This document shows positions 1 through 64,000 of a stretch of DNA of 64,000 bases, piece by piece. The stretch is from Actinospineispora eucalypti. GTDB taxonomy: Bacteria > Actinomycetota > Actinomycetes > Mycobacteriales > Pseudonocardiaceae. Numbering within the stretch: position 1 is the stretch's first letter; every line of letters starts with the position of its first letter. The position numbers were made by a program, and so were the translations under genes. The stretch covers positions 1,550,001 through 1,614,000 of the forward strand of contig JACHMT010000001.1 of NCBI GenBank assembly GCA_014208095.1, in the 5' to 3' direction. The notes under the pieces are model-generated. The model had not been told where the DNA came from and searched no databases. It saw only the letters and a list, made by a program, of their open reading frames with translations.

Positions 1-1
1 C

Positions 2-1399
2 GTCATGCTGGGCCTGGCCGCCGTGATCGGCGTGCTGCTCTCCTACAAGAACGACCTGATCACCGCGCTCACCCCGGGTGAGACGGTCACCGTGCAGCTG
101 GCCGAGAACTACCGGATGACCGCGAACGACACCGAGGTGAAGATCGCCGGGTCGCCGGTCGGCAAGGTGCAGAGCATCGAGCAGCAGGAGAACGGCCCGG
201 TCACCGTGACGCTGAAGGTGGCCCACGGCACCCGCAAGCTGCTCGGCACCGAGCCGAGCGCGACCATCCGGCCGGTCACCATCCTGGGCGGCAAGTACTA
301 CATCGAGCTGACCAGCGGCGGGCAGCCGGGCGAGTTCACCGGCACGATCCCGCCGGAGCGGGCCAAGCTGCCGGTCGAGCTGGACAAGGTGCTCGCGGCC
401 ATCCCGCCGGAGGCCCAGAAGGGCCTGCAGGGGATGACCGAGCGGCTGGACACCACGCTCAAGGCCGGCCTCGGCGGCGAGATGAAGAAGCTGGTCAAGG
501 ATGCCCCGGACACCCTGCGGCCGGCCGGCGTGGTGCTGGACGCGGCACGCGGCGTGAACAAGGACGGCGACCTGGCCGCCCTGACCACCAACGCCGACCA
601 GCTGGCCAAGGTGCTCAGCGCCAAGCCGGGCCAGTTGCGCGCGGTGGTGGACTCGCTGGCCAACACCTCGAACACCCTGGGCGCCAACTCCGGCCCGCTG
701 GCGAGGACCATCGCCGACCTGCCGGACACCCTGCGGTCCACCCGCCGGGGCGCGGCCGACCTGAACACCACGCTGGACAAGCTGATCGACACCGCCGACG
801 ACGCCCGGCCCGCCGTGCGCGAGCTGGACCCGACGTTGAAGCGCCTGGAGCCGGTGCTGGAGGACCTGCGCCCGCTGGCCTCCGACCTGCGCGAGGTGCT
901 GCACGAGGCCCGGCCGCTGCTGGACAAGCTGGTGCCCACGGTGCGCAAGGGCATCGAGGTGCTGGACGACATCCAGGGCCGCCCGCTGGACACGGTCAAC
1001 GGCCCGATCCTCAAGGAGCTGAACAGCGAGTTCAAGGGCGAGGGGCCGAAGTACACCAACGGCGGCCGCACCGGCTCCAAGTTCTACCAGGAGCTCATGT
1101 ACCTGCTGACCAACACCAACGGCCTGACCCAGTACAGCGACAGCACGGCACACATGCTCGGCTTCGAGTTCGCCGGCTCCAGCTCCACGGTGCTCGGCCA
1201 CGGCACGGCGGCGGAGAGCTTCGAGCGGATGCTGCACTCCATGTTCGGGCTCCCGTCGCAGGGACCGGACGGCGGCTCGAAGAACCCGCCGATCATCCCC
1301 GGCACCGGACAGGGCTTCCGGGTGCCCGCGCCCGATCCGGGCGTACCTGCCCCGGTGGTTGATCCCAACGGCCTGCTAGGTAAAGGACCAGGGAAATGA
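2..1399 (+). CDS. MCE family protein, 5' end cut by window edge
   Basis: This is a substrate-binding subunit of an Mce lipid-import system, anchored in the membrane and acting in the cell envelope. The visible protein opens inside a hydrophobic N-terminal segment. The MCE domain follows at about residues 25-105 (TVTVQLAENYRM, GSPVGKV, ILGGKYYIEL), then a long helical region rich in Asp, Leu and Arg, and a Pro/Gly-rich tail. The membrane segment is too short to be complete, so the true start lies left of the window. An in-frame ATG at position 5 is probably internal. The stop overlaps the next start (ATGA). It belongs to a run of three mce genes, but its letter within mceA-F cannot be fixed from this fragment. 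Confidence 0.9.
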   Translation, partial: VMLGLAAVIGVLLSYKNDLITALTPGETVTVQLAENYRMTANDTEVKIAGSPVGKVQSIEQQENGPVTVTLKVAHGTRKLLGTEPSATIRPVTILGGKYYIELTSGGQPGEFTGTIPPERAKLPVELDKVLAAIPPEAQKGLQGMTERLDTTLKAGLGGEMKKLVKDAPDTLRPAGVVLDAARGVNKDGDLAALTTNADQLAKVLSAKPGQLRAVVDSLANTSNTLGANSGPLARTIADLPDTLRSTRRGAADLNTTLDKLIDTADDARPAVRELDPTLKRLEPVLEDLRPLASDLREVLHEARPLLDKLVPTVRKGIEVLDDIQGRPLDTVNGPILKELNSEFKGEGPKYTNGGRTGSKFYQELMYLLTNTNGLTQYSDSTAHMLGFEFAGSSSTVLGHGTAAESFERMLHSMFGLPSQGPDGGSKNPPIIPGTGQGFRVPAPDPGVPAPVVDPNGLLGKGPGK

Positions 1400-2730
1400 G
1401 CACGCCCCGTACGCACAAGACGCTGGCCGAGCGCTGGCGCCGGCTGCGCACCGTGCCGGGCCTCGGCCGGGACGTGCTGGCCCTGGTGGTCATGGTGGCG
1501 CTGGGCCTCGGTTCGGCCGGGTTCCTGTTGTCGCAGGTGAACTTCACCCTGCCGTGGGTGGAGCGCTACCAGGTCCGGGCGGAGCTGGCCGACGCGATCG
1601 CCATCAGCCCGGGCAACGCCCAGGAGGTGCGGATCGCCGGGGTGAAGATCGGGCTGATCACCAAGGTGGAGCCGACCGACCGCAACACCTCGATCATCAC
1701 CATGGAACTGGAGCCCGGTCACACCGTCTACGACAACGCCCGCGCGGTGTTGCGCCCGGTGAACCCGCTGAACCAGATGTACCTCACGCTGAACCCGGGC
1801 GGCCCGCCCGGCAAGCCGCTCAACTCCGGTGACCTGATCCCGCTGTCCCAGACCTCCCGGCCGATCCAGGCCGACGAGGTGCTGGACAAGCTGGACGACA
1901 AGGCCCGCGCGGCGCTCACCAGCCTGCTCGCCGAGTCGGACAACGCGCTGGCCAACGCGCCGGAGACGCTGCCGGTCGGGCTGCGCGCCGCCGACCAGTC
2001 GCTGAACACGCTCAAGCCCGTGGTGGACCGGCTGGCCAAGCGGCACGACAACATCGAGAAGCTGGTCAGCGGGCTCTCCCAGCTGACCACCGGTCTGGGC
2101 CGCAACGACGCCCGGCTGACCAGCCTGGTGGACTCCACCCAGTACACGCTCGGCACGCTGGCCGAGCGCAACGACGAGTTCGGCCGCACCCTGGCCGAGC
2201 TGCCCGGCACCACGGACGCGTTGAAGCGCGCGCTGCACAACACCTCCGAGCTGAGCCAGCAGCTGAACCCGACCCTCGACCACGTCAAGGACGCCTCGGA
2301 CGAGCTGCCCAAGGCGCTGAGCGAGCTGCGGGACGCGCTGGACCCGCTGGACGACACGGTCGACTCGGCCCGGCCGGTGGTGGACAAGGCCAAGCCGTTC
2401 GTGAAGGACCTGAAGGCCAGCATCGGTGACCTCAAGGAGGCGTTCGACGACCTCCGGCCGGTGACCGCCTGCCTGGACGAGTACACCCAGAAGATCGCGC
2501 CCTGGATGTACGACTTCGGCGCCTTCACCTACAACACGAACTCCAGCTTCGGCACCCGGGACATCAACGGGGCCTTCCCCCGCGGCTTCCTCACCTTCGA
2601 CCCCACCAGCCCGCTCGGCGGCATGCACAAGGCGGGGGCGGGCGAAGCGCTGACCAACCGGTACCAGGACGCGCCCAGCGTCACCACCGGTCTGCCGTAC
2701 CCCCCCAAGGGAAGTGGTGAGTGCCGGTGA
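1396..2730 (+). CDS. MCE family protein
   Basis: This is the second Mce substrate-binding subunit, 444 aa. A basic N-terminus is followed by one membrane helix (about residues 24-45, DVLALVVMVALGLGSAGFLL), the MCE domain (about 55-135, with EVRIAGVKIGLI and MYLTLNPGG) and a long alpha-helical domain that is typically tube-forming in this family. No lipobox cysteine is seen, so it is not an obvious MceE/LprK-type lipoprotein. The ATG start overlaps the upstream stop by 4 bp and the gene runs into the third mce gene. It probably works in a heteromeric complex with its neighbours and the MceG ATPase encoded at 8.7 kb. Confidence 0.92.
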   Translation: MSTPRTHKTLAERWRRLRTVPGLGRDVLALVVMVALGLGSAGFLLSQVNFTLPWVERYQVRAELADAIAISPGNAQEVRIAGVKIGLITKVEPTDRNTSIITMELEPGHTVYDNARAVLRPVNPLNQMYLTLNPGGPPGKPLNSGDLIPLSQTSRPIQADEVLDKLDDKARAALTSLLAESDNALANAPETLPVGLRAADQSLNTLKPVVDRLAKRHDNIEKLVSGLSQLTTGLGRNDARLTSLVDSTQYTLGTLAERNDEFGRTLAELPGTTDALKRALHNTSELSQQLNPTLDHVKDASDELPKALSELRDALDPLDDTVDSARPVVDKAKPFVKDLKASIGDLKEAFDDLRPVTACLDEYTQKIAPWMYDFGAFTYNTNSSFGTRDINGAFPRGFLTFDPTSPLGGMHKAGAGEALTNRYQDAPSVTTGLPYPPKGSGECR

Positions 2731-4043
2731 GCGCCCCGGGCAAGAGCAAGATCTCCGCGCCGGTCTACCGGACCGTCACGCTGCTGGCCTTCGTGCTCGG
2801 CATCGCGGCGCTGACCGGCTACCTGTACGCGAACGCGGGTGGTTACGTGCCCGGTTTCAGCAAGCAGCGGGACTACAAGGTCGCGTTCGACGTGCCGACC
2901 GTGGCCAACGTGGTGCCGTTCGTGGACGTGTACACCGCCGGCGTGCCGGTCGGCAAGGTGGACGCCATCGACCGGGTGGCCAACGACAAGATCCGGCTGA
3001 CCCTGGCCCTGGACGACGCGGTGGCCCCGCTGCACGAGGGCACCAAGGTGCAGATCAGTGAGAAGTCGCTGACCGGCCAGCCGATGGTGCGGATCGAGCC
3101 GGGCACCGGGCCCAACACCTACCCGTCCGGCACCGTGCTGCCGGAGTCGGCGGTCAAGCCGACCGTGCAGCTGCGCGACGTGCTGGCCAGCCTGGACAAG
3201 CCCACCCGGGACGCCCTCGGCGGCGTGGTCCGGCAGCTGTCCACCGGCACCGACGGCCGGCAGCAGGACATCTCCGGGATCATGGCCGGGCTGTCCGACC
3301 TGGGCCGCAACGGCGACACGGTGCTCCAGTCGCTGTCCGACCAGTCCGCCGACCTGGAAAAGGTGTCCCGGCAGCTGTCCTCGGTGATGGACGCGGCCGA
3401 CGTCGGCCAGGGGCAGATCGCCCAGCTGGTTTCCAGCGCGGACCGGCTCACCTCGGCCACCGCGGGGCAGCGTCCGGCGCTCGAGGCGGCCATGCGTAAG
3501 CTGCCCGGCGTGCTGGACAGTGCCACCGCCGCCAGCGACGACATCAGCGACATCTCGCACGCGCTGCGCCCGATCGCCCGGGACCTGCGCGACGCGGCGC
3601 CCGACCTGAGCGAGGCGCTGGACGACCTGCCCGACGCCACGCACGACCTGCGCCGGGCCATGGGGCCGCTGGACGACATCCTCGACGACGCGCCGCCCAC
3701 GCTGCACCGCACCGGGAAGTTCAAGGACGAGACGCACGACTTCCTGCCGCCGGCCACCAGCGTGCTGAAGGACCTGAACCCGGCGCTGCGCTACATCCGG
3801 CCGTACGGCAAGGAGATCACCGCCTTCTTCACCAACTTCGGCGGCACGCTGCACTACTTCGACCCGGACGGTGAGATCAGCGTGCGGCTCAAGCCGTACG
3901 TCGGGGCGCGCTCGCTGCGCCCGAACCCGATCAAGATGCCCAGCTCGATCTTCATCAAGAACCCGTACCCGGCTCCGGGGAGCTACGACAAGCCGCTCAA
4001 GCCGTTCACCGGCGAGTTCCCCCGGATCCACCGCGACAATTGA
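2721..4043 (+). CDS. MCE family protein
   Basis: This is the third Mce subunit, 440 aa. It has an N-terminal membrane anchor (about residues 16-35), an MCE domain (about 48-125, with VYTAGVPVGKVDAI and SLTGQPMVRIEPG) and a helical C-terminal half rich in Asp, Ala and Leu. The tail is positively charged and Pro-rich. Two GTG starts are possible: 2721, which has a GGGAAG-like ribosome site upstream, and 2727, which overlaps the previous stop as GTGA. The following MMPL gene overlaps its stop (TGATG). The gene is part of the coupled operon. Its role in hydrophobic substrate uptake comes from the family; the substrate is unknown. Confidence 0.92.
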   Translation: MPVSAPGKSKISAPVYRTVTLLAFVLGIAALTGYLYANAGGYVPGFSKQRDYKVAFDVPTVANVVPFVDVYTAGVPVGKVDAIDRVANDKIRLTLALDDAVAPLHEGTKVQISEKSLTGQPMVRIEPGTGPNTYPSGTVLPESAVKPTVQLRDVLASLDKPTRDALGGVVRQLSTGTDGRQQDISGIMAGLSDLGRNGDTVLQSLSDQSADLEKVSRQLSSVMDAADVGQGQIAQLVSSADRLTSATAGQRPALEAAMRKLPGVLDSATAASDDISDISHALRPIARDLRDAAPDLSEALDDLPDATHDLRRAMGPLDDILDDAPPTLHRTGKFKDETHDFLPPATSVLKDLNPALRYIRPYGKEITAFFTNFGGTLHYFDPDGEISVRLKPYVGARSLRPNPIKMPSSIFIKNPYPAPGSYDKPLKPFTGEFPRIHRDN

Positions 4044-6451
4044 TGTTCGGGCGGTTACCGCGGTTCTCCCGCCGGCTGGGGAAGCACTGGCCGGCGGGGG
4101 GCGCGGCGATCCGTAGGGACGGCTGGCGCGGCGTGGCCGCCGTGCTGCTCGGCGTGCTCGGGCTGGTGCTCGTCGCCGGGATCCCGATGGTCCGGGTGGA
4201 CACCAGCACCGAGTCCTTCCTGCCGGCCGGCGACCCGGCGATGGCCGCCGTCGAGCAGAAGGCCCGGGACTTCGGCGGTGACCCGGTCATCGTCATGCTC
4301 CGCTACTCGCAGAACTACCAGTTCGTCCGGGAGGGCCGGAACACCCAGGCACTGCTGCGCGCCGAGGAGTCGTTGGCCCAGCTCCCGGACGTGGCCGCCG
4401 TCTACGGCCCCGGCACGGTGCTCAAGCAGCTGGCGGACGCCGGGCACAACTTCATCCTGTCCATCGTGCAGAAGCGGGAGGCCGCGCGGGCGGGCGCCGA
4501 GGAGGCCGCGCGGGCGGCCGGCAGGTCGCCGGCCGACGTGGCGCAGGCCGGCCAGGCGGCACTCACCGAGGTCAACGTGCGCTACGCGCCGCTGCTGGTC
4601 TACGGGTTCAAGGTGGGGCTGCCCACGCTGTCCAACCCGTCGTTCACCCAGACCGTGCTGTTCGGCGACGACGGCCAGACGCGGCCCAACTGGCGGTTCA
4701 TCGTGCCCAGCCCGGACACCGCGGTGGTCCTGGTCCGCCCGCGCGAGGACCTGGACCAGGACGGCACCCAGCGGCTGGTGCAGGCCATCCGGGACACCGT
4801 GGCGGGCGCCCGGCTGGACACCACCTCGGTCACCGTCAGCGGGGTGCCCACGGTCACCGCGTCGCTGGCCGGGGAGGTGGCCAAGCAGTCACCGCTGATC
4901 GGTGCGCTGGTCGCGTTCGCGGTGCTGCTGCGCTACCTGCTGGTTCCCGCGCCGGGTAACCGGTGGCAGCGACTGCGGCCGTTGGTGGCCTCGCTGCTGG
5001 GCAGCGCGGCGACGGTCGGCCTCTTCGGCTGGTCGGGCCATCCGCTGTCGTTCGGCGCGGTGGTGCTGCTGCCGCTGCTGCTCGGCATCGGGAGCTCGTT
5101 CCCCCTCTACCTGGCGGCGGTGCCCAACCGGCGGCGCATCGTGGTCATGTCGGTGGCGTCGTCGGTGGCCTTCCTGGCGCTGGCCCTGTCCCCGCTGCCG
5201 TTCGTCCGCGACCTCGGCTACGCGCTGTGCCTGGGTGTGCTGGCCACGGTCGGCGTCGCCCTGCTGCTGAACCGGTACTGGCCCCCGTCGGCCGCGATGC
5301 CGGAGGAGCCGGCGCCCCGGCCGGCCGCGATGCCGGAAGAGCCGGCGCCCCGGCCGGCCGCCCCGCCGGCGCCACGGGCCGCGGGGATTGCCGCCGCCGG
5401 GTCGGTGCCACGGGCCGCGCGGATCGGCACCGCCGTGCTGGCCTCGGCGCTGGCGCTGGTCGGCTGGGTGGCGCTGCCCCGGGTGAACGTGGCGGCCAAC
5501 CCGACCGACCTGGCCGCCGGCCTGCCCGCGCTGAACGACGCGTCCATCGTGGAGTCCGCGCTCGGCGCCTCCGCTGAGATCAGTGTCCGGCTGTCCGGCC
5601 CGGACACGCTCAGCGCGGACGCGCTGAGGTGGGCGAGCGCCACGCAGGACGTGCTGGCCACCCGGTTCGCCGAGCAGCTGCGGCCGGTGGTCGGGGTGCC
5701 GAACCTGTTCGGCTTCCTCGGGCCGGATCCCACGCCCGGCCAGGTGGACTCGGCCGTCGCGTTGATCCCGCCCTACCTGAGCTCGTCGATCGTCAAGCCG
5801 GACCGGTCGGCCGCGCTGCTGATGTACGGGGTGCGGCTGCAGGACCTGGGTGCGCAGCAGCGCATGCTGCGCGACGTCACGGCCGCGCTGCCCCCGCCGC
5901 CGCCCGGGTTCAAGGCCGAGGTGGTCGGCCTGCCGGTGGCCGCCGCGCGCGGCTACCAACTGCTGCTGGACGACCGGTACCTGGCCAACCTGGCCGGCAT
6001 CGTGATCGCCGGCCTGGTGCTCGCGCTGGGCCTGCGCCGGCGCTGGGACGCGGCGCGCGCGGTGGCGGCGGCGCTGCTGGCCACCGGCTGGGGGCTGGGC
6101 GTGATCTGGGCGCTCGGCCTGGCGCTGAGCCCGCTGACCATCGGACTGGGTTCCCTGGTCAGCGTCACCGGCTGCGAGTTCGTCGCGCTGCTCACCGAGG
6201 CCCGCCGCACCGCCCGGCGCTGGCTGTGGCGCAGCGTCGGCATCGCGTGCGCCACCTCGGTGCTCGGCTACCTGGCGCTGGTGCCGTCCCGGCTGTGGGT
6301 GGTGCGGGAGTTCGGCCTGGTGCTGGGGGCGGCCGTGGTGCTCTCGTATCTGGCTGCCAAGCTGGTCGTCTGGCTGGTCCCCCCGAGGGCCGCCGAGGTT
6401 GACCCGGTTCCGTCCGGCCGATCGGCGGACGCTGTGGAGGTGAAGGCATGA
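4043..6451 (+). CDS. MMPL/RND family membrane protein in the mce operon
   Basis: This 802-aa RND-superfamily protein resembles MmpL/HpnN-like hydrophobic-molecule exporters. It has two repeated halves. Each begins with a membrane helix followed by a large extracytoplasmic loop (DTSTESFLPAGDPAMAAVEQKA in half one; PRVNVAANPTDL in half two) and then a bundle of about five helices (about residues 285-410 and 650-785). A Pro/Ala-rich linker with a tandem duplication joins the halves. The ATG at 4043 overlaps the preceding stop; a TTG one codon earlier is less likely. Its place inside an mce operon suggests it handles the same lipid substrate, but the direction of transport cannot be read from sequence. 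Confidence 0.85.
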   Translation: MFGRLPRFSRRLGKHWPAGGAAIRRDGWRGVAAVLLGVLGLVLVAGIPMVRVDTSTESFLPAGDPAMAAVEQKARDFGGDPVIVMLRYSQNYQFVREGRNTQALLRAEESLAQLPDVAAVYGPGTVLKQLADAGHNFILSIVQKREAARAGAEEAARAAGRSPADVAQAGQAALTEVNVRYAPLLVYGFKVGLPTLSNPSFTQTVLFGDDGQTRPNWRFIVPSPDTAVVLVRPREDLDQDGTQRLVQAIRDTVAGARLDTTSVTVSGVPTVTASLAGEVAKQSPLIGALVAFAVLLRYLLVPAPGNRWQRLRPLVASLLGSAATVGLFGWSGHPLSFGAVVLLPLLLGIGSSFPLYLAAVPNRRRIVVMSVASSVAFLALALSPLPFVRDLGYALCLGVLATVGVALLLNRYWPPSAAMPEEPAPRPAAMPEEPAPRPAAPPAPRAAGIAAAGSVPRAARIGTAVLASALALVGWVALPRVNVAANPTDLAAGLPALNDASIVESALGASAEISVRLSGPDTLSADALRWASATQDVLATRFAEQLRPVVGVPNLFGFLGPDPTPGQVDSAVALIPPYLSSSIVKPDRSAALLMYGVRLQDLGAQQRMLRDVTAALPPPPPGFKAEVVGLPVAAARGYQLLLDDRYLANLAGIVIAGLVLALGLRRRWDAARAVAAALLATGWGLGVIWALGLALSPLTIGLGSLVSVTGCEFVALLTEARRTARRWLWRSVGIACATSVLGYLALVPSRLWVVREFGLVLGAAVVLSYLAAKLVVWLVPPRAAEVDPVPSGRSADAVEVKA
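5291..5356 (+). repeat. 33-bp in-frame tandem duplication in the MMPL gene
   Basis: Two adjacent 33-bp units (5291-5323 and 5324-5356) differ at one position and encode two copies of AAMPEEPAPRP. A third degraded unit follows. The duplication keeps the frame and falls in the linker between the two RND halves, so it should only change linker length. Confidence 0.85.
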
Positions 6452-7653
6452 ATTCCCTGCTGACCTGGGTGCGCCGACACCCGGTGCTGCCGTCCGGGCT
6501 GGCCGGGATGGTCGTCGGCATCGTGCTGCTCGGGCTGCTGGCCCTGGGGTCCGGCACCGCGATCGCGCTGGACCGGATCTACGGCGTGCCGGACGGCGCG
6601 GTGTTCCGGGCCGGCGACACGGTGCTCACCGAGCCGGAGCTGGTCACCCGGGCCAAGCTGTACGGCCTGCTGGAGGGCCTCGGCGCGCCGCCCAACGACC
6701 CGGCCACGCTGGACAAGTACCACCGCGCGGTGGCCAAGGCGATCGCCGTGCAGACCGTGGTCGACCAGGCCGCCGCCGAGCGCAAGATCGTCATCGCCGA
6801 CAAGACCGCCAGCGACAACCTGAACCAGCTGATGGAGCGGGGCTTCCCCGGCGGCCGGGACCAGTTCCTCGCCGGGCTGCAACAGGCCGGCGTCACCGAG
6901 CGGGACTTCCTGGACGAGCTGAAGCGGCGCCAGGCCAGCGGCCGGCTGTTCGAGCAGGTGACCAAGGACGTCAAGCCGCCGACCGACCAGGAGATCGCGC
7001 AGACCTACGAGCAGCGCAAGGCCGAGATGGTCAGCCCGGAGAAGCGGCACCTGCGGATCATCGCGGTGCAGACCGAGGACGAGGCCAAGCAGGTTCGCGC
7101 TCAGCTGGACCAGGGTGCCGACTTCGCCGCCGCGGCCAAGCAGTGGTCCCAGGACAGCAAGACCAAGGACGTCGGCGGCGAGCTGGGCGTGGCCACCCAC
7201 GACCAGGTCACCGACCGCCCCTTCGCGGACGCCGCGTTCGCCACCCCCGGCCCGAACACCTACTTCGGCCCGGTGAAGACCCAGACCGGCATCTGGGGCG
7301 TCGGCCAGGTGCTCGAGGTCGCCCCCGGCACGCCCCTCGCCCTCGACCAGATGCGCGACATGCTGCGCTCGTACCTCTACCAGACCAAGCAGGGCGAGGT
7401 CTGGAACAACTGGCTGCACGAGCGCCTCGAGGACGTGAGCGTGCGGTACGCCGACGCCTACCGCCCCGACGACCCGACCGGCCTCGGCCCGCCCCCCGAC
7501 CAGCGCACCCCCGCGGCCCCCGGCGCCCCGGCCGCTCCCGCTCCGGGCGCCCCCGCCCCCGCGGCTCCCGGCGCCCCAGCCCCCGCTCCGGGCGTGCCTG
7601 CCCCGGCCGCCCCGGCTCCGGCACCTGGGGCCGCTCCGGCGCCGGGCCGGTAG
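6448..7653 (+). CDS. Membrane-anchored parvulin-type peptidyl-prolyl isomerase (SurA/PpiC-like)
   Basis: This 401-aa protein has an N-terminal membrane helix (about residues 16-38), a SurA/trigger-like helical N-domain (about 50-180) and a PpiC rotamase domain (about 190-290, with EKRHLRIIAVQTEDEAKQV, GADFAAAAKQWSQD and GGELGV). The last ~60 residues are almost only Pro, Ala and Gly. Such proteins fold or hold exported proteins outside the membrane. It starts with ATG overlapping the MMPL stop, making it the last gene of the mce operon. Its likely clients are the exported MCE or MMPL loops, which is inference from gene order only. The Pro/Ala tail may span the cell wall. Confidence 0.85.
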   Translation: MNSLLTWVRRHPVLPSGLAGMVVGIVLLGLLALGSGTAIALDRIYGVPDGAVFRAGDTVLTEPELVTRAKLYGLLEGLGAPPNDPATLDKYHRAVAKAIAVQTVVDQAAAERKIVIADKTASDNLNQLMERGFPGGRDQFLAGLQQAGVTERDFLDELKRRQASGRLFEQVTKDVKPPTDQEIAQTYEQRKAEMVSPEKRHLRIIAVQTEDEAKQVRAQLDQGADFAAAAKQWSQDSKTKDVGGELGVATHDQVTDRPFADAAFATPGPNTYFGPVKTQTGIWGVGQVLEVAPGTPLALDQMRDMLRSYLYQTKQGEVWNNWLHERLEDVSVRYADAYRPDDPTGLGPPPDQRTPAAPGAPAAPAPGAPAPAAPGAPAPAPGVPAPAAPAPAPGAAPAPGR

Positions 7654-7734
7654 CCCGCCCCCGGCGCCCGCTCGAGCAACGACGCCGCATAACAAGCCGT
7701 GACGCCGCATATGGTGCGGCCTGTGCGGCGTGAC

Positions 7735-8115
7735 GGCTTCCTTTGCGGCGTCGGGCGAGGCCGGCGGCGGTCTGGAGATCGGCTTGGACGGCGCGGGTGG
7801 GCGGTGTGTCGCGGCTTGGGTGCGGCCGCTTGCGTTGGGTGCCGGTGTTCCGGGCCTTGGTTACGGACCGTGGTTGGACTGCGGCTGTCCGGGGCGGACG
7901 ACTTCATCGAGCGCAAGCTGAGTCCGGTGAATCCCATGATCGAACCGGACTGGGCCTGCGCTCGGTGAGTAGAGCTGGGCGCGGACTCGTCCGGAAGCCA
8001 CCCCGATGGTCACAGTGCGTAGCAAGGCTGCGGACACCTGGATTAGAACGGCCGCATCGACGGCGCGGCGGACTGCCCGGCCGCGCCGTCGAGGCCGGTT
8101 TTGAGCCGCCACCGC
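7735..8115. repeat. Nested-palindrome intergenic element, copy 1
   Basis: The gap after the mce operon contains two nested imperfect inverted repeats. The outer arms lie at about 7761-7825 and 8051-8110 and share GACGGCGCGG cores. The inner arms at 7905-7928 and 7944-7967 share ATCGAGCGCA and CTCGGTG-type sequence. Related arms recur at 26.2-26.6 kb and 33.6 kb. I see no convincing gene here; the short open frames are not preceded by good ribosome sites. Confidence 0.6.
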
Positions 8116-8204
8116 ATCGATGGCGATCATGCGTCGATTTCGTCCTACTGTTGCAACGCCTACCTCGGGTAGCCTGATGACCTGTTCGAGGGGAGGCGGG
8201 GCGG

Positions 8205-8549
8205 ATGACGCTGATCGCGATCGGTCTGATCGTCCTGCTGTTCGCCATCCAGGGGTCGCACATGGTCACGGTGGCGTCGGTGACCCTGATGATCGTGGTG
8301 TTCGTGGTCGCGGTGCTGATCGACATCGTGATGTTCTTCGGCCCGGACGCGGACCCCGGCGGCGACCGGCTGCTGCGCTACCGCCCGAAGCTGAACAAGC
8401 GCGCCTACAACCGCTGGGGCGGTGTCCGCCAGCCCAGCGCCGTTGGGGAGAACCCGTCGCATTCCGCCGCGGGAACCGGTTCCCCGTCCACCTCCAGGGT
8501 GACCGGTGCACCCCCCGGTCAGGGGGCGGACGGGCTCCCTCAGCAGTGA
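8205..8549 (+). CDS. Small two-helix membrane protein of unknown function
   Basis: This 114-aa protein has two hydrophobic segments in its first 50 residues (LIAIGLIVLLFAIQG and VASVTLMIVVFVVAVLIDIVMFF), followed by a short basic stretch (RYRPKLNKRAYNRW) and a disordered Gly/Ser/Pro tail. The ATG is preceded by a purine-rich GAGGGGAGGCGGGGCGG. It stands alone between the mce operon and the Mce ATPase gene. I do not recognise a family. Its position and charge pattern suggest an inner-membrane accessory protein, but that is only a guess. Confidence 0.6.
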   Translation: MTLIAIGLIVLLFAIQGSHMVTVASVTLMIVVFVVAVLIDIVMFFGPDADPGGDRLLRYRPKLNKRAYNRWGGVRQPSAVGENPSHSAAGTGSPSTSRVTGAPPGQGADGLPQQ

Positions 8550-8702
8550 TAACCCGCAAGAGGTAGAGAGATCACCACCCGCTCCGGTGTAGTGTCGGCC
8601 TGACGTCCATAACCAAGCGTTGTTCACGTATGCTGTGGCCGGCATCATAGACAGGCTGTTCGGCGCGAGATCGACGGCCGGTTCATCTCAACAGGGGGTG
8701 GC

Positions 8703-9515
8703 ATGTCCTCCAACCAGACCGTGGGCAACCAGGGTGCGGCGCCGACCACGAACGGCGATACCACGCACAGCATGGAGGTGCGGAACGTCTACAAGTCGTT
8801 CGGCAACTTCCACGTGCTGGCCGGTCTGGATCTGCAGTTCCAGGATGATGCGATCACCACGATTTTGGGGCCTTCGGGTACCGGTAAGTCGGTGTTGATC
8901 AAGCACTTGGTGGGGTTGCTGGAGCCGGACGACGGTGAGGTGCTGATTTTCGGGGAGGATCTGTGGAAGATCTCCGAGAAGGAGCGCTACGAGCTGCGGA
9001 CCCGGATGGGTGTGTTGTTCCAGGACGGCGCGTTGTTCGGGTCGATGAACATTTATGACAACACCGCGTTCCCGTTGCGTAAGCACACGGACAAGTCCGA
9101 GGACGAGATCCGGGAGATCGTGATGAAGCGGCTCACCGAGGTGGGCCTGGAGCGGTCGTGGTCGAAGCTGCCGAACGAGGTGTCCGGTGGTATGCGCAAG
9201 CGGGCGGGTTTCGCGCGGGCGTTGGTGATGGATCCGTCGATCGTGTTCTTCGATGAGCCGGACTCGGGTCTGGACCCGGTGCGGACCAGCTTGTTGAACG
9301 ACTTGATTTTGGATATGCACGCGGAGCATCGGGGCACCTACATGTTGGTGACTCACGATATTCGGACCGCGCGCAAGGTCAGTGACTATGTGGGGCTGAT
9401 CTGGAAGGGCAAGGTCGTCCACTACGGGGAGGCCGAGGAGGCGTTCGCTTCCGAGGACCCGTTTGTTCGCCAGTTCCTCTCCGGCGAATCCGCCGGCCCC
9501 CTCGGCATGGACTAA
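8703..9515 (+). CDS. mceG: Mce-system ABC ATPase (MceG/Mkl, MlaF-like)
   Basis: This 270-aa ATP-binding subunit energises Mce lipid import. It shows Walker A (GPSGTGKS, residues 56-63), a Q-loop (VLFQDGALF, near 105), the ABC signature SGGMRKR (161-167), Walker B with catalytic Glu (IVFFDEPDSGLDP, near 180-190) and the switch His (LVTHD, near 218). The SGGMRKR form is typical of the Mkl/MlaF group. A GGGGGTG ribosome site precedes the ATG. In actinobacteria one MceG usually serves several mce operons and is often encoded apart from them, as here. The gene ends 4 bp inside the convergent neighbour, which leaves no room for a separate terminator. Confidence 0.93.
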   Translation: MSSNQTVGNQGAAPTTNGDTTHSMEVRNVYKSFGNFHVLAGLDLQFQDDAITTILGPSGTGKSVLIKHLVGLLEPDDGEVLIFGEDLWKISEKERYELRTRMGVLFQDGALFGSMNIYDNTAFPLRKHTDKSEDEIREIVMKRLTEVGLERSWSKLPNEVSGGMRKRAGFARALVMDPSIVFFDEPDSGLDPVRTSLLNDLILDMHAEHRGTYMLVTHDIRTARKVSDYVGLIWKGKVVHYGEAEEAFASEDPFVRQFLSGESAGPLGMD

Positions 9516-10309
9516 GCCGCCACCTGGACCCGCTCTTCCGTACTCGCTGGCGCCTGCTTCGGCAGGTGGTTGGCGAGCACCCAGACCGCCAGCATGGCCA
9601 GCCCCAGGGTGACCAGCGAGGCCGGATAGGTGGCGGCGTAGCCGATGTCGCTGTGTAGCGCGCTCCAGGTCGGCCAGGCCAGTCCGCCGTTGACCAGCCC
9701 GTCTGCCATCGGTGCCAGCGGCACGATGGCCAGCAGCCGCCAGCCGCGCAGGTACGGCATCGACATGTGCACCAGGAACGCGGCGACGATCGGCATGGTG
9801 GCGTTCACCGCCGGCCACCACAGCGGCAGGCCCCAGAAGTTGAACGGCTGCGCGCCGTAGTAGGTGTACACGCCCATCAGCACGCCGGGCGTCTCCAGCA
9901 CGATGTTCACGCCCCAGGCGGTGAACCAGTGCGTCCACAGCCGTCGCCCGGTCATGTTCCCGCGCTGCAGCATGCGCCAGAGCAGGAACGCCTGGCCGCC
10001 GACGAACCAGCTGTACACCGGCCACATGAACATCGGCACGGGCCGGCCGGCGAACGTCTCCAGGCCGACCCACTGGCCGTGCAACGGGAAGAAGCACATT
10101 CCCATCACGTCGACCACCGGCTCCATCACGATGGAGCACGCGCCGCCGAGCAGGAACAGCATCGGAGCGGCCTGCCGGTCCCGCAGCAGTGCCCGCACGG
10201 CCAGTGCGATGAGCGCCACCCACGGGATGATCACGAACACGGTGAAGATGACCTGGCCGGTCGAGTTCATCACCATGTCCCACGGCGGCTGCGCTCCCGG
10301 AATCCCCAC
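9512..10309 (-). CDS. Polytopic membrane protein, about seven helices, unknown function
   Basis: This protein is about 265 aa. I chose the GTG at 10309 because a GAAGGAG ribosome site lies just upstream; an in-frame ATG at 10330 is the alternative. Hydrophobic helices fill nearly the whole length (VIFTVFVIIPWVALIALAV, MLFLLGGACSIVMEP, FMWPVYSWFVGG and others), with conserved-looking Trp, Pro and Gly in the loops. I do not recognise the family with certainty. A CCAAC-N3-GTTAG operator-like site lies 25-37 bp upstream and recurs before catabolic genes further right, so it may belong to that regulon. It converges on mceG with overlapping stop codons. Confidence 0.65.
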   Translation of the reverse strand: MGIPGAQPPWDMVMNSTGQVIFTVFVIIPWVALIALAVRALLRDRQAAPMLFLLGGACSIVMEPVVDVMGMCFFPLHGQWVGLETFAGRPVPMFMWPVYSWFVGGQAFLLWRMLQRGNMTGRRLWTHWFTAWGVNIVLETPGVLMGVYTYYGAQPFNFWGLPLWWPAVNATMPIVAAFLVHMSMPYLRGWRLLAIVPLAPMADGLVNGGLAWPTWSALHSDIGYAATYPASLVTLGLAMLAVWVLANHLPKQAPASTEERVQVAA

Positions 10310-10333
10310 GCTCGCTCCTTCTCGTCGCATAAA

Positions 10334-10346
10334 CCAACGTTGTTAG
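10334..10346. promoter_or_regulatory. Operator-like inverted repeat CCAAC-N3-GTTAG
   Basis: CCAAC GTT GTTAG lies just upstream of the membrane-protein gene on the minus strand. It differs by one base from the perfect CTAAC-N3-GTTAG site at 14757-14769. A related but irregular sequence (AACCAAGCGTTGTT) lies near 8611, upstream of mceG. Confidence 0.5.
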
Positions 10347-10379
10347 GATTATGCCGGAAGATGCGCCTTTGAGCAGCGG

Positions 10380-10787
10380 TCAGTGGGGTGTTGCCGGGTC
10401 GAGGTCGAGGGCCATCACCTTGGCGATGTGGGGGAAGTCCCCGTCGCGGGCCAGTACGGCGGCGTTGTTCCGCAGCGCGACGGAGGCGATCATGCAGTCG
10501 ACCAGCCCCCGGGGCGTGACCCCGGCGCGGCGGCATGCCCGGTAGATCTGCATCGCCCCGGCGAAGTCGCTGGTCGCCTCGAAGCGCAGCAGCTCGAAGC
10601 GGTCCAGCAGGCGGCGCAGGTCGCGTTCCCGGTAGTTGTCCCGGGCGCCGCACAACACCTCCATCATCACCGGCTCGGTCACCGCGACCGGCCCGGCGCT
10701 GTCGATGAGCTCGGTGAGCCGCAGATCGACCGCGCTTCCGGTGGCCCGGTCGTACTCTACCCACGCCGAGGTGTCGGCGAGTATCAC
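10380..10787 (-). CDS. vapC: PIN-domain ribonuclease toxin (VapC family)
   Basis: This is a 135-aa VapC-type toxin, a metal-dependent RNase that blocks translation when freed from its antitoxin. The PIN fold is visible: LADTSAW (first acidic residue), [10 protein letters not shown] (conserved Glu), [22 protein letters not shown] (further acidic residues). The GTG start at 10787 overlaps the antitoxin stop by 4 bp, so I prefer it to longer in-frame extensions that read through the antitoxin gene. The pair sits between a membrane-protein gene and a flavoenzyme gene and looks like an insertion into the catabolic region. Cleavage target unknown. Confidence 0.88.
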
Positions 10788-10984
10788 CGGGGCGCCGGGA
10801 ACCCGTCGGCCGGCGGCTCGCCGATCGCGTTCGCGCCCCGCATGCCCAGCGCCTCTTCCCGGCTCATCGGCTCGCCGGCCAGCCGGCGCAGGGCGAGATC
10901 CACGGCCTCGGTCTTGGTGCGCAACCGGTATCGGTGCATGACCATTTCCAGCACCTCGTCGTCGATGTCGATGTTCGTCCGCAC
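10784..10984 (-). CDS. vapB: VapB-type antitoxin
   Basis: This 66-aa antitoxin is encoded directly before and overlapping the VapC gene. Residues 1-35 ([20 protein letters not shown], then [14 protein letters not shown]) match the ribbon-helix-helix form of actinobacterial VapB proteins, which binds DNA as a dimer. The C-terminal half should wrap the toxin. A perfect 15-bp palindrome starts 10 bp before the start codon and is the obvious autoregulatory operator. Confidence 0.88.
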
Positions 10985-10994
10985 ACACCAAGTT

Positions 10995-11009
10995 TACACC
11001 TCAGGTGTA
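10995..11009. promoter_or_regulatory. VapBC operator, 15-bp perfect palindrome
   Basis: TACACCT-C-AGGTGTA sits immediately upstream of vapB. VapB ribbon-helix-helix proteins usually bind such short palindromes to repress their own operon. Confidence 0.7.
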
Positions 11010-11023
11010 TGAATGGTGTGTTA

Positions 11024-13033
11024 TTACGTGGCCGATCCGGACCAGCCGTAGCGGGCCAGCGGCGGCGACCACTCGGGGGTCAGCGCGTCCACCGACTGGC
11101 GGCCCTCCACGAAGGCCACCTCCAGGCGGCGCGGGCTGTTCGCGTCGCCGATCACCCGCAGCACCGGAGCGACCCCTTTCAACGAATCGACCAGTACCCG
11201 GTCCGGCACCCCGCCGGACATCAGTACCAGGTCGTCGAAGTCGACCGTGTGCGCCCGCCACGGCGCCTCGTGCGGGGCGATCTCCGCCCGGCCCGGTGCC
11301 TCGAGGCCGCGCAGCACGCTGCGCGGGAAGAAGGTGAAGTCGCCCCGCATCAGCCGGGCCAGCAGCGGTGCGCCGACCATCTCCCAGCGCATCTCCAGGT
11401 TGGCCGCCACCAGCGCGAACCGGCTCACCTGCAGCACCCGGTGACCCTCGTCGACCAGCCGCCGGGCCACGTCCACCGACTCGTAGTGCCCGATCTCGTC
11501 CAGCAGCAGCACGGTGGGCCCCAGCTCGGCGGTGCCGCGCAGCACGTCCCAGCCGGTGTGCGCCCTGACCTCGGCCAGGCCGGGCAGTGGGAGGGCGGGG
11601 CGCAGGGTCTGGAAGCCGTCCCGGCGCGGCGTGGTTCCGGTGGCCACCAGCACCGCGTCCGGCCGCGGCCGCGCCACGTCCTCGGCCGACGCGTGGACCC
11701 CCAGCCGCACGTCCACCCCGCGCCGGGCCAGCTCGCCGGCGTAGAAGTCCGCCAGGGCGTGGAGCTCGGGGCGCGGGGCCAGCCTCAGCTGCCCGCCAAG
11801 CTGGTCGGCGGCTTCCAGCAGGGTGACCCGGTGCCCGGCGATGGCGGCCGCCCGGGCCGCTTCCATGCCGGCCGGCCCGCCGCCGACCACCACCACGCGC
11901 AGCGACCTCGGCGCGACCGGGATGAGCGCGTCGCCGTGGGTCAGCTCGCGGCCGGCGGCGGGGTTCACCGCGCACATCGCGCGGGCCCGGGTGTTCAGCC
12001 CGCCGGCGCAGCTCTGCAGGCAGGCGATGCACGGCCGCACCTCGCCGGTGCGCCCGTCCGCCGACTTCACCACCAGTTCCGGCTCGGCCAGCGTGGCCCG
12101 CACCATGGACACCAGGTCGGCCGCCCCGGACGCGACGACCCGGTCGGCCTGCTCGAGCGTGTGGAACCGGCCGGCCACGATGGTGGGCAGCGCGGTCTGC
12201 CGGGTGATCTTCTCGCTGGACGGCAGCTGGTAGCCCGGCGGCTCGTGGCCGCCGCCCATCAACAGGTCACGCCCGTAGTGGGAGCCCAGCGAGACGTCCA
12301 GGAAGTCGATCAGGCCGGAGCGCTCCAGCCGCCCGGTCAGCTCGACCAGGTCTTCCGTGGTCGTTTGGTCGGCCGGGCCGTCCGGGGAGACCCGCACGCC
12401 CACCGGGTAGTCCGGGCCCACGGCGGCGCGGATCTTGCGCAGCACCTCGAACAGGAACCGGGACCGGTTCTCGGCCGAGCCGCCGTACCGGTCGGTGCGC
12501 AGGTTGGTGGCCGGGGAGAGGAACGAGGAGAACAGGTAGCCGTGGCCGGCGTGCAGCTCGATCCCGTCGATGCCGCCCTCCATGGCGCGCACCGAGGCGG
12601 CGACGAAACACCCGGTCAGCTCGTCGATCATCGCCTGGGTCATCGGCACCGGCAGCATGCCCAGCCCGGGGTCGGGCACGTGCGAGGCCGCCCACGGCGC
12701 GGAGCTGTCCCAGGCCAGCTGGGTCGGGCCGCCGTGCCAGACCTGCTGGAACAGGTGCATGCCGTGCGCGTGGGACGCCTCGGTGAGCCGGCGCAGCCCG
12801 GGCAGGCAGCGGTCGCTGGACAGGTCGATCATGCCCGGCGAGCTCCAGTGGATCTGCCCGATGTCGGCGAACGCCAGCGCCACGCCGCCCTTGGCCCGGG
12901 CCACCAGGAACTCGACCAGCTCGTCGCTGACCTGCTGGCCGGCGGCCAACCCGGTGCCCTGCGACGTGCGGACCACCCGGTTGCGCAGCTCCACCCGGCC
13001 GATCCGGAACGGGCTCAGCACGTGCTCGTACAC
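11024..13033 (-). CDS. Old-yellow-enzyme/2,4-dienoyl-CoA reductase-like flavoprotein
   Basis: This 669-aa oxidoreductase has the layout of FadH and trimethylamine dehydrogenase: an FMN-binding TIM barrel (residues 1 to about 330, with HAGHGYLFSSFLSP and NLRTDRYGGSAENRSRF), a 4Fe-4S motif (Cys335, 338, 342 and 354, CIACLQSC...C) and C-terminal FAD/NAD(P) Rossmann domains (VVVGGGPAGMEAARAA near 380). Electrons would pass from NAD(P)H through FAD and Fe-S to FMN to reduce an enoyl or dienoyl substrate. The start is GTG. Next to CoA and P450 genes it may reduce a double bond in a terpenoid- or steroid-like acid. The substrate is inferred, not seen. Confidence 0.85.
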   Translation of the reverse strand: MYEHVLSPFRIGRVELRNRVVRTSQGTGLAAGQQVSDELVEFLVARAKGGVALAFADIGQIHWSSPGMIDLSSDRCLPGLRRLTEASHAHGMHLFQQVWHGGPTQLAWDSSAPWAASHVPDPGLGMLPVPMTQAMIDELTGCFVAASVRAMEGGIDGIELHAGHGYLFSSFLSPATNLRTDRYGGSAENRSRFLFEVLRKIRAAVGPDYPVGVRVSPDGPADQTTTEDLVELTGRLERSGLIDFLDVSLGSHYGRDLLMGGGHEPPGYQLPSSEKITRQTALPTIVAGRFHTLEQADRVVASGAADLVSMVRATLAEPELVVKSADGRTGEVRPCIACLQSCAGGLNTRARAMCAVNPAAGRELTHGDALIPVAPRSLRVVVVGGGPAGMEAARAAAIAGHRVTLLEAADQLGGQLRLAPRPELHALADFYAGELARRGVDVRLGVHASAEDVARPRPDAVLVATGTTPRRDGFQTLRPALPLPGLAEVRAHTGWDVLRGTAELGPTVLLLDEIGHYESVDVARRLVDEGHRVLQVSRFALVAANLEMRWEMVGAPLLARLMRGDFTFFPRSVLRGLEAPGRAEIAPHEAPWRAHTVDFDDLVLMSGGVPDRVLVDSLKGVAPVLRVIGDANSPRRLEVAFVEGRQSVDALTPEWSPPLARYGWSGSAT

Positions 13034-13049
13034 GCCGACCCCCGGTGGC

Positions 13050-13340
13050 TCAGGCGAAGAGGTAGAAGCCGATCACCGCCGCGCAGATCACCACGCAGTA
13101 GGCCTCCAGGATCAGCCGCAGCGGCAGCGGTGCGTCCTTCAGCTCCATGAAGTACAGCCCCACGAACCGGACCTTGACGAAGGCCACCAGGAAGATCAGC
13201 ACCGACCGCGCCTGGGGCGAGTCGATGCCGTGGTCGGTGCCCAGCCAGAAGGACAGCAGGGTGGCCGCGATCAGCACGAACCAGATGCCGGTGAACCGCG
13301 CGCGGAGCAGGCTCAGCGGGGTGCTCGATGCAGTGGTCAC
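13050..13340 (-). CDS. Cytochrome c oxidase subunit IV-like membrane protein (COX4_pro/NorF type)
   Basis: This 96-aa protein has three hydrophobic helices (FTGIWFVLIAATLLSFWLG, VLIFLVAFVKVRFVGLYFMEL, LEAYCVVICAAVIGFYLF). The KVRFVGLYFMEL pattern is typical of the prokaryotic subunit IV family. I place the start at GTG 13340, just after the subunit III stop at 13349. It pairs with the neighbouring subunit III gene, while no subunit I or II is in the window. The pair may therefore be an accessory NorE/NorF-like module rather than a full terminal oxidase. Confidence 0.75.
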   Translation of the reverse strand: MTTASSTPLSLLRARFTGIWFVLIAATLLSFWLGTDHGIDSPQARSVLIFLVAFVKVRFVGLYFMELKDAPLPLRLILEAYCVVICAAVIGFYLFA

Positions 13341-13348
13341 TCCCAACC

Positions 13349-13963
13349 TCACTTCACCAGGTAGAGCAGCGGGAACAGCACGATCCACAGCAGGTCCACC
13401 ATGTGCCAGAAGCAGGCCCCGCCCTCCACGAAGGCGAACTGCTTGGTGGTCAGCTGGGTTGTTTCTGCCGCCCGCGACTTCACGATCAGGTAGACCAGCA
13501 CCGCCATGCCGATGATCAGGTGGAAGAAGTGCAGGCCGGTGAGCACGTAGAAGTACATGAAGAAGCTGTTGGTGTTGGGTGTGAGGCCCTTGCCCAGCTT
13601 CTCGCTGTACTCCAGGAACTTCATCAGGGAGAACCCGAGGCCGCACACCAGCGCCCCGCTGAACATCCACGGCGCGACGCCGGCGACCCGCTTCCGGATG
13701 GCCCGGATGCCGACCACCACGAACAGCGAGCTGGTCAGCAGCAACAGCGTGTTCACCACGCCGTAGATCTGCCGCAGCTGCTGTTGCGACTCGTTGAACA
13801 GCTCCGGTTCCAGCCCCCGGTAGTACAGGTAGGTACAGAAGAAGACGGCGAACACCATCATGTCGCCGAAGATGAAGACCCAGGTGCCTTCCTCGCCGGG
13901 CAGGTGTTTTGCCGGTTTGCCGGATGCTTCGGGCCGCTGGACGTTCTTCGAAAGCGTGGTCAC
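13349..13963 (-). CDS. Heme-copper oxidase subunit III family protein (NorE-like)
   Basis: This 204-aa subunit III protein has five membrane helices (EEGTWVFIFGDMMVFAVFFCTYLYYR, VVNTLLLLTSSLFVVVGI, MFSGALVCGLGFSLMKFLEY, LTGLHFFHLIIGMAVLVYLIV, FVEGGACFWHMVDLLWIVLFPLLYL). The HFFHLIIG and WHMVDLLW motifs are characteristic. It lies just upstream of the subunit IV gene and downstream of an unknown membrane protein, probably as one transcript. No catalytic subunit is nearby. Similar NorE-like orphans occur in actinobacterial catabolic clusters; their role is not well defined. Confidence 0.85.
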   Translation of the reverse strand: MTTLSKNVQRPEASGKPAKHLPGEEGTWVFIFGDMMVFAVFFCTYLYYRGLEPELFNESQQQLRQIYGVVNTLLLLTSSLFVVVGIRAIRKRVAGVAPWMFSGALVCGLGFSLMKFLEYSEKLGKGLTPNTNSFFMYFYVLTGLHFFHLIIGMAVLVYLIVKSRAAETTQLTTKQFAFVEGGACFWHMVDLLWIVLFPLLYLVK

Positions 13964-13993
13964 GGGTCTCCCAGTTCCACTCGGCGGTAGCGG

Positions 13994-14722
13994 TCAGGCC
14001 GTCTGTGGTTCCTGATGGGGGACGCTAACCGCCGCTTCGGCCTCCTGCTCGCCGATCGCGCGGTGCAGCACGTACCCCATCACCGGGAACCACGTACCAA
14101 AGATAGTGAGTGCTAACCAGAAAGCAATAACCCCGTTCCAGGCGAACGGTCCGGTGTGGAAGCACATGACCAGCGCGCCGACCAGGAAACCGATGGCCAG
14201 CCACACGTTGTAGTACCCGACCCAGCGGGCCAGCACCGGGCGTTCCCGGTGGTCGCGCAGGATGGCCAGGCCGATGGCGAGCGACTGGATCGCGGCCGGC
14301 GCGGCGAACCCGACGAACGGCAGCCAGGCCAGGTCGTTGAGGGCCTGGGTGAGCTCCGGGTCGCGTTCCGGCCGGTACGCGGCCGCCGCCATGACGAACA
14401 TGGGCAGGCCGAGCAGCAGCGGGGTGGTCCACCCGGCGCCGAGCTGGGTGAAGGCCAGCGGGGACCACCGGCCCTCGATGCGGCGCACCTGCAGCAGGAT
14501 GGCCACCGCGTACGGGAAACCGAACCCGGTGCCCAGCAGGGAGATCACCAGGCCGATCCGGATGCTGGTCACGTTGTCGGCGTAGAACCGGGCCACCTCG
14601 GTCGCCGACCAGCTGGGTGCCGGCGGCGGCACCATCCCGCCGATCCACCAGAAACCGATGCAGAACACCAGGATCATCAGTGTTCCGCTCCAGGCGCACA
14701 ACCGCTGTGTTGTCGCGTTCAT
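13994..14722 (-). CDS. Six-helix membrane protein of unknown function
   Basis: This 242-aa protein has about six to seven membrane helices (LMILVFCIGFWWIGGM, IGLVISLLGTGFGFPYAVAILL, TTPLLLGLPMFVMAAAAY, WLAIGFLVGALVMCF, GVIAFWLALTIFGTWFPVMGYVL) and a short soluble tail. I cannot name a family. A Trp-Ile-Gly-Gly motif after helix one and a charged ARFYADN loop look like conserved features. It is the first gene after a perfect CTAAC-N3-GTTAG inverted repeat at 14757-14769, and probably the first gene of a unit with the oxidase subunits III and IV. Confidence 0.65.
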   Translation of the reverse strand: MNATTQRLCAWSGTLMILVFCIGFWWIGGMVPPPAPSWSATEVARFYADNVTSIRIGLVISLLGTGFGFPYAVAILLQVRRIEGRWSPLAFTQLGAGWTTPLLLGLPMFVMAAAAYRPERDPELTQALNDLAWLPFVGFAAPAAIQSLAIGLAILRDHRERPVLARWVGYYNVWLAIGFLVGALVMCFHTGPFAWNGVIAFWLALTIFGTWFPVMGYVLHRAIGEQEAEAAVSVPHQEPQTA

Positions 14723-14756
14723 CGCCAGACCTTCGTTCGTGGTTGGTAGCCGCTGG

Positions 14757-14769
14757 CTAACGGTGTTAG
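14757..14769. promoter_or_regulatory. Perfect operator-like inverted repeat CTAAC-N3-GTTAG
   Basis: CTAAC GGT GTTAG is a perfect inverted repeat 34 bp upstream of the membrane-protein gene start at 14722. It is the best copy of a motif found before several catabolic genes in this window. The KstR motif as I know it has a 2-nt gap between AAC and GTT; this one has 3, so a different regulator is likely. Confidence 0.6.
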
Positions 14770-14802
14770 ATTCTCAGGATTTGACGTCCGGGTCAATTCG
14801 GC

Positions 14803-16143
14803 TCACCCCGCCGTGGCCGGTGCGTGACGCAGCGTGTGGGCCAGATCGGCGGCCGCCCGCTCGCCGGCCGCGATCGAGGCGTTGACGCTGGTCTGCGCGT
14901 GGTAGTCGCCGGCCAGCTGGATGCGCGCGGCGGGGTCGGCGTGCGCGTGGAAGTCCACCAGGCCGGCGTAGGTGCCCACCTCGCTGGCCACCAGGGCCGG
15001 GTTCCACCGGGCCACGTGGGACGCGCGCACCCGGTCCGCCCAGCCGGGCAGCAGCCGGTTGATCGTCGCCCGGGTGGCCGCGACCACCTCTTCGTCCGGG
15101 TCGCCGTAGTGGCGGGTGCTCCAGTCGGTCATCCAGTAGGCGGTCAGGATGCCGGTGCCGGCCGGGGCGCGCCCGGGGGCCAGGTTGTGCCCGAGCCCGA
15201 CCACGCACAGGTCCGGCTCCAGGTCGCGCGGGATGAGCACCATCGACGCGGTTTCGTCCGGTGCCGGTTCGACGCCCAGGGAGACCACGATGGACGTCGA
15301 GTAGCGCAGGTTCTCCAGGTACTTGCGGCGCGCCGGGTCCAGGTCCGGGTACATCTCGACGGCCGCGCCCGCCGGGACCGCGAGCACCACCCCGTCCACC
15401 GTGCTCTCGTGTGGCTGGTCGTTCTCCGTCCAGCGCACCTGGACCCGTTCGTCGGCCTGGGTCCGCACCTCTTCGACCTGGGCTTCCAGCCGGATGTCCA
15501 GCTCGGCGGCCGCGCGGTCCAGGAAGAAGCCCAGGCCGGCGGGGTGGGTGACGATGTGCCCGGCCACCAGCAGGCTGCGGCAGGCGGCGAACAGGTCCAC
15601 CACCGAGCTCTGCTCCGGCTCGGTGAGCAGCAGCGCGCGGGTGATCGGCTCGAGCAGGTTCTCCCGGACCGAGTCCGGGTAGTTGGCCACGCAGTAGTCG
15701 TGCATGGTCCGGGTGTCCAGGTGCGCGGCGCTGCCCAGGTCGGTGTAGTTGATCGAGCGGTACGCCTTCGCCAGGTCCCGGCCGAGGCGCCACAGCGAGG
15801 CCTTGTCCCGGGCCGGGATGTGCCGGGCGGACAGGAAGGTGAGCGGGTTGCGCCGGGCGATCCGGTGCACCCGGCCGTCCCGCAGCGCGCCGATCACCGC
15901 GCCCCGGTGCTCGATCTCGCCGCGCGCGCCGACCGCGTCGATCAGCCGCAGCATGGCCGCGTAGGTGGTGGGCAGGGCCCCGGCGGAGACGTCGAACCGG
16001 AAGCCGTCGCGCGCCACGGTGCGCACCCGCCCGCCGACCTGGTTGCCCTTTTCGAGTATCCGCACGGTGACGCCCGCCCTTCGTAGCCAGAACGCGGCGG
16101 ACACGCCGGCCGCCCCGGCGCCGACCACGATCACCTCGGGCAT
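14803..16143 (-). CDS. FAD-dependent amine-oxidase/protoporphyrinogen-oxidase-like protein
   Basis: This 446-aa flavoprotein begins directly with the FAD-binding Rossmann motif (VIVVGAGAAGVSAAFWLRRAG, then EKGNQVGGRVRT), the signature of the amine oxidase/PPO/phytoene desaturase superfamily. A C-terminal flavin contact (IQLAGDYHAQTSVNASIAAGERAA) is also present. Its length suits the superfamily. It is divergent from a paralogue starting at 16207, with about 60 bp between them, and a third paralogue lies at 36 kb. The reaction is unknown; desaturation or oxidation of an isoprenoid-type substrate would fit the context. A PPO role is unlikely because no heme genes are nearby. Confidence 0.85.
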   Translation of the reverse strand: MPEVIVVGAGAAGVSAAFWLRRAGVTVRILEKGNQVGGRVRTVARDGFRFDVSAGALPTTYAAMLRLIDAVGARGEIEHRGAVIGALRDGRVHRIARRNPLTFLSARHIPARDKASLWRLGRDLAKAYRSINYTDLGSAAHLDTRTMHDYCVANYPDSVRENLLEPITRALLLTEPEQSSVVDLFAACRSLLVAGHIVTHPAGLGFFLDRAAAELDIRLEAQVEEVRTQADERVQVRWTENDQPHESTVDGVVLAVPAGAAVEMYPDLDPARRKYLENLRYSTSIVVSLGVEPAPDETASMVLIPRDLEPDLCVVGLGHNLAPGRAPAGTGILTAYWMTDWSTRHYGDPDEEVVAATRATINRLLPGWADRVRASHVARWNPALVASEVGTYAGLVDFHAHADPAARIQLAGDYHAQTSVNASIAAGERAAADLAHTLRHAPATAG

Positions 16144-16206
16144 GGCACTCCCTCCGGAGCCGAGGGCTCACTAGTGCGAAAAACCATACAGCGATAGGAT
16201 ACTGGT

Positions 16207-17577
16207 ATGTCCCCGGGTCAGCGAGTGGTGGTTGTCGGGGCCGGTATCACCGGCCTGAGCTGCGCGTACCGGCTGCGGGATCGCGGCTTCGAGGTGCTCG
16301 TACTGGAGGCCTCGGACGCGGTCGGCGGAAAGATGAGCAGCGTCCGCCGAGACGGTTACGTGGTGAACCGGGCGGCCAACATCCTGCCCTCCTCCTACGC
16401 CGCCGTGCGCGGGCTGGCTCAGGACGTGGGGCTCGGCGGGCGGATCGGCGCCATGCCGGTGGTGCTCGGCGTGCCCCGGGACGGGCGGATGCACCGGCTG
16501 CGGGCCAGCGGCCCGGGGATGCTGGTGGACGGCCTGCGCACGTCCCTGCTGTCGGTGCGCGGGAAGCTGCTGCTGCGCCGGATGCTGGTGGACGCGCTGC
16601 GCATGAAGGGCTCGCTCAGCTACGCCAACCTGGGCGCGGCGGCCCGGTTCGACACGGAGACCGTGGCCGAGTACTGCGAGCGCCGGCTCAGCCCGGAGGT
16701 GCGCGACTACCTGGTGGAACCGATCCTGCGCGCGCTGTTCACGTGCAACGCGGACACGGTGTCCATCGTGGACTTCTTCTTCGCGGCGGTGAACTTCGTC
16801 GGCTCGGGGATGATGCGCTACCCGGGCGGCATCGACTTCCTGGTTCGCGAACTGGCTTCGCGGCTGGACGTGCGGCTCTCGGCGCGGGTGACCTCGGTGA
16901 CCGACGAGCCGGACGGCGTGCGGGTGAGCTGGACCGGCCCGGACGGCGTCTCGCGGGTCGAGTCGGCGGACGCCTGCGTGCTCGCGGTGTCCGGCGCGGT
17001 GGTGCCCGCGCTCTACCCGGGGCTGGACGCTTCGCGGCGCGAAATCTTGACCTCGAAGCTGCGCTACTGCGTCACCTACGCCGGCCACTTCGCGCTGCGC
17101 CGGCGGCCCTCGGAGCCGTCGCTGGTGGTGCCGGTGCCGCGCGCCGAGGACGAGAACCTGTGCGTGGTGGTGTTCAGCCACAACGCCGGCGAGGCGTGCG
17201 TGCCGTCCCCTTCGGCCGGGCTGCTCTCCACCTACTGGCTGCACGAGTGGAGCTCGTCGCGGCGTTTGCGGACCGACGACGAGGTGATCGCCGAGATGCT
17301 GCCGGCGATGGCGAAGGTGGTGCCGAGCATCGAGGAGGACCTGGTGTTCGCCCGCCTGGACCGGTGGGACCCGGCCGTGGTGCGCAGCTACCCGGGTTGG
17401 TACACCCACGTGGCGCGGCTGGGTGAGCTGGCCGACGCCGGCGGGCGGATACAGCTGGCCGGCGACTACCTGTCCGCCTCGTCCACCAACGCCTGCGCGG
17501 TGGCCGGCGAGGAGGCCGCTGGGCGCGTGGCTCGGGTGCTGGCCGGCGGTTCCGTCGGGTCGGCGGTGGCCCGGTGA
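16207..17577 (+). CDS. FAD-dependent amine-oxidase-like protein, paralogue of the divergent neighbour
   Basis: This 456-aa flavoprotein has the same layout as the gene it diverges from: an N-terminal FAD motif (VVVVGAGITGLSCAYRLRDRG, EASDAVGGKMSS) and a C-terminal GDYLSASSTNACAVAGEEAAGRVAR segment. Shared internal patterns (FDTETVAEYC against LDTRTMHDYC; LVEPILRAL against LLEPITRAL) show a duplication. The FAD glycine motif is intact. The stop overlaps the next gene's GTG start. Transcription may depend on an imperfect inverted repeat (CCATAC-N3-GATAGG, 16184-16198) shared with the divergent gene. Confidence 0.85.
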   Translation: MSPGQRVVVVGAGITGLSCAYRLRDRGFEVLVLEASDAVGGKMSSVRRDGYVVNRAANILPSSYAAVRGLAQDVGLGGRIGAMPVVLGVPRDGRMHRLRASGPGMLVDGLRTSLLSVRGKLLLRRMLVDALRMKGSLSYANLGAAARFDTETVAEYCERRLSPEVRDYLVEPILRALFTCNADTVSIVDFFFAAVNFVGSGMMRYPGGIDFLVRELASRLDVRLSARVTSVTDEPDGVRVSWTGPDGVSRVESADACVLAVSGAVVPALYPGLDASRREILTSKLRYCVTYAGHFALRRRPSEPSLVVPVPRAEDENLCVVVFSHNAGEACVPSPSAGLLSTYWLHEWSSSRRLRTDDEVIAEMLPAMAKVVPSIEEDLVFARLDRWDPAVVRSYPGWYTHVARLGELADAGGRIQLAGDYLSASSTNACAVAGEEAAGRVARVLAGGSVGSAVAR

Positions 17578-18050
17578 GCACGAAGTTCGAGTCGCTGGCC
17601 GACGCCAGCCGCTTCGCGCTGAGTCCCGAGCGGCAGGCCCGGCTGCTCGACTCGCAGACCGACTGCACCTTCTGCTGGACCAACTCGTCCGGGCACCCGG
17701 CGGCGGTCACCCAGGCCTTCGTCTACCGGGACGGCGAGTTCTGGATGGTCTCCGAGGCCTCCCGCGCCCGGGTCCGGGCGGTCCGCCGCGACCCCCGATC
17801 CTGCGTGGTGGTCGCCGCGCACGGCCGCTCCAGGACCCTCTCCTTCAAGGGGCACACCGCGGTGATCGAGGACCGGTCGGTGGTGCTGCGGGTGCTCCGC
17901 GACATCGCCCGCCGCTACGACCCGGAGGACGAGCAGGCGCAGGAGGCGCACGTAACGGCGGCCGATTCCCCGGGCCGAGTGGTCCTCCGCTTCACCCCGG
18001 AAAAGATCACCAACGCCTTCGACGGCTCCCTGGCCCGCACAACCACCTAA
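17574..18050 (+). CDS. Pyridoxamine-phosphate-oxidase-fold flavin/F420 protein
   Basis: This 158-aa protein has the split-barrel fold that binds FMN or F420. The pattern ...FCWTNSSGHPAAVTQAFVYRDGEFWMVSEASRARVRAVRRDPRSCVVV is typical of the first three strands and the cofactor loop. The C-terminal half is a short helix-strand domain (VVLRFTPEKITNAFDGSLA). It is co-translated with the FAD enzyme upstream (GTGA overlap), so the pair may act on one substrate or share a reduced flavin. The family includes F420-dependent reductases and simple flavin-binding proteins; I cannot choose between them. A 22-bp repeat array starts 8 bp after its stop. Confidence 0.75.
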   Translation: MSTKFESLADASRFALSPERQARLLDSQTDCTFCWTNSSGHPAAVTQAFVYRDGEFWMVSEASRARVRAVRRDPRSCVVVAAHGRSRTLSFKGHTAVIEDRSVVLRVLRDIARRYDPEDEQAQEAHVTAADSPGRVVLRFTPEKITNAFDGSLARTTT

Positions 18051-18057
18051 CCCCTCC

Positions 18058-18123
18058 GCGAGTCGGGGATCTGGGTACGGCGAGTCGGGGCTTGGGGTAC
18101 GGCGAGTCGGGGATTTGGGAACG
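18058..18123 (+). repeat. Array of three 22-bp repeats (forward block)
   Basis: Three adjacent 22-bp units begin at 18058, 18080 and 18102. Each opens GCGAGTCGGGG and ends in TGGG(T/A)ACG or a close variant. They start 8 bp after the stop of the PPOX-fold gene. The same unit recurs in reverse orientation at 18265-18396. Confidence 0.9.
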
Positions 18124-18264
18124 AGCGGGTGCGCGCGGTTCCGTGCGGTTGGGCCCGCCGTGAGTTCAAGAGAACCCGGACGGCGGAGTCTGGTCGTCGG
18201 CCGCGGGTGTCGCCCGTCCCTTCGGCGCAATCGCTCGGCGAGGGCTCGCCGTCCAAAACCGCGC

Positions 18265-18396
18265 CGTACCTCAAGTCCCGACTCGCTGTACCTCAAGTCC
18301 CGACTCGCTGTACCCCAAACCCCGACTCGCCGTACCTCAAGCCCCGACTCGCCGTACCCAGATCCCCGACTCGCTGTACCTAATTTCCCGACTCGC
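18265..18396 (-). repeat. Array of six 22-bp repeats (reverse block)
   Basis: Six adjacent 22-bp units start at 18265, 18287, 18309, 18331, 18353 and 18375. Each ends in CCCGACTCGC and is the reverse complement of the forward block at 18058. The last unit encodes the final codons and stop of the convergent enoyl-CoA hydratase-like gene. The 141 bp between the two blocks holds no gene I can support. Confidence 0.9.
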
Positions 18397-19156
18397 CGTG
18401 GAGGTAGCCGGGGCGGCGGTGTTCGGTGAAGTCGGAACGGGCGTCGCGGGCCTCGCCGGACATGTTCAGTTCCAGGGTGTAGCTCAGCTCCTGGCGGTAG
18501 GCGGTGCGGATGTCCCGGCCGATGCTGCCGGCCATCGCGGACTTGAGGCCGCGGATCACCGCCGTGCGTTTGCCGGCCACCGTGTGGGCCAGAGCCAGCG
18601 CCGCCGAGGGCAGCTCCTCCGGGTCGACCAGGCGTAATACGGAGCCGAAGGCGGCCAGTTCCTCGGCCGGCACCGGCTCGCAGGTGAACAGCGCGGCGCG
18701 CAGGCGTTTCTCCGGCATCAGGCCGATCGCCTGGATGATGCCGCTGGTGGCGCCGTTGTCGGCCTCGGCCAGCACGAACGGGGTGCCGGGTGAGGCGAGC
18801 AGGATGTCGCACACGCCGGCCACCAGCACACCCAGGCCGATGCAGTAGCCGTGGATGGCGCCGATCACCGGCACCGGGCATTCCGCGATCGCCAGGGTGA
18901 GGTTCTGCGAGCCGTGAATCTGGCCGAGGATGCCCTCATACCCGGGCAGCCGCTGCACCTCCTTCACGTCCCCGCCGCCGCAGAAGCCGCGCCCCTCGCC
19001 GCGCAGCACCACCGCGCGCACGCCGGAGTCCGGCGACCCGTACCCGCGCAGCGCGGAGATCAGCGCGTCGATGGAGGCCAGGTCGAAGGCGTTGACCGGC
19101 GGGTTGTCCACCACCAGCTCGGCCACGCCGTGCTCGTCGAGCTTCTCGTGGATCAC
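18380..19156 (-). CDS. Enoyl-CoA hydratase/isomerase-fold protein
   Basis: This 258-aa crotonase-fold protein starts at GTG 19156, overlapping the CoA-synthetase stop as GTGA. Oxyanion-hole segments are visible: RGEGRGFCGGGDVKEVQ and IGAIHGYCIGLGVLVAGVCDILLAS. One acidic residue is present in PFVLAEADNGATSG, but the glutamate usually found in the GGGxELALACD helix appears as a hydrophobic residue here. A plain hydratase reaction is therefore uncertain; isomerase, hydrolase or lyase activity is possible. The last codons (LHGESGN-stop) are made of repeat DNA, so the C-terminus has been rewritten by the array. It forms an operon with the synthetase and the SCP2 protein. Confidence 0.85.
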   Translation of the reverse strand: MIHEKLDEHGVAELVVDNPPVNAFDLASIDALISALRGYGSPDSGVRAVVLRGEGRGFCGGGDVKEVQRLPGYEGILGQIHGSQNLTLAIAECPVPVIGAIHGYCIGLGVLVAGVCDILLASPGTPFVLAEADNGATSGIIQAIGLMPEKRLRAALFTCEPVPAEELAAFGSVLRLVDPEELPSAALALAHTVAGKRTAVIRGLKSAMAGSIGRDIRTAYRQELSYTLELNMSGEARDARSDFTEHRRPGYLHGESGN

Positions 19157-20694
19157 CGGCCGTACTGCTCCTTCAACGCGGCCCGGGACACCTTGCCGGT
19201 GACGTTGCGCGGCAGCTCGTCCACCAGTACCAGGCGTTTGGGCAGCTTGAACCGGGCCAGCCGGGCCTCGGCGAAGGCGCACAGCTCGTCCAGGGTCGGG
19301 GTCGCCCCCGGAACCGGGACCACGACGGCCAGCCCGACCTCCTGCCACCGCGGGTCCGGCACGCCGATCACCGAGACGTCGGCGACCGAAGGGTGCACGG
19401 ACAGCACGTTCTCCACCTCGGCCGGGTAGACGTTCTCCCCGCCCGACTTGTACATCTCCTTGGTCCGGCCGGCCAGGTAGTAGAAGCCGTCGGCGTCCCG
19501 GCGGGCGGCGTCGCCGGTGCGGAACCAGTCGCCGGTGAAGTAGTCGTCCCGGGAGCGCCGCCAGTAGCCGACCGTGACGCTGGGGCCGCGCAGCCAGATC
19601 TCCCCGGTCTCCCCGTCCGGCACGTCCTCCCCGGTGGGCGAGACCAGCCGGATGTCGGTGTGGAACGCCTTGCGCCCGGTGGACCCGGCCTTTGCCTTGT
19701 CCAGGGTGCCGAACTCGTGGTCCAGCGCGGTGGCCATCGGGCCCATCTCGGTGCCGCCGTACTGGGGTTGCAGCGGCGTGCCCTTGTCCGCCCACAGCTG
19801 GAGCAGTTCGGGGGTGGCGATGGCGCCGGCCACGATGAAGTGCCGGGCGCGGGACAGGTCGGCCGAGGCGAACGCGGGCTGGGCGGCGATCGCCTGGTAC
19901 ATCAGCGGGATCGCCGCGAAATGGGTGACCGGGGGAGCGGACGAGGTCAGTGCGGCGAGCACCAGGTCGGGCACGAACCGGGTCATCGTGGTGACCGCGC
20001 CGCCGAAGTACAGGATCGGGTTGGCCATCACGTGCAGGCCGCCCGCGTGGAACAGCGGCATGACGTTCAGCTGGTGGCAGCCGGGCTGGGAGTAGCCGGT
20101 GGTGTGCGCGTTGTTCAGGGACTGCCAGATCAGGGTGCGGAAGGTGGACAGTGCGCCCTTGGGCTTACCGGTGGTGCCCGAGGTGTAGAGGATGTGGGTG
20201 GGGTCCTCGAGGTCCAGCGTGGTGGTGCCCCGGGGGTCCCGGTAGTCGGCGGCGGCCAGGCCTTCCTCGTAGTCCTCGGCCTCGTCGGCCGGAAGACCCC
20301 AGGCCAGCCGGCGGGCCACGCCGGCCTTCTCCGCGATCTCGGTGGCCGCGGCGGCCCAGGTGGCGTCGTGCACCAGCACGGCGGGTTCCGCGTCCAGGCA
20401 GATCTCCGCCATCTCGTGGGTGGACAGCCGCCAGTTCAGCGGGACGAACAGGGCGCCCAGCCGCATCGCGGCGAACTGCACCTCGAAGACCCGGGGGTCG
20501 TTCTCCGCGATCAGGGCGACCCGGTCGCCCTTGGCCACCCCCAGCCCGGCGAGCACCGAGGCCAGCCGGCCCACCCGATGGTCGAGCTCCCGCCAACGCA
20601 GGCGCCGGCCGTCCTCGGCGCAACCCAGCGCCATGGCGTCCGGTTGGTGGTCCGCGTGCCGGGCCACCCAGTCGTGCGCGCCGAATCCCATCAT
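19153..20694 (-). CDS. Acyl-CoA synthetase (AMP-forming, FadD-like)
   Basis: This 513-aa ANL-family ligase activates a carboxylic acid through an acyl-adenylate to its CoA ester. The P-loop-like motif YTSGTTGKPKG (residues 170-180), QYGGTEMG, TGDWFRTGDAARRDADGFYYLAGR and KSGGENVYPAEVE are all present, with the C-terminal catalytic lysine motif NVTGKVSRAAL near 500. Length is normal for medium- or cyclic-acid FadD proteins such as steroid-ring-acid ligases. The ATG lies next to the SCP2 stop. With the neighbouring crotonase-fold and SCP2 genes it probably activates a hydrophobic acid; the substrate cannot be read from sequence. Confidence 0.9.
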   Translation of the reverse strand: MMGFGAHDWVARHADHQPDAMALGCAEDGRRLRWRELDHRVGRLASVLAGLGVAKGDRVALIAENDPRVFEVQFAAMRLGALFVPLNWRLSTHEMAEICLDAEPAVLVHDATWAAAATEIAEKAGVARRLAWGLPADEAEDYEEGLAAADYRDPRGTTTLDLEDPTHILYTSGTTGKPKGALSTFRTLIWQSLNNAHTTGYSQPGCHQLNVMPLFHAGGLHVMANPILYFGGAVTTMTRFVPDLVLAALTSSAPPVTHFAAIPLMYQAIAAQPAFASADLSRARHFIVAGAIATPELLQLWADKGTPLQPQYGGTEMGPMATALDHEFGTLDKAKAGSTGRKAFHTDIRLVSPTGEDVPDGETGEIWLRGPSVTVGYWRRSRDDYFTGDWFRTGDAARRDADGFYYLAGRTKEMYKSGGENVYPAEVENVLSVHPSVADVSVIGVPDPRWQEVGLAVVVPVPGATPTLDELCAFAEARLARFKLPKRLVLVDELPRNVTGKVSRAALKEQYGR

Positions 20695-21111
20695 TCAGCC
20701 GATCTTGTCTTCCATGCCGCGCTCCTTGAGGAAGGTGCGGTACATCCCGAACGCCGGCTGCATCGCCGGCAGCAGCTTGAGCAGCTTGGGTATCTGGCCC
20801 TCCACCCGCACCTTCTTGCGGGCCAGCGCCATCGGCAGGTTCAGCTGGCCCAGCCAGAACTTGTGGCCGTCGTCGGCCGACATGAACATGTTCACGTCGA
20901 CTTCCTTGGCCTTGGCGGCGTCACCGCTGCGCACCGCCGGCGGGTCCACCGTGGTGGCCAGGCTGACGAAGCAGTCCGGGTCGTGGTAGTTGGCGCGGAA
21001 CGAGGTGGCGGCGGCGACGAACTTGGGACGCAGCTCCGGGTCGGAAGTGATGTGCTCCAGGAACTCGCTGAGCACCTGTTCGGCCTCCTGCTGGGAGCTG
21101 AATACCGGCAC
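20695..21111 (-). CDS. SCP2 sterol-binding-domain protein
   Basis: This 138-aa protein resembles the SCP2 family, a small single-domain fold with a hydrophobic tunnel that binds sterols, lipids or acyl-CoA. Residues 60-130 show the pattern (DVNMFMSADDGHKFWLGQLN, LARKKVRVEGQIPKLLKLLP). It starts with GTG and is directly followed by the acyl-CoA synthetase gene, so it may hand a hydrophobic acid to the ligase. An operator-like half-conserved CCAAAT-N3-GTTAGG lies 25 bp upstream. The family call is good; the ligand is inference. Confidence 0.75.
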   Translation of the reverse strand: MPVFSSQQEAEQVLSEFLEHITSDPELRPKFVAAATSFRANYHDPDCFVSLATTVDPPAVRSGDAAKAKEVDVNMFMSADDGHKFWLGQLNLPMALARKKVRVEGQIPKLLKLLPAMQPAFGMYRTFLKERGMEDKIG

Positions 21112-21136
21112 GCCAGTCCTCCTTGACCCGGTTCAC

Positions 21137-21149
21137 CAAATGGCGTTAG
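21137..21149. promoter_or_regulatory. Operator-like site CAAAT-N3-GTTAG upstream of the SCP2 operon
   Basis: CAAAT GGC GTTAG has one perfect GTTAG half and one degenerate half. It lies between the minus-strand SCP2 start (21111) and the plus-strand ferredoxin gene, in the position of a minus-strand promoter. Confidence 0.4.
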
Positions 21150-21205
21150 GTTAGCGCGGCGCCGGCGGCGTGTGCAACGGCCGGCGACAGAAAGGGGCGG
21201 GCATC

Positions 21206-21397
21206 GTGAGCCACGTGAGTATCGACGGTGCCAAGTGTCAGGGACACGGGCGCTGCGCGCTGATCGCACCCGAGGTGTTCGACGTCGACGACCTCGGCAT
21301 GGGTCTGGTGCTGGTGGACGAGGTGCCGCCGGCGGCCGAGGCCGACGTGGACGAGGCCGTGCTGACCTGTCCGGAGAACGCCATCCATGTCCGGTGA
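21206..21397 (+). CDS. Small 3Fe-4S-type ferredoxin
   Basis: This 63-aa ferredoxin has the pattern CQGHGRCALIAP...CPENAI typical of actinobacterial P450 redox partners, with the first-cluster spacing CxxxxxC and the distal Cys-Pro. The GTG start has a GAAAGGGG ribosome site. It lies 36 bp before a P450 start and probably carries electrons to that enzyme and perhaps to the second P450 at 28 kb. No ferredoxin reductase is encoded in the window, so a reductase elsewhere must feed it. Confidence 0.88.
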   Translation: MSHVSIDGAKCQGHGRCALIAPEVFDVDDLGMGLVLVDEVPPAAEADVDEAVLTCPENAIHVR

Positions 21398-21407
21398 TTG
21401 TCTTTAC

Positions 21408-21420
21408 CTAACGTCGTTGG
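21408..21420. promoter_or_regulatory. Operator-like site CTAAC-N3-GTTGG before the P450 gene
   Basis: CTAAC GTC GTTGG has one mismatch to the CTAAC-N3-GTTAG consensus. It sits 14-26 bp before the P450 ATG, where it could block a promoter between the ferredoxin and P450 genes. Confidence 0.5.
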
Positions 21421-21433
21421 GTATTGTGGCGGC

Positions 21434-22714
21434 ATGGCCCGGTTCGATCACCACACCGAACACTTCGCCGAGCACTGGCGGGAGACCTACGCCGAGCTGC
21501 GCGGCAGCTGCCCGGTGGCGCACAGCGACGCGCACGGCGGCTTCTCGGTCGTCACCCGGTACGCCGACGTGCAACAGGTGCTCCGCGATCCGGAGACCTT
21601 CGCCTGCGGGCGCGACCTCGAGTTCGACGGCTCCCGCACCGGCGGCGTGACCGTACCGGTGAACCCGGTGCGCATGGGTTTCATGGAGATGGACCCGCCG
21701 GAGTCGCAGGCCTACCGCCGGCTGGTCGCGGCCCGGTTCACCAGTAAGGCGATCAACGCGTATCTGCCGAGGATGCGGGAGATCGTCACCTGGGTGGTCG
21801 ACCGGGTGATCGAGTCCGGCCGGATCGACTTCGTGGACGACCTGTCCAACCCGCTGCCGGCGCTGGTCTCCCTGGACTACTTCGGCCTGCCGCTGGACCG
21901 CTGGGAGCTCTACGCCACCGCGCTGCACAAGGCCGCCTACCGGGAGAAGGGCTCGGTGAAGGCGGTGATGGAGCTGCTCGCCGACCTGCGGGCCACCGTG
22001 GCCGACCGGCGGGAGACCCTCGGCGAGCGCGTCGGGTCCGGCGCCGCCGCCGACGCCGACGACCAGACCATCGTGGACCGCCTGCTCAGTGCCCGGGTGG
22101 ACGGGCGGCCGCTGGGCGACGAGCTGGTCACCGAGCTGCTGTTCATGCTGCTCAACGGCGGGATCGACACGTCCACCGCGCTGATCGCCAGCATGTTCCT
22201 CTACCTGGGCGAGCACCCGGAGAGGCGCACCGCGCTGGCCGCCGACCCCTCGCTGATCCCGACCGCGGTGGACGAGATGCTGCGCTACTTCACCCCGGGC
22301 ACCGGGGTCGCGCGCACCGTGCGCAAGCCGGTGGAGCTGGGCGGGATCGAGCTGCGGCCCGGCGACCGGGTGTTGCTCGCGCTGGGCTCGGCGAACAACG
22401 ACCCGGAGATGTTCCCGGAACCGGACCAGATCCGGCTGGACCGGGACAACAACAGCAAACACCTGGCCTTCGGCAACGGAATCCACCGCTGCCTCGGGGC
22501 CTTCCTCGCCCCGGCGGAGATGACCCTGCTGCTCCAGGAGGTGCTGCGCCGGCTGCCGGACTACACCATCGACCTGGACGCGGTCCGCCGCTACCCGACG
22601 ATCCCTCTGGTCAACGGGTACATCGCGATGCCCGCGACGTTCACCCCCGGTCCGAAGTCGCTCACCGGGTTCGACGAGAAGCTGCCGGTGCGCGCCGCCT
22701 CGTCGGTGGGCTGA
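21434..22714 (+). CDS. Cytochrome P450
   Basis: This is a 426-aa class I bacterial P450. Visible motifs are the I-helix oxygen-binding region (NGGIDTST, about 241-248), the K-helix ExxR (EMLRYF, about 281-286) and the heme-cysteine loop FGNGIHRCLGAF (Cys about 353). In the I-helix the usual Ala-Gly-x-Asp/Glu-Thr-Thr is Gly-Gly-Ile-Asp-Thr-Ser, a mild variant. I chose the ATG at 21434; an upstream TTG would translate through the operator. The ferredoxin just before it is the probable redox partner, and the CoA-transferase gene begins 5 bp after its stop. Substrate unknown; hydroxylation of a terpenoid or steroid-like compound fits the neighbourhood. Confidence 0.9.
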   Translation: MARFDHHTEHFAEHWRETYAELRGSCPVAHSDAHGGFSVVTRYADVQQVLRDPETFACGRDLEFDGSRTGGVTVPVNPVRMGFMEMDPPESQAYRRLVAARFTSKAINAYLPRMREIVTWVVDRVIESGRIDFVDDLSNPLPALVSLDYFGLPLDRWELYATALHKAAYREKGSVKAVMELLADLRATVADRRETLGERVGSGAAADADDQTIVDRLLSARVDGRPLGDELVTELLFMLLNGGIDTSTALIASMFLYLGEHPERRTALAADPSLIPTAVDEMLRYFTPGTGVARTVRKPVELGGIELRPGDRVLLALGSANNDPEMFPEPDQIRLDRDNNSKHLAFGNGIHRCLGAFLAPAEMTLLLQEVLRRLPDYTIDLDAVRRYPTIPLVNGYIAMPATFTPGPKSLTGFDEKLPVRAASSVG

Positions 22715-22718
22715 CCCG

Positions 22719-23888
22719 GTGCCCGGAGCGCTGGACGGCCTGCGGGTCCTGGAGGTCGGCCACATCATCGGCGGCCCGTTCTGCGGCCACCTGTTCGCCG
22801 ACCACGGCGCCGAGGTGATCAAGGTCGAACCCCCCGAGGTCGGCGACCCGATGCGGGTGTGGGGTGGGTTGTACCGGGGCGTCGGGCTGTACTGGTCGAT
22901 CATCGGCCGGGGCAAGAAGTCGGTCACCCTGGACCTGCGGTCGGCCGCCGGGCAGGAGGCGTTCCGAACGCTGGCCGCCACGGCCGACGTCGTGGTGGAG
23001 AACTTCCGGCCGGGCACCATGGAGCGCTGGAACCTGGGTCCTTCCGAGCTGGCGTCGGTGAACCCCCGGCTGATCATGGTGCGGATCACCGGGTTCGGCC
23101 AGGACGGCCCGTACGCGGACCGGGCCGGTTACGGCTCGGTGGCCGAGGCGATGAGCGGGTTCCGGCACCTTTCCGGCGAGCCGGGCCGCCCGCCGGTGCG
23201 GGTGGGGATCTCCATCGGCGACGCGCTGGCCGGCACGCAGGGGCTGGTCGGGGCGTTGATGGCGTTGTGGCGGCGGGACCGTCCCGGCGGCTCCGGGGTG
23301 GGCCAGGTGGTCGACGTGGCGCTGTACGAGGCGATGTGGATGTACCTGGAGTCCACCGTCGCCGAGCTGGTCAAGCTGGACCGGGAACGCGGCCCGACCG
23401 GGGCGCTGCTGCCCGGCATCGCGCCGTCCAGCGTCTACCCGACCCGGGACGGCGAGTGGCTGATCATCGGCGCCAACCAGGACTCGGTGTTCCGCCGGCT
23501 GGCTTCGGCGATGGACCGCGACGACTGGTTGGCCGACGACTCGCCGTACGGCACGCACGTCGGCCGGGGCGCCGCGCAGACCGAGCTGGACGAGGCGATC
23601 GCCGCCTGGACCAGTGATCATTCGGCCGACGAGCTGCTCGCGCTGCTCGCCGACGCGGGCGTGCCCTCCGGCCGGATCTACACCGCGCGGGACATCCTGG
23701 GCGACCCGCACTACAAGGCGCGCGAAATGATCGTCGACGTGCCCGAGCCCGGCCTGGGCGGCGAGACCGTCCCCATGCCCGGCGTCGTCCCCAAACTCTC
23801 CGCCACCCCCGGCGCCCTAACCCGCGGCGCCCCCCTCCTGGGCGAACACAACCCCCACTACCTCCCCACCCCCACCCCCACCACTTGA
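22719..23888 (+). CDS. Family III CoA-transferase (CaiB/BaiF-like)
   Basis: This 389-aa family III CoA-transferase moves CoA between acids without a free anhydride. The N-terminal GLRVLEVGHIIGGPFCGHLFADHGAEVIKVEPPEVGDPMR and LDLRSAAGQEAFRTLAATADVVVENFRPGTMERW are classic. The usual catalytic Asp lies in the central part, near ALYEAMWMY or just before it. The GTG start follows the P450 stop by 4 bp, so the two are co-transcribed. A separate CaiB-like enzyme (AMACR type) lies at 26.6 kb. The first unit of a 22-bp repeat array overlaps its stop codon. Confidence 0.9.
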   Translation: MPGALDGLRVLEVGHIIGGPFCGHLFADHGAEVIKVEPPEVGDPMRVWGGLYRGVGLYWSIIGRGKKSVTLDLRSAAGQEAFRTLAATADVVVENFRPGTMERWNLGPSELASVNPRLIMVRITGFGQDGPYADRAGYGSVAEAMSGFRHLSGEPGRPPVRVGISIGDALAGTQGLVGALMALWRRDRPGGSGVGQVVDVALYEAMWMYLESTVAELVKLDRERGPTGALLPGIAPSSVYPTRDGEWLIIGANQDSVFRRLASAMDRDDWLADDSPYGTHVGRGAAQTELDEAIAAWTSDHSADELLALLADAGVPSGRIYTARDILGDPHYKAREMIVDVPEPGLGGETVPMPGVVPKLSATPGALTRGAPLLGEHNPHYLPTPTPTT

Positions 23889-23996
23889 TTCAGTGCGTTC
23901 AGCACGCTGATTCAGTCACTTCAGCAGGGTGATTCAGTCGGTTCCGCAGTCCGGTTCGGTCACTTCGGCAGGCGGGTTCGGTCGGTTCCGCGGGTC
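23887..23996 (+). repeat. Array of five 22-bp repeats (forward block)
   Basis: Five adjacent 22-bp units begin at 23887, 23909, 23931, 23953 and 23975. The consensus is GATTCAGTnnnTTCAGCA plus four variable bases, with later units drifting to GGTTCGGT. The first unit overlaps the stop codon of the CoA-transferase gene. Confidence 0.9.
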
Positions 23997-24009
23997 TGTC
24001 CGGTCCGTC

Positions 24010-24097
24010 CGTGAGCTGAAGTGACTGAATCAGCCTGCTGAACCCACTGAATCAGCCTGCTGAAGTGACTGAATCACCGTGCTGAACCCACTGAATC
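24010..24097 (-). repeat. Array of four 22-bp repeats (reverse block)
   Basis: Four 22-bp units start at 24010, 24032, 24054 and 24076 and read TGCTGAAnnnACTGAATC, the reverse complement of the forward block. A 13-bp spacer separates the blocks. Transcribed RNA could fold into a long hairpin; units at 23909 and 24054 pair over at least 19 bases. Confidence 0.9.
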
Positions 24098-24185
24098 AGG
24101 GTGAAGGGGGTGGCCTGGTTGGCGTATTGACGGGGGGTCTTTCGCGCGCCATCGTGGGGGCGGCTGTTGCTTTATGTGCAAAGAG

Positions 24186-24198
24186 TGCGTAATACGCA
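24186..24198. promoter_or_regulatory. Palindromic operator TGCGTA-A-TACGCA
   Basis: A perfect 13-bp palindrome lies 28 bp before the GTG start of the demethylase-like gene, in a locally AT-richer stretch. It has the form of a repressor or activator site for the two-gene C1 operon. No regulator gene is adjacent. Confidence 0.6.
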
Positions 24199-24225
24199 AC
24201 ATATCCTCAACGCGGAGGAGGCCCG

Positions 24226-25413
24226 GTGACCGAGCTGGTTACGCCGAAGGTCGAAGAGCCGAAGGTGCTGCTGTACACCCGGCTGCGGAAATCGCCGTAC
24301 TTCTGGAAGTCGCGTGAACACGGCGTGGCGTCCTACAGCGTGTACAACCACACGTACCACCCGCGCCACTACGGCGACCCGATCGGCGAGTACTGGTCGC
24401 TGCTGAACGGCGTCACGCTGTGGGACGTCGGGGTCGAGCGGCAGGTGGAGATCTCCGGGCCGGACGCGTTCGACTTCACCAACCTGCTGGTGCCGCGCGA
24501 CCTGACCAAGTGCGCGGTGGGCCAGTGCAAGTACGTGTTCATCACCGCGCCGGACGGCGGGATCATCAACGACCCGGTGCTGCTGCGGGTGGAGCGGAAC
24601 CGGTTCTGGCTGTCCCTGGCGGACAGCGACGTGCTGCTCTGGGCGCTCGGCGTGGCGCACGCCGGCGGCTGGAACGTCACGGTCAAGGAGATCGACGTGT
24701 CGCCGGTGCAGATCCAGGGGCCGAAGGCCAAGGACCTGATGGTGGACCTGCTCGGGCCGACCATTCTGGACATCGGCTACTACCACCTGCGGCACTACCG
24801 GCTGGACGGGCTGGACGTCGTGGTCAGCCGCACCGGCTACACCTCGGAGATCGGCTACGAGATCTACCTGTACGAGGCCACCAAGAACGCCGGCCAGCTG
24901 TGGGACGTGGTCTGGCGGGTCGGCCAGCCGCACGGCCTGCGGCCCATCGGGCCCTCGCACATCCGGCGCATCGAGGGCGGCATGCTCGCCTACGGCTGCG
25001 ACATCACCCTGGACACCAACCCCCTGGAAGTCGGCTACGACTACCGGTGGATGGTCGACCTCGAGCAGGAGGCCGACTTCATCGGCAAACAGGCGCTCAT
25101 CGAGGCCAAGGCGCGCGGCATCACCCGCCAGCTGGTCGGTGTGCGCATCGACGGCCCGCCGCTCGGTTCCTACGTGGACGGCACGATGATCGAGCCGTTC
25201 GAGGTGCGCACCGGCGACGGGACGCTGGTCGGCTCGGTCACCAGCGCCTGCCACTCGCCCCGGCTGGAGTACAACATCGGCCTGGCGATGGTGCCGATCG
25301 GGCTGAGTGAGCTGGGCACCGAGCTGGTCGTCGCCACGCCCACCGGTAGCCAGCGCGCGGTGGTGGTGCCGAAGCCGTTCGTGGACCCGGGCAAGGAGAT
25401 TCCGAAGGGGTGA
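24226..25413 (+). CDS. GcvT-family tetrahydrofolate-dependent demethylase/aminomethyltransferase
   Basis: This 395-aa protein has the GcvT fold throughout (SLLNGVTLWDVGVERQVEISGPDAFDFTNLL, then PVQIQGPKAKDLM, RTGYTSEIGYEIYLYEA, FIGKQALIEAKARG and a C-terminal barrel VGSVTSACHSPRLEYNIGLAMV). GcvT proteins move a methyl or methylene group to tetrahydrofolate. The other glycine-cleavage genes are absent, and the next gene is MetF-like. This combination is known for aryl O-demethylases such as LigM and for DmdA-like enzymes, so an O-, N- or S-demethylase is more likely than glycine cleavage. GTG start with GGAGGAGG just upstream; a palindromic operator precedes it. Confidence 0.82.
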   Translation: MTELVTPKVEEPKVLLYTRLRKSPYFWKSREHGVASYSVYNHTYHPRHYGDPIGEYWSLLNGVTLWDVGVERQVEISGPDAFDFTNLLVPRDLTKCAVGQCKYVFITAPDGGIINDPVLLRVERNRFWLSLADSDVLLWALGVAHAGGWNVTVKEIDVSPVQIQGPKAKDLMVDLLGPTILDIGYYHLRHYRLDGLDVVVSRTGYTSEIGYEIYLYEATKNAGQLWDVVWRVGQPHGLRPIGPSHIRRIEGGMLAYGCDITLDTNPLEVGYDYRWMVDLEQEADFIGKQALIEAKARGITRQLVGVRIDGPPLGSYVDGTMIEPFEVRTGDGTLVGSVTSACHSPRLEYNIGLAMVPIGLSELGTELVVATPTGSQRAVVVPKPFVDPGKEIPKG

Positions 25414-26216
25414 GCGTCGCGGAACTGCTCGCCGCCCCCCAACTCGAGCTGATGCCGACGCGTGACGCGGCCGACCGGTTCGAGGGGTTGCCGGAGGGGG
25501 CGACGGTCACCGTCACCTGCGCGCCCCGGCGTGGCCTCGCCCCCACCCTGGATCTGGTGGAACGGCTGGCCGCGCGCGGTTTCCGCGCGGTGCCGCACCT
25601 GGCCGCGCGGCAGGTCCGGGATGCCGCCGAGCTGGCCGAGACACTGGGCCGGCTGGACCGCGCCGGCGTGCGGGAGGCGTTCGTGGTGGCCGGGGATGCC
25701 GTCGTACCGGCCGGCGAGTTCCCGGACGGGCCGGCGCTGCTGCGCGCGATGGACCGGCTGGGCCACTCGCTGACCCGGATCGGCGTGCCCGGCTATCCCG
25801 AGGGCCACCCGTCGGTGCCGGACGATGCGCTCTGGGCGGCGTTGCGGGAGAAACAGCGGTTCGCGCACTACGTGGTGACCCAGATGTGCTTCGACGCGGC
25901 CGCGCTGCGGGGTTTTGTGGCGGAAGCGCGGCGGCGGGGGATCGCGCTGCCGGTGCTGGTCGGGCTGCCGGGGGCGGTGGACGCGGGGACGTTGCTGCGC
26001 CTGGGCGTGCGGATCGGAGTGGGGGACTCGCTGCGGTTCGCCCTGGGGCACCGGGGCGTGGCCGGCACGTTGCTGCGTCCCGGTAGGTACCGCCCGGACA
26101 CCCTGCTCGGCGAGCTGGACTCCGGCGAGTTCGCCGGGTTGCACCTGTTCACCTTCAACCAGGTAGAACCCACGCTGCGCTGGCTGGCCGAGGCCCGCCG
26201 CCGCGCCGCCGCCTGA
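25410..26216 (+). CDS. Methylenetetrahydrofolate reductase-like protein
   Basis: This 268-aa protein is shorter than typical MetF but has the TIM-barrel features of that family: VTVTCAPRRGLAPTLDLVERLAARGFRAVPHLAARQVRD, EAFVVAGDAVVPAGEF, IGVPGYPEGHPSV and YVVTQMCFDAAALRGFVAEARRRG followed by LPVLVGLPG. It is co-translated with the GcvT-like gene (GTGA overlap). Together they could take a methyl group to tetrahydrofolate and oxidise it to methylene-tetrahydrofolate, regenerating the acceptor. The oxidative direction is an inference from the pairing; FAD- and NADH-dependence is family knowledge. Confidence 0.82.
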   Translation: MSVAELLAAPQLELMPTRDAADRFEGLPEGATVTVTCAPRRGLAPTLDLVERLAARGFRAVPHLAARQVRDAAELAETLGRLDRAGVREAFVVAGDAVVPAGEFPDGPALLRAMDRLGHSLTRIGVPGYPEGHPSVPDDALWAALREKQRFAHYVVTQMCFDAAALRGFVAEARRRGIALPVLVGLPGAVDAGTLLRLGVRIGVGDSLRFALGHRGVAGTLLRPGRYRPDTLLGELDSGEFAGLHLFTFNQVEPTLRWLAEARRRAAA

Positions 26217-26231
26217 GTCCCGGCCCGCCGT

Positions 26232-26625
26232 ATTGCGGTTCCGGGCGGTTCCGGTTCAAAGAGCGCTTGGACGGCGCGGCTGGGCGGTCTGCCGCCGCCT
26301 GGGAGCGGCCTCTCGCCTCTGGCCCGGGTGCCGGTTCCCTCTTCACTACGCACGGTGACGACAGGGAGGGGTGTCGGGGGAGGTACGGCGCCGCATTTCG
26401 CCGAGTGGTGGCTCAGTCGCCGCAAAATCATGATCAAGAGCGACTGGGCCAGCACTCGATGAAGGCGACCGCCCGGGTCGCCGGCGACCCGGGCACGCTC
26501 CGTGATCGAGCCGCGAGAACCGGCACCGGGCGAAGGGTGACGGGCCGCGCCGAAGCGGCGGCAGACCGCCCAGCCGCGCCGTCCAAGCGCTCTTTGAACC
26601 GGCACCGCCGGAACCGAAACGCTCG
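26232..26625. repeat. Nested-palindrome intergenic element, copy 2
   Basis: Two perfect 48-bp arms (26251-26298 and 26555-26602) are reverse complements, extended outward by imperfect pairing. Inside lies a second inverted repeat with arms at 26401-26419 and 26439-26457. The element fills the gap between the MetF-like gene and the convergent AMACR gene; no coding gene is supported here. Similar outer and inner arms occur at copy 1 and copy 3. Confidence 0.85.
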
Positions 26626-26644
26626 CGTAGGCCGCGCCGAACAC

Positions 26645-27793
26645 TCAGCCGGGAAGAACGATGGTGCCGGTGGCAGCCAGTGCGCCGATCTCCTCCGGGG
26701 CAAAGCCGGCTTCGGTGAGGACCGCGCGGGTGTGCTCGCCGCGCTCCCGGGGCGCCGGGCGCGACTCCGGTGGGGCGTCGGACAGGCGGGGGGCGGGGGC
26801 GGCGTGCAGCTGGCCGTCCTCGCGGCGGACGGTGCCCCGGGAACGCAGGTGTGGGTCGTCGGGCAGCTCGTCCAGCTCCAGCAGGGGGGCGCCGCAGCCG
26901 TCCAGCTCGGCGAACACGGCGGACCAGTGCGCCCGGGGCTTGCCCGCGAACACTTCGGCCACCCGGGCGCGCAGGGCCGGCCAGCGAGCCGGGTCCAGTT
27001 GGCTGGCCGGGTCGGCGGGTACCTCCTCCTCCAGGCCCAGCCCGGCCAGGAACGCCGCGTAGAACTTGGGCTCGATGGCGCCGACCGTGAAGTGCGCGCC
27101 GTCCGAGCACTCGTACACCCCGTAGAACGGCGCCGCACCGGACAGCAGGTGACCGGCCCGGCCGGCCCAGATGCCCGCGTTCCGCTCGGCCAGTTGCGGG
27201 GTGTTGAGCAGCGCGGCGCCGTCCACGATGGCCGAGTCGATCACCTGGCCGCGCCCGGTGGCCATCCGCTGGTACAGCGCCATGACGATGCCCAGTGTGG
27301 CGAACAGCGACCCGCCGGCGATGTCGCCGAGCAGCGCCAGCGGCGGCACCGGGGCCGGGGCGTCCGGGCCGCCCAGCACGCCCAGCACCCCGGAGACGCC
27401 GAGGTAGTTGATGTCGTGGCCGGCCCGGTTGGCGTACGGGCCGGTCTGCCCCCAGCCGGTCAGCCGGGTGTAGATCAGCCGGGGGTTGCGCCGGCACAGC
27501 ACGTCCGGCCCGAGGCCGCGCCGTTCCATGGTGCCCGGGCGGTTGCTCTCCAGGAGGACGTCGGCCCGGTCGGCCAGCCGGGCGATCACCTCGGCGCCGC
27601 CGTCAGCGCGCAGGTCCACGATCGCCGAGCGCTTGCCCCGGGCGAAGAACTTGGCCGGGTCGAACGGCGGCGTGTCCGGGCGCTCCACCGAGACCACGTC
27701 GGCGCCGAAGTCGGCGAGCAGCATCGAGCAGAACGGCCCGGGGCCGAGCGCGCTCAGGTCCAGCACCCGGACGCCGTGCAGCGGTGAGCTCAT
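26645..27793 (-). CDS. Alpha-methylacyl-CoA racemase/family III CoA-transferase
   Basis: This 382-aa CaiB/BaiF-superfamily member opens with [33 protein letters not shown] and continues with [40 protein letters not shown] and [30 protein letters not shown]. The [18 protein letters not shown] pattern is characteristic of AMACR and bacterial Mcr, which epimerise 2-methylacyl-CoA. That suits branched side chains such as those of sterols or isoprenoids. I chose the ATG at 27793, which overlaps the P450 stop (ATGA); longer open frame upstream reads through the P450 in another frame. It forms an operon with the P450. Confidence 0.88.
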
Positions 27794-28983
27794 ACGAGAT
27801 CGAACGCCAGGTCCAGCGCCTCCGGGCCGTTGGCGATGCCGGGCGCCCAGTGCACGTCGGCCGGGCCGCCGGAGGCGAAGCGCAGGTTGGTGATCCGCTT
27901 GAGCAGCTCGTCGAACGCGATGGTGATCTGGATGCGGGCCAGGTGCGCGCCCAGGCAGCGGTGTACCCCGAGGCCGAAGCCGGCGTGCCCGCTGCGCACG
28001 GTGTCGAACCGCAGCTCGGCGGCGTCCGGGAACTTGGTGTCGTCCCGGTTGGCCGAGTCGAACCGGACCAGCAGCTGCTCGCCCTGCTTGATCCGCACCC
28101 CGCCCAGCTCCACGTCCCGGGTGGCGGTGCGGCCGAGGCAGCCCACCGGCGACTCCAGGCGGATGAACTCGTCCATGTCCTGGCGTATCCACTTCGGGTC
28201 GCGCACCCGGTGCTCCAGCTCCGGGCGCCGGGCCAGGTGGTAGGCGATCGCGCCGATGGCGCCCCGGGTGGTGTCCAGGCCGCCGAGGAAGAGCACGGTG
28301 ACCACGCCCAGCCGCTCGTCCTCGGTGAGCGGCCGGCCGCCGAGCACGGTGCCGGTGGTGATCGCGTTCAGCACGTCGTCCCGGTCGATCGGGTTGTCCT
28401 CGCGCTCCACGATGTACTCGGCGGCCAATGAGGCGAGGTTGAAGTAGGACTCGTCGTCGCTGTTCAGGGCCACCGCGGTGACGATCTCGATGGCCCGCTG
28501 CATCTTGGTCGAGTCGGTCTCGTTGAACACGATCTGGGCCAGCACGCTGCCCACGAACGGCGCGGCGAACTCACTGATCAGCTCCACCCGGCCGCGGCTC
28601 ACCCAGTTGTCGATGAGCGCGGTGGCGCTCTTGCGCATCTGCGGCTCGAACTTCATCAGGAAGGTGCGGGAGAACAGCGGGTTGAGCAGCTTGCGCAGGT
28701 CCAGCTGGTAGGGCGGGTCGGCGTCCAGCGGGTTCAGCGTGACCGGGGACGGCCGGGGGGCCACTCCGGCCGAGGAGAAGGTCGCCGGGTCCTCCAGCAC
28801 CCGGCGCACGTCCTCATACCGGGTGATGACGTACTGCCCGCCGCCGTCCGCGTCGGTGTGCGCCACCGGGCAGGCCTGGCGGGCGTGCTCGAACACCCCC
28901 CACTTCACCCGCTCGTGCTCCGGGCTGAACATGTCGTAGCTGCTCAGGAGGGTGCCCGGGTCGTTCTCGGGTTGTTCAGCCAC
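27790..28983 (-). CDS. Cytochrome P450
   Basis: This 397-aa P450 shows an I-helix LGGLDTTRG (residues 233-241), an ExxR motif EFIR (272-275) and the heme loop FGLGVHRCLGAHLAR (Cys344). The stop overlaps the AMACR start, so oxidation and epimerisation of one substrate are probably linked. The ferredoxin at 21.2 kb is the nearest redox partner. GTTAG-rich operator-like sequence lies directly upstream, in the region shared with the divergent swivel-protein gene. It is only distantly similar to the P450 at 21.4 kb, so it should act on a different position or substrate. Confidence 0.9.
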   Translation of the reverse strand: MAEQPENDPGTLLSSYDMFSPEHERVKWGVFEHARQACPVAHTDADGGGQYVITRYEDVRRVLEDPATFSSAGVAPRPSPVTLNPLDADPPYQLDLRKLLNPLFSRTFLMKFEPQMRKSATALIDNWVSRGRVELISEFAAPFVGSVLAQIVFNETDSTKMQRAIEIVTAVALNSDDESYFNLASLAAEYIVEREDNPIDRDDVLNAITTGTVLGGRPLTEDERLGVVTVLFLGGLDTTRGAIGAIAYHLARRPELEHRVRDPKWIRQDMDEFIRLESPVGCLGRTATRDVELGGVRIKQGEQLLVRFDSANRDDTKFPDAAELRFDTVRSGHAGFGLGVHRCLGAHLARIQITIAFDELLKRITNLRFASGGPADVHWAPGIANGPEALDLAFDLV

Positions 28984-29014
28984 CGGCCACTCTCCTCAGC
29001 TTGGGGGACATAAG

Positions 29015-29073
29015 CCATCACCGTTAGGTTAGAATCCTACCAACCTTGTCGACGAGTTACCCGACGATGTTAG
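29015..29073. promoter_or_regulatory. Divergent promoter region with several GTTAG operator-like sites
   Basis: The 99-bp gap between the P450 (minus) and swivel-protein (plus) genes has GTTAG twice in tandem (29023-29032), with a degenerate left half CCATC at 29015-29019. A second site, CCGAC-GAT-GTTAG, lies at 29061-29073. These resemble the CTAAC-N3-GTTAG motif and could regulate both directions. Confidence 0.5.
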
Positions 29074-29082
29074 ATTAATCCG

Positions 29083-30798
29083 GTGGCCGAGGTGAACCTG
29101 TTCGACTGGCAATACTGGCTGACCACCTGGCCAGCCGAGCGCACCGTTCTGACCAGGGCAAACGCCGCGGACGGGTATCCCCGCGCGCTGACCCCGCTGA
29201 GTCAGGACCTGATCGTGCGGTTCGAGGACGCCGGGGTGCGGCGGTTCTTCGAGGAGACGTTGGGCGCGATGAAGCCGTCCGACGCCCCCGCGCCCTACAT
29301 GTGGGCGATGTGGGGGCACATCTACATCAACGCCGACCAGATGGCGAACCTGGGCGCGGCGCTGCCCGGCAGCTCCCGGCAGTCCATCTACCAGCAGTAC
29401 ATGGGCCTGCGCCCGGACCCGGCGTTCCGGGTGCCCCGGCCGGCGGCGCGGCAGCGGCTGGACTCGCTGCGCACCGTCGGGCCGGTGCTGGTCGGGATGG
29501 CCGCGTCGGCGTCCGGCGCGCAGCGGCGGTTCGACGCGCAGATCGCGGCCATCCGCTCGATGCGTCCCTCGGACGCGCCCGACCCGGTGGAGTGCCTGCC
29601 CTGGCTGTTGCGCCTGGAGTCGGTCACCACGTCGGCCTGGGAGAGCCTGATGATCGGCGCGGGGATCGCCAGCGCCAGTTTCGAGGCCTGCCAGAAGCTG
29701 CTGACCAAGGCCATCGGCAAGCCGGCCGCCGACCTCACCAACCGGCTGCACTCCGGGTCGGGCGGCAACGAGAGCGCCGAGGCCGGCCGGCTGGTGGCCC
29801 GGCTGGCCGGGCTGGCCCGGCAGCGCCCCGAGCTGGTCGCCGCGCTGACCGCCGGCGACCCGGCGGCCGAGGTGACCGGGTTGGACCCGGCGTTCGACGT
29901 GGCGCTGCGCGCCGGCCTGGACCGCTTCGGCCACCACACCGCGCCCGAGCTGGAGCTGTCCCAGCCGACCTGGCGGCAGCAGCCCGAGCAGCTGCTAGCG
30001 ATGGTCGCCCGCGCGCTGCACCGCCCGGCCGTCGAGGGCGACCGGGCCGCTTCGGTGCGCGCGGCCGCCGAGGCCGAGCTGGACGCGTCGGTGCGTGGCG
30101 CGCTGCGCCCCGCGGTGACCCGGCTGCTCGCCTTCTCCCGCCGGCAGATGGCCCTGCGGGAGAACGCCAAGACCCCGATCGTGCTGATCTTCGACGAGCT
30201 GCGCCGGGTGCTCGAGGCGGCCGGTCCCGCACTGGTCGAGCGGGGGGTACCGGAACCCGTTTACCTGCGCTACGACGAGCTCAAGGGCGTGCTGGCCGGC
30301 GCCCGGGCCCCGGTCCCGGCGGAGATCTCCCGGCGGGTCGAGGAACACCGCCGCTGCCTGCAGCTGACCATGCCCGAGCTGATCGAGGCCGGCCCGGGCT
30401 ACGCGGTACCGATCACCGCCGGAGAGATCCGGGCGCGCGGCCTGCTGCCCGAGGACGACGTGCGGCCGGACGCCTCGAAGCTCACCGGGGTTGGCGCCTC
30501 GGCCGGCCGGGTCACCGCCACCGCGCGGGTGCTCACCGACCCGCTGGACGACTTCGAGCCCGGTGACGTGCTGGTGGCCAAGACCGTCGACCCGGGCTGG
30601 GCGGCCGCGCTGTCCTGCGCCGGCGCGGTGGTGCTGGACATCGGCGGCGGGCTCTCCCACGGCGCGGTGGTGGCCCGCGAGCTGGGCATCCCGTGCGTAG
30701 TGAACGTGAAGGCCGGTACCGCCGTGATCCGGGACGGGAGCACCGTCACGGTCGACGGGTCCACCGGCGAGGTCCTGTTGAACACCGACGAGGAGTGA
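29083..30798 (+). CDS. PEP-utilising-enzyme phosphohistidine swivel protein without ATP-grasp domain
   Basis: This 571-aa protein ends in a phosphohistidine swivel domain (about residues 485-565): VLVAKTVDPGWAAALSCAGAVVLDIGGGLSHGAVVARELGIPCVV, with probable phospho-acceptor His526. PEP synthase, PPDK and rifampicin phosphotransferase have this domain together with an ATP-grasp domain. Here the first ~480 residues are helical, with no visible ATP-grasp motif. A separate partner could supply the ATP-binding part, as in phenylphosphate synthase. The start is GTG. The gene is followed 1 bp later by a lipocalin-like protein gene. Likely role: phosphorylation or activation of a small hydroxy compound in the catabolic region, which is inference. 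Confidence 0.75.
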   Translation: MAEVNLFDWQYWLTTWPAERTVLTRANAADGYPRALTPLSQDLIVRFEDAGVRRFFEETLGAMKPSDAPAPYMWAMWGHIYINADQMANLGAALPGSSRQSIYQQYMGLRPDPAFRVPRPAARQRLDSLRTVGPVLVGMAASASGAQRRFDAQIAAIRSMRPSDAPDPVECLPWLLRLESVTTSAWESLMIGAGIASASFEACQKLLTKAIGKPAADLTNRLHSGSGGNESAEAGRLVARLAGLARQRPELVAALTAGDPAAEVTGLDPAFDVALRAGLDRFGHHTAPELELSQPTWRQQPEQLLAMVARALHRPAVEGDRAASVRAAAEAELDASVRGALRPAVTRLLAFSRRQMALRENAKTPIVLIFDELRRVLEAAGPALVERGVPEPVYLRYDELKGVLAGARAPVPAEISRRVEEHRRCLQLTMPELIEAGPGYAVPITAGEIRARGLLPEDDVRPDASKLTGVGASAGRVTATARVLTDPLDDFEPGDVLVAKTVDPGWAAALSCAGAVVLDIGGGLSHGAVVARELGIPCVVNVKAGTAVIRDGSTVTVDGSTGEVLLNTDEE

Positions 30799-30799
30799 C

Positions 30800-31753
30800 A
30801 TGCCGGTCCAGTACGACACAGGCGACGAGGGCACCCACGACATCGGCACCACCGACCCGCACTGGCAGGAAAGCGTCTTCGTGCACTGGTACGACCTGGC
30901 CGCCGGGATCGGCGGGGTGCACCGGCTCGGGCACGAGCCGAACGCGGCTCCCGGTGGGCGGGCCGCCCTGCAGTGCGCGCTGTTCCGCTCCGACGGGCTG
31001 CGCTACCGGCGCAGCAACGACGAGCTGCCGATGCGCGAGCCGCGCACCAAACGGGGCTTCCGCGCCGGCGGCAGCGAGTGGCATGTGGACGGCCCGGTGC
31101 CGCGCATCGAGGTGCACGAGCCGGGCCTGGACCTCGAGTTGGAGCTGCACGACTTCTACCCGATCACCAGCTTCTTCCCGTCCAGCGGCTCGCTGGTGGA
31201 GGAGTTCGCCGCGCACCACTACGAGTCGTCCGGGCGGGCGGTCGGCACGGTGACCGTCCAGGGGGCGACGCGGCCGGTCGAGGCGACCTTCCACCGGGAC
31301 CACTCGTGGGGCGTGCGCAAGACCGCCACGCTGCTCTCGCACCGCTGGGTCTCCGGCACCTTCGGCCCCGCGCTGTCCTTCGGCTCGACGGTCTGGCACG
31401 CCGCTGACGGGTCGTTCGTGAAGGTCGGCTACGTGGTGCGGGACGGGGAGATCACCTTCGCCGAGGACGTCGACGTGGTCACCTACATGGAGCCGGACGC
31501 CTACACCCACCGCGGCGGCGTGGTCACCTGGTACCTGCCGGGCGGCGAGGAGCTGCGCCTGGAGGCCGAGCTGATCGACGGCGTGGCGGCCAAGCTGCAC
31601 TCGGCGCACTACGTGGACTCGCTGTGCCGGGTCACCCACGAGGGCCGCACCGCCGTGTGCGACTTCGAGATCTCCAACAACGCCCGCAACGGCTCGACCG
31701 CGCCGTCGCTGTCCCTGGCCGCCAACCACACGGAGGGCTTCTCCCAGCGCTGA
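30800..31753 (+). CDS. Lipocalin-like (AttH/CrtC-related) protein of unknown activity
   Basis: This 317-aa, all-beta-looking protein has motifs seen in the AttH/CrtC-like lipocalin family: repeated strands with FHRDHSWGVRKTATLLSHRWVSGTFG and WHAADGSFVKVGYVVRDGEI. The Asp/His-Ser-Trp-Gly-x-Arg motif is the strongest clue. Such domains bind hydrophobic molecules; some hydrate carotenoids. It starts 1 bp after the swivel-protein stop, with GAGGAG-like purines before ATG, so the two are co-expressed. A role in binding or modifying a terpenoid or steroid substrate would fit, but no catalytic residue can be assigned. Confidence 0.6.
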   Translation: MPVQYDTGDEGTHDIGTTDPHWQESVFVHWYDLAAGIGGVHRLGHEPNAAPGGRAALQCALFRSDGLRYRRSNDELPMREPRTKRGFRAGGSEWHVDGPVPRIEVHEPGLDLELELHDFYPITSFFPSSGSLVEEFAAHHYESSGRAVGTVTVQGATRPVEATFHRDHSWGVRKTATLLSHRWVSGTFGPALSFGSTVWHAADGSFVKVGYVVRDGEITFAEDVDVVTYMEPDAYTHRGGVVTWYLPGGEELRLEAELIDGVAAKLHSAHYVDSLCRVTHEGRTAVCDFEISNNARNGSTAPSLSLAANHTEGFSQR

Positions 31754-31850
31754 AGCCTTCGGCCGGCGCGAAGGCTGAGCATAAGAAAGCCACATTGTCG
31801 GTCTGATCGGACCGCCTCAGACTGAGGCACATGTCCGAAACGGAACGGCA

Positions 31851-33140
31851 ATGACGCCGGAACGCCGCCCCATCAGGGTGGCGCTGGCCAGCTGGGTCTG
31901 CGCCAGCATCGAGTGGTACGACTTCTTCATCTACGGCACCGCCTCGGCGACCGTATTCCCGTCGGTGTTCTTCCCGAGCCAGCTGCCGCTGGTCGGCACC
32001 CTGCTGTCCTTCGCCACCTTCGGGGTCGCGTTCGTCGCCCGCCCGCTGGGCGGCGCGCTGTTCGGGCACATCGGGGACAGCCGGGGGCGCAAGCGCGCGC
32101 TGATCGCCGCGCTGGTGGCCATGGGCGGCGCGACCACGCTCATCGGCCTGCTGCCCGGATACGCCGAGATCGGAGTGGCCGCGCCGATCGCGCTGGTCGT
32201 GCTGCGTTTCGTGCAGGGCATGGCGGTCGGCGGACAGCAGGGCGGCGTGGTCGTCCTGGCCACCGAGGCGGTGCCGGCCAACCGGGGCGGGGTGTACGGC
32301 AGCTTCGCCTCGGCGGGCGCGCCGGGCGGGGTGATCCTGGCCAACCTGGCCTTCCTCGCCGTGGCCTCGGCCCTGTCGCCGGAGGAGATCCGGGCCTGGG
32401 GCTGGCGGCTGCCCTTCCTGGCCAGCCTGCTGGTCGTTGCGGTCGCGGTGCTCATCCAGGCCCGGCTGGAGGAGACCGGCGAGATCCGGCCGGCCGGGCA
32501 GGCCGGTTCGCCGGTGCTGGAAGCGGTCCGCCGGCACCCGAGGGCGATCATGCTCGCCGCCGGCTGCTACCTGGCGATCAACCTCAACTACTACATCTTC
32601 AACACCTTCCTGCTGGCCTATGCGCCGCACGCGGGCATCTCGCCGAGGATCGTGCTGACCGCTGTGCTGGTGGCCTCGGCGATCGAGTTGATCTGCCTGC
32701 CGGCCGCCGGCTGGGCGTCCGACCGGTTCGGCCGGCGCCGGGTCTTCGGCGCCGGCGCGGTGCTGTTGGGTGCCTGGGCGTTCCCGTTCTGGGCGCTGGT
32801 GGACACCGGATCCACCTGGGCGCTGCTGCTCGCCCTGGTCGTGGGCCTCGGCGTGCTGCACAGCCTGATGTACGGCGCCCAACCGGCGATGTTCTCCGAG
32901 GCGTTCTCCGGTGCCGTCCGCTACTCGGGCGTCTCGCTGGGCATCCAGCTCGGCTCGCTGCTGGGCGGCGCGTTCGCCCCGCTCCTGGCCACCGCGATGC
33001 TGGCCCGCTTCGGCGGTGCGTTGCCCATCGCCTGCTACATGGCCGCCGGATGTGCGGTCACCCTCGTCTCCGGCATGGCGCTGCGGCGCCACCTGCCGGC
33101 CACATCCCAACCCCGAAAGGACTCCCATGCCCGCGCTTGA
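31851..33140 (+). CDS. MFS transporter, metabolite:H+ symporter type
   Basis: This 429-aa protein has twelve predicted helices and the features of the metabolite:H+ symporter branch of MFS: ASWVCASIEWYDFFIYGTA at the start, GALFGHIGDSRGRKRAL (motif A), MAVGGQQGG and a second-half motif DRFGRRRV. This branch imports carboxylates, osmolytes or sugars with protons. It may bring in a substrate for the oxidases to its left, or a RidA-linked amine. The RidA gene overlaps its stop. The substrate is unknown. Confidence 0.85.
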   Translation: MTPERRPIRVALASWVCASIEWYDFFIYGTASATVFPSVFFPSQLPLVGTLLSFATFGVAFVARPLGGALFGHIGDSRGRKRALIAALVAMGGATTLIGLLPGYAEIGVAAPIALVVLRFVQGMAVGGQQGGVVVLATEAVPANRGGVYGSFASAGAPGGVILANLAFLAVASALSPEEIRAWGWRLPFLASLLVVAVAVLIQARLEETGEIRPAGQAGSPVLEAVRRHPRAIMLAAGCYLAINLNYYIFNTFLLAYAPHAGISPRIVLTAVLVASAIELICLPAAGWASDRFGRRRVFGAGAVLLGAWAFPFWALVDTGSTWALLLALVVGLGVLHSLMYGAQPAMFSEAFSGAVRYSGVSLGIQLGSLLGGAFAPLLATAMLARFGGALPIACYMAAGCAVTLVSGMALRRHLPATSQPRKDSHARA

Positions 33141-33510
33141 GCACCTCGACGTCCCCGGAGCCGCCCGGCCCAAGGCCTCCTACTCCCAGGCCGTCCGCGT
33201 CGGTGACCTGCTGTACACGGCCGGGTTCGGCCCCCACGACCCGGCGACCGGGCAGGTGCGCGGCGACACGGTCGAGGAGCAGACCGAGGCCACGCTGGAG
33301 AACCTGCGGGCGGTCCTCGGCGCGGCCGACCTGACCTTCGCCGACGTGGTGCGCGTCGGCGTGCACCTGCGGAACCTGGAACGTGACTTCGCCGGGTTCG
33401 AGCGGGTCTACCGGGCGCACTTCGCCGAGCCGTACCCGGCGCGCACCACGGTGGGCTCGGCGCTGCCCGGCATCCTGGTCGAGATCGAGCTGGTCGCGGG
33501 TGGCGCGTAG
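33127..33510 (+). CDS. RidA family enamine/imine deaminase
   Basis: This 127-aa YjgF/YER057c/UK114-fold protein forms trimers. RidA hydrolyses reactive enamine/imine intermediates from amino-acid metabolism. The pattern SYSQAVRVGDLLYTAGFGPHDPATGQV, EEQTEATLENLRAVLGAADL, VVRVGVHLRNLERDFAGFERVYRAHFAEPYPARTTVGSALPGILVEIE is family-typical, with the C-terminal Arg (PARTTV) and Glu in place. The ATG start overlaps the MFS stop by 14 bp, so the pair is probably translationally coupled. The partner substrate is not known. Confidence 0.88.
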   Translation: MPALEHLDVPGAARPKASYSQAVRVGDLLYTAGFGPHDPATGQVRGDTVEEQTEATLENLRAVLGAADLTFADVVRVGVHLRNLERDFAGFERVYRAHFAEPYPARTTVGSALPGILVEIELVAGGA

Positions 33511-33554
33511 CCACTCGGCGTCTGTGCCAGGAGTGACCCATGTTCACATCGCGG

Positions 33555-33705
33555 CTCGCGTTCGGGTGGGCGGTTGGGTTTCCAGATCGCTTGGACGGCT
33601 CGCTGGGTGGGGCGGTTCGCTGATTACTCAGGGTGATCGCTCAAGGTGGGGTTACGGGGGGTCGAGCGGGGCCGCCGCATCGAGCGCAGGCTCAGTCGCC
33701 GATTG
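33555..33705. repeat. Nested-palindrome intergenic element, partial copy 3
   Basis: GCTTGGACGGCTCGCTGGG (from 33589) and CATCGAGCGCAGGCTCAG (from 33679) match the outer and inner arms of copies 1 and 2. The right half of the element is missing. It lies in the 288-bp gap after RidA, where I see no gene. Confidence 0.55.
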
Positions 33706-33798
33706 GTGGCACATCTGCCACGACCTTGGTGGTCGTGGTCAGGGCCGGTTTAACCACCCTCCCTTGACCGGTCGCTGGCTCGGGTACCGCGCAGCGGG

Positions 33799-34293
33799 GT
33801 GTGGGTGGTGAGCGGGCCGGGCGTGATCAAGCCGTTGATCCCGCCGCGCATGCCTAACCGGACACTGCGGCAGGAGGCGGTTTCGCGTGGCTGCCGTGTG
33901 TGGGGTCGGGCGCTGCCGCTGCCTTCGTTCGCCCTGAGCCGTGTGGGCGATGTGGTGTATGGGCTCGGGTCTGTCGACGATCGGGGGCGTGTCTCGGATG
34001 TGGTGTGCCCTCAGGTGATGGGGTGGCTGCCTGGTGCTCGCTTGTCAGTAGAGGCCAGCGCTGGGGGCGAATTGGTGGTGCGTGCTGATGCGGCCGGTGA
34101 GTTTGCCCTAACGCATCGGGGGCATTTGCGGCTTCCGCCCGCGATGCGGCGGTGGTGTGGGCTCAGCGCTGGTGATCGGGTGTTGCTGGCAGCTGATCCG
34201 GCTCGGGACCAGATGGTGCTGTATCCGCCTGCCGTGCTCGATCGCTTGCTAGCTCGCGCCGCGAATTGCCGCGGAGCGGAGGCGCAAGGATGA
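33799..34293 (+). CDS. AbrB/SpoVT-like DNA-binding protein linked to an integrase
   Basis: This protein is up to 164 aa. The C-terminal half contains a swapped-hairpin-like segment, FALTHRGHLRLPPAMRRWCGLSAGDRVLLAADPARDQMVLYPPAVLDRLL, which resembles AbrB/MazE/SpoVT-type DNA-binding domains. The N-terminal ~80 residues are of unknown type. GTG codons at 33799, 33805 and 33808 are all possible starts. It overlaps the integrase start (ATGA), a gene pair often seen in actinobacterial integrative elements, where the small protein may control recombination. The integrase is truncated, so this may be a leftover of a dead element. Confidence 0.6.
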   Translation: MWVVSGPGVIKPLIPPRMPNRTLRQEAVSRGCRVWGRALPLPSFALSRVGDVVYGLGSVDDRGRVSDVVCPQVMGWLPGARLSVEASAGGELVVRADAAGEFALTHRGHLRLPPAMRRWCGLSAGDRVLLAADPARDQMVLYPPAVLDRLLARAANCRGAEAQG

Positions 34294-34800
34294 GCGTCAC
34301 CGCCTCTGGCGCTGGCCAGAACCAAGCTGCGGAGATTGAAGCGGCCCGCTTGTTGCTGGCGCGCATGGGGGTATCGGCGGAGGATCTCTTTCGCGCGGCT
34401 CCGTCCCGTTCGGTGCCGACCTTCGCCGAGTATGTCCCGATCGTGGAAGCGACGGTGACCGACAACACCCGCCGGACCTATGGGCCGTACTGGAACCGGA
34501 TTGTGGATCGGTGGGGAAGGCGTCGCCTGGATGAGCCATCGCCGTCGGAGCTAGATCAATTGGTTCGTGAGACCGGCCAACGCGCGATCGTCCGTCGTAA
34601 TGCTCGTGAGGGACGTGGGGCCGGCGAGCACATGGTCGCGGCACTGCGTTGCGTGTACCGGCGCGCGAAAGCTGACGGGCTGATCACGATGCTGGACAAT
34701 CCGGCGAGCAAGATCGCGAAGCCTCGACGTCTTCCGTCGGATCGGCGGGCGATTCCGGATCAACGGTTGGCCGAGATTAACGAAGTCGCGGCAAGGACCG
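34290..34800 (+). pseudogene. Tyrosine-recombinase N-terminal fragment (truncated)
   Basis: About 170 residues remain of a tyrosine-type site-specific integrase. The SAM-like core-binding domain is present (SVPTFAEYVPIVEATVTDNTRRTYGPYWNRIVDRWG, GEHMVAALRCVYRRAKADGLI, NPASKIAKPRRLPSDRRAIPDQRLAEINEVAARTG). Homology stops near 34795-34800, after which the frame runs out of phase over another gene. The catalytic domain with the Arg-His-Arg-Tyr residues is absent. The break abuts the truncated tail of the minus-strand gene, so a deletion or recombination joined them. No att sites were found. Confidence 0.8.
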
Positions 34801-35902
34801 GACCTCGTTCGTTGAAGGTCTCGGCATGGGCCAGCTGTTCATCTTCCAGACGTTCGCGCAGCGCCTCACCCTCGGCCGTGAGCCGCTGAACCTGTTGGCT
34901 GAGTGAGGCGAGCCGCTCGGCCAGATCGACATCAGGTTGGGGCCACCCGAGCGGGACATCTCCCGGGGAACGTGGCCTCGGCACCTTCGCGTGCGCATCG
35001 TGAGGCCGTCGCGGCGCCGGCCATCGCCGACGATCACCGAGGGCCAGCCCCCTCCCGAGTATCTGGTGGGTGTCCTGGTCCAGAAGCTGGGCAGCTCGTG
35101 TGGCTGCGGCCGGCAACGTGCCGTGTTCGGTGGCCGACCGTGCCCACCAGCCCAGCCGCCGCGCCACGCGCCGCGCACCGTGATCGCTGCTGAGGTCCTC
35201 GAAGCTGACAATCCGAGGTCGGCCGGCGAACAGATCGCCCGCCCGCGCGCCGGGTTGGAACGCACACAGCGTCCATGGCGCGATCGCACACCGCTGCTCG
35301 ACGCGCTGCGACATCCGCCGTGTGGCCTCGGGGTCCAAAACGTAGGTGGCAGCCAAGCTGACCGTCTCACGGGCCAAGGTGGCGATGTGGTCGGCCCACA
35401 GCGGCAACTCCAGCCGCTCGTCGGACCCGGCCACCAAGACCAGGCCGCGCCGGCCGGGATCGGCGATGCTGTCCAGCAGCCGCGGCAGCTGCTCGGGGGT
35501 GACATGCACCGGGGACGGCCGAAGCCGCGCGCATCCGTCATGGGCATCCACGACCTCTACCAAACCCCGCGCCAGCCTGGGAACGCTGGTCCACGGCCGC
35601 CGCAACCGGTTCCCGGCGCTCGCCTGCGTGCCCTCCGGAGCGTCGACATCGAGCCAGACCCAGGCCGGCCCTTCATGCGACACCCCGATGGTCAGGTCGG
35701 TGACCCAGCAACTCCAGGACCGCCGCTCCCTGACCCGTACGCGAGTCCAGCGCCCATACTCGTCGTCCCGGGTAAGCATCAGCCCGTCGACTCCGGTGGT
35801 CAGTCGCGAGACCATCCCCGGCAACAACGAGTCGCAGTCATAGCCTTTAGCTCCCAGCCACAGGTCAAGCTGCTCGAAAGCGCGCTCGCTCACAGGCCGC
35901 AA
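34760..35902 (-). CDS. Unknown protein truncated at its C-terminus, coiled-coil tail
   Basis: This frame of 380 codons begins with TTG at 35902 (ribosome-like GGGGAGACG upstream). The protein has a Trp-rich first third (RERRSWSCWVTDLTIGVSHEGPAWVWLDVDAPEG), a central region (RRGLVLVAGSDERLELPLWADHIATLARETVSLAATYVLDP) and a heptad-like coiled-coil near the end (LAERLASLSQQVQRLTAEGEALRERLEDEQLAHAETF). I do not recognise it. The last ~14 codons read into antisense integrase DNA, so the C-terminus is lost. Genes of this style often belong to mobile or defence loci, but I have no direct evidence for that here. Confidence 0.5.
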   Translation of the reverse strand: MRPVSERAFEQLDLWLGAKGYDCDSLLPGMVSRLTTGVDGLMLTRDDEYGRWTRVRVRERRSWSCWVTDLTIGVSHEGPAWVWLDVDAPEGTQASAGNRLRRPWTSVPRLARGLVEVVDAHDGCARLRPSPVHVTPEQLPRLLDSIADPGRRGLVLVAGSDERLELPLWADHIATLARETVSLAATYVLDPEATRRMSQRVEQRCAIAPWTLCAFQPGARAGDLFAGRPRIVSFEDLSSDHGARRVARRLGWWARSATEHGTLPAAATRAAQLLDQDTHQILGRGLALGDRRRWPAPRRPHDAHAKVPRPRSPGDVPLGWPQPDVDLAERLASLSQQVQRLTAEGEALRERLEDEQLAHAETFNERGPVLAATSLISANR

Positions 35903-35967
35903 ACCTCACTCGTCTCCCCTCACTGACACGCACGGTCAACGGGGAGATCCACTTTTTCAAACAGGCT

Positions 35968-37269
35968 CTAGTGCGCCTGGATAAGCCGGTTGGCCGCCAA
36001 CTCGCCGCTGAAGATCGGTGCTTCCACTCCGGCGTGTGCGAAGTAGTCGCCGGCCAGGTAGACGCCTGGGGGCATCTCGGCGTGCAGTGAGTCCAGGGTG
36101 CCGTAGTGCCCGGGGTTGGCGATGGACAGCCCGCGCCGGTAGTGGAACAGCTCCACGAAGTCCGGTTCCGGGCCGGGTCCGTAGACCTCCAGTACGGCGT
36201 TGCGCGCGGAGTTCACGATGTCCTCGTCGCTCATCCGCTCCAGCGGCGGGGTGTAGAAGTAGACCCCGACCGCCTCGCCGCCCTCTGGAACGGCGGACGG
36301 ATGGCGTTTGCTGAGTAGCACGCAGGCGCCCCAGTCGCGCTCCATGTTGGCCGGCAGCGCCACGCTGGCCCGGTGGTCCGGCCAGGGGTTGCGCTTGTAG
36401 CAGAGCTGTACGTGGGCGTAGTCGGAGTACATGCAGTCACGCAGTTTCTTCGTCGATTCCGGCTCGACCAGGTCAACCAGCAGGTCGGCGGCCACGCCCG
36501 GTTCGGGCGCCACGATCACCGCGTCCACCGGGTGCCGCTCGCCGCCCGCGGTGACCGTATAGCCCGCGCCGTCCTGGGTGATCTTGTCGACCGGGGTGGA
36601 CAACCGCAGGTCCAACCCGGGGCTGCCCTCCACCAACCAGTCGCAGACCTGCCCGACGCCCTTCGGCGGGACGGAGAGCGCCAGCCGGTAGAACTGCTTG
36701 ACCACCGCGTGGAACAGCGCCGGGGACAGCCAGCTCATCGGCACCGCATACAAGAACCCCATGTAGGGGACCGTGATGTAGTTGGTGCCCCGCTCACCGA
36801 GCACCCGCCGCGACCAACTCTCCAGGTTCTCCCCGCCGTCGTACTTCGCCAGCTCCGCGCCGTCGAAGCACAGTTTCGGCCCGGGCCGGACCAACTGCGC
36901 GGCTACCCCGGTGGCGATGCGCAGCTTGTCCCGCCAGGTCAGGACCGGCATCCGCAGGAAACTCATCACCTGGTCGAACTTCGCCGAGTAGCGCTGCCCA
37001 TCGGCGTCGATCACTTCGGTCTCCGCGTCCCACGCCACCAGCTCCTGGTAGCGACCCAGTTCCTTGAGGATGGCATTGGTGCGCGGGTAGATGCCGCCCA
37101 TCAGGAACAACGCGCCCGAGCCGAGGCTGAACCCATCCTTGAGCACCTGGCTAGTCCGCCCGCCCACGCCGTCCTGTGCCTCAAACAACACCACCTCGTG
37201 GCCATGCTTGCGCAGCGTGTACGCCGCCGCGCAGCCCGCCGGACCACCACCAACCACAGCAGCCTTCAT
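35968..37269 (-). CDS. FAD-dependent amine-oxidase/phytoene-desaturase-like protein
   Basis: This 433-aa flavoprotein has the N-terminal FAD motif AAVVGGGPAGCAAAYTLRKHG and EAQDGVGGRTSQ, and the C-terminal flavin contact PPGVYLAGDYFAHAGVEAPIFSGELAANRLI. It is the third member of this superfamily in the window and is more distant from the pair at 14.8-17.6 kb than they are from each other. Central regions suggest binding of a hydrophobic substrate. The ATG start is clear. It lies alone between the integrase junction and an LLM oxidoreductase gene on the same strand. Substrate unknown. Confidence 0.82.
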   Translation of the reverse strand: MKAAVVGGGPAGCAAAYTLRKHGHEVVLFEAQDGVGGRTSQVLKDGFSLGSGALFLMGGIYPRTNAILKELGRYQELVAWDAETEVIDADGQRYSAKFDQVMSFLRMPVLTWRDKLRIATGVAAQLVRPGPKLCFDGAELAKYDGGENLESWSRRVLGERGTNYITVPYMGFLYAVPMSWLSPALFHAVVKQFYRLALSVPPKGVGQVCDWLVEGSPGLDLRLSTPVDKITQDGAGYTVTAGGERHPVDAVIVAPEPGVAADLLVDLVEPESTKKLRDCMYSDYAHVQLCYKRNPWPDHRASVALPANMERDWGACVLLSKRHPSAVPEGGEAVGVYFYTPPLERMSDEDIVNSARNAVLEVYGPGPEPDFVELFHYRRGLSIANPGHYGTLDSLHAEMPPGVYLAGDYFAHAGVEAPIFSGELAANRLIQAH

Positions 37270-37417
37270 CAGGATCGGTCTCCCCGCGTCGAGTGGAGGA
37301 GTTTTACTCTAACATCCAATAATCGAAAGCTAGAGCATTTATCTCGATCTCGACCCAGCTAGATGACGTCACCAGGGTCGGCGGAGGACTCACCGCCTGA
37401 GCGGGCGAGAAACCCGG

Positions 37418-38410
37418 TCAGACGGCGCTCGCCGCCTCGAGGAACCTTTCCAGCTCGGCACCCGTATCAGGACCGCAAGGCTGGAACACGACCTCCGTGA
37501 CTCCGCTCGAAGCAAGGTCGTCCAGGCGGCGCCGGACCTGCTCGCGGGTGCCGCTCACCGTTACGTCCCGGAGCATCGAGTGCCCACCGGCCGACCACGC
37601 TGCCCGATCGGCCTGGTTGAGCTCTACGCAATGACCCGCGTGAACGGCCAGGTGGCGCCGATCCGCCGGCATCTTGTCGACCACCTCCATCCATTCGTTG
37701 CCGCCCGGAAGCTCACGCACGGCATCGGGCCCTTCGAACTCGTAGGCACCGTGATAAGCCAAAGCCCAGCCAGGACCGCCGGCGTTGCGGGCATGCTCGG
37801 AATCCTGAGCCTCGCCCTCGTCGAGCACCGTCCCCCAAACCAGATACGGCACCCATGAATAGTCGGTGATGAACTCCGGCAGCTGTATGGTCACGAACAG
37901 GCCGTCGCCGAGCTCGTTGGCGACCTTGTGTCCCTTGGGGCCGAGGGCTCCGATGAGAATAGGAACCTCGACGGGCCGGGCCGGTGCATGTCCGTCGGGG
38001 TGCAGCATCCGCATCTGGGCGCCCTCCCATTCGACCACCTCGCCCCTGAGCAGGCCGCGGAACACCCGGACGTAGGCCTCCAGGTACGACCAGGTGATCG
38101 CCCGATATCCCATCGCGCGGCGCCCGGTGAAGCCGGTCCCGAAAGCGACGGCGGTACGGCCGGGCGCGAGCGCCGCAAGGGTGGCGGTCGCGGCGGCATT
38201 GACCATCGGGTGGCGCAGGCTCGGGACCAGGACGCCGGGGCCGAGTCCGATGCGCTCGGTCCGCACCGCCGCCAGCGCCAGGGTCATCCACACGTCGGGG
38301 CTCTGCTGCGGCGTGTCGTAGACCCAGGCCCGGGCGTAGCCAAGGCGTTCGGCCAGCGCGATGTTGTCGGGCGAGTCAAGGGCTGTCGGGAAAGCGCAGG
38401 AAACCTCCAC
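37418..38410 (-). CDS. LLM-class F420/flavin-dependent oxidoreductase
   Basis: This protein has 330 aa from the GTG at 38410, chosen because a GGAGGAG ribosome site lies 5-6 bp upstream; a longer frame reaches 38458. It is a luciferase-like TIM barrel (VSCAFPTALDSPDNIALAERLGYARAWVYDTPQQSPDVWMTLALAAVRTERIGLGPGV, ...RHPMVNAAATATLAALAPGRTAVAFGTGFTGRRAMG). Actinobacterial members mostly use F420, some FMN. The gene ends about 150 bp before the FAD protein start. It may be regulated with the TetR/BVMO pair to its right, but this is not clear. Substrate unknown. Confidence 0.85.
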   Translation of the reverse strand: MEVSCAFPTALDSPDNIALAERLGYARAWVYDTPQQSPDVWMTLALAAVRTERIGLGPGVLVPSLRHPMVNAAATATLAALAPGRTAVAFGTGFTGRRAMGYRAITWSYLEAYVRVFRGLLRGEVVEWEGAQMRMLHPDGHAPARPVEVPILIGALGPKGHKVANELGDGLFVTIQLPEFITDYSWVPYLVWGTVLDEGEAQDSEHARNAGGPGWALAYHGAYEFEGPDAVRELPGGNEWMEVVDKMPADRRHLAVHAGHCVELNQADRAAWSAGGHSMLRDVTVSGTREQVRRRLDDLASSGVTEVVFQPCGPDTGAELERFLEAASAV

Positions 38411-38480
38411 GAGGCTCCTCCGTTCGCGGATCGTAGGACCGATGAAGGTGGATATCACGCGTTGAGGGACCGGCCGGGCG

Positions 38481-39122
38481 TCACGGAGCGGCGATTCGCA
38501 GTACCGAGCACCACATATCGGTCAACAGATCGAGCAACTGGTCGGTCTCGGCGTCGAGTACCCGCTGGACCCGCCACCGGAAACAGATCTGGTCGAGCTG
38601 GACGACCAGGAACTGGATCCGGGTTCGGGCGGTCTCCCGCTCCGGCGCGGCGAGCGCCCCCAGGTACTGCTCTAGCTCGTCGGCGAACTGGTCGTACATG
38701 CCCTTCCAGCCGGCCGCTATGCGCGGGTCGGAGGCCGCCGCCTCCTGCCACGGCCCGAGGATGGCCGCGTGCTCGTCCCACCAGGCGAACGTGCTGGCCA
38801 GCCACTCCCGGATGGCCGCGCGCGAGTCGGCGGTCAGCGCGGTGTCCAGCAGCCGCCAGTAGCGGGCGGCCTCGGCCATGACGCCGGCGAAGAGCGCCTC
38901 GAACAGCGCCGCCTTGCTGGGGAAGTGCAGGTAGAAGGTGGCCCGGTTGATCGAGGCCTGCTTGGTGATGTCGCCGACGGTCGCCCTGCCGTAGCCCTCC
39001 CGCTCGAACACCAGCCGCGCCGCGTCCAGCAGGCGCTGACGGGTGACCTCGCGTTGCTGGTCACGCAGCGTCCGTCGCGGCCGGGTCAGGGTGGACGGGC
39101 TCTGCGCCAGCGGCGAGGTCAT
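38481..39122 (-). CDS. TetR/AcrR family transcriptional regulator
   Basis: This 213-aa TetR regulator begins at the ATG 39122. Its helix-turn-helix is at about residues 25-75 (RQRLLDAARLVFEREGYGRATVGDITKQASINRATFYLHFPSKAALFEALF) and a helical ligand-binding domain follows. It diverges from the Baeyer-Villiger monooxygenase gene. The 140-bp gap contains an 11-bp inverted repeat, a third half site and a 13-bp palindrome, so it very probably represses the monooxygenase and itself. The inducer is probably the ketone substrate or a related compound. Confidence 0.9.
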   Translation of the reverse strand: MTSPLAQSPSTLTRPRRTLRDQQREVTRQRLLDAARLVFEREGYGRATVGDITKQASINRATFYLHFPSKAALFEALFAGVMAEAARYWRLLDTALTADSRAAIREWLASTFAWWDEHAAILGPWQEAAASDPRIAAGWKGMYDQFADELEQYLGALAAPERETARTRIQFLVVQLDQICFRWRVQRVLDAETDQLLDLLTDMWCSVLRIAAP

Positions 39123-39147
39123 GCGGCGAGCGTACCGCCGGAACGCT

Positions 39148-39209
39148 CGACTCAGGCAACAGTCTGCCGACTCAAGCAACATATTGATGCTTGACTCGAC
39201 ACAGTGTCG
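39148..39209. promoter_or_regulatory. TetR operator region between the regulator and BVMO genes
   Basis: CGACTCAAGCA (39168-39178), a 9-bp spacer and TGCTTGACTCG (39188-39198) form an 11-bp inverted repeat with one mismatch. A third half-site copy, CGACTCAGGCA, starts at 39148, 20 bp to the left. A perfect palindrome CGACAC-A-GTGTCG follows at 39197-39209. The layout suggests two to three regulator dimers. Confidence 0.7.
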
Positions 39210-39262
39210 TCCGAGATGATGACGGGCGCCGCCTCCGGCCCGCCTGAGAGGGAGTCCCGACA

Positions 39263-40900
39263 ATGACCGTCGCGCAGACCACGCCCGGCACGGATACCGA
39301 GGTCACCATCGAGCTGGACGCGGTCGTCCTCGGCGCCGGCGTCGCCGGCCTCTACCAGCTTCACCAGCTGCGGGAGCAAGGACTGCGGGTCCGGGTGTAC
39401 GACGCGGCCGGCGAGGTCGGCGGCACCTGGTACTGGAACGCCTACCCCGGGGCGCGGTTCGACAGCGAGGGCTACGTCTACCAGTACTTCTTCTCCGAGG
39501 ACCTGTACAAGGAGTGGAGCTGGAGCGAGCGCTTCCCCGGCCAGCCCGAGATCGAACGCTGGCTGCACTACGTCGCCGACCGGCTAGACCTGCGCCGGGA
39601 CATCCAGCTCGACACGACGATCGTCAGCGCCCACTTCGACGAGGACCGCGGTCGATGGATCGTCCGGACCGACCGTGGGGACGTCATCGACACGCAGTTC
39701 TTCATCGCCTGCGCGGGTCCCCTCTCGGCCCCGCTGACCGATGTCTTCGAGGGAAGCGACGACTTCCGGGGCCGGCTGGTGCACACCTCCCGCTGGCCTC
39801 GGGAGGGGCTGGACCTGTCCGGCCGGCGGGTCGGTGTCGTCGGCATCGGCGCGACCGGGATCCAAGTCATCCAGACGATCGCCGAGCAGGTGGAGCACCT
39901 GACGGTCTTCGCACGGACCCCGCAGTACGTGCTGCCGATGAACAACCCCCGGTACGGGCCGGCCGACCAGGCCGCCTACAAGGCGCGCTTCGAGGAGCTG
40001 CGGGACACCGTGCCGCACACGTTCACCGGTTTCGAGCACAGCTTCGAGTACACCTGGGCCGAGCTCACCCCCGAGCAGCGCCACGAGGTGCTCGAGAAGC
40101 TCTACGAGGACGGCTCGCTCAAGCTCTACGCGGGCGGCTTCGCCGAGGTCTTCTTCGACGCCGAGGCCAACGAGGCCGTGTCCGAGTTCATCCGGGAGAA
40201 GATGCGGGCGCGGTTGAAGGACCCGTACCTGTGCGACGTCCTCATCCCCCGCGACTACGGCTTCGGCACCCACCGCGTGCCGCTGGAGACCAACTACCTG
40301 GAGGTCTACCACCGGGAGAACGTCGAGCTGGTCAGCGTCCGGGACAACCCGATCGCCCGGATCGTCCCGGACGGCATCGAGCTGACCGACGGCACCGTGC
40401 ACGCGTTGGACGTGATCATCCTGGCGACCGGGTTCGACGCCGGCACCGGCGCCTTGACCAGGATTGACATCCGTGGCCGGGGCGGGCGCAGCCTGACCGA
40501 GGACTGGGGGCGGGACATCCGCACCACGATGGGCCTCGCGGTGCACGGCTATCCGAACCTGCTGACCACCTCGGTCCCGCTGGCCCCCGGAGCGGCTCTG
40601 TGCAACGCACCGACGTGCCTGCAGCAGCAAACCGAATGGATCAGCGAGACCGTGCGCTACCTCCGCAAGCGCGGCAAGACCGTCATCGAAGCAACCGCGG
40701 CCGGCGAAGACACCTGGGTCGACCACCACGAGGAGACCGCGGCGGCCACCCTGCTCGCCTCGTCCTCATCCTGGTGGACCGGGGCGAATGTCCCGGGCAA
40801 GCCACGACGAGTCCTGGCCTACACCGGAGGCGTGGGCGTCTACCGCGGGAAGTGCCAGGAGGAGGCGTCGGCCGGCTACCCGAGCTTCAACCTGAGCTAG
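39263..40900 (+). CDS. Type I Baeyer-Villiger monooxygenase
   Basis: This 545-aa FAD/NADPH monooxygenase converts a ketone to an ester or lactone. Two Rossmann motifs are visible (GAGVAGLY at 24-31 and GIGATGIQ at 194-201). The diagnostic Baeyer-Villiger fingerprint FRGRLVHTSRWP lies between them at 168-179. GGTWYWNAYPGARFDSEGYVYQYFF follows the first motif, as in cyclohexanone-monooxygenase-type enzymes. The length is typical. The ATG has a GAGAGGGAG ribosome site. The divergent TetR gene and its operator make it an inducible ketone-oxidising unit. Ketone chain or ring size cannot be predicted. Confidence 0.93.
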   Translation: MTVAQTTPGTDTEVTIELDAVVLGAGVAGLYQLHQLREQGLRVRVYDAAGEVGGTWYWNAYPGARFDSEGYVYQYFFSEDLYKEWSWSERFPGQPEIERWLHYVADRLDLRRDIQLDTTIVSAHFDEDRGRWIVRTDRGDVIDTQFFIACAGPLSAPLTDVFEGSDDFRGRLVHTSRWPREGLDLSGRRVGVVGIGATGIQVIQTIAEQVEHLTVFARTPQYVLPMNNPRYGPADQAAYKARFEELRDTVPHTFTGFEHSFEYTWAELTPEQRHEVLEKLYEDGSLKLYAGGFAEVFFDAEANEAVSEFIREKMRARLKDPYLCDVLIPRDYGFGTHRVPLETNYLEVYHRENVELVSVRDNPIARIVPDGIELTDGTVHALDVIILATGFDAGTGALTRIDIRGRGGRSLTEDWGRDIRTTMGLAVHGYPNLLTTSVPLAPGAALCNAPTCLQQQTEWISETVRYLRKRGKTVIEATAAGEDTWVDHHEETAAATLLASSSSWWTGANVPGKPRRVLAYTGGVGVYRGKCQEEASAGYPSFNLS

Positions 40901-41022
40901 TGTCCTGGATGTTGTTCGCGCGTTCCGCAATGCGCGACTTGCATTCCAGCGAGCCGCGCAGCTGCGCCGGCACTGGACCGCCATGCGACGGCTCGGGCAG
41001 GCCACCACCGGCACCGGACTAG

Positions 41023-42414
41023 TACTCCAGCCGCACTTCGTGATCTTTCGTGGTAGGGTCTCGATCTTGTGGTGGTGGAGGAGGATCTTGCGGCGTGGGT
41101 TGAGGGGCTGGATGAGCTGTTTGGGCTGGTAGCGGGCCGTTTCTTTCGGCCGGAACCGCGTCGGCGGGCTCGGGCGTATGTGCGGGGCCTGTTGGCGCCG
41201 CTGGCGGGGAAGAACGGGTGGACGCTGGCCGAGGTCGCTGGGGACGCGACACCGGACGGGATGCAGCGACTGCTCAACTCGGCGCACTGGGACGCCGACG
41301 GTGTGCGTGATGACCTGCGTGGATACGTCGCAGAACACCTCGGCGAGCCCGCCGGGGTGCTCATCGTGGACGAGACGGGGTTCCTGAAGAAGGGTGTCAA
41401 GTCCGCTGGTGTGCAGCGCCAGTACTCCGGCACGGCGGGACGGGTGGAGAACTGCCAGCTGGGAGTGTTTCTGGCCTACGCCAGCGGCAAGGGGCGGACA
41501 CTGATCGACAGGGAGCTCTACCTGCCGAAATCCTGGATCACCGACAGTGCCCGCCGCCAGGAAGCCGCGGTGGGCGACGAGGTCGAGTTCGCCACCAAAG
41601 CGGCACTCGCGCAAGTGATGCTCGGCCGTGCGCTGGATGCGGGCGTTCCGGCCTCTTGGGTGGCCGCGGACGAAGCCTACGGCCAGGACCACAAGTTCCG
41701 GACCTGGTGCGAACGCCGCCGGATTGGCTACGTCGTCGCGGTGCCCCGCAACCAGACCATCCCTTCCGATATCGGCGCGCCGGCCGGGCCCGACCGCGCC
41801 GACCGGGCCACCGCGCAGGCTCCTGAGCAGGCATGGAAGCGTCGTAGCTGCGCTGATGGCGCGAAGGGGCCGAGGATGTTCGACTGGGCGGTTGCCTCGA
41901 TCTCCACCGGCGAACACACCCCACCGGGCTGGGGTCGCTGGCTGCTGGCGCGGCGCCAGATCCTGGCCCCCACCCAGATCGACTCAGGCCAGCAGCCGGA
42001 GCTGGCCTACTACCTGTGCGCCGGCCCACCCGGCACCACCGACGACGACCTCATCCGCGTCGCCGGCAGCCGCTGGGCCATCGAGGAGTGCTTCCAGACC
42101 GCGAAGAACGAGGTCGGACTCGACCAGTACCAGGTCCGCCGCTACGACGCCTGGTACCGCCACATCACCCTGGCGCTCCTCGCCCACGCCTACCTCGCGG
42201 TGACCGCCGCGATCACCCCAAAAGACCTGGTCACGGCCTCATCCCGCTCACCCTCGCGGAAATCCGCCGTCTCCTGGCACACCTGACCCACACCGCCGCC
42301 GACCTCACCCACACCTGGTCCTGGTCACGCTGGCGCCGCCGCCACCAACACCGCGCCCGAACCAGCCACTACCAACGCCGATTACAACTCACATAACGAA
42401 GTGCGGCTGGAGTA
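41023..42414 (+). mobile_element. IS701-like insertion sequence, copy A1
   Basis: The element is 1392 bp with terminal inverted repeats TACTCCAGCCGCACTTCG and the reverse complement CGAAGTGCGGCTGGAGTA. It is flanked by CTAG at 41019-41022 and 42415-42418, matching the 4-bp YTAR target duplication of the IS701 family. It appears identical in sequence to copy A2 at 43560. Confidence 0.92.
41069..42286 (+). CDS. IS701-family transposase, zero-frame part (copy A1)
   Basis: This 405-aa DDE transposase starts with GTG. Visible catalytic motifs include IVDETGF with Asp, AADEAYG with Asp, and IEECFQTAKNEVGLDQYQVR with Glu. The usual IS701 C-terminus (LIPLTLAEIRRLLAHL and WSWSRWRRRHQ) lies in the -1 frame up to 42396. 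A slippery heptamer C-CCA-AAA (42217-42223) stands in the right phase for -1 frameshifting before the overlap. The full product would then be about 440 aa. Copy A2 has the same arrangement. Confidence 0.85.
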   Translation: MVVEEDLAAWVEGLDELFGLVAGRFFRPEPRRRARAYVRGLLAPLAGKNGWTLAEVAGDATPDGMQRLLNSAHWDADGVRDDLRGYVAEHLGEPAGVLIVDETGFLKKGVKSAGVQRQYSGTAGRVENCQLGVFLAYASGKGRTLIDRELYLPKSWITDSARRQEAAVGDEVEFATKAALAQVMLGRALDAGVPASWVAADEAYGQDHKFRTWCERRRIGYVVAVPRNQTIPSDIGAPAGPDRADRATAQAPEQAWKRRSCADGAKGPRMFDWAVASISTGEHTPPGWGRWLLARRQILAPTQIDSGQQPELAYYLCAGPPGTTDDDLIRVAGSRWAIEECFQTAKNEVGLDQYQVRRYDAWYRHITLALLAHAYLAVTAAITPKDLVTASSRSPSRKSAVSWHT

Positions 42415-42418
42415 CTAG

Positions 42419-43555
42419 TACTGCAACGGCAGTTGAGGGCCTCTGCGATGATCTCGGCTCGTGGTGGTGGATCTTGCGGTGGCCGAGCTTGATCGGCTGC
42501 ATGAGCGGGTAGCGGGCCGGTTCCGGCGGGCGGAGCCGCGGGTGCGGATGCGTGAGTACGTGTCCGGGCTGGTTGCGGGGTTGGAACGGAAGAATGGGTG
42601 GACGCTGGCTGAACACGCCGGCGAGGGCTCGCCGGACGGGATGCAGCGGTTGCTGCGTTGGGCGGACTGGGATGTCGACGGGTTGCGCGATGGCGTGCGC
42701 GATCATGTTGTGGACCGGCTCGGCGACTCGGCCGCGGTGTTGATCCTCGACGACACCGGGTTCATCAAGAAGGGCAGGTGCCGTTTTCCTGGGTCACCGC
42801 CGATGAGGCCTACGGGCAGGTCAAGTACCTGCGGGTGTGGCTTGAACAGCACGACGCCGCCTACGTGCTGGCCACCAAACGCAACGACACCCTCGTCACC
42901 GCCGACGGTCTGCTGGGTGGCGAACAGCGTGCCGACGTTCTCATCGACGCGGTGAACCCGCGGGCCTGGCGCAGGTTGTCGGTCGGCGCGGGCGCGCACG
43001 GCCCACGGCTCTACGACTGGGCCCGGGTACCGATCCGGATCGGCTGGCGGGCCGGGCGCGGGCACTGGCTGCTCGCGCGACGTTCGATCAGCGACCCCAC
43101 CGAGATCGCCTACTACGTCTGCTACGGCCCTCGCCGGTCGACCCTCGTCGATCTGGCCTGGACCGCCGGGACCCGCTGGCGGATCGAGGAATGCTTCGCC
43201 CAAGCCAAGAACGAAGCCGGTCTCGACCACTACCAAGTCCGCAGCTACCGGGCCTGGTACGCGCACATCACCTTGTCCATGCTCGCCCTGGCCTGGCTCA
43301 CTGGGCTGCGCGTCCAGGCCACCGCCCAGACCGCCACAGACATCATTGACCAGGCTTCGCATCCCACCAGAAGGACATGATCAACCTGACGCTACCCGAG
43401 ATCAGACGCCTGATCACCGCGCTGATCATGCGACACGCCCCGCCACCCGCGCACGTCTGGTCCTGGTCACATTGGCGCCGACGACGCCAACACCAAGCCC
43501 GCCTCAGCCACTACCGACGACGAGGCCACCCGCTCACCCAACTGCCGTTGCAGTA
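42419..43555 (+). mobile_element. IS701-like insertion sequence B, internally deleted
   Basis: The element is 1137 bp with perfect terminal repeats TACTGCAACGGCAGTTG and CAACTGCCGTTGCAGTA. It lies between CTAG at 42415-42418 and 43556-43559. Its termini differ from element A, and it is about 250 bp shorter because part of its transposase gene is missing. Confidence 0.9.
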
Positions 43556-43559
43556 CTAG
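42461..43559 (+). pseudogene. IS701-family transposase of element B, deleted and frameshifted
   Basis: The N-terminal part (VAELDRLHERVAGRFRRAEPRVRMREYVSG...VLILDDTGFIKKG) runs to about 42775. The next homologous residues, VPFSWVTADEAYG, appear in another frame from about 42781, so about 82 codons plus a phase shift are lost compared with element A. The middle frame ends at 43380 (ATGA overlap). The C-terminal domain (LTLPEIRRLI, WSWSHWRRRRQ) follows in the -1 frame and takes its stop from the flanking CTAG. The protein cannot be made intact. Confidence 0.85.
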
Positions 43560-44951
43560 TACTCCAGCCGCACTTCGTGATCTTTCGTGGTAGGGTCTCG
43601 ATCTTGTGGTGGTGGAGGAGGATCTTGCGGCGTGGGTTGAGGGGCTGGATGAGCTGTTTGGGCTGGTAGCGGGCCGTTTCTTTCGGCCGGAACCGCGTCG
43701 GCGGGCTCGGGCGTATGTGCGGGGCCTGTTGGCGCCGCTGGCGGGGAAGAACGGGTGGACGCTGGCCGAGGTCGCTGGGGACGCGACACCGGACGGGATG
43801 CAGCGACTGCTCAACTCGGCGCACTGGGACGCCGACGGTGTGCGTGATGACCTGCGTGGATACGTCGCAGAACACCTCGGCGAGCCCGCCGGGGTGCTCA
43901 TCGTGGACGAGACGGGGTTCCTGAAGAAGGGTGTCAAGTCCGCTGGTGTGCAGCGCCAGTACTCCGGCACGGCGGGACGGGTGGAGAACTGCCAGCTGGG
44001 AGTGTTTCTGGCCTACGCCAGCGGCAAGGGGCGGACACTGATCGACAGGGAGCTCTACCTGCCGAAATCCTGGATCACCGACAGTGCCCGCCGCCAGGAA
44101 GCCGCGGTGGGCGACGAGGTCGAGTTCGCCACCAAAGCGGCACTCGCGCAAGTGATGCTCGGCCGTGCGCTGGATGCGGGCGTTCCGGCCTCTTGGGTGG
44201 CCGCGGACGAAGCCTACGGCCAGGACCACAAGTTCCGGACCTGGTGCGAACGCCGCCGGATTGGCTACGTCGTCGCGGTGCCCCGCAACCAGACCATCCC
44301 TTCCGATATCGGCGCGCCGGCCGGGCCCGACCGCGCCGACCGGGCCACCGCGCAGGCTCCTGAGCAGGCATGGAAGCGTCGTAGCTGCGCTGATGGCGCG
44401 AAGGGGCCGAGGATGTTCGACTGGGCGGTTGCCTCGATCTCCACCGGCGAACACACCCCACCGGGCTGGGGTCGCTGGCTGCTGGCGCGGCGCCAGATCC
44501 TGGCCCCCACCCAGATCGACTCAGGCCAGCAGCCGGAGCTGGCCTACTACCTGTGCGCCGGCCCACCCGGCACCACCGACGACGACCTCATCCGCGTCGC
44601 CGGCAGCCGCTGGGCCATCGAGGAGTGCTTCCAGACCGCGAAGAACGAGGTCGGACTCGACCAGTACCAGGTCCGCCGCTACGACGCCTGGTACCGCCAC
44701 ATCACCCTGGCGCTCCTCGCCCACGCCTACCTCGCGGTGACCGCCGCGATCACCCCAAAAGACCTGGTCACGGCCTCATCCCGCTCACCCTCGCGGAAAT
44801 CCGCCGTCTCCTGGCACACCTGACCCACACCGCCGCCGACCTCACCCACACCTGGTCCTGGTCACGCTGGCGCCGCCGCCACCAACACCGCGCCCGAACC
44901 AGCCACTACCAACGCCGATTACAACTCACATAACGAAGTGCGGCTGGAGTA
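43560..44951 (+). mobile_element. IS701-like insertion sequence, copy A2
   Basis: This is a second 1392-bp copy that reads as identical to A1, with the same terminal repeats. It is flanked by CTAG at 43556-43559 and 44952-44955. Together A1-B-A2 form a tandem block in one orientation with CTAG at every junction. Confidence 0.92.
43606..44823 (+). CDS. IS701-family transposase, zero-frame part (copy A2)
   Basis: The encoded 405 aa are identical to the A1 transposase. The DDE-type motifs, the GTG start and the slippery C-CCA-AAA (42217 equivalent, near 44754-44760) before the -1 frame C-terminal extension (to 44933) are all the same. Identity suggests recent duplication or gene conversion. Either copy could mobilise both A elements. 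Confidence 0.85.
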   Translation: MVVEEDLAAWVEGLDELFGLVAGRFFRPEPRRRARAYVRGLLAPLAGKNGWTLAEVAGDATPDGMQRLLNSAHWDADGVRDDLRGYVAEHLGEPAGVLIVDETGFLKKGVKSAGVQRQYSGTAGRVENCQLGVFLAYASGKGRTLIDRELYLPKSWITDSARRQEAAVGDEVEFATKAALAQVMLGRALDAGVPASWVAADEAYGQDHKFRTWCERRRIGYVVAVPRNQTIPSDIGAPAGPDRADRATAQAPEQAWKRRSCADGAKGPRMFDWAVASISTGEHTPPGWGRWLLARRQILAPTQIDSGQQPELAYYLCAGPPGTTDDDLIRVAGSRWAIEECFQTAKNEVGLDQYQVRRYDAWYRHITLALLAHAYLAVTAAITPKDLVTASSRSPSRKSAVSWHT

Positions 44952-45120
44952 CTAGTCCACTACCCGGCTTGAGCGGTGTTCGACGGCCACAAGTGCCGTG
45001 GAGGAAACTCCACCTGGTGCAGCCCGAGCGTCCGCGACGATCCTTGACCGAGGCGTACAGCGTGCGCGACCGGGGTCCCGATCCGGTCCACGCGAAACGG
45101 GCCGGTTCTGAAGGAGAAGA

Positions 45121-45984
45121 TCAGGCAGTCGGCTTCGCCGGGTCAGGCCTGGGGGTGGCAAGGGCTCCGAGTTCGACCGCGTGGCGGATGGTGGTGGGGC
45201 GGAAGTAGGCGCGTTCGGCGAGGGCTTGGGCGAGGCCGGGTGCGAGGGCCGCGGCGCGGAGGCGGCGTGGGGTGATCACGCGTGCCGAGCGTTGTTTGAG
45301 GCCGCGGATGATGTCGGCGACGACGGTGTGCAGCGGCACGGTTTGGAAGACGCCGCTGAAGCCGTTGACGAGTTCGGTGGCGGCGGGGTTGTCGAGCGCG
45401 TCCCTGATCATCGGTGTGCGGAAGATGATGGGGTGCACGCTGCCCACGGTGACCCCGCTGGTGCGCAGTTCCAGCCGTAGGGCGTTGCAGAGTGCCCAGA
45501 CGCCGGCCTTGCTGGCCGCGTAGGCGCCGAGCATGGGCGGGTGGATGTAGCCGACCATGGAGGACATGGCCAGCAGGTGCCCGCGTTGTTCGGTGACGTG
45601 TGGTGCGGCGGCTTTGAAGGTGCGCCACACGCCGCCGAGGTTGACCTCGATGACCCGGTCCCAGTCGGTGTCGGTGGTGGCGCTCAGGGCGGTGACCGGG
45701 CCGAGGACGCCGGCGGCGGCGATGGCCACGTCGAGGGACCCGAAGTGTTCTCGGACCTCGCTCATGACCGTGGTCAGCTGGTGCAGGTCGCGGACGTCGG
45801 TGGCCCAGCCGCGGGCTGTTCGGGTGTCTCCGAGGCGCGTGGCTTGGGCGTGGACGCGGTCGGCGTCCTGGTCCAGGAGCGCGATGCGGGCGCCTTCGGC
45901 CCGCAGTGCTTCGGCCAGCGCGACCCCGAAGCCTCCGCCGGCGCCGGTGACCGCGACGGTGCGGCCGTTCAGGTCGTAGCTCAT
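45121..45984 (-). CDS. Short-chain dehydrogenase/reductase
   Basis: This 287-aa SDR shows the Rossmann motif VTGAGGGFGVALAEAL (residues 13-28), the Asn-containing AAAGVLG region, catalytic Ser near 142 and Tyr155-Lys159 (YAASK). The ATG at 45984 overlaps the upstream hydrolase stop (ATGA). Substrate-loop residues suit a bulky alcohol or ketone. It is the last gene of a five-gene operon with oxidoreductases and a hydrolase. The NAD(H) or NADP(H) preference cannot be told with confidence. The long frame upstream of the ATG belongs to other genes. Confidence 0.88.
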   Translation of the reverse strand: MSYDLNGRTVAVTGAGGGFGVALAEALRAEGARIALLDQDADRVHAQATRLGDTRTARGWATDVRDLHQLTTVMSEVREHFGSLDVAIAAAGVLGPVTALSATTDTDWDRVIEVNLGGVWRTFKAAAPHVTEQRGHLLAMSSMVGYIHPPMLGAYAASKAGVWALCNALRLELRTSGVTVGSVHPIIFRTPMIRDALDNPAATELVNGFSGVFQTVPLHTVVADIIRGLKQRSARVITPRRLRAAALAPGLAQALAERAYFRPTTIRHAVELGALATPRPDPAKPTA

Positions 45985-46847
45985 GACGCGAGGAACTTCA
46001 GGACCGCCGGCACGAACCGCTGGTGGTGCTGGAAGACGCCGCCGTGCCCGGAGTCGGGGTAGATGATCAGTTGTGCGTTCGGGATGCGCTCGGCCAGCAC
46101 GCGGGACTGGCTGGTGGCGACCATCGCGTCGTTGTCGCCGTTGGCCACCAGCGTCGGTTGGGTGATCTTGCTGAGGTCGTGCGGCTCGCCGAGCCCGGCC
46201 TCTCGGATGGCTTTCAGCTGTGCGATGCGTGCCTGGTGGGAGATGGGCTTGTCGCGGTCCGCGGTGCGTTCGCGCAGGCGGGTCAGGTAGTCGGTCGCGG
46301 CCCGCCTGCCGGCGGTGTTGCGGTTGAAGAACAGGAAGTAACGCGGGTCCCGCCGGGTCAGCGCGGCCTGCAGGTACGCCTTCCCGACGATCAGCGGCAT
46401 TCTGGTCAGCCCGCCGCCGCCACGGTGTCCGGTGCCGGTCAGGATCAGCCGGCGCACCAGGTCCGGGTTGGTCAGGGTGACCTCTTGGGCGACGGCGCCG
46501 CCCAGGGAGAAGCCGAGCAGGTCGACCTGCTCGTGACCGAGGGTGCGGATGAACGAGGAGGCGTCGGCGGCCATCGCCGCGACCGTGTGCGGGACCTTGC
46601 CGCCGGTTGCTCCGATCCCCCGGTTGTCGAAGGCGATCACGTGGCGGTGCGCGGCCAGGCCGTCGACCAGGCGGGGATCCCAGTCGTCGAGCACCGCGGT
46701 GAAGTGGTGCAGCAACACCAGCGGTGTCTCGCTCCGGGGTCCGAGCTCCCGGTATACGAACGTGGTGTCGCCGACGTCGAGCGATTTGGTCGGGGTGTGC
46801 CGCCAACTGGTGGTGGCGGCGTCCAGGGGTGCCTTGGCGTTGGTCAT
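45981..46847 (-). CDS. Alpha/beta hydrolase
   Basis: This 288-aa alpha/beta hydrolase has the nucleophile elbow GFSLGG (Ser114), oxyanion residues near HHFT (residues 47-50) and a C-terminal His in YPDSGHGG. The acid residue probably lies in NGDNDAMV. Such enzymes hydrolyse esters, lactones or epoxides. The start ATG 46847 overlaps the preceding stop, and its own stop overlaps the SDR start. Within this operon it could open an ester or lactone made by an upstream oxidation. The exact substrate is unknown. Confidence 0.87.
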   Translation of the reverse strand: MTNAKAPLDAATTSWRHTPTKSLDVGDTTFVYRELGPRSETPLVLLHHFTAVLDDWDPRLVDGLAAHRHVIAFDNRGIGATGGKVPHTVAAMAADASSFIRTLGHEQVDLLGFSLGGAVAQEVTLTNPDLVRRLILTGTGHRGGGGLTRMPLIVGKAYLQAALTRRDPRYFLFFNRNTAGRRAATDYLTRLRERTADRDKPISHQARIAQLKAIREAGLGEPHDLSKITQPTLVANGDNDAMVATSQSRVLAERIPNAQLIIYPDSGHGGVFQHHQRFVPAVLKFLAS

Positions 46848-47629
46848 CGGTTCACTCCGTGAGTGGTCTCGGTGGTGAGCCGGCCGCGGTCGGCCGGTGG
46901 CAGGTCGGGGAAGGCCGGGGTGTCGATGCCGAGGCTTCCGGTGCTGGCCAGCGGGCGTACCCGTAGGAAGACGCCGGTGTGGTGGGTGTCGGCGGTCAGC
47001 GCGTGTTTCATCGCGTAGGCGTGGCCGCCGGGGGCGTAGGCGTAGTCCTGGGCCATGGCGACGGTCTTCCACAGGCTGATCGAGGTGTGCTCGAACGGCA
47101 GCTTGGATGAGATGTCCACGCTGCCGCGGTGGCCGGGGTGGTGCGCGGCGCGGCTGGCGGCGTGCATGTTGTTGCGCAGGAAGCCGGCCAGGTGGCGGGG
47201 CCGCAGCACGCCGTGCACGACCACCACCAGCGGCTCGTCGGCCGCGAGCGGTTGTGCGCCGGTGGCCGAGGGTGCCCAGCCGTGCCAGCGGTGGCTCTGC
47301 TCCCGCAGCCGCACCCGGGCCACCTCGCCGTCGAGGCTGAACCGGCCCCGGCCTTCAAGGGCGGTACATAGTGGACCGCGCCAGGCCGCCGCGGCGGCCT
47401 CGGGAGAGTCCCAGGCCGCGACCAGGGCGCATCCGCCGGGGATCACTCTTGGCACGATCGAGTGCGTGCCGTTGTTGGTGTGGTTCACGGTGGCGGCGCG
47501 CAGCCCGCCGGGCCCGCCGGCCAGCGCGGCCCGCACCGCGCGTCTCCAGCGCAGGACGCCCCCGGCGGGGCGGGCGACGGCGTCGATGGTCAGGAAGTCT
47601 CCGGCGCGGGCGGGTGCCACCGGGATCAC
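46844..47629 (-). CDS. Spheroidene-monooxygenase-like (CrtA family) protein
   Basis: This 261-aa protein resembles CrtA/spheroidene monooxygenase: FEHTSISLWKTVAMAQDYAYAPGGHAYAMKHALTADTHHTGVFLRVRPLAS has the typical SLW...A..YAY...H pattern near the C-terminus, and an N-terminal TVNHTNNGTHSI domain precedes it. CrtA members oxidise carotenoids with heme or flavin help; many actinobacterial members are of unknown function. The start is GTG, overlapping the OYE stop. With an OYE reductase, SDRs and a hydrolase it may oxidise a small or isoprenoid molecule. Family call moderately certain. Confidence 0.6.
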   Translation of the reverse strand: MIPVAPARAGDFLTIDAVARPAGGVLRWRRAVRAALAGGPGGLRAATVNHTNNGTHSIVPRVIPGGCALVAAWDSPEAAAAAWRGPLCTALEGRGRFSLDGEVARVRLREQSHRWHGWAPSATGAQPLAADEPLVVVVHGVLRPRHLAGFLRNNMHAASRAAHHPGHRGSVDISSKLPFEHTSISLWKTVAMAQDYAYAPGGHAYAMKHALTADTHHTGVFLRVRPLASTGSLGIDTPAFPDLPPADRGRLTTETTHGVNR

Positions 47630-48888
47630 CGGCCGCGCTTCGGGCGGAATGTCGCCCGACCGTTGCGACGCAGCATCGCCACCGTGGTGGCCAGCCGCCC
47701 CCGCTCCAGGTCGGGGGCCAGGCCGGCGCCGACACGGTGCAGTTGATCGGCGTGCCAGCCGATGTCGAGCAGCCCGTCGAGGGCCTTGAGGTCGGCGACC
47801 TTGCCCAGGACCCGCCGCATGCTATAGCGCAACTGGTGGGCGGTGAGGGCGTCGGCGCGTCCGGACAGGATCGCGTCCGCCGCGTCGGTAGTGGTCGCGG
47901 TGGGCCGGGCGATGCCCACCACGTCACACTCGCCGGATTCGACCGCCGCCCGCATCGCGGCGCGGGTGCGGAATCCGCCGGTGACCGCCAGCGGCAGGCC
48001 GCCGGCCAGGCCGCGCACGGTGCGGGCGTAGTCCAGGAAGTACGCCTCCCGGGCCCGGGTGCTGGCGGCGGCCGAGCCGGTCATCGCCGGTGACTCGTAG
48101 CTGCCGCCGCTGACCTCGACCAGGTCCAATCCTTCCCCGGCCAGCGCGGACACCACGGCCCGGGACTCGTCCTCGGTGAACCCGCCGCGCTGGAAGTCCG
48201 CCGAGTTGAGCTTGATCCCGACCGCGAAGCCGGGTGAGACCCGGGCGCGGATGCGGCGCACGACCTCGAGCACGAACCGCATCCGCCGCGCCGGGTCGCC
48301 GCCCCACTCGTCGGTGCGCCGGTTGGCCAGCGGAGACAGGAACTGCGCCACCAGGTAGCCGTGCGCGCCGTGCACCTGCACGCCGTCGAACCCGGCGGTT
48401 TCACACACCACCGCGGCGGTGGCGAACCGTTCGATGATGTGCTCGATCTCGACCGGCGTCAGCTCGCGGGGCGTGGCCGCGCCGGGCAGGTTGAGCGGGA
48501 TCGGGCTGGGGGCGACGGGGGTGTGCCCGAGCGCGAGCGGGTTGGACTGGCGTCCCGGGTGGTTCAGCTGGATCCAGATCGGGGCGCCGCCGTCGTGCGC
48601 GGACTTGGCCCAGCGGGTCAATGCGTCGAGGTCGCGCTCGTCCTCGATCACCACGTTGCCCGGCTCGCCCAGCTGACCGCGATCGACCATCACGTTCCCG
48701 GTCACCAGCAGCCCGTAACCGCCCTGGCCCCAGGTGGTGTACAGGCGTTCGAGACGGCCATCGGGTGCGTTGCTCCGGGTGCCCAGGGCTTCGCTCATCG
48801 CGGACTTCATGATCCGGTTGGGCAGTACCTGGCCGCAGGGCAGGCTCAGCGGATCGTGCAGGCCGGTTCGTTCGAGGGCGTTGTCCAC
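47626..48888 (-). CDS. Old-yellow-enzyme family NADH:flavin oxidoreductase
   Basis: This protein has 420 aa from GTG 48888. FMN TIM-barrel motifs are clear: NRIMKSAMSEALG, WIQLNHPGRQ, VQVHGAHGYLVAQFLSPLANRRTDEWGG and VGIARPTA. Unlike the OYE-like protein at 11 kb it has no Fe-S or second Rossmann domain, so it is a single-domain ene-reductase type. It reduces activated C=C bonds with NAD(P)H. It sits in the middle of the operon controlled from the 49.76-kb palindrome. The start is 35 bp after the upstream SDR stop. A detoxification or catabolic role for an enone is plausible. Confidence 0.87.
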   Translation of the reverse strand: MDNALERTGLHDPLSLPCGQVLPNRIMKSAMSEALGTRSNAPDGRLERLYTTWGQGGYGLLVTGNVMVDRGQLGEPGNVVIEDERDLDALTRWAKSAHDGGAPIWIQLNHPGRQSNPLALGHTPVAPSPIPLNLPGAATPRELTPVEIEHIIERFATAAVVCETAGFDGVQVHGAHGYLVAQFLSPLANRRTDEWGGDPARRMRFVLEVVRRIRARVSPGFAVGIKLNSADFQRGGFTEDESRAVVSALAGEGLDLVEVSGGSYESPAMTGSAAASTRAREAYFLDYARTVRGLAGGLPLAVTGGFRTRAAMRAAVESGECDVVGIARPTATTTDAADAILSGRADALTAHQLRYSMRRVLGKVADLKALDGLLDIGWHADQLHRVGAGLAPDLERGRLATTVAMLRRNGRATFRPKRGR

Positions 48889-48923
48889 GGTGCGCTTCTC
48901 GCTTTCGTCTCGGGTGCCGGAAC

Positions 48924-49739
48924 TCAGCCGGCGAGCTTGTTGACCTTGCGGATCTGCCGGTCGAAGAACCGGGACGGCGCGATGCGCCGCAGTGAGCTGA
49001 TCTGGGCCGCCGTCGTGCCGGCGGTGTAACGCGTCTTCGGCTTCGGGTCGGTGGCGGCCTTGACGATCACCTGGGCGACGACGCCTGGATCGTCGCCCGC
49101 CCGGATGCCCGCGCTCAGGACGTCGTCGGCGATGCGTCGCTGGACGGCATAGGCCGGTAGCGGGCCGTCGGGCTCGGTGACGCCCGCGTCGAAGCCGGTT
49201 TTGGTGTAGGCGGGCTCGACCAGCACCACCCGCACGCCGTGCTCGCGGACCTCGTGGTCCAGCGACTCCGAGTACCCCTCCACAGCGTGCTTCGAAGCGG
49301 CGTACACGGCCCCGTACGGCGCCGGGATCAGGCCGAGCACCGAGGAGATGTTGATGACGCGTCCACCGCCCCGGGCGCGCATGTGCGGCAGGACCGCCCT
49401 GGTCATACGCAGCACACCGAAGACGTTGACGTTGAACACGTGCCGGTCCTGGACCAGCGAACGCTCCTCGGCGGCGCCGGCCGAGCCGATGCCGGCGTTG
49501 TTGACCAGCACATCGATCCGCCCGAACCGATCGATCACCCGCTCCACCACATCGGTGGCCGACTCGTCGTCGGCCACGTCCAGGTCCATGAACGTCACCC
49601 CGTCCAGCGGGGCGACACCGGCGACGCAACGGCTGGTGCCGACCACCTCGTATCCCGCATCCACCAGCGCGCGGGCACCCGCCCGGCCGATCCCCGTGGA
49701 TGCACCCGTCACCAGCGCCACCGGCCTATCGATCGCCAT
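48924..49739 (-). CDS. Short-chain dehydrogenase/reductase
   Basis: This 271-aa SDR shows the cofactor motif VTGASTGIGRAGARAL (residues 10-25), NNAG near 80, catalytic Ser and Tyr146-Lys150 (YAASK). It is the first gene of the operon, and its start lies 25 bp from the edge of an AT-rich 26-bp palindrome shared with a divergent TetR gene. The ATG is well placed. With the second SDR (45.1 kb) it gives two alcohol/ketone steps in the same pathway. Substrate unknown. Confidence 0.9.
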   Translation of the reverse strand: MAIDRPVALVTGASTGIGRAGARALVDAGYEVVGTSRCVAGVAPLDGVTFMDLDVADDESATDVVERVIDRFGRIDVLVNNAGIGSAGAAEERSLVQDRHVFNVNVFGVLRMTRAVLPHMRARGGGRVINISSVLGLIPAPYGAVYAASKHAVEGYSESLDHEVREHGVRVVLVEPAYTKTGFDAGVTEPDGPLPAYAVQRRIADDVLSAGIRAGDDPGVVAQVIVKAATDPKPKTRYTAGTTAAQISSLRRIAPSRFFDRQIRKVNKLAG

Positions 49740-49763
49740 CGTCCGACCCCATCCCAGTTGCTA

Positions 49764-49789
49764 TTATGGTCGTAATATTATTACCATAA
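49764..49789. promoter_or_regulatory. AT-rich 26-bp palindrome, TetR operator
   Basis: Arms TTATGGT (49764-49770) and ACCATAA (49783-49789) flank a TAATATTA core, giving a nearly perfect palindrome with two mismatched pairs. It stands out as very AT-rich in high-GC DNA and lies between the SDR start and the TetR start, as expected for shared control. Confidence 0.75.
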
Positions 49790-49841
49790 GACAAAGAACG
49801 GTCGGATGGCAAGCGGTGGGCACGAGCGAGCGGAGGAGCGT

Positions 49842-50429
49842 GTGGCGCGGTACGGCGCGGAGCACAAGCAGGCGACGAAGCGGCGGATCCTCGAGGTGGC
49901 CGGCCATCGGTTCAAACAGGACGGCATCGACGGCTCGGGCATCGCCACCGTGATGAAAGACGCCGGACTGACCAACGGCGCCTTCTACCACCACTTTTCC
50001 TCTAAGGAGGACCTGGTGGCCAACGTGGTCGCCGAGCAGCTACGCGAGCAAGCCACCCAGTTCCGCGGCCGGCCACCCACCCGCGCCGGAGTCGAGCAGA
50101 TCGTGCGCGACTACCTCTCCCCGCAGCACCGCGACCACCCCAGCGACGGATGCCCCTCGGCCGCCCTGCTCGACGAGATCGGACGATCCACCCACCCGGT
50201 CAAACAGGCCTACACCGACGGCCTGATGACCATCGTCGACGACATCGCCGCCCGCCTCGCCCCGCACGACCCACCCTCCGCCCGCGCCAGGACACTCAAC
50301 GCGATCGCCCTGCTGGTCGGGACACTGCAGCTCAGCCGAGCCCTCGCCGACCCACAGCTCGCCGACGACCTGCTCCAACAGGGAATCCGAAACGCCCTGG
50401 CCGCACTGGGCATCAACGAGCCGGAATGA
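49842..50429 (+). CDS. TetR/AcrR family transcriptional regulator
   Basis: This protein has 195 aa. I place the start at GTG 49842 because the product then begins VARYGAEHKQATKRRILEVAGHRFK, which matches the usual N-terminus of this subfamily, and a GGAGGAG ribosome site is just upstream; an ATG at 49806 is the alternative. The helix-turn-helix reads FKQDGIDGSGIATVMKDAGLTNGAFYHHFSSKEDLVA. A conserved Cys (DGCPSAAL) lies in the regulatory domain, so electrophile sensing, as in NemR, is worth considering with an OYE as a target. It probably represses the divergent operon. Confidence 0.88.
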   Translation: MARYGAEHKQATKRRILEVAGHRFKQDGIDGSGIATVMKDAGLTNGAFYHHFSSKEDLVANVVAEQLREQATQFRGRPPTRAGVEQIVRDYLSPQHRDHPSDGCPSAALLDEIGRSTHPVKQAYTDGLMTIVDDIAARLAPHDPPSARARTLNAIALLVGTLQLSRALADPQLADDLLQQGIRNALAALGINEPE

Positions 50430-50675
50430 ATGAACGCGACATCACCCGCCTCAATGAGACGAGCGCTCGGCGCAGTGGCCGGGCGAGGAAATCGGAGCCC
50501 GGCTCGCGAACCACATCGTGGCGCGTTGGGAGGGCACTTTCCGGTGAGTTGATCGGATTGCCGCCGCGCTCGAACGGCACGAACCCAGGCGGCTAGGTCT
50601 GTTGACAGTCTGTGTGCGACTTCGGCCGGCGTGATGTTTCCGCTGGTGGGGTCTCGCTGCGGTTTGCTGAACAAG

Positions 50676-50862
50676 GCCCGCTACAGCCGAGACGCCAGCT
50701 TCGCGGCGCTACGCCAACAAGCCCGATTCGTTACCGCCATGGCCGCCAGCCCGATCATCGGCATCCTACTCGGCGGCCTGCTACTCGGCGTTGTGTCCGC
50801 CCGCGAAGCCCCGATCCCGCTGTCCTCGATCAAGGTCTGGAAGCACGACCAACCAGACACAC
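50676..50862 (+). pseudogene. TauE/SafE-like permease remnant
   Basis: A short reading-frame segment (about 60 aa) resembles the final membrane helix and tail of TauE/SafE permeases: ASPIIGILLGGLLLGVV... and SSIKVWKH. No start or main body of the protein is present, and the following DNA lacks family features. The stretch 50430-50985 is otherwise gene-free, with decayed-looking sequence. Confidence 0.4.
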
Positions 50863-50950
50863 CCACAAGCACGGACTCCCCAGAATCTGCCAGAAATTTG
50901 ACGCAAGACAGCGGGTTCGCCTCGGCCCCCGCAATCGAGCGATCTGTGCC

Positions 50951-50990
50951 TACAGGCGATATCTGTCACATACAGGCGCTAGTTGTCACT
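50951..50990. repeat. Two 20-bp direct repeats, IS21-like end signature
   Basis: TACAGGCGATATCTGTCAC at 50951 and TACAGGCGCTAGTTGTCAC at 50971 agree at 16 of 20 positions. Repeats of this form (GTGACA...GCCTGTA) are common at ends of actinobacterial IS21-like elements. No transposase remains, so it may be a leftover end. Confidence 0.45.
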
Positions 50991-52236
50991 TGGGGGTTGG
51001 CGGGGTTTGGTGGCCGGTCAGGGTGAGTCCGGTCAGGGCGATGAGCATCCAGGCGGCGACGTAAACGAACGCCGTGGTGGGTGAGGCGAGGGTGTAGAGC
51101 AGTCCGGCGATGGTGCTGGCGAGCACGTTCCCGCCGGCTTGGATGGTGGCGAGTATCCCGAACGCGGAGCCTCGCAGGTAGTCGGGCGCGAGGGCAGCGA
51201 CAGCGGCGGTTTGCCCGGTTTCGGCGGCGCCGATGCCGATACCGGCCAGCACGAACGCCACCGCCAGCGGCACCACGGCGGCGGGGGTGAGCGCGAACAG
51301 CAGGTAGGCGGCCAGGAACGCGGCCGCCCCGCCGGCCACGACCCGGCGTGGGCCGGTGGAGCCGAGCCGGTCGGAGAGCCGGCCCGCCGGGTAGGAGGTG
51401 AGGGTGGCGGCGATGTTGTAGGCGGTGTAGAGGCCGAGCGCGAGGGCGGTCGCGGCCTGGCCGCCGCGGGCCGGGGTGAGGAGGTCGGTGGCGCGCAGGA
51501 TGAGCAGGGTGGCGGCGAGGTTGCCGACCTCGAACGCGGTGAACGCACCGAGCAGCCAGCCCAGCCGGCCGCGCAGCACGAGGCGCACGTGGATGCGCAA
51601 CCGGTGCCGTTCGACCTGCTTGGGGAGCTTGGCATGGCGGATGGCGTACACGATCGCGGCCGCGGCCAGCAGTCCGGGGATGACCGAGATCAGGATGGCG
51701 GTACGCACGCCCACCGACGCGACCAGCCCGAGCGCGAGCAACGGGCCGAGGATCGCGCCCAGGTTGTCCATGGTGCGTTCAAACCCGTACGCCCGCCCGT
51801 AGGCGTCGGCTGGGACCACATCGGCCAGCAGGGCGTTGCGGGAGGGCACCCGCAGCCCGCGGGCCGCCCACGCCGCGCCGCGCAGCACCCCGACCTGCAC
51901 GACGTTGCCGGCCACACCGATCAGCGAGGACAACACCGCGGTCGTGGTGTATCCGCCGACCGCGACCGCGCGCCGCCGCATCGGATCGTCCGCCAGCGCG
52001 CCACCGACGAACCGGGCACCCCCGGCGAGCCCGTCGGCGATTCCCTCGATGACCCCGAGCGCCGCGGCCGGGGCGCCGAGGGTTGAGGTGACCAAGCTGG
52101 GTAGCAGGGCGGTGGGGATCTCGTGGCCGACATCGGCGAGCAGGCTCGCGGTCCCGATCCCGGTCACACCGCGTGTCAGCCACGGACGCCGTCCCTGCGC
52201 GGGCTCGGTGGACGCGCTGTCAGCTGGCACGACCAC
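50986..52236 (-). CDS. MFS transporter
   Basis: This 416-aa protein has twelve hydrophobic segments and several MFS features (LPSLVTSTLGAPAAALGVIEGIADGLAGGARFVGGALADD in the first half, YPAGRLSDRLGSTGPRRVVAGG as the second motif A). It probably exports drugs or metabolites; I cannot choose a substrate. The gene lies between a decayed TauE/SafE fragment and a frameshifted membrane-protein gene, so its neighbourhood is rearranged. ATG or GTG starts near 52236 fit. Confidence 0.85.
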   Translation of the reverse strand: MVVPADSASTEPAQGRRPWLTRGVTGIGTASLLADVGHEIPTALLPSLVTSTLGAPAAALGVIEGIADGLAGGARFVGGALADDPMRRRAVAVGGYTTTAVLSSLIGVAGNVVQVGVLRGAAWAARGLRVPSRNALLADVVPADAYGRAYGFERTMDNLGAILGPLLALGLVASVGVRTAILISVIPGLLAAAAIVYAIRHAKLPKQVERHRLRIHVRLVLRGRLGWLLGAFTAFEVGNLAATLLILRATDLLTPARGGQAATALALGLYTAYNIAATLTSYPAGRLSDRLGSTGPRRVVAGGAAAFLAAYLLFALTPAAVVPLAVAFVLAGIGIGAAETGQTAAVAALAPDYLRGSAFGILATIQAGGNVLASTIAGLLYTLASPTTAFVYVAAWMLIALTGLTLTGHQTPPTPK

Positions 52237-52416
52237 AGCCTGGCATCGCTGACCGAACGCGGCTCAACGAGCGGCCCCCCGCGTCGCGTCCCGGGCGGTC
52301 AATCCGGAGCGCCCGCATTCGCGGTTGGTGACCAGTACGACCTTGTCATCGGGCCGGGCGCGAGCCGTCCTGACGTGGACCAGGCGTCCTAGCCAATCCG
52401 CTGGGCGCTGGCGGGG

Positions 52417-53014
52417 TTAGCTCGCGCGGGCCAGGCAAGCGGTCGCGTGCAGCGGTCGTATCACGGCGGGTGTGATCGCCAGCGTGAGCAGCCCGGCCAA
52501 CACGACCGCCGGCCAGATCAGCGAGGCTGGTGCGAGCGCGCCCCGCACGGCGAGATAGATGGCCGCCTGCGCCACGGTGAGGGCTCCGAGAGCGGATGCT
52601 GGCGTAGGTGGCCCATCGCTGGCCGTGCGGCCGCCAGCCGGTCAGCGCCCGTAGGTGGGTGGGGGTGACCAGCAGGAGCAGTCCGAGCGCGGCCAGGCCG
52701 AGCGCGGCGGGGCCGGTGTACTCGGCGCCGGTGTCCAGGGCGAGCAGGATGGCCGGGCGGGTGTGCACGGACCACGGCATGGGCGGGGCGTGGTCGAGCA
52801 CGGTGCGCCACCCCAGCCCCACCACCGCGCCGACCAGCAACAGCGCGGTGCTGAGCTGTTGCAGGTGCGGGCGCAGCAGCTCGGCCCGCAATGCCGGTCC
52901 GATCGTGGCCGGTGAGCCGAACTCGCGCACTGCGGTCGTCACCGCATGCTGAGCGTCCATGCCGGTAGCTACCAGGTGTTCGGCGACAGCCAGGTGGGCA
53001 AGGTGATTGCCCAC
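52417..53014 (-). pseudogene. HAAS/permease-prefix-domain membrane protein, frameshifted
   Basis: The N-terminal part (HLVATGMDAQHAVTTAVREFGSPATIGPALRAELL) resembles the HAAS/permease-prefix domain, and three helices follow. After TYAS near 52600 the frame shifts by one base. In the next frame the protein continues SALGALTVAQAAIYLAV and then two further membrane segments to TAA at 52417-52419. A one-base insertion therefore splits it, unless this is a sequence error. The first residues overlap the HD-like gene by 46 bp, so the real start may be ATG 52960. Confidence 0.65.
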
Positions 53015-53619
53015 AGGTTGTGAACAAGACGGCCACCAGCCACGGCGAGAACCGGACCGGCGCGCAGCACGGCGCGGCGTACCGGATGTTGCGGCGCGTA
53101 GCGGGCGAGGATGTCGCTGATCCGCTCCTCATAGGTCATCTGCTCGCCGCCGGGGCCGGTGGTGAGGTCGGCGGCGGTCAACGCGTCGTGCAGCGGTGAT
53201 TCCTCGTAGGGGAACTCGGCGAGCAGTGTATGGGCGAGACCGCGTTCGGCGGCCTCGAAGCGTGCTCCGGAATGGTGTGCAACCAGGCTGACCACCACCG
53301 GCGGCCAACCCTCGGCACGCAGGTAGCGGGCGCCGTCCAGCGGGTGAAACCCGGTGTGGCAAAGCCGCGGCGAGTACCCGATGGCGTGCAACCACGCCGC
53401 CGCCACCAGAACCGGCCGCTGCTCAACCGGTACCGCCGAGGCCAGCTCTTCGGCTCGCCGCGCGACCGCCTGCACGTGGAGCCAACGGCGACCCAGCGGC
53501 CCGACGAATCGTTCCGCTACCGCGCGAGCCTCGTGGAGGTCCACAAACCCGAAAGAGTAGCCGCGCACGGCCTGACCGGCGGCCGGCTCACCCGAATGCC
53601 CGACGATCGCCCAGTTCAC
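52969..53619 (-). CDS. HD-domain-like protein with altered metal motif
   Basis: This 216-aa protein starts with GTG 53619, with GGAGGAA 7 bp upstream. It aligns in pattern with HD-fold phosphohydrolases: RRWLHVQAVARRAEEL (His near 48), VAAAWLHAIGYSP (His78) and CHTGFHPLDGARYLRAEGWPPVVVSLVAHHSGARFEA with further His. The usual HD doublet is His78-Ala79 here, so one metal-binding Asp is missing and hydrolysis may be lost. It diverges from the DNA-ligase gene. The function is unknown. Confidence 0.7.
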   Translation of the reverse strand: MNWAIVGHSGEPAAGQAVRGYSFGFVDLHEARAVAERFVGPLGRRWLHVQAVARRAEELASAVPVEQRPVLVAAAWLHAIGYSPRLCHTGFHPLDGARYLRAEGWPPVVVSLVAHHSGARFEAAERGLAHTLLAEFPYEESPLHDALTAADLTTGPGGEQMTYEERISDILARYAPQHPVRRAVLRAGPVLAVAGGRLVHNLWAITLPTWLSPNTW

Positions 53620-53667
53620 CGCCGCTTCCTCCTACGGTGCCGCGACCTGGAGGCGAGGGAGCTGGTC

Positions 53668-54648
53668 GTGGTGGAGTTACCCGAGGCGGTGCGCCCGATG
53701 CTGGCATCAGCCGGGTCACCGCCGAGTGGCCCCGGTTGGGCCGTCGAGTTCAAATGGGACGGCGTTCGGGCCATCGTGGCCGCGGCTGGCGACAGGGTCC
53801 GGGTCACCAGCCGCAACGGCAACGACGTCACCGCCGGCTACCCCGAAGTCACCAACGCGATTTCCGGATTCCGCGCATGGGGCTCGGTGCTGCTGGACGG
53901 CGAGCTGGTCGCACTGGACGCCGCCGGCCGCCCCGATTTCGGCCTGCTGCAGCGCCGTGTCCATGTCCGCGCCCCCACCGAGCTGCTGCGCGCCCAGGCA
54001 CCGGTAGTGCTGTACGTGTTCGATGTGCTCCAACTTGACGGGGACTGGGTGACCGGCGAGTCCTACGACACCCGCCGAGAGCACCTGCTCGCCCTGAGTC
54101 TCGCGGATGAGCGGGTCAGCGTGCCGCCGGCGAGCGAGGACGTGCCAGCCGAGCGGATGCTCGACATCGCGCGTACCCACGGCTTGGAAGGCATCGTGGC
54201 CAAGCGCCGCGACTCCCGCTACACCCCCGGCCGCCGCTCCAACGCCTGGATCAAAACGGCGCTGATCACCACCCAGAAAGTCATCATCGGCGGCTGGACC
54301 GCCAGGGAAGGCCACCGCCACAGCACCATTGGTGCGCTGCTGCTCGGCGCCCGTGACAGCGCGGGCCACTTGCGCTACCTCGGCCACGTCGGCACCGGCT
54401 TCACCCACGCGATGCTGCGCGACCTCCTCACCCAGCTCGAACCCCTCACCACCTCGGACAGCCCGTTCGACGAGGCAGTCCCGCGCGAGCACGCCCGCAA
54501 AGCCCGATGGGTCCAACCCCGCCTGGTCGGGGAAGTCGTCTACCGCACCCTCACCGCCGACGGCCGCCTGCGCCACGCCGCCTGGCGCGGACTGCGCCCC
54601 GACCGCGACCCAGGTGAAGTCACCCTCACCCCGGAGAGCGGCACGTAG
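53668..54648 (+). CDS. ATP-dependent DNA ligase (LigD/LigC-like)
   Basis: This 326-aa protein starts at GTG 53668 (or 53671), after GGAGGCGAGGGAG. Adenylation domain: active-site lysine motif EFKWDGVRAI (Lys30), LLDGELVALD, FDVLQLDG, EGIVAKRRDSRYTPGRRSNAWIKTA. An OB-fold C-terminal domain follows (VIIGGWTAREGHRHSTIGALLLGARDSAGHLRYLGHVGTGFT). The size suits a stand-alone LigC-type ligase without the LigD polymerase or phosphoesterase parts. It seals nicks, possibly in a stress or NHEJ role; no ku gene is in the window. Confidence 0.9.
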   Translation: MVELPEAVRPMLASAGSPPSGPGWAVEFKWDGVRAIVAAAGDRVRVTSRNGNDVTAGYPEVTNAISGFRAWGSVLLDGELVALDAAGRPDFGLLQRRVHVRAPTELLRAQAPVVLYVFDVLQLDGDWVTGESYDTRREHLLALSLADERVSVPPASEDVPAERMLDIARTHGLEGIVAKRRDSRYTPGRRSNAWIKTALITTQKVIIGGWTAREGHRHSTIGALLLGARDSAGHLRYLGHVGTGFTHAMLRDLLTQLEPLTTSDSPFDEAVPREHARKARWVQPRLVGEVVYRTLTADGRLRHAAWRGLRPDRDPGEVTLTPESGT

Positions 54649-54761
54649 GGATCACGCCCGGCCGGAAACGGCTGGCGGGACGATGACTGTGCTCGCCGCC
54701 GGGCGGTCCGTCGTGGTGCCGGCCGCGTGAGCCGCTCGCGATCGCCAACATCCGAGCTCGT

Positions 54762-55422
54762 TCAACGACCTCTGGGTCCGCGTCCTGGGCCACGCGCCGA
54801 TCGCGCCCGCGAGGAGGACCCGACCACCAGATCACGCAGGATCGCCGCCCACTCCATCACGAAGACGTGCGATACGGCGGTGAATCCGTCGCCGGAGAAG
54901 AGGCGCCGGGCGAGCGAGCTGGATCCGGGAACTGACATGTCCATCGTCGCGTGGCCTTCCATGGCCCCGGTCAACCCGCGTTCGGCCTGTTCACGGGCCT
55001 TGTTCAGCAGTTGGCGCCGCAGAAAGACGCGCAGCGGCACCGCCAGCGCAACAATCATGGCCGGTCCACCGAGGAATTCGGCGGTGGTGAACTGCCAGCC
55101 CATCAGCAGCGCCATGATGATGCCCAGTTCCACCACGAGGTTGGTCGAGCCGATCTGGAAGGCCATGGCGCGGTGAGTTGGCGCCCTTCGGAACAGGGAA
55201 CGGGCCAGCGCGACCGCCGCGTACGAGCACGAGGACGAAGCCGCGCCCAGACCGGCCGCCACCGTCAGGGTGCGTGGACGGTCATCGCCGAGCAGGTTGG
55301 CGATGGTGGATTTGCGCACCACGGCCTGGATCACCGCTGACGGCGCAAATCCTAATCAGCGCCCAGCGGATCTCCCAGGCCATCGCGCCGGCTAGGACCA
55401 GGGCATGGCCGATGGCAGCCAC
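54762..55422 (-). pseudogene. ArsP/DUF318-type permease, broken by frameshifts
   Basis: A GTG at 55422 with GGAGGTGA upstream starts AAIGHALVLAGAMAWEIRWAL, then the frame breaks near 55355. Another frame continues LGFAPSAVIQAVVRKSTIANLLGDDRPR, SSCSYAAVALARSLFRR and FQIGSTNLVVELGIIMALLMGWQFTTAEFLGG, which match the ArsP_1 family. Near 54830 the frame changes again (VLLAGAIGAW in the other phase). At least two indels are needed. The gene is probably dead, or the sequence has errors. Arsenic or organo-metal export is only the family's usual role. Confidence 0.65.
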
Positions 55423-55529
55423 CCGTCTCACCTCCAGCCCCCTGCACTACCCGTCCGGACGGCACCGAAACTAGACGGCGGGTCGCGCGGCTGAGCTGGT
55501 TGGCCTGTGCTCCTGTCGGTGCCGGTTGT

Positions 55530-56381
55530 CTAGACCGTCACCTTGGTTCGCATGTTGGTGTTCTGGCGGGTCGGGCGGTTCCGGGCCGCGCCGGTGCGGG
55601 CGTGGGTGGCGTAGAGGGTGAGCCCGACGAAGGTGATGCCGCCGACCAGGTTGCCGAGCACGGTGGGGATCTCGTTCCAGATGAAGTAGTCGGCGATGGA
55701 GAACTTGCCGTGCAGCATCAGGCCGGAGGGGAACAGGAACATGTTCACCACCGAGTGCTCGAAGCCCATGTAGAAGAAGACCAGGATCGGCATCCACATG
55801 CCGATGACCATGCCGGACACCGAGGTGGAGATCATCGCGGCGACCACGCCGGTGGAGACCATCCAGTTGCACAGCACGCCGCGGATGAACAAGGTCAGCA
55901 TGCCGGCGGCGCCGTGCGCGGCGTAGCCGAGGGTGCGGCTTTCGCCGATCGCGCCGAGCTTTTGCCCGACCGCGTTGGGATCCACGGTGAAGGCGAAGGT
56001 GACGATGACCGCCATCATGAGCGCGACGGTCAGCGCGCCGGCGAAGTTGCCGAGGAAGACCAGCGCCCAGTTGCGCAGGACCGAGCGCAGCCGGACCCCT
56101 GGGCGCCGGTCGATCCAGGCCAGCGGGACCAGGGTGAATACGCCGGTCAACAGGTCGAAGCCGAGCAGGTAGAGCATGCAGAAGCCGACCGGGAAAAGCA
56201 GCGCGCCGACCAGTGGTTGCCCGGTCTCCACGGTGATCGTGACGGCGAACGCGGCGGCCAGGGCCAGGATGGCGCCGGCCATGTAGGCGCGCAGCACGGT
56301 GTCACGAGCGGACATGAAGACCTTCGCCTCACCGGCGTCGATCATCTTCGCCACGAACTCGGGTGGTTTGAGATAGGACAA
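55530..56381 (-). CDS. Formate/nitrite transporter (FNT) family channel
   Basis: This protein has 283 aa from TTG 56381, with AAGGAG 7 bp upstream; a longer frame reaches 56462. Six helices are visible (YMAGAILALAAAFAVTI, LFPVGFCMLYLLGFDLLTG, NWALVFLGNFAGALTVALMMAVIV, GVLCNWMVSTGVVAAMISTSVSGMVIGMWMPILVFFYMGFEHSVVNMFLFPSG, ...GNLVGGITFVGLTLY). The GFDLLTG and GFEHSVVNMF motifs are classic FNT signatures. These are pentameric pores for formate, nitrite or hydrosulphide. A stress-gene setting and a possible shared promoter region with the USP gene suggest low-oxygen or nitrosative conditions. Confidence 0.9.
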   Translation of the reverse strand: MSYLKPPEFVAKMIDAGEAKVFMSARDTVLRAYMAGAILALAAAFAVTITVETGQPLVGALLFPVGFCMLYLLGFDLLTGVFTLVPLAWIDRRPGVRLRSVLRNWALVFLGNFAGALTVALMMAVIVTFAFTVDPNAVGQKLGAIGESRTLGYAAHGAAGMLTLFIRGVLCNWMVSTGVVAAMISTSVSGMVIGMWMPILVFFYMGFEHSVVNMFLFPSGLMLHGKFSIADYFIWNEIPTVLGNLVGGITFVGLTLYATHARTGAARNRPTRQNTNMRTKVTV

Positions 56382-56595
56382 GACGTCGCTCCTTGGCCGC
56401 GTCGTAGGAGGGGCCGCCGGGGAGTTGTGACGCCGAGCCCCGATCATGCCCCGAAGATCCAAGCTGTCCGGCCGAGTCTGGGGAGTGACAGTTTCCGTCC
56501 TGTGACATCGCGGGGAGTATCAGATCAACGCGCGCTCACCGCGGTCCGGGGCACCGTGTGATGCGGTGTGCTCTCGTCGTGGGTGTTCCACGTGG

Positions 56596-56627
56596 CGAAG
56601 GTCGTGCGAGGTGGTGACCTTCGACCC
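56596..56627. promoter_or_regulatory. Inverted-repeat box CGAAGGTC-N12-GACCTTCG upstream of the stress-protein gene
   Basis: A perfect 8-bp inverted repeat (56596-56603 and 56616-56623) is located about 75-100 bp before the USP start, in the 317-bp divergent gap between FNT and USP. The right copy, GGTGACCTTCGACCC, loosely resembles DevR/DosR-type boxes. Apart from this I see no clear feature in the gap. Confidence 0.4.
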
Positions 56628-56698
56628 GGTGGTCGGTGTTCGAGGGGACGCACACTGTGCCGAGGTGCCGAACCCGTCAATGCAGGTAAGGGGTCTTC

Positions 56699-57196
56699 GT
56701 GAGCGCACCCGGACGTGGGTCGTTCGTCGTGGTCGGTGTGGATGGTTCGGACGCGTCCTTGGACGCGCTGCGCTGGGCGGCCAGGCAGGCGGAGCTGACC
56801 GGCGCCGCGCTCCACGCCGTCACCGTATGGCAGTGGCCGACCACCTATGGGTATGCCCCGGGCTACTCGGACGTCGACTTCGCGGCTCTCGCGGAAGAGA
56901 CCCTCACCCAGGCCGTCGAGCAGACGTTCGGGACCACGCCTGGTGTCGTGGTCGTTCGGCGGGTCCTCGAGGGGCATCCGGCCTCCGCGCTCACGGAGGC
57001 CGCTCGAGGGGCGGATCTGTTGGTGGTGGGCAGCCGTGGGCACGGGGGTTTTGCCGGGATGCTGCTCGGTTCGGTGGGCCAGCACTGTGTCCAGCATGCG
57101 CCGTGCCCGGTTGTGATCACCCGCCACATCCCCGCGGCGAGGGAGGTCACGGGCGCACGGGCGTCGTCGCGGCGCAGCGGCCGGCCAGGAAGCTGA
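56699..57196 (+). CDS. Universal stress protein (UspA family)
   Basis: This 165-aa USP domain shows FVVVGVDGSDASLDALRWAARQA at the N-terminus and the ATP-binding motif GSRGHGGFAGMLLGSVGQHC near residues 115-135 (G-x2-G-x9-G-S form). The C-terminus is basic and variable. USPs bind ATP and are induced by stress, starvation or hypoxia in actinobacteria. The GTG start follows GGGGTCTTC, a weak ribosome site. It lies opposite the FNT gene; a shared inverted-repeat box is a candidate control site. Confidence 0.9.
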   Translation: MSAPGRGSFVVVGVDGSDASLDALRWAARQAELTGAALHAVTVWQWPTTYGYAPGYSDVDFAALAEETLTQAVEQTFGTTPGVVVVRRVLEGHPASALTEAARGADLLVVGSRGHGGFAGMLLGSVGQHCVQHAPCPVVITRHIPAAREVTGARASSRRSGRPGS

Positions 57197-57242
57197 CGAA
57201 CCGGGTGGGCGCCAGCAGCGCGAGGCCGCGATGGTGTGCTTT

Positions 57243-57293
57243 CTGTACGAACGCCCTGTACAGTTGCCCTGGTTGAGAGTTGCCCTGGTTGAG
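57243..57293. promoter_or_regulatory. TetR-operator-like inverted repeat plus a 16-bp tandem repeat
   Basis: CTGTAC-N9-GTACAG (57243-57263) forms a perfect 6-bp inverted repeat 40 bp before the TetR start. Directly after it the 16-bp unit AGTTGCCCTGGTTGAG occurs twice in tandem (57262-57293). The inverted repeat is the likely autoregulatory site; the tandem copy may be a second site or a recent duplication. Confidence 0.5.
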
Positions 57294-57302
57294 GGGAGGC
57301 GG

Positions 57303-57890
57303 ATGGTTTCTTCGAGCACCGCGCGCGGGATCCAAGTGCGGCGGCGTCTGCTCGCGGCGGCGGTTGAGCTGATTCCGGAGCGCGGCTGGGTGGGGGTGAG
57401 TACGAGGGTTCTCGCGGAGCGCGCGGGGGTGACGCCGAGCGTCGTGCACTATCACTTCTCGTCCTTGTCGGAGCTGTTGAACGAGGCCGTGGTCGGCGTG
57501 ATCCGGCAGGCACTGGCCGAGGTGGATGCCTTCCTGGAGACGATAGAGACCCCGGTGGGCGCGGTGGAGGCGCTGTTCGCCTCGGTCGAGCACTACAGCG
57601 GGGCCGATCCGATGTCGCGGTTGACGGTGGAGACTTACCTGGCGGCCGGCAGGGACGAGCGGCTGCGTGCGCGGATCGCCGAGGTGGTCGACGAGTTCCG
57701 CCGGCGTTTCGGTCGTTGGCTGGGTGAGCGCGGGATCCCGTTGCCGGAGCAGACCGTCGCGGTGTTGGTGGCGGCGATCGACGGGCTGCTGCTGCAGCGC
57801 GGGCTTGGTGCGCGCTTGGATGCCGAGTCGGTTGTGGCCGTACTGCGCCGGCTGGTGGGCCCCGACCTGGTCGCCGAGGTGGGTCGATGA
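57303..57890 (+). CDS. TetR/AcrR family transcriptional regulator
   Basis: This protein has 195 aa from ATG 57303, with GAGGGGAGG just before. The helix-turn-helix is clear (RRRLLAAAVELIPERGWVGVSTRVLAERAGVTPSVVHYHFSSLSELLNEAVV). The C-terminal domain is a ligand-binding helical bundle. Its stop overlaps the following FAD monooxygenase start (ATGA), so the repressor and its target are encoded in one operon. A 6-bp inverted repeat upstream would let it control itself and the monooxygenase. The signal molecule is unknown but may be the monooxygenase substrate. Confidence 0.88.
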   Translation: MVSSSTARGIQVRRRLLAAAVELIPERGWVGVSTRVLAERAGVTPSVVHYHFSSLSELLNEAVVGVIRQALAEVDAFLETIETPVGAVEALFASVEHYSGADPMSRLTVETYLAAGRDERLRARIAEVVDEFRRRFGRWLGERGIPLPEQTVAVLVAAIDGLLLQRGLGARLDAESVVAVLRRLVGPDLVAEVGR

Positions 57891-59086
57891 GGGTGGTGAT
57901 CTGCGGGGCCGGGATCGCCGGTCTGACCTTGGCCAACCAGCTGTCGCGGTTCGGGTTCGAGGTCGTGGTGGCCGAACGGAGCCCCGGTCCACGGTCGCAG
58001 GGCTACATGATCGACTTCTTTGGTCCCGGCTACCAGGCGGTCGAGGCGATGGGCCTGTTGCCCGCGATCGAACGGGTCGCGTATCACCTGGACGAAGCGA
58101 GCCTGCTCGATGAGCATGGCCGGCGGCGGGCCGGGGTGCGGCCGAGCCAGTTTGCCGACGGGCCGTTGCTGGACATCATGCGCCCCGACCTCGAGCGGGT
58201 GTTGCGCGAGCACCTGCCGGCCGAAGTGGATCTGCGTTTCGGGGCTGGTCTGGTCGGTGTGGAGGAGCGCGGTGACCGGGTGCGGGTGAGCCTTGAGGGC
58301 GGGGCGGAGGTGGAGGCCGATCTGTTGGTCGGTGCCGACGGTGTCCATTCGACGGTGCGCCGGCTGGCGTTCGGGCCGGAGGAACGGTTCTTCCGCTACC
58401 TGGGCTTTCACACCGCCGCGTTCGTGTGCGACTTCCCTCGGCTGCACGCGGTGACGCGGGGGCGGGCCTGCCTGACCGACACGATCGATTGCCAGATGGG
58501 TTTCTACGGGCTGCGTGACGGCCGGGTCGCCGCGTTCGCCGTGCACCGCGCCCCGGACCCGGTGTTACCGTCGGATGTTCGGGCGGCGGTGCGGGACAGC
58601 TATGGCGGGCTGGGCTGGTTGGTGCCCGAGGCGCTGGACCGCTGCCCGCCGGCGGGGGAGATCTACTACGACCAGGTCGCGCAGATCGAGATGCCCCGCT
58701 GGAGTTCGGGGCGGGTGGTGCTGGTCGGGGATGCCTGCTATGCGGTCTCGCTGCTGGCCGGTCAGGGAGCGTCGCTGGGCGTCGCCGGGGCATACGTGCT
58801 GGCCGAGCGGCTGCGGCGGGCACCGTCGATCGGTGAGGCACTGGCCGTGTACGAGCAGGTGTGGCGGCCGGTGGCGCGGGAGAAGCAGCGGATCGGTCGT
58901 GCCGCCGCGCGTTGGTTCCTGCCCGCGGCGGCGTGGGAGCTGCGGGTGCGGCGGTTGGCGCTGCGGTTGGCGCGGCTACCCATTGTCGACCGCTATGTGG
59001 CGGCGCTTGTGGCGGGCAAACCGACCGTGCTCAACGTGCGTTCCGCCCAGGACATGCCGGGGCCGCCGGCGAGTCCACACCGGTGA
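57887..59086 (+). CDS. FAD-dependent aromatic/tetracycline-type monooxygenase
   Basis: This 399-aa flavoprotein hydroxylase of the PHBH/TetX-like class shows the FAD motif RVVICGAGIAGLTLANQLSRFGFEVVVAERSPG, the DG motif region LLVGADGVHSTVRRLAFG and the GD motif GRVVLVGDACYAVSLLAGQGASLGVAGAYVLAERL. Such enzymes hydroxylate aromatic compounds or inactivate tetracycline-like drugs. It is co-translated with the TetR regulator. A drug or xenobiotic response unit is plausible. Substrate not predictable. Confidence 0.88.
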   Translation: MRVVICGAGIAGLTLANQLSRFGFEVVVAERSPGPRSQGYMIDFFGPGYQAVEAMGLLPAIERVAYHLDEASLLDEHGRRRAGVRPSQFADGPLLDIMRPDLERVLREHLPAEVDLRFGAGLVGVEERGDRVRVSLEGGAEVEADLLVGADGVHSTVRRLAFGPEERFFRYLGFHTAAFVCDFPRLHAVTRGRACLTDTIDCQMGFYGLRDGRVAAFAVHRAPDPVLPSDVRAAVRDSYGGLGWLVPEALDRCPPAGEIYYDQVAQIEMPRWSSGRVVLVGDACYAVSLLAGQGASLGVAGAYVLAERLRRAPSIGEALAVYEQVWRPVAREKQRIGRAAARWFLPAAAWELRVRRLALRLARLPIVDRYVAALVAGKPTVLNVRSAQDMPGPPASPHR

Positions 59087-59192
59087 TCGAGCCGGACGCC
59101 GGTCTTAAGGGGATCGTCAGGAACAGCACGGTGTGGGGCTCGTTGGACCGGTTAGCCCGCCGCGCGGGCTGGTGGTAACACAGGGTGTTGCC

Positions 59193-59266
59193 GTAGGGGT
59201 GTAGCTCAACGGGTAGAGCGCCCGGTTTCCACGCCGGGGGACGCCGTGTTCGAGTCCGGCCACCCC
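59193..59266 (+). tRNA. tRNA-like gene with irregular anticodon loop
   Basis: A 74-nt sequence folds as a tRNA: 7-bp acceptor (AGGGGTG with CACCCCT), D arm GCTC-AACGGGTA-GAGC, anticodon stem CCCGG/CCGGG and T loop TTCGAGT. Two irregularities appear: the anticodon loop has 8 nt (TTTCCACG), and the T stem pairs perfectly only if one U (59245) is bulged. CCA is not encoded. Anticodon TCC (Gly) or CCA (Trp) are both possible; acceptor and D arm look most like a Trp tRNA. It may be a pseudo-tRNA or an unusual decoder. Confidence 0.55.
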
Positions 59267-59287
59267 TGCTCACAGTCGCCTGGGCGC

Positions 59288-59650
59288 TTACTCGCGCACC
59301 CAGGCCCACGCGTTGGCCAGCTGCTCGCGGGTGAAGGTTCTGAGCTTGCCGGCGATGAGCACGTTCGCCAGCTTGACACACCACTGTTCCCACCTCGGGG
59401 CTCCGACGATGGCGACCTTTTCGAAGTCTCGTCGGTGGCGGAGATCGAGGCGGGTGTTGGTCCAGGCGGCGCGAGCCTCCCATCCGCGGAACGTCTCGTC
59501 CATGAGGACGAGCACGCGGATCCGGTCGGCGGCCGCGAGCGCCGCCTGCAGCTGTGGCACCAGCACGTCCCGGTTGTCGGCCTGCGTGAGCACGTCACGC
59601 GCGCGGAACGCCACAATCGCGCCGCCGGGGCCGTCCATCAGTTCGAGCAT
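59288..59650 (-). CDS. SpoIIAA/STAS-like protein
   Basis: This protein has 120 aa from ATG 59650. The sequence MLELMDGPGGAIVAFRARDVLTQADNRDVLVPQLQAALAAADRIRVLVLMDETFRGWEARAAWTNTRLDLRHRRDFEKVAIVGAPRWEQWC matches the SpoIIAA-like STAS/SEC14 family (alpha/beta, phosphate- or lipid-binding-like). The C-terminal helix is FTREQLANAWAWV. Function unknown in most organisms; homologues are common in stress regions. It converges on the tRNA-like gene and diverges from the DUF3040 gene. The ATG is the only good start. Confidence 0.8.
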   Translation of the reverse strand: MLELMDGPGGAIVAFRARDVLTQADNRDVLVPQLQAALAAADRIRVLVLMDETFRGWEARAAWTNTRLDLRHRRDFEKVAIVGAPRWEQWCVKLANVLIAGKLRTFTREQLANAWAWVRE

Positions 59651-59680
59651 GGCCGAACGATCTTGGGGAGTGTTCGGTGA

Positions 59681-59995
59681 GTGGTGTTCATTGTGGGTGC
59701 TCGGGTAGTTCGACGACGAACCGTGCTCCTCCTTCGGGGCCGGGAGCAACGGGTGTTCGCCGCGATCGAGAACGAGTTCCGCGGGTCCGAATTGGCTCGT
59801 GTCGAGGACCGGTGGACGTCTGTGCGGTTGTGGGTACCGGCGTGGCCGGGGTGGTTGTCGCTGTTGCTGGTGACGGGGCTGTTGGGGATGGTCGGGGGTT
59901 CGCTGCACACGTCGGTCGCCTCGATGATCCTGGCGGTGTTCGTGATCGCGATCGGGGTGCCGGCCGTGTTCTGCTGGTTCGTCGGCGGCCGGTAG
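59681..59995 (+). CDS. DUF3040-like small membrane protein
   Basis: This protein has up to 104 aa. LLRGREQRVFAAIENEFRGSELARVEDRW resembles the DUF3040 N-terminus (LSeREqriLxxIE). Two hydrophobic helices follow (WLSLLLVTGLLGMVGGSL and SMILAVFVIAIGVPAVFCWFVGG). GTG codons at 59681 and 59723 are possible starts; no strong ribosome site helps choose. It is divergent from the SpoIIAA-like gene by about 30 bp. Members of this family are small inner-membrane proteins of unknown role. Confidence 0.65.
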   Translation: MVFIVGARVVRRRTVLLLRGREQRVFAAIENEFRGSELARVEDRWTSVRLWVPAWPGWLSLLLVTGLLGMVGGSLHTSVASMILAVFVIAIGVPAVFCWFVGGR

Positions 59996-60015
59996 GTCGC
60001 GAACGACGCTCGTGT

Positions 60016-60120
60016 TCAGGAGGGGGCGAACCGGGCGTTGTGCTGCTCGCGCGCGGCGGCCCGCACCAGCTGCCCGGTGATCAGGAACCCGGAGATCACG
60101 AAGAACACGTCCCGGCCGGG
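60016..60120 (-). pseudogene. Acyltransferase-3 (OafA-like) fragment
   Basis: About 33 codons read APGRDVFFVISGFLITGQLVRAA, closely matching the start of OafA-like acyltransferase-3 proteins (DVFFVLSGFLITG). The upstream start and about 300 further residues are missing, and the frame soon meets a stop at 60016. It is a remnant inside the 170-bp gap between the DUF3040 and CBS genes. Confidence 0.6.
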
Positions 60121-60165
60121 TGCGGACGCCTCCCACGGGTCGGGGGCGGGCATAGGGTGTGGGGG

Positions 60166-60624
60166 GTGAAAGCTCGTGACTTGGCTCAGCCGCTGCCCAC
60201 GGTCACCGTCGACTCGGCGGCGTTGGAGGCGGCGCGGCTGATCGCCGAGCAGCGCCTGCCCGGCATCGCGGTCCTGGACCACCAGCAACGCCCGGTGGCG
60301 TTGCTGCCCGCCTCGGACGTGCTGCGCGCGGTGGTCCCCGAACCGGTGCTGGATGATCCCTCGCTGGCCGGCGTGGTCGACGAGGCCAGCGCCGACCGGC
60401 TGTGTACCGAGGGTCTCGGGCGTAAACGGGTGGCGGATCTGATGCGGCCGGTCCACCAGCGGGTCGAGCTGGCCGCCGTGGAACCGCACGACACCGTGGT
60501 CGAATGCGCCGCGTTGATGGCCCGGCTGCACAGCCCCGCCGTAGTCGTCATCGACAACGGGGAACTCGTTGGCGTGGTCACCGCCGCGCACCTGCTCGAG
60601 GTCCTGCTCAACCGCCCGGGTTGA
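60166..60624 (+). CDS. CBS-domain protein
   Basis: This protein has 152 aa from GTG 60166, after a GGGGTGTGGGGG stretch. Two CBS repeats are visible: MKARDLAQPLPTVTVDSAALEAARLIAEQRLPGIAVLDHQQRPVALLPASDVLRAV and RVADLMRPVHQRVELAAVEPHDTVVECAALMARLHSPAVVVIDNGELVGVVTAAHLLEVLL. CBS pairs bind adenine nucleotides. Single-CBS-pair proteins such as Hrp1 belong to hypoxia/dormancy regulons in mycobacteria, and the USP and FNT genes nearby fit this theme. It converges with the ArsB/NhaD permease gene. Confidence 0.88.
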   Translation: MKARDLAQPLPTVTVDSAALEAARLIAEQRLPGIAVLDHQQRPVALLPASDVLRAVVPEPVLDDPSLAGVVDEASADRLCTEGLGRKRVADLMRPVHQRVELAAVEPHDTVVECAALMARLHSPAVVVIDNGELVGVVTAAHLLEVLLNRPG

Positions 60625-60660
60625 CCCGGGGCTCGGGCCATCACCCTCACCGGCACCAGC

Positions 60661-61959
60661 TCAGCCGGCCAACGCGAAGTAGCGCAGCCACACGTAGCCA
60701 CTGGCGATCACCAGCGTCACCGCGGTGATGACCAGCCCATAGCGGGTGAACCGCCAGAACCCGATCGGCACCCCGTTGCGCGCGGCGATCCCCGCGACCA
60801 CCACGTTCGCGCTGGCGCCGATGAGGGTGGCGTTGCCGCCCAGGTCCGCGCCCAGCGCGAGCGCCCACCACAGCACCTGCGGCTGGCCGTCCGGGCCGAT
60901 CAGGTCAGCGACCACCGGGCTCATGCTGGCCACGTACGGGATGTTGTCCACCACACCGGACAGCACGCCCGAACCCCACAACAGCAGCGCGGTGAACCCG
61001 GGCAGGTTGTCCCCGGCGTATCCGGCGATCGCCTGGCTGAGCGTCGCCAGCACCCCGGTGTTGACCAGCCCGCCGACCATCACGAACAGCCCCATGAAGA
61101 ACGCCAGGGTCGGCCACTCGACATCTTGCAACGCCTGCTCGGTGCTCACCCGGGTCACCGCGATCAACAGGCCCGCCCCGAGGAGCGCCACCACCGACGG
61201 CGCGTAGTGCAGCACCGGGTGCAACACGAACGCCGCCAGCACCACCGCCAGCACCACCAGCGACTGCACCAGCAGTTTCGGGTCGCGGATCGCTTCGCGC
61301 TCGTTGAGCGTCATCAGCTCGTCCACCTTGTCCGCGTCGGCGTGGAACGCGTCCGCGAACAGCCACCGGCACAGCCCGATGAACACCACCAGCAACACCG
61401 CCACGACCGGGGCGAGGTGGATCAGGAAGTCGTTGAACGACAGCCCACCTCGGCTGGCGATGATGATGTTCGGCGGGTCACCCACCAGCGTGGCGGTGCC
61501 GCCGATGTTCGACGCCGCGACCTCCGCGATCAGGTACGGCACCACCGCCAGCCCGAGCCGCTGACACACCAAGATCGTCACCGGGGCGATCAGCAACACC
61601 GTGGTCACGTTGTCCAACAGCGACGACGCCACCGCGGTGATCAGGACCAGCAGCACCATCAGCGGGAACGGCCGGCCCCTCGCGCGTTTCGCGGCCCAGA
61701 TCGCCAGGTACTCGAAGATCCCGGTCTCCCGCATCACGCTCACGATGATCATCATCCCGAGCAGCAGGAACACCACGTTCCAGTCGATCCCGGTGTCCTC
61801 GGAGAAGAACGCCGTGTGCGCGTCGCTGATCCCCAGCGCGAGCATCACCGCCGCGCCGCCCAACGCGGCGGCCGTGCGGGTCACCCACTTCTCGGCGGCG
61901 ATCAACACGTACGCGGCCGCGAAGATCACGATCGCCGCGATCGCGGAGGAACTCAGCAC
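60661..61959 (-). CDS. ArsB/NhaD/SLC13-type ion transporter
   Basis: This 432-aa permease of the ion-transporter superfamily has about eleven membrane helices. VASSLLDNVTTVLLIAPVTILVCQRLGL, EVAASNIGGTATLVGDPPNIIIAS and the second-half copy GADLGGNATLIGASANVVVAGIAARNG are the typical hairpin motifs. Substrates in this superfamily include arsenite, Na+ and di- or tricarboxylates. No ars operon is nearby, so NhaD-like Na+/H+ or organic-anion transport is equally likely. Its stop lies 37 bp beyond the convergent CBS gene stop. The ATG start is unambiguous. Confidence 0.88.
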   Translation of the reverse strand: MLSSSAIAAIVIFAAAYVLIAAEKWVTRTAAALGGAAVMLALGISDAHTAFFSEDTGIDWNVVFLLLGMMIIVSVMRETGIFEYLAIWAAKRARGRPFPLMVLLVLITAVASSLLDNVTTVLLIAPVTILVCQRLGLAVVPYLIAEVAASNIGGTATLVGDPPNIIIASRGGLSFNDFLIHLAPVVAVLLVVFIGLCRWLFADAFHADADKVDELMTLNEREAIRDPKLLVQSLVVLAVVLAAFVLHPVLHYAPSVVALLGAGLLIAVTRVSTEQALQDVEWPTLAFFMGLFVMVGGLVNTGVLATLSQAIAGYAGDNLPGFTALLLWGSGVLSGVVDNIPYVASMSPVVADLIGPDGQPQVLWWALALGADLGGNATLIGASANVVVAGIAARNGVPIGFWRFTRYGLVITAVTLVIASGYVWLRYFALAG

Positions 61960-62238
61960 TCACTCGGCCTTCCGGTCGGCACCGCACGCGTGCGTCATCG
62001 ATTCGCCGACCAGACTTCCCGGCACACCTGCCGCGCACCGTACCGGTGGCTGCCTCGGTGCGGCGGGTCAGGGTCTGGCGGCGCACGCACGTACCCCCGG
62101 ATCGGCCGGCCAGGATTGCCGCGAGCCTTCTCAAGCGCGACGGTGTACCGGCGTTATGCGTGACCTCCGGCGGTGGCAGCGGGGCTACACTCGGTGTGAG
62201 CCCCTCGCAACGTTTCGATGACCGAGGAGGGCTTCGCC

Positions 62239-63129
62239 ATGACCGTCCTGCTCACGATGCTTGTGATCCTCGCGCTGGCCACAGCGGTGCTGGCTGGTAA
62301 CTCGTTGCGTCAGGTGCAGCAGTACCAGCGCGGGGTGGTGCTCAGATTCGGCCGGCTGCTGCCCAACGTGCGGGAACCGGGCCTGCGGGTGATCGTCCCG
62401 TTCGTGGACAAGATGATCAAAGTGTCCCGCCGGACGGTGGTGCTGGACATCCCCGCGCAGAGCGCGATCACCAGGGACAACGTCTCCATCGGGGTGGACG
62501 CGGTCGTCTACTTCCGGGTGGATGACGTGGTGAAGTCGGTGATCAACGTGGAGAACTACGTGCAGGCCACTTCGCAGGTGGCGCGCACCTCGCTGCGCTC
62601 GGTGATCGGCCGGGCCGATCTGGACACCCTGCTGTCGGACCGGGAGCAGATCAACGGCGAGCTCAAGGCCGTGATCGATACACCCACCGAGGATTGGGGT
62701 ATCCGCATCGACCGGGTGGAGGTGAAGGACATCTCCCTGCCGGAGGGGATGCGCCGCTCCATGTCCCGGCAGGCCGAGGCCGAGCGGGAGCGGCGGGCCA
62801 GGGTGATCGCCGCCGACGCCGAGCTGCGCGCATCCACCAAGCTGGCCGCCGCCGCGCAGGCGATGTCCGCCACCCCCGGCGCCCTGCAGCTGCGGCTGCT
62901 GCAGACGGTCGCCGACGTGGCCACCGAGAAGAACAGCACCCTGGTCATGCCCTTCCCGGTGGAGATGCTGCGCTTCTTCGAGCACGCGACCGGCATCGAC
63001 CAGGCCAGCAAACCGGCCGAGGCGCCACCGGAGCAACGCACCGCGCCGCCCGCCGAGCTCGAGCCACCCGCCGCACCGCCGCGGGCGGCTACCACAGACC
63101 TCCGGGCAGATCCCGAATCAGCGCGGTGA
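62239..63129 (+). CDS. Slipin/stomatin-type SPFH (band 7) membrane protein
   Basis: This 296-aa SPFH protein has an N-terminal membrane hairpin (LLTMLVILALATAVLAG), then the band 7 domain (YQRGVVLRFGRLLPNVREPGLRVIVPFVDKMIKVSRRTVVLDIPAQSAITRDNVSIGVDAVVYFRV...LRSVIGRADLDTLLSDREQINGELKAVIDTPTEDWGIRIDRVEVKDISLP), a coiled-coil (EAERERRARVIAADAEL) and a Pro/Ala/Glu-rich tail. It scaffolds membrane microdomains and may regulate channels or proteases. The ATG follows GAGGAGGG. Its 3' end overlaps a convergent DUF1707 gene by 41 bp. No NfeD partner is adjacent. Confidence 0.92.
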   Translation: MTVLLTMLVILALATAVLAGNSLRQVQQYQRGVVLRFGRLLPNVREPGLRVIVPFVDKMIKVSRRTVVLDIPAQSAITRDNVSIGVDAVVYFRVDDVVKSVINVENYVQATSQVARTSLRSVIGRADLDTLLSDREQINGELKAVIDTPTEDWGIRIDRVEVKDISLPEGMRRSMSRQAEAERERRARVIAADAELRASTKLAAAAQAMSATPGALQLRLLQTVADVATEKNSTLVMPFPVEMLRFFEHATGIDQASKPAEAPPEQRTAPPAELEPPAAPPRAATTDLRADPESAR

Positions 63130-63277
63130 GCTGACGGTACGTCTTCGCCGCGTAGGCGGACGCGACCCGCTGGTCGAACTCGTCGGTCGTCAAACAACCG
63201 CTGCTGAACGCTCGCCGCAGACGGTCGACGGTGCTCTGCCGATCGGCATCCGAGGCCCTCGGATCCGCCCCATCCAT
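63089..63277 (-). CDS. DUF1707 (SHOCT-like) small protein
   Basis: This 62-aa protein is convergent with and overlaps the slipin gene by 41 bp. The sequence ASDADRQSTVDRLRRAFSSGCLTTDEFDQRVASAYAAKTYRQLTALIRDLPG matches the DUF1707 pattern (R..dR..vvd.Lr.A.a.GrLt.dEfdeRv..a..Art..eL..L..DLP). These short domains occur alone or before membrane segments and probably help oligomerisation. Function unknown. The convergent overlap may let the two transcripts interfere with each other. Confidence 0.8.
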   Translation of the reverse strand: MDGADPRASDADRQSTVDRLRRAFSSGCLTTDEFDQRVASAYAAKTYRQLTALIRDLPGGLW

Positions 63278-63559
63278 ATGCCACCTGGCCCTTAAACTTT
63301 GCGGGACGACTGGCGTATCCAGCCTACGTACCCGTCTCGCAAACCGGCCCGCGTCGATGACGTTTCCCGCGGATCGGCGCGCTTTCCGCCAACGCTCGAG
63401 GTTGATCTTTTGGGATTTTCGAACCTTAACGTTCGGTTGCGTGCGCTTTACTGACAGATCGGTGACCCCTCAGGATGTGCTCAGTCAGTCGCTGAGCGTT
63501 GCGACTCCCGGTCCGCGACGCACCGAACCCTATGCCGGCCGCGCCAGGAGGCTCCACCC

Positions 63560-64000
63560 ATGAACGACGTCCTCACCACGATCGACTCGTTCGTCTGGGG
63601 TCCGTTCCTGCTGATCCCGTTGCTGCTCGGCACGGGCATCTACCTGACAATCCGCCTGCGTGGATTGCAGATCCGCAAACTCGGCTACGCACTCTGGATG
63701 GCGCTGGTCAAGCGCAAGGAATCCGACGCCGACGGCGACATCTCCCACTACCAGGCTCTGTCGTTGGCGCTGGCCGCCACGGTCGGCGTCGGCAACATCG
63801 CCGGCGTCGGCACCGCCATCCACCTCGGCGGCCCGGGCGCGCTGTTCTGGATCTGGGTCACCGGCCTGGTCGGCATGGCCACCAAGTACTCCGAAGCCTT
63901 CCTCGGTGTGCGGTTTCGCACCACCAACCGGCGCGGCGAGCAGACCGGTGGCCCGATGTATTACCTGAGCCGGGGCATCAACAACCGGTTCGGCAGCGTG
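63560..64000 (+). CDS. Alanine/glycine:cation symporter (AGCS), 3' end cut by window edge
   Basis: The first 147 codons of an AGCS-family sodium:amino-acid symporter are present ([33 protein letters not shown]..., then [65 protein letters not shown]). The [24 protein letters not shown] stretch is a strong family signature. The ATG has a CAGGAGGC ribosome site 8 bp before. About two thirds of the protein lies beyond the window. Upstream, 63278-63559 contains no gene I can support. Confidence 0.92.

Follow-up and report, generated by a model that had tools for sequence, protein, structure and literature searches.

Genes for cytochrome P450s, CoA enzymes, flavoenzymes and PEP-utilising swivel-domain proteins share a palindrome in a 64,000-nucleotide stretch of the Actinospineispora eucalypti genome (the window). 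This palindrome is very probably the landing site for a TetR-family repressor encoded far off in the same genome. Two genes outside the window, TetR-A and TetR-B, are good candidates, and we consider it likely that the motif is the operator of the TetR_C_1-type repressor that they encode. Because the repressor is encoded far away and its sites are dispersed, genes at scattered chromosomal places appear to be under joint control.

An extended palindrome in the window

The motif CTAAC-N3-GTTAG forms the core of a longer palindrome (17-21 bp, approximately ACCWAAYNNYGTTAGGT). The shared motif put forward in the original prediction is real, and all six places that it named exist; the total is seven, a site of 20.7 bits at 16183-16199 having been missed. 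The core at 14757-14769 is perfect, as claimed. Two of the sites described as near-perfect (10334 and 21408) have one mismatch, but the third (29061) cannot be called so because it has two. The supposedly weaker sites at 21137 and 29015 do have two mismatches each in the core, yet the former is the window's strongest by matrix (30.0 bits).

The evidence for the motif rests on the longer operator and not on the bare core. At two mismatches or fewer, the bare 13-mer has 10 matches in the window compared with 5.44 +/- 2.24 in shuffles, and is weak evidence on its own because 4 of 100 shuffles reach the same count. The genome-wide enrichment that had been expected of it did not appear: there are 18 sites at one mismatch or fewer, against 46 in a mirror control that differs in dinucleotide make-up.

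A symmetrised matrix was trained on nine sites outside the window in the same 9.6-Mb genome, which came from a pattern partly shaped by eye on the window sites. It gives seven window matches of 17.9-30.0 bits between 10330 and 29077, the next best in the window scoring 10.5 and the best in 400 kb of own-genome background 14.0. All seven lie outside called genes, which agrees with the intergenic promoter positions first proposed. The spacing of 3, rather than the 2 of KstR, also held: matrices with spacings of 1, 2, 4 and 5 have 1, 0, 0 and 0 window matches of at least 16 bits, compared with seven. Among 200 permuted matrices, the mean was 0.235 window matches and the maximum 6, none reaching 7.

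We found nine distinct sites for the extended pattern in the own genome at one mismatch or fewer, compared with none for a reversed control; of 61 congeners, seven have any such site, with at most two each. In 15 of the 20 own sites the hexamer TANNNT occupies the same columns; in reverse this holds for 1 of 20. A whole-genome profile scan, in which 150 of 202 first-look candidates were scored, returned training sites only; it is not a census, because two training sites escaped it, as did the site at C5:451177 (19.0 bits).

The genes next to the sites are listed in Table 1. The SCP2 assignment of the original prediction stands only as a marginal match. A plus-strand open reading frame at 26267-27787, without a Pfam family, was rejected as a gene; the real gene lies on the minus strand.

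Table 1. Operator sites and neighbouring genes in the window. Scores are in bits, with the first position of the scored 21-mer in brackets.
Feature	Position	Strand	Score	Remarks
Membrane protein (label of the original prediction)	9512-10330	-		No Pfam family; start may be 10276
Operator AACCAACGTTGTTAGGA	10332-10348	+	22.8 (10330)	Upstream of membrane-protein gene on - strand
OYE/mycofactocin-FadH-like oxidoreductase	11024-13033	-		Last gene of unit behind site 14755
COX3-like protein	13349-13963	-		
Protein without Pfam family at E<=1e-3	13994-14722	-		Start may be 14677; product 34.6-35.9% identical to neighbours of mycobacterial C2-type TetR
Operator GGCTAACGGTGTTAGAT, perfect core	14755-14771	+	17.9 (14753)	Upstream of - strand unit 14722/14677 to 11024
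FAD amine-oxidase/HpnE-like flavoenzyme	14803-16143	-		
Operator ACCATACAGCGATAGGA	16183-16199	+	20.7 (16181)	Between two divergent FAD-enzyme genes
FAD amine-oxidase-like flavoenzyme	16207-17577	+		Start may be 16225; followed by PNPOx-like 17574-18050
Enoyl-CoA hydratase-like	18380-19156	-		62.6% identical to one in G208 TetR cluster
Acyl-CoA ligase (AMP-binding)	19153-20694	-		49% identical to one in G208 TetR cluster
SCP2-like, marginal	20695-21111	-		E 0.0013; 19.5 bits vs cut-off 21.3
Operator ACCAAATGGCGTTAGGT, strongest in window	21135-21151	+	30.0 (21133)	Between SCP2-like/CoA-ligase unit (-) and ferredoxin (+)
Single-cluster ferredoxin	21206-21397	+		
Operator ACCTAACGTCGTTGGGT	21406-21422	+	22.2 (21404)	21-mer ends 10 nt ahead of P450 start
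Cytochrome P450	21434-22714	+		
CoA-transferase family III	22719-23888	+		
GcvT-like and MTHFR-like genes	24226-26216	+		Regulon membership uncertain because of 337-nt gap
CoA-transferase family III	26645-27793	-		Downstream of P450; 53% identical to one in G208 TetR cluster
Cytochrome P450	27790-28983	-		
Operator AGCCATCACCGTTAGGT	29013-29029	+	19.5 (29011)	21-mer 28 nt from - strand P450 start
Operator ACCCGACGATGTTAGAT	29059-29075	+	18.2 (29057)	21-mer ends 6 nt ahead of PEP-swivel gene
PEP-utilising mobile (swivel) domain protein	29083-30798	+		No Pfam match to ATP-binding domain
DUF7064/DUF7065, Rv3169-like	30800-31753	+		
MFS metabolite/H+ symporter-like	31851-33140	+		Below NCBIfam cut-off; membership uncertain

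Candidate regulators outside the window

TetR-A (C1:1777115-1777837) and TetR-B (C5:1070486-1071118) are paralogous TetR proteins, 68-69% identical, with both TetR_N and TetR_C_1 above Pfam cut-offs. Sites of 21-30 bits stand no more than 2 kb from their genes, as anticipated by the suggestion that a TetR gene elsewhere would carry the same site. Judging from spacing and strand, TetR-A appears to stand third in an operon, after an SDR gene and an enoyl-CoA hydratase-like gene. The first gene has a 26.7-bit site; directly before TetR-A itself there is only one of 12.1 bits. We found no operator site of at least 16 bits at the locus of a third own copy (C1:3147420).

Within the window we found no regulator that fits. 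It does hold at least two TetR genes (38481-39122 and 49806-50429), but no operator accompanies them. Both were rejected, with nearby matrix scores of at most 8.2 bits; they match TetR_N but not TetR_C_1 at thresholds of E<=1e-3 and E<=1e-5. Sites elsewhere in the genome precede P450, acyl-CoA dehydrogenase, aldehyde dehydrogenase and luciferase-like monooxygenase genes, in line with the expectation of other catabolic targets. The expectation of mce targets failed: the adjacent mce operon, which runs into the window (C1:1544216 onward), has a best site of only 12.9 bits. The 19.0-bit site at C5:451177 adjoins a sigma-factor gene, and some other sites adjoin genes of unknown role.

The operator is associated with the TetR-A/B clade across genomes. 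All 17 homologue loci that the searches gave in other genomes were included: sites of at least 16 bits occur at 14 of them and in none of 32 control stretches drawn from 8 of the 16 tested genomes; loci of one genus are related rather than independent, and pattern matches at the G239 and G208 loci were already known before this test. The first nine loci gave six with a match (0/20 controls; p = 1.8e-4), and the later eight, for which matrix and threshold were fixed beforehand, gave eight (0/12 controls; p = 8e-6). All 20 matches of at least 16 bits in these later loci lie outside called genes. The three loci without such a site are L197 (best 15.6), L198 and L200.

A putative recognition helix, V/I-N-G/S-A/T-S/T-LYHH, is found in TetR-A, TetR-B and 15 of the 17 homologues. 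In a post hoc comparison, 14 of the 15 homologue loci with this Asn-type helix have the operator, and the Asn is replaced in L198 (VTG), L200 (VKG) and the third own copy (VKS), all without it. Furthermore, a 17-kb contig of another family (G208) carries a TetR homologue together with homologues of genes from the window and from the C1:1.77-Mb cluster; the genes joined there are split in the own genome between these two places. Matching sites also occur in a sister TetR clade, found in other genomes next to genes of the acyl-CoA dehydrogenase type, so the operator is not confined to the A/B clade.

It is improbable that another regulator binds the operator. The C2 TetR next to AveC was at first the obvious candidate, owing to a 24.7-bit site between the two genes; like the motif, it is restricted to the own genome when congeners are compared, none of 61 giving a match at E<=1e-20. 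We rejected it because its orthologue loci (L125, L129 and L130) lack the motif at two mismatches or fewer (best 3, at L129) and, by eye, have in common with its own locus a different, TTGTGAG...CTCAC-like palindrome. The C4 TetR_C_1 protein (L116:7402-8016) lies about 160 nt from an 18.3-bit site, but this is closer to a ferredoxin-like gene on the other side, and the protein has a different helix (IRTPSLYHHF). The sister clade has ACCTAACACTGTTCGGT-type sites, but the cross-genome association is that of the A/B clade.

A role as an activator box, or as a promoter element recognised by an alternative sigma factor, is still less probable. Such readings would account for the fixed place of TANNNT, but not for symmetry across 17-21 bp, with matched changes in both halves in other genomes (e.g., L176 10879 and L192 12710), nor for the association with a TetR gene. 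Chance likeness of AT-rich promoter words in a GC-rich genome, which the behaviour of the bare 13-mer (mildly enriched in the window, rarer than its control genome-wide) might suggest, has almost no probability left, opposed as it is by the background, spacing and permutation tests and contradicted by the cross-genome result.

Proposed repression and pathway

Starting from the computed sites and their statistics, the link to the TetR clade and the gene content in common with another genome, we infer physical binding and repression, an effector and a substrate; TetR-A, TetR-B or both may act. A TetR dimer would bind the palindrome of 17-21 bp, in which the -10-like TANNNT usually falls on the right half. 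Placed on this element, it is proposed to block RNA polymerase, at about a dozen sites elsewhere as well as at the seven in the window, and so to repress the genes for P450s, CoA enzymes, flavoenzymes and PEP-swivel proteins. The repressor would be released by a small effector, for which an acyl-CoA or another intermediate of the pathway is the probable candidate.

Taken together, the genes suggest the breakdown of an apolar compound activated with CoA, and the single lipid, terpenoid or steroid pathway first suggested is plausible. The enzymes of this putative route are P450s with a ferredoxin, flavoenzymes, a CoA ligase and transferases, a hydratase and an HMG-lyase-like enzyme; swivel/dikinase proteins of the PEP type recur in the set. 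More tentatively, the TetR-controlled route might start from, or depend on, a PEP-synthase-like phosphotransferase made of two proteins, which would act together with P450s and CoA chemistry on an apolar compound; the genes of the route would lie at ten or more places here and compactly in other genomes. That phosphotransferase would comprise a swivel-only protein (29083-30798) and a PPDK_N/swivel protein (C1:1780148-1781632). If true, both the pathway and its regulator would be undescribed.

The result is a testable prediction: an operator, two regulator genes and a list of genes dispersed through a 9.6-Mb genome. Uncharacterised enzymes, especially PEP-synthase-type swivel-domain proteins, are thereby grouped into one likely pathway, so that induction offers a route to the substrate.

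Comparison with known regulators

The operator is neither that of KstR nor that of BkaR, and we did not recognise it in a partial search of the open full-text literature. For TetR_C_1 (PF02909), the nearest solved sequences, ActR and the tetracycline repressors, are distant (TetR-B vs ActR, E 8.3e-17 over residues 10-153). ActR and the tetracycline repressors control antibiotic or tetracycline export, not catabolism.

KstR is a TetR repressor of sterol catabolism with the operator TnnAACnnGTTnnA, which has no exact match in the window. It is alike in its family, in an AAC/GTT half-site palindrome over the -10 region and in its many dispersed lipid-catabolism operons. It differs in a spacing of 2 and TAGAAC half-sites (PMC1995591), compared with a spacing of 3 and ACCWAAC here.

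BkaR, likewise a TetR repressor, acts on CoA-type catabolic genes and has a palindrome of TAAC/GTTA type. However, its operator reads GTTA(N)T(N4)A(N)TAAC (PMC3920632), with GTTA on the left, whereas the consensus of our 20 own sites has the opposite order; the gene set also differs, and the window holds no exact match. By description rather than by motif letters, our operator resembles “Motif X” and the Rv0767c-type TetR: there too, a palindrome precedes phytosterol- or steroid-induced genes that lack KstR sites, with a TetR regulator (PMC6593523).

Putative extended operator and its sites in the genome

The original prediction was that six intergenic sites, from 10334 to 29073, share a CTAAC-N3-GTTAG operator; all six are present in the sequence. 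The bare 13-mer is itself little evidence for such an operator. With up to two mismatches it has 10 matches in the window versus 5.44 +/- 2.24 in shuffles, and the anticipated genome-wide enrichment did not materialize, as 18 sites (up to one mismatch) stand against 46 for the mirror pattern. Among 15 of these 18 genome sites, a simple ORF caller flagged 3 as within an ORF, and some sites adjoin genes that show no evident relation to one another, one of them for a sigma factor.

Comparison of the better sites by eye gave a longer palindrome, ACCWAAYNNYGTTAGGT, and the actual operator is probably this sequence rather than the 13-mer. At up to one mismatch the genome holds nine distinct sites, against zero with the reversed control; among 61 congeners it is present in seven, with at most two sites each, about equal to their reversed controls. 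A symmetrised matrix built from nine sites outside the window finds seven window sites at 17.9-30.0 bits, 7/7 outside called genes, against a best background score of 14.0 bits (400 kb), in a test that is not fully blind because the pattern used to pick the training sites was partly shaped on window sites. Spacing variants 1, 2, 4 and 5 of the matrix give 1, 0, 0 and 0 window matches of at least 16 bits, and among 200 permuted matrices none reaches seven window matches and one reaches six.

In the genome stretches examined, 14 more sites of at least 18 bits lie outside the window, nine being the training sites. The site beside a sigma-factor gene fits the catabolic gene set poorly. A profile made from 20 own sites was also run over the whole genome. 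Its 18 distinct matches at E<=10 (six in the window) were all training sites. Because this run scored only 150 of 202 candidates and missed some known sites, it is no evidence for or against further sites.

Putative operator sites and candidate regulator genes (plain numbers, window positions; C1 to C5, contigs of the same genome)
Position	Adjacent genes	Remarks
10332	before membrane protein	minus strand
14755	before protein of no assigned family, COX3-like protein, small ORF, OYE/mycofactocin-FadH-like enzyme	
16183	between two divergent FAD enzymes	
21135	left: SCP2-like protein (marginal), acyl-CoA ligase, enoyl-CoA hydratase; right: ferredoxin	
21406	before P450 and CoA-transferase; perhaps GcvT-like and MTHFR-like genes	
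29013, 29059	one side: P450 and CoA-transferase	minus strand
29013, 29059	other side: PEP-swivel protein, DUF7064/7065 protein, perhaps MFS transporter	
C1:103329	aldehyde dehydrogenase	
C1:882846	paralogue of window swivel protein	
C1:969058	gene with MetE-like translation	by eye
C1:1116911	gene without Pfam match	
C1:1770107-1779405	luciferase-like monooxygenase, alpha/beta hydrolases, HMGL-like enzyme, SDR	several sites
C1:1904479	acyl-CoA dehydrogenases, flavin reductase	
C2:738597	another paralogue of window swivel protein	16.4 bits
C2:1134772	AveC-like gene	
C4:899175	ferredoxin-like gene	by eye
C4:962043, C5:1070461	P450s	
C5:451177	sigma-factor gene	19.0 bits
C1:1777115-1777837	TetR-A	apparently third gene of operon; first gene is SDR with 26.7-bit site
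C5:1070486-1071118	TetR-B	directly precedes a site and a P450; 17.7-bit site ~220 nt before it, within called ORF

Candidate regulators and related genomes

Two paralogous TetR proteins, TetR-A and TetR-B, both with TetR_N and TetR_C_1, appear to fit better as regulators than the C2 TetR beside AveC. The latter was rejected, as its orthologue loci lack the motif and have a different palindrome in common. By eye, this TTGTGAG...CTCAC-like palindrome is found at the TetR/AveC locus (L114, C2:1125001-1144000) and at orthologue loci L125, L129 and L130, and probably serves that TetR as its own operator.

Searching other genomes by protein sequence yielded nine homologue loci, from the same genus, the same family and two other families, and six of these carry a site of at least 16 bits, against 0/20 controls (20-kb stretches from four of the tested genomes). 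Pattern matches in G239 and G208 were known beforehand, and the adjoining stretches L202-L204 were left out of the count. With matrix and threshold kept, a further search gave eight loci in genomes new to the analysis; all have one to four such sites (20 in total, 20/20 outside called genes), against 0/12 control stretches drawn from four of the eight genomes. Pooled, the operator occurs in 14/17 homologue loci versus 0/32 control stretches; the p-values (1.8e-4 and 8e-6 for the two sets) overstate independence because loci of one genus are related. The matrix finds no site of at least 16 bits at L197 (best 15.6 bits), L198 or L200, and no operator site at the third own TetR copy.

We take the segment containing [AT][ST]LYHH to be the recognition helix. 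Asn at one helix position (VNG, ING or VNS before [AT][ST]LYHH) is found in TetR-A, TetR-B and 15 of 17 homologues, and 14 of these 15 homologue loci carry the operator; no operator occurs at the loci with non-Asn helices (L198, VTG; L200, VKG; third own copy, VKS). This comparison was made post hoc, after the operator counts, and the co-occurrence is the pattern that an operator-protein match would give.

A sister TetR clade (L165-L170, L173, L175; three families), divergent from a 364-383-aa gene (in L170, the single case checked, it encodes an acyl-CoA dehydrogenase), has operator-like sites such as ACCTAACACTGTTCGGT. These loci were chosen by motif, so their operator link is not independent.

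Shared gene content

A 17-kb contig of G208 (L192), from another family, holds the TetR together with genes homologous to those in the window (enoyl-CoA hydratase, 62.6%; acyl-CoA ligase, 49%; CoA-transferase, 53%) and in the C1:1.77-Mb cluster (luciferase-like, 57%; hydrolase, 64%; SDR, 58%). Because it joins both types of gene, this contig supports a single pathway that may be split across the Actinospineispora genome.

The operator precedes a 505-539-aa swivel protein in six of the eight second-set loci; three of these are assigned by N-terminal likeness only, and the other three, from loci catalogued gene by gene, share 38-40% identity with the own paralogues at C1:882846 and C2:738597. 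PPDK_N/swivel homologues occur in two of the five second-set loci listed gene by gene (56-59%) and in G199 (59%) and G073 (71%). Thus, swivel proteins are the most recurrent partner among the loci examined. The swivel protein of the window is less closely related (29.7% against the G199 protein). It has 19 matches in its own genome versus 0-11 in 40 relatives searched.

An mce-type lipid-uptake operon (MlaE, MlaD/Mce4_CUP1, MMPL) lies directly before the regulon (window 2-6451 and C1:1544216-1549951; L109). The expectation that mce genes would be co-regulated is not borne out at this operon, where the best site (12.9 bits) is no strong operator. A VapB/PIN toxin-antitoxin pair (10380-10984) separates the first operator from the OYE unit. 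The window also contains two identical 1402-bp copies (41018-42419 and 43555-44956), the first with a DDE transposase gene.

Proposed mode of action and known systems

The best reading, which we consider likely, is that a TetR dimer would bind the palindrome and block RNA polymerase until an effector frees it. We infer operator binding, repression, effector and substrate alike. TANNNT stands at identical columns of the right half in 15/20 own sites, versus 1/20 in reverse, and the operator therefore probably overlaps the -10 element. With respect to the nearest gene the sites point either way, and we therefore claim no fixed promoter geometry.

Interest lies in a regulator, operator and gene set proposed together. 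Our operator comparison covers KstR and BkaR; the letters of "motif X" (PMC6593523) appear only in a figure. The predicted mode of action and the probable -10 overlap resemble KstR, whose operator is described as overlapping the -10 element (PMC1995591). The sites nevertheless fail the KstR operator test, and the KstR consensus has no exact match in the window. The BkaR consensus (PMC3920632) likewise has no exact match in the window, and its half-sites run in the opposite order. Judged from sequence, the system is a further putative TetR regulon of known type, with an operator that differs from those of KstR and BkaR.
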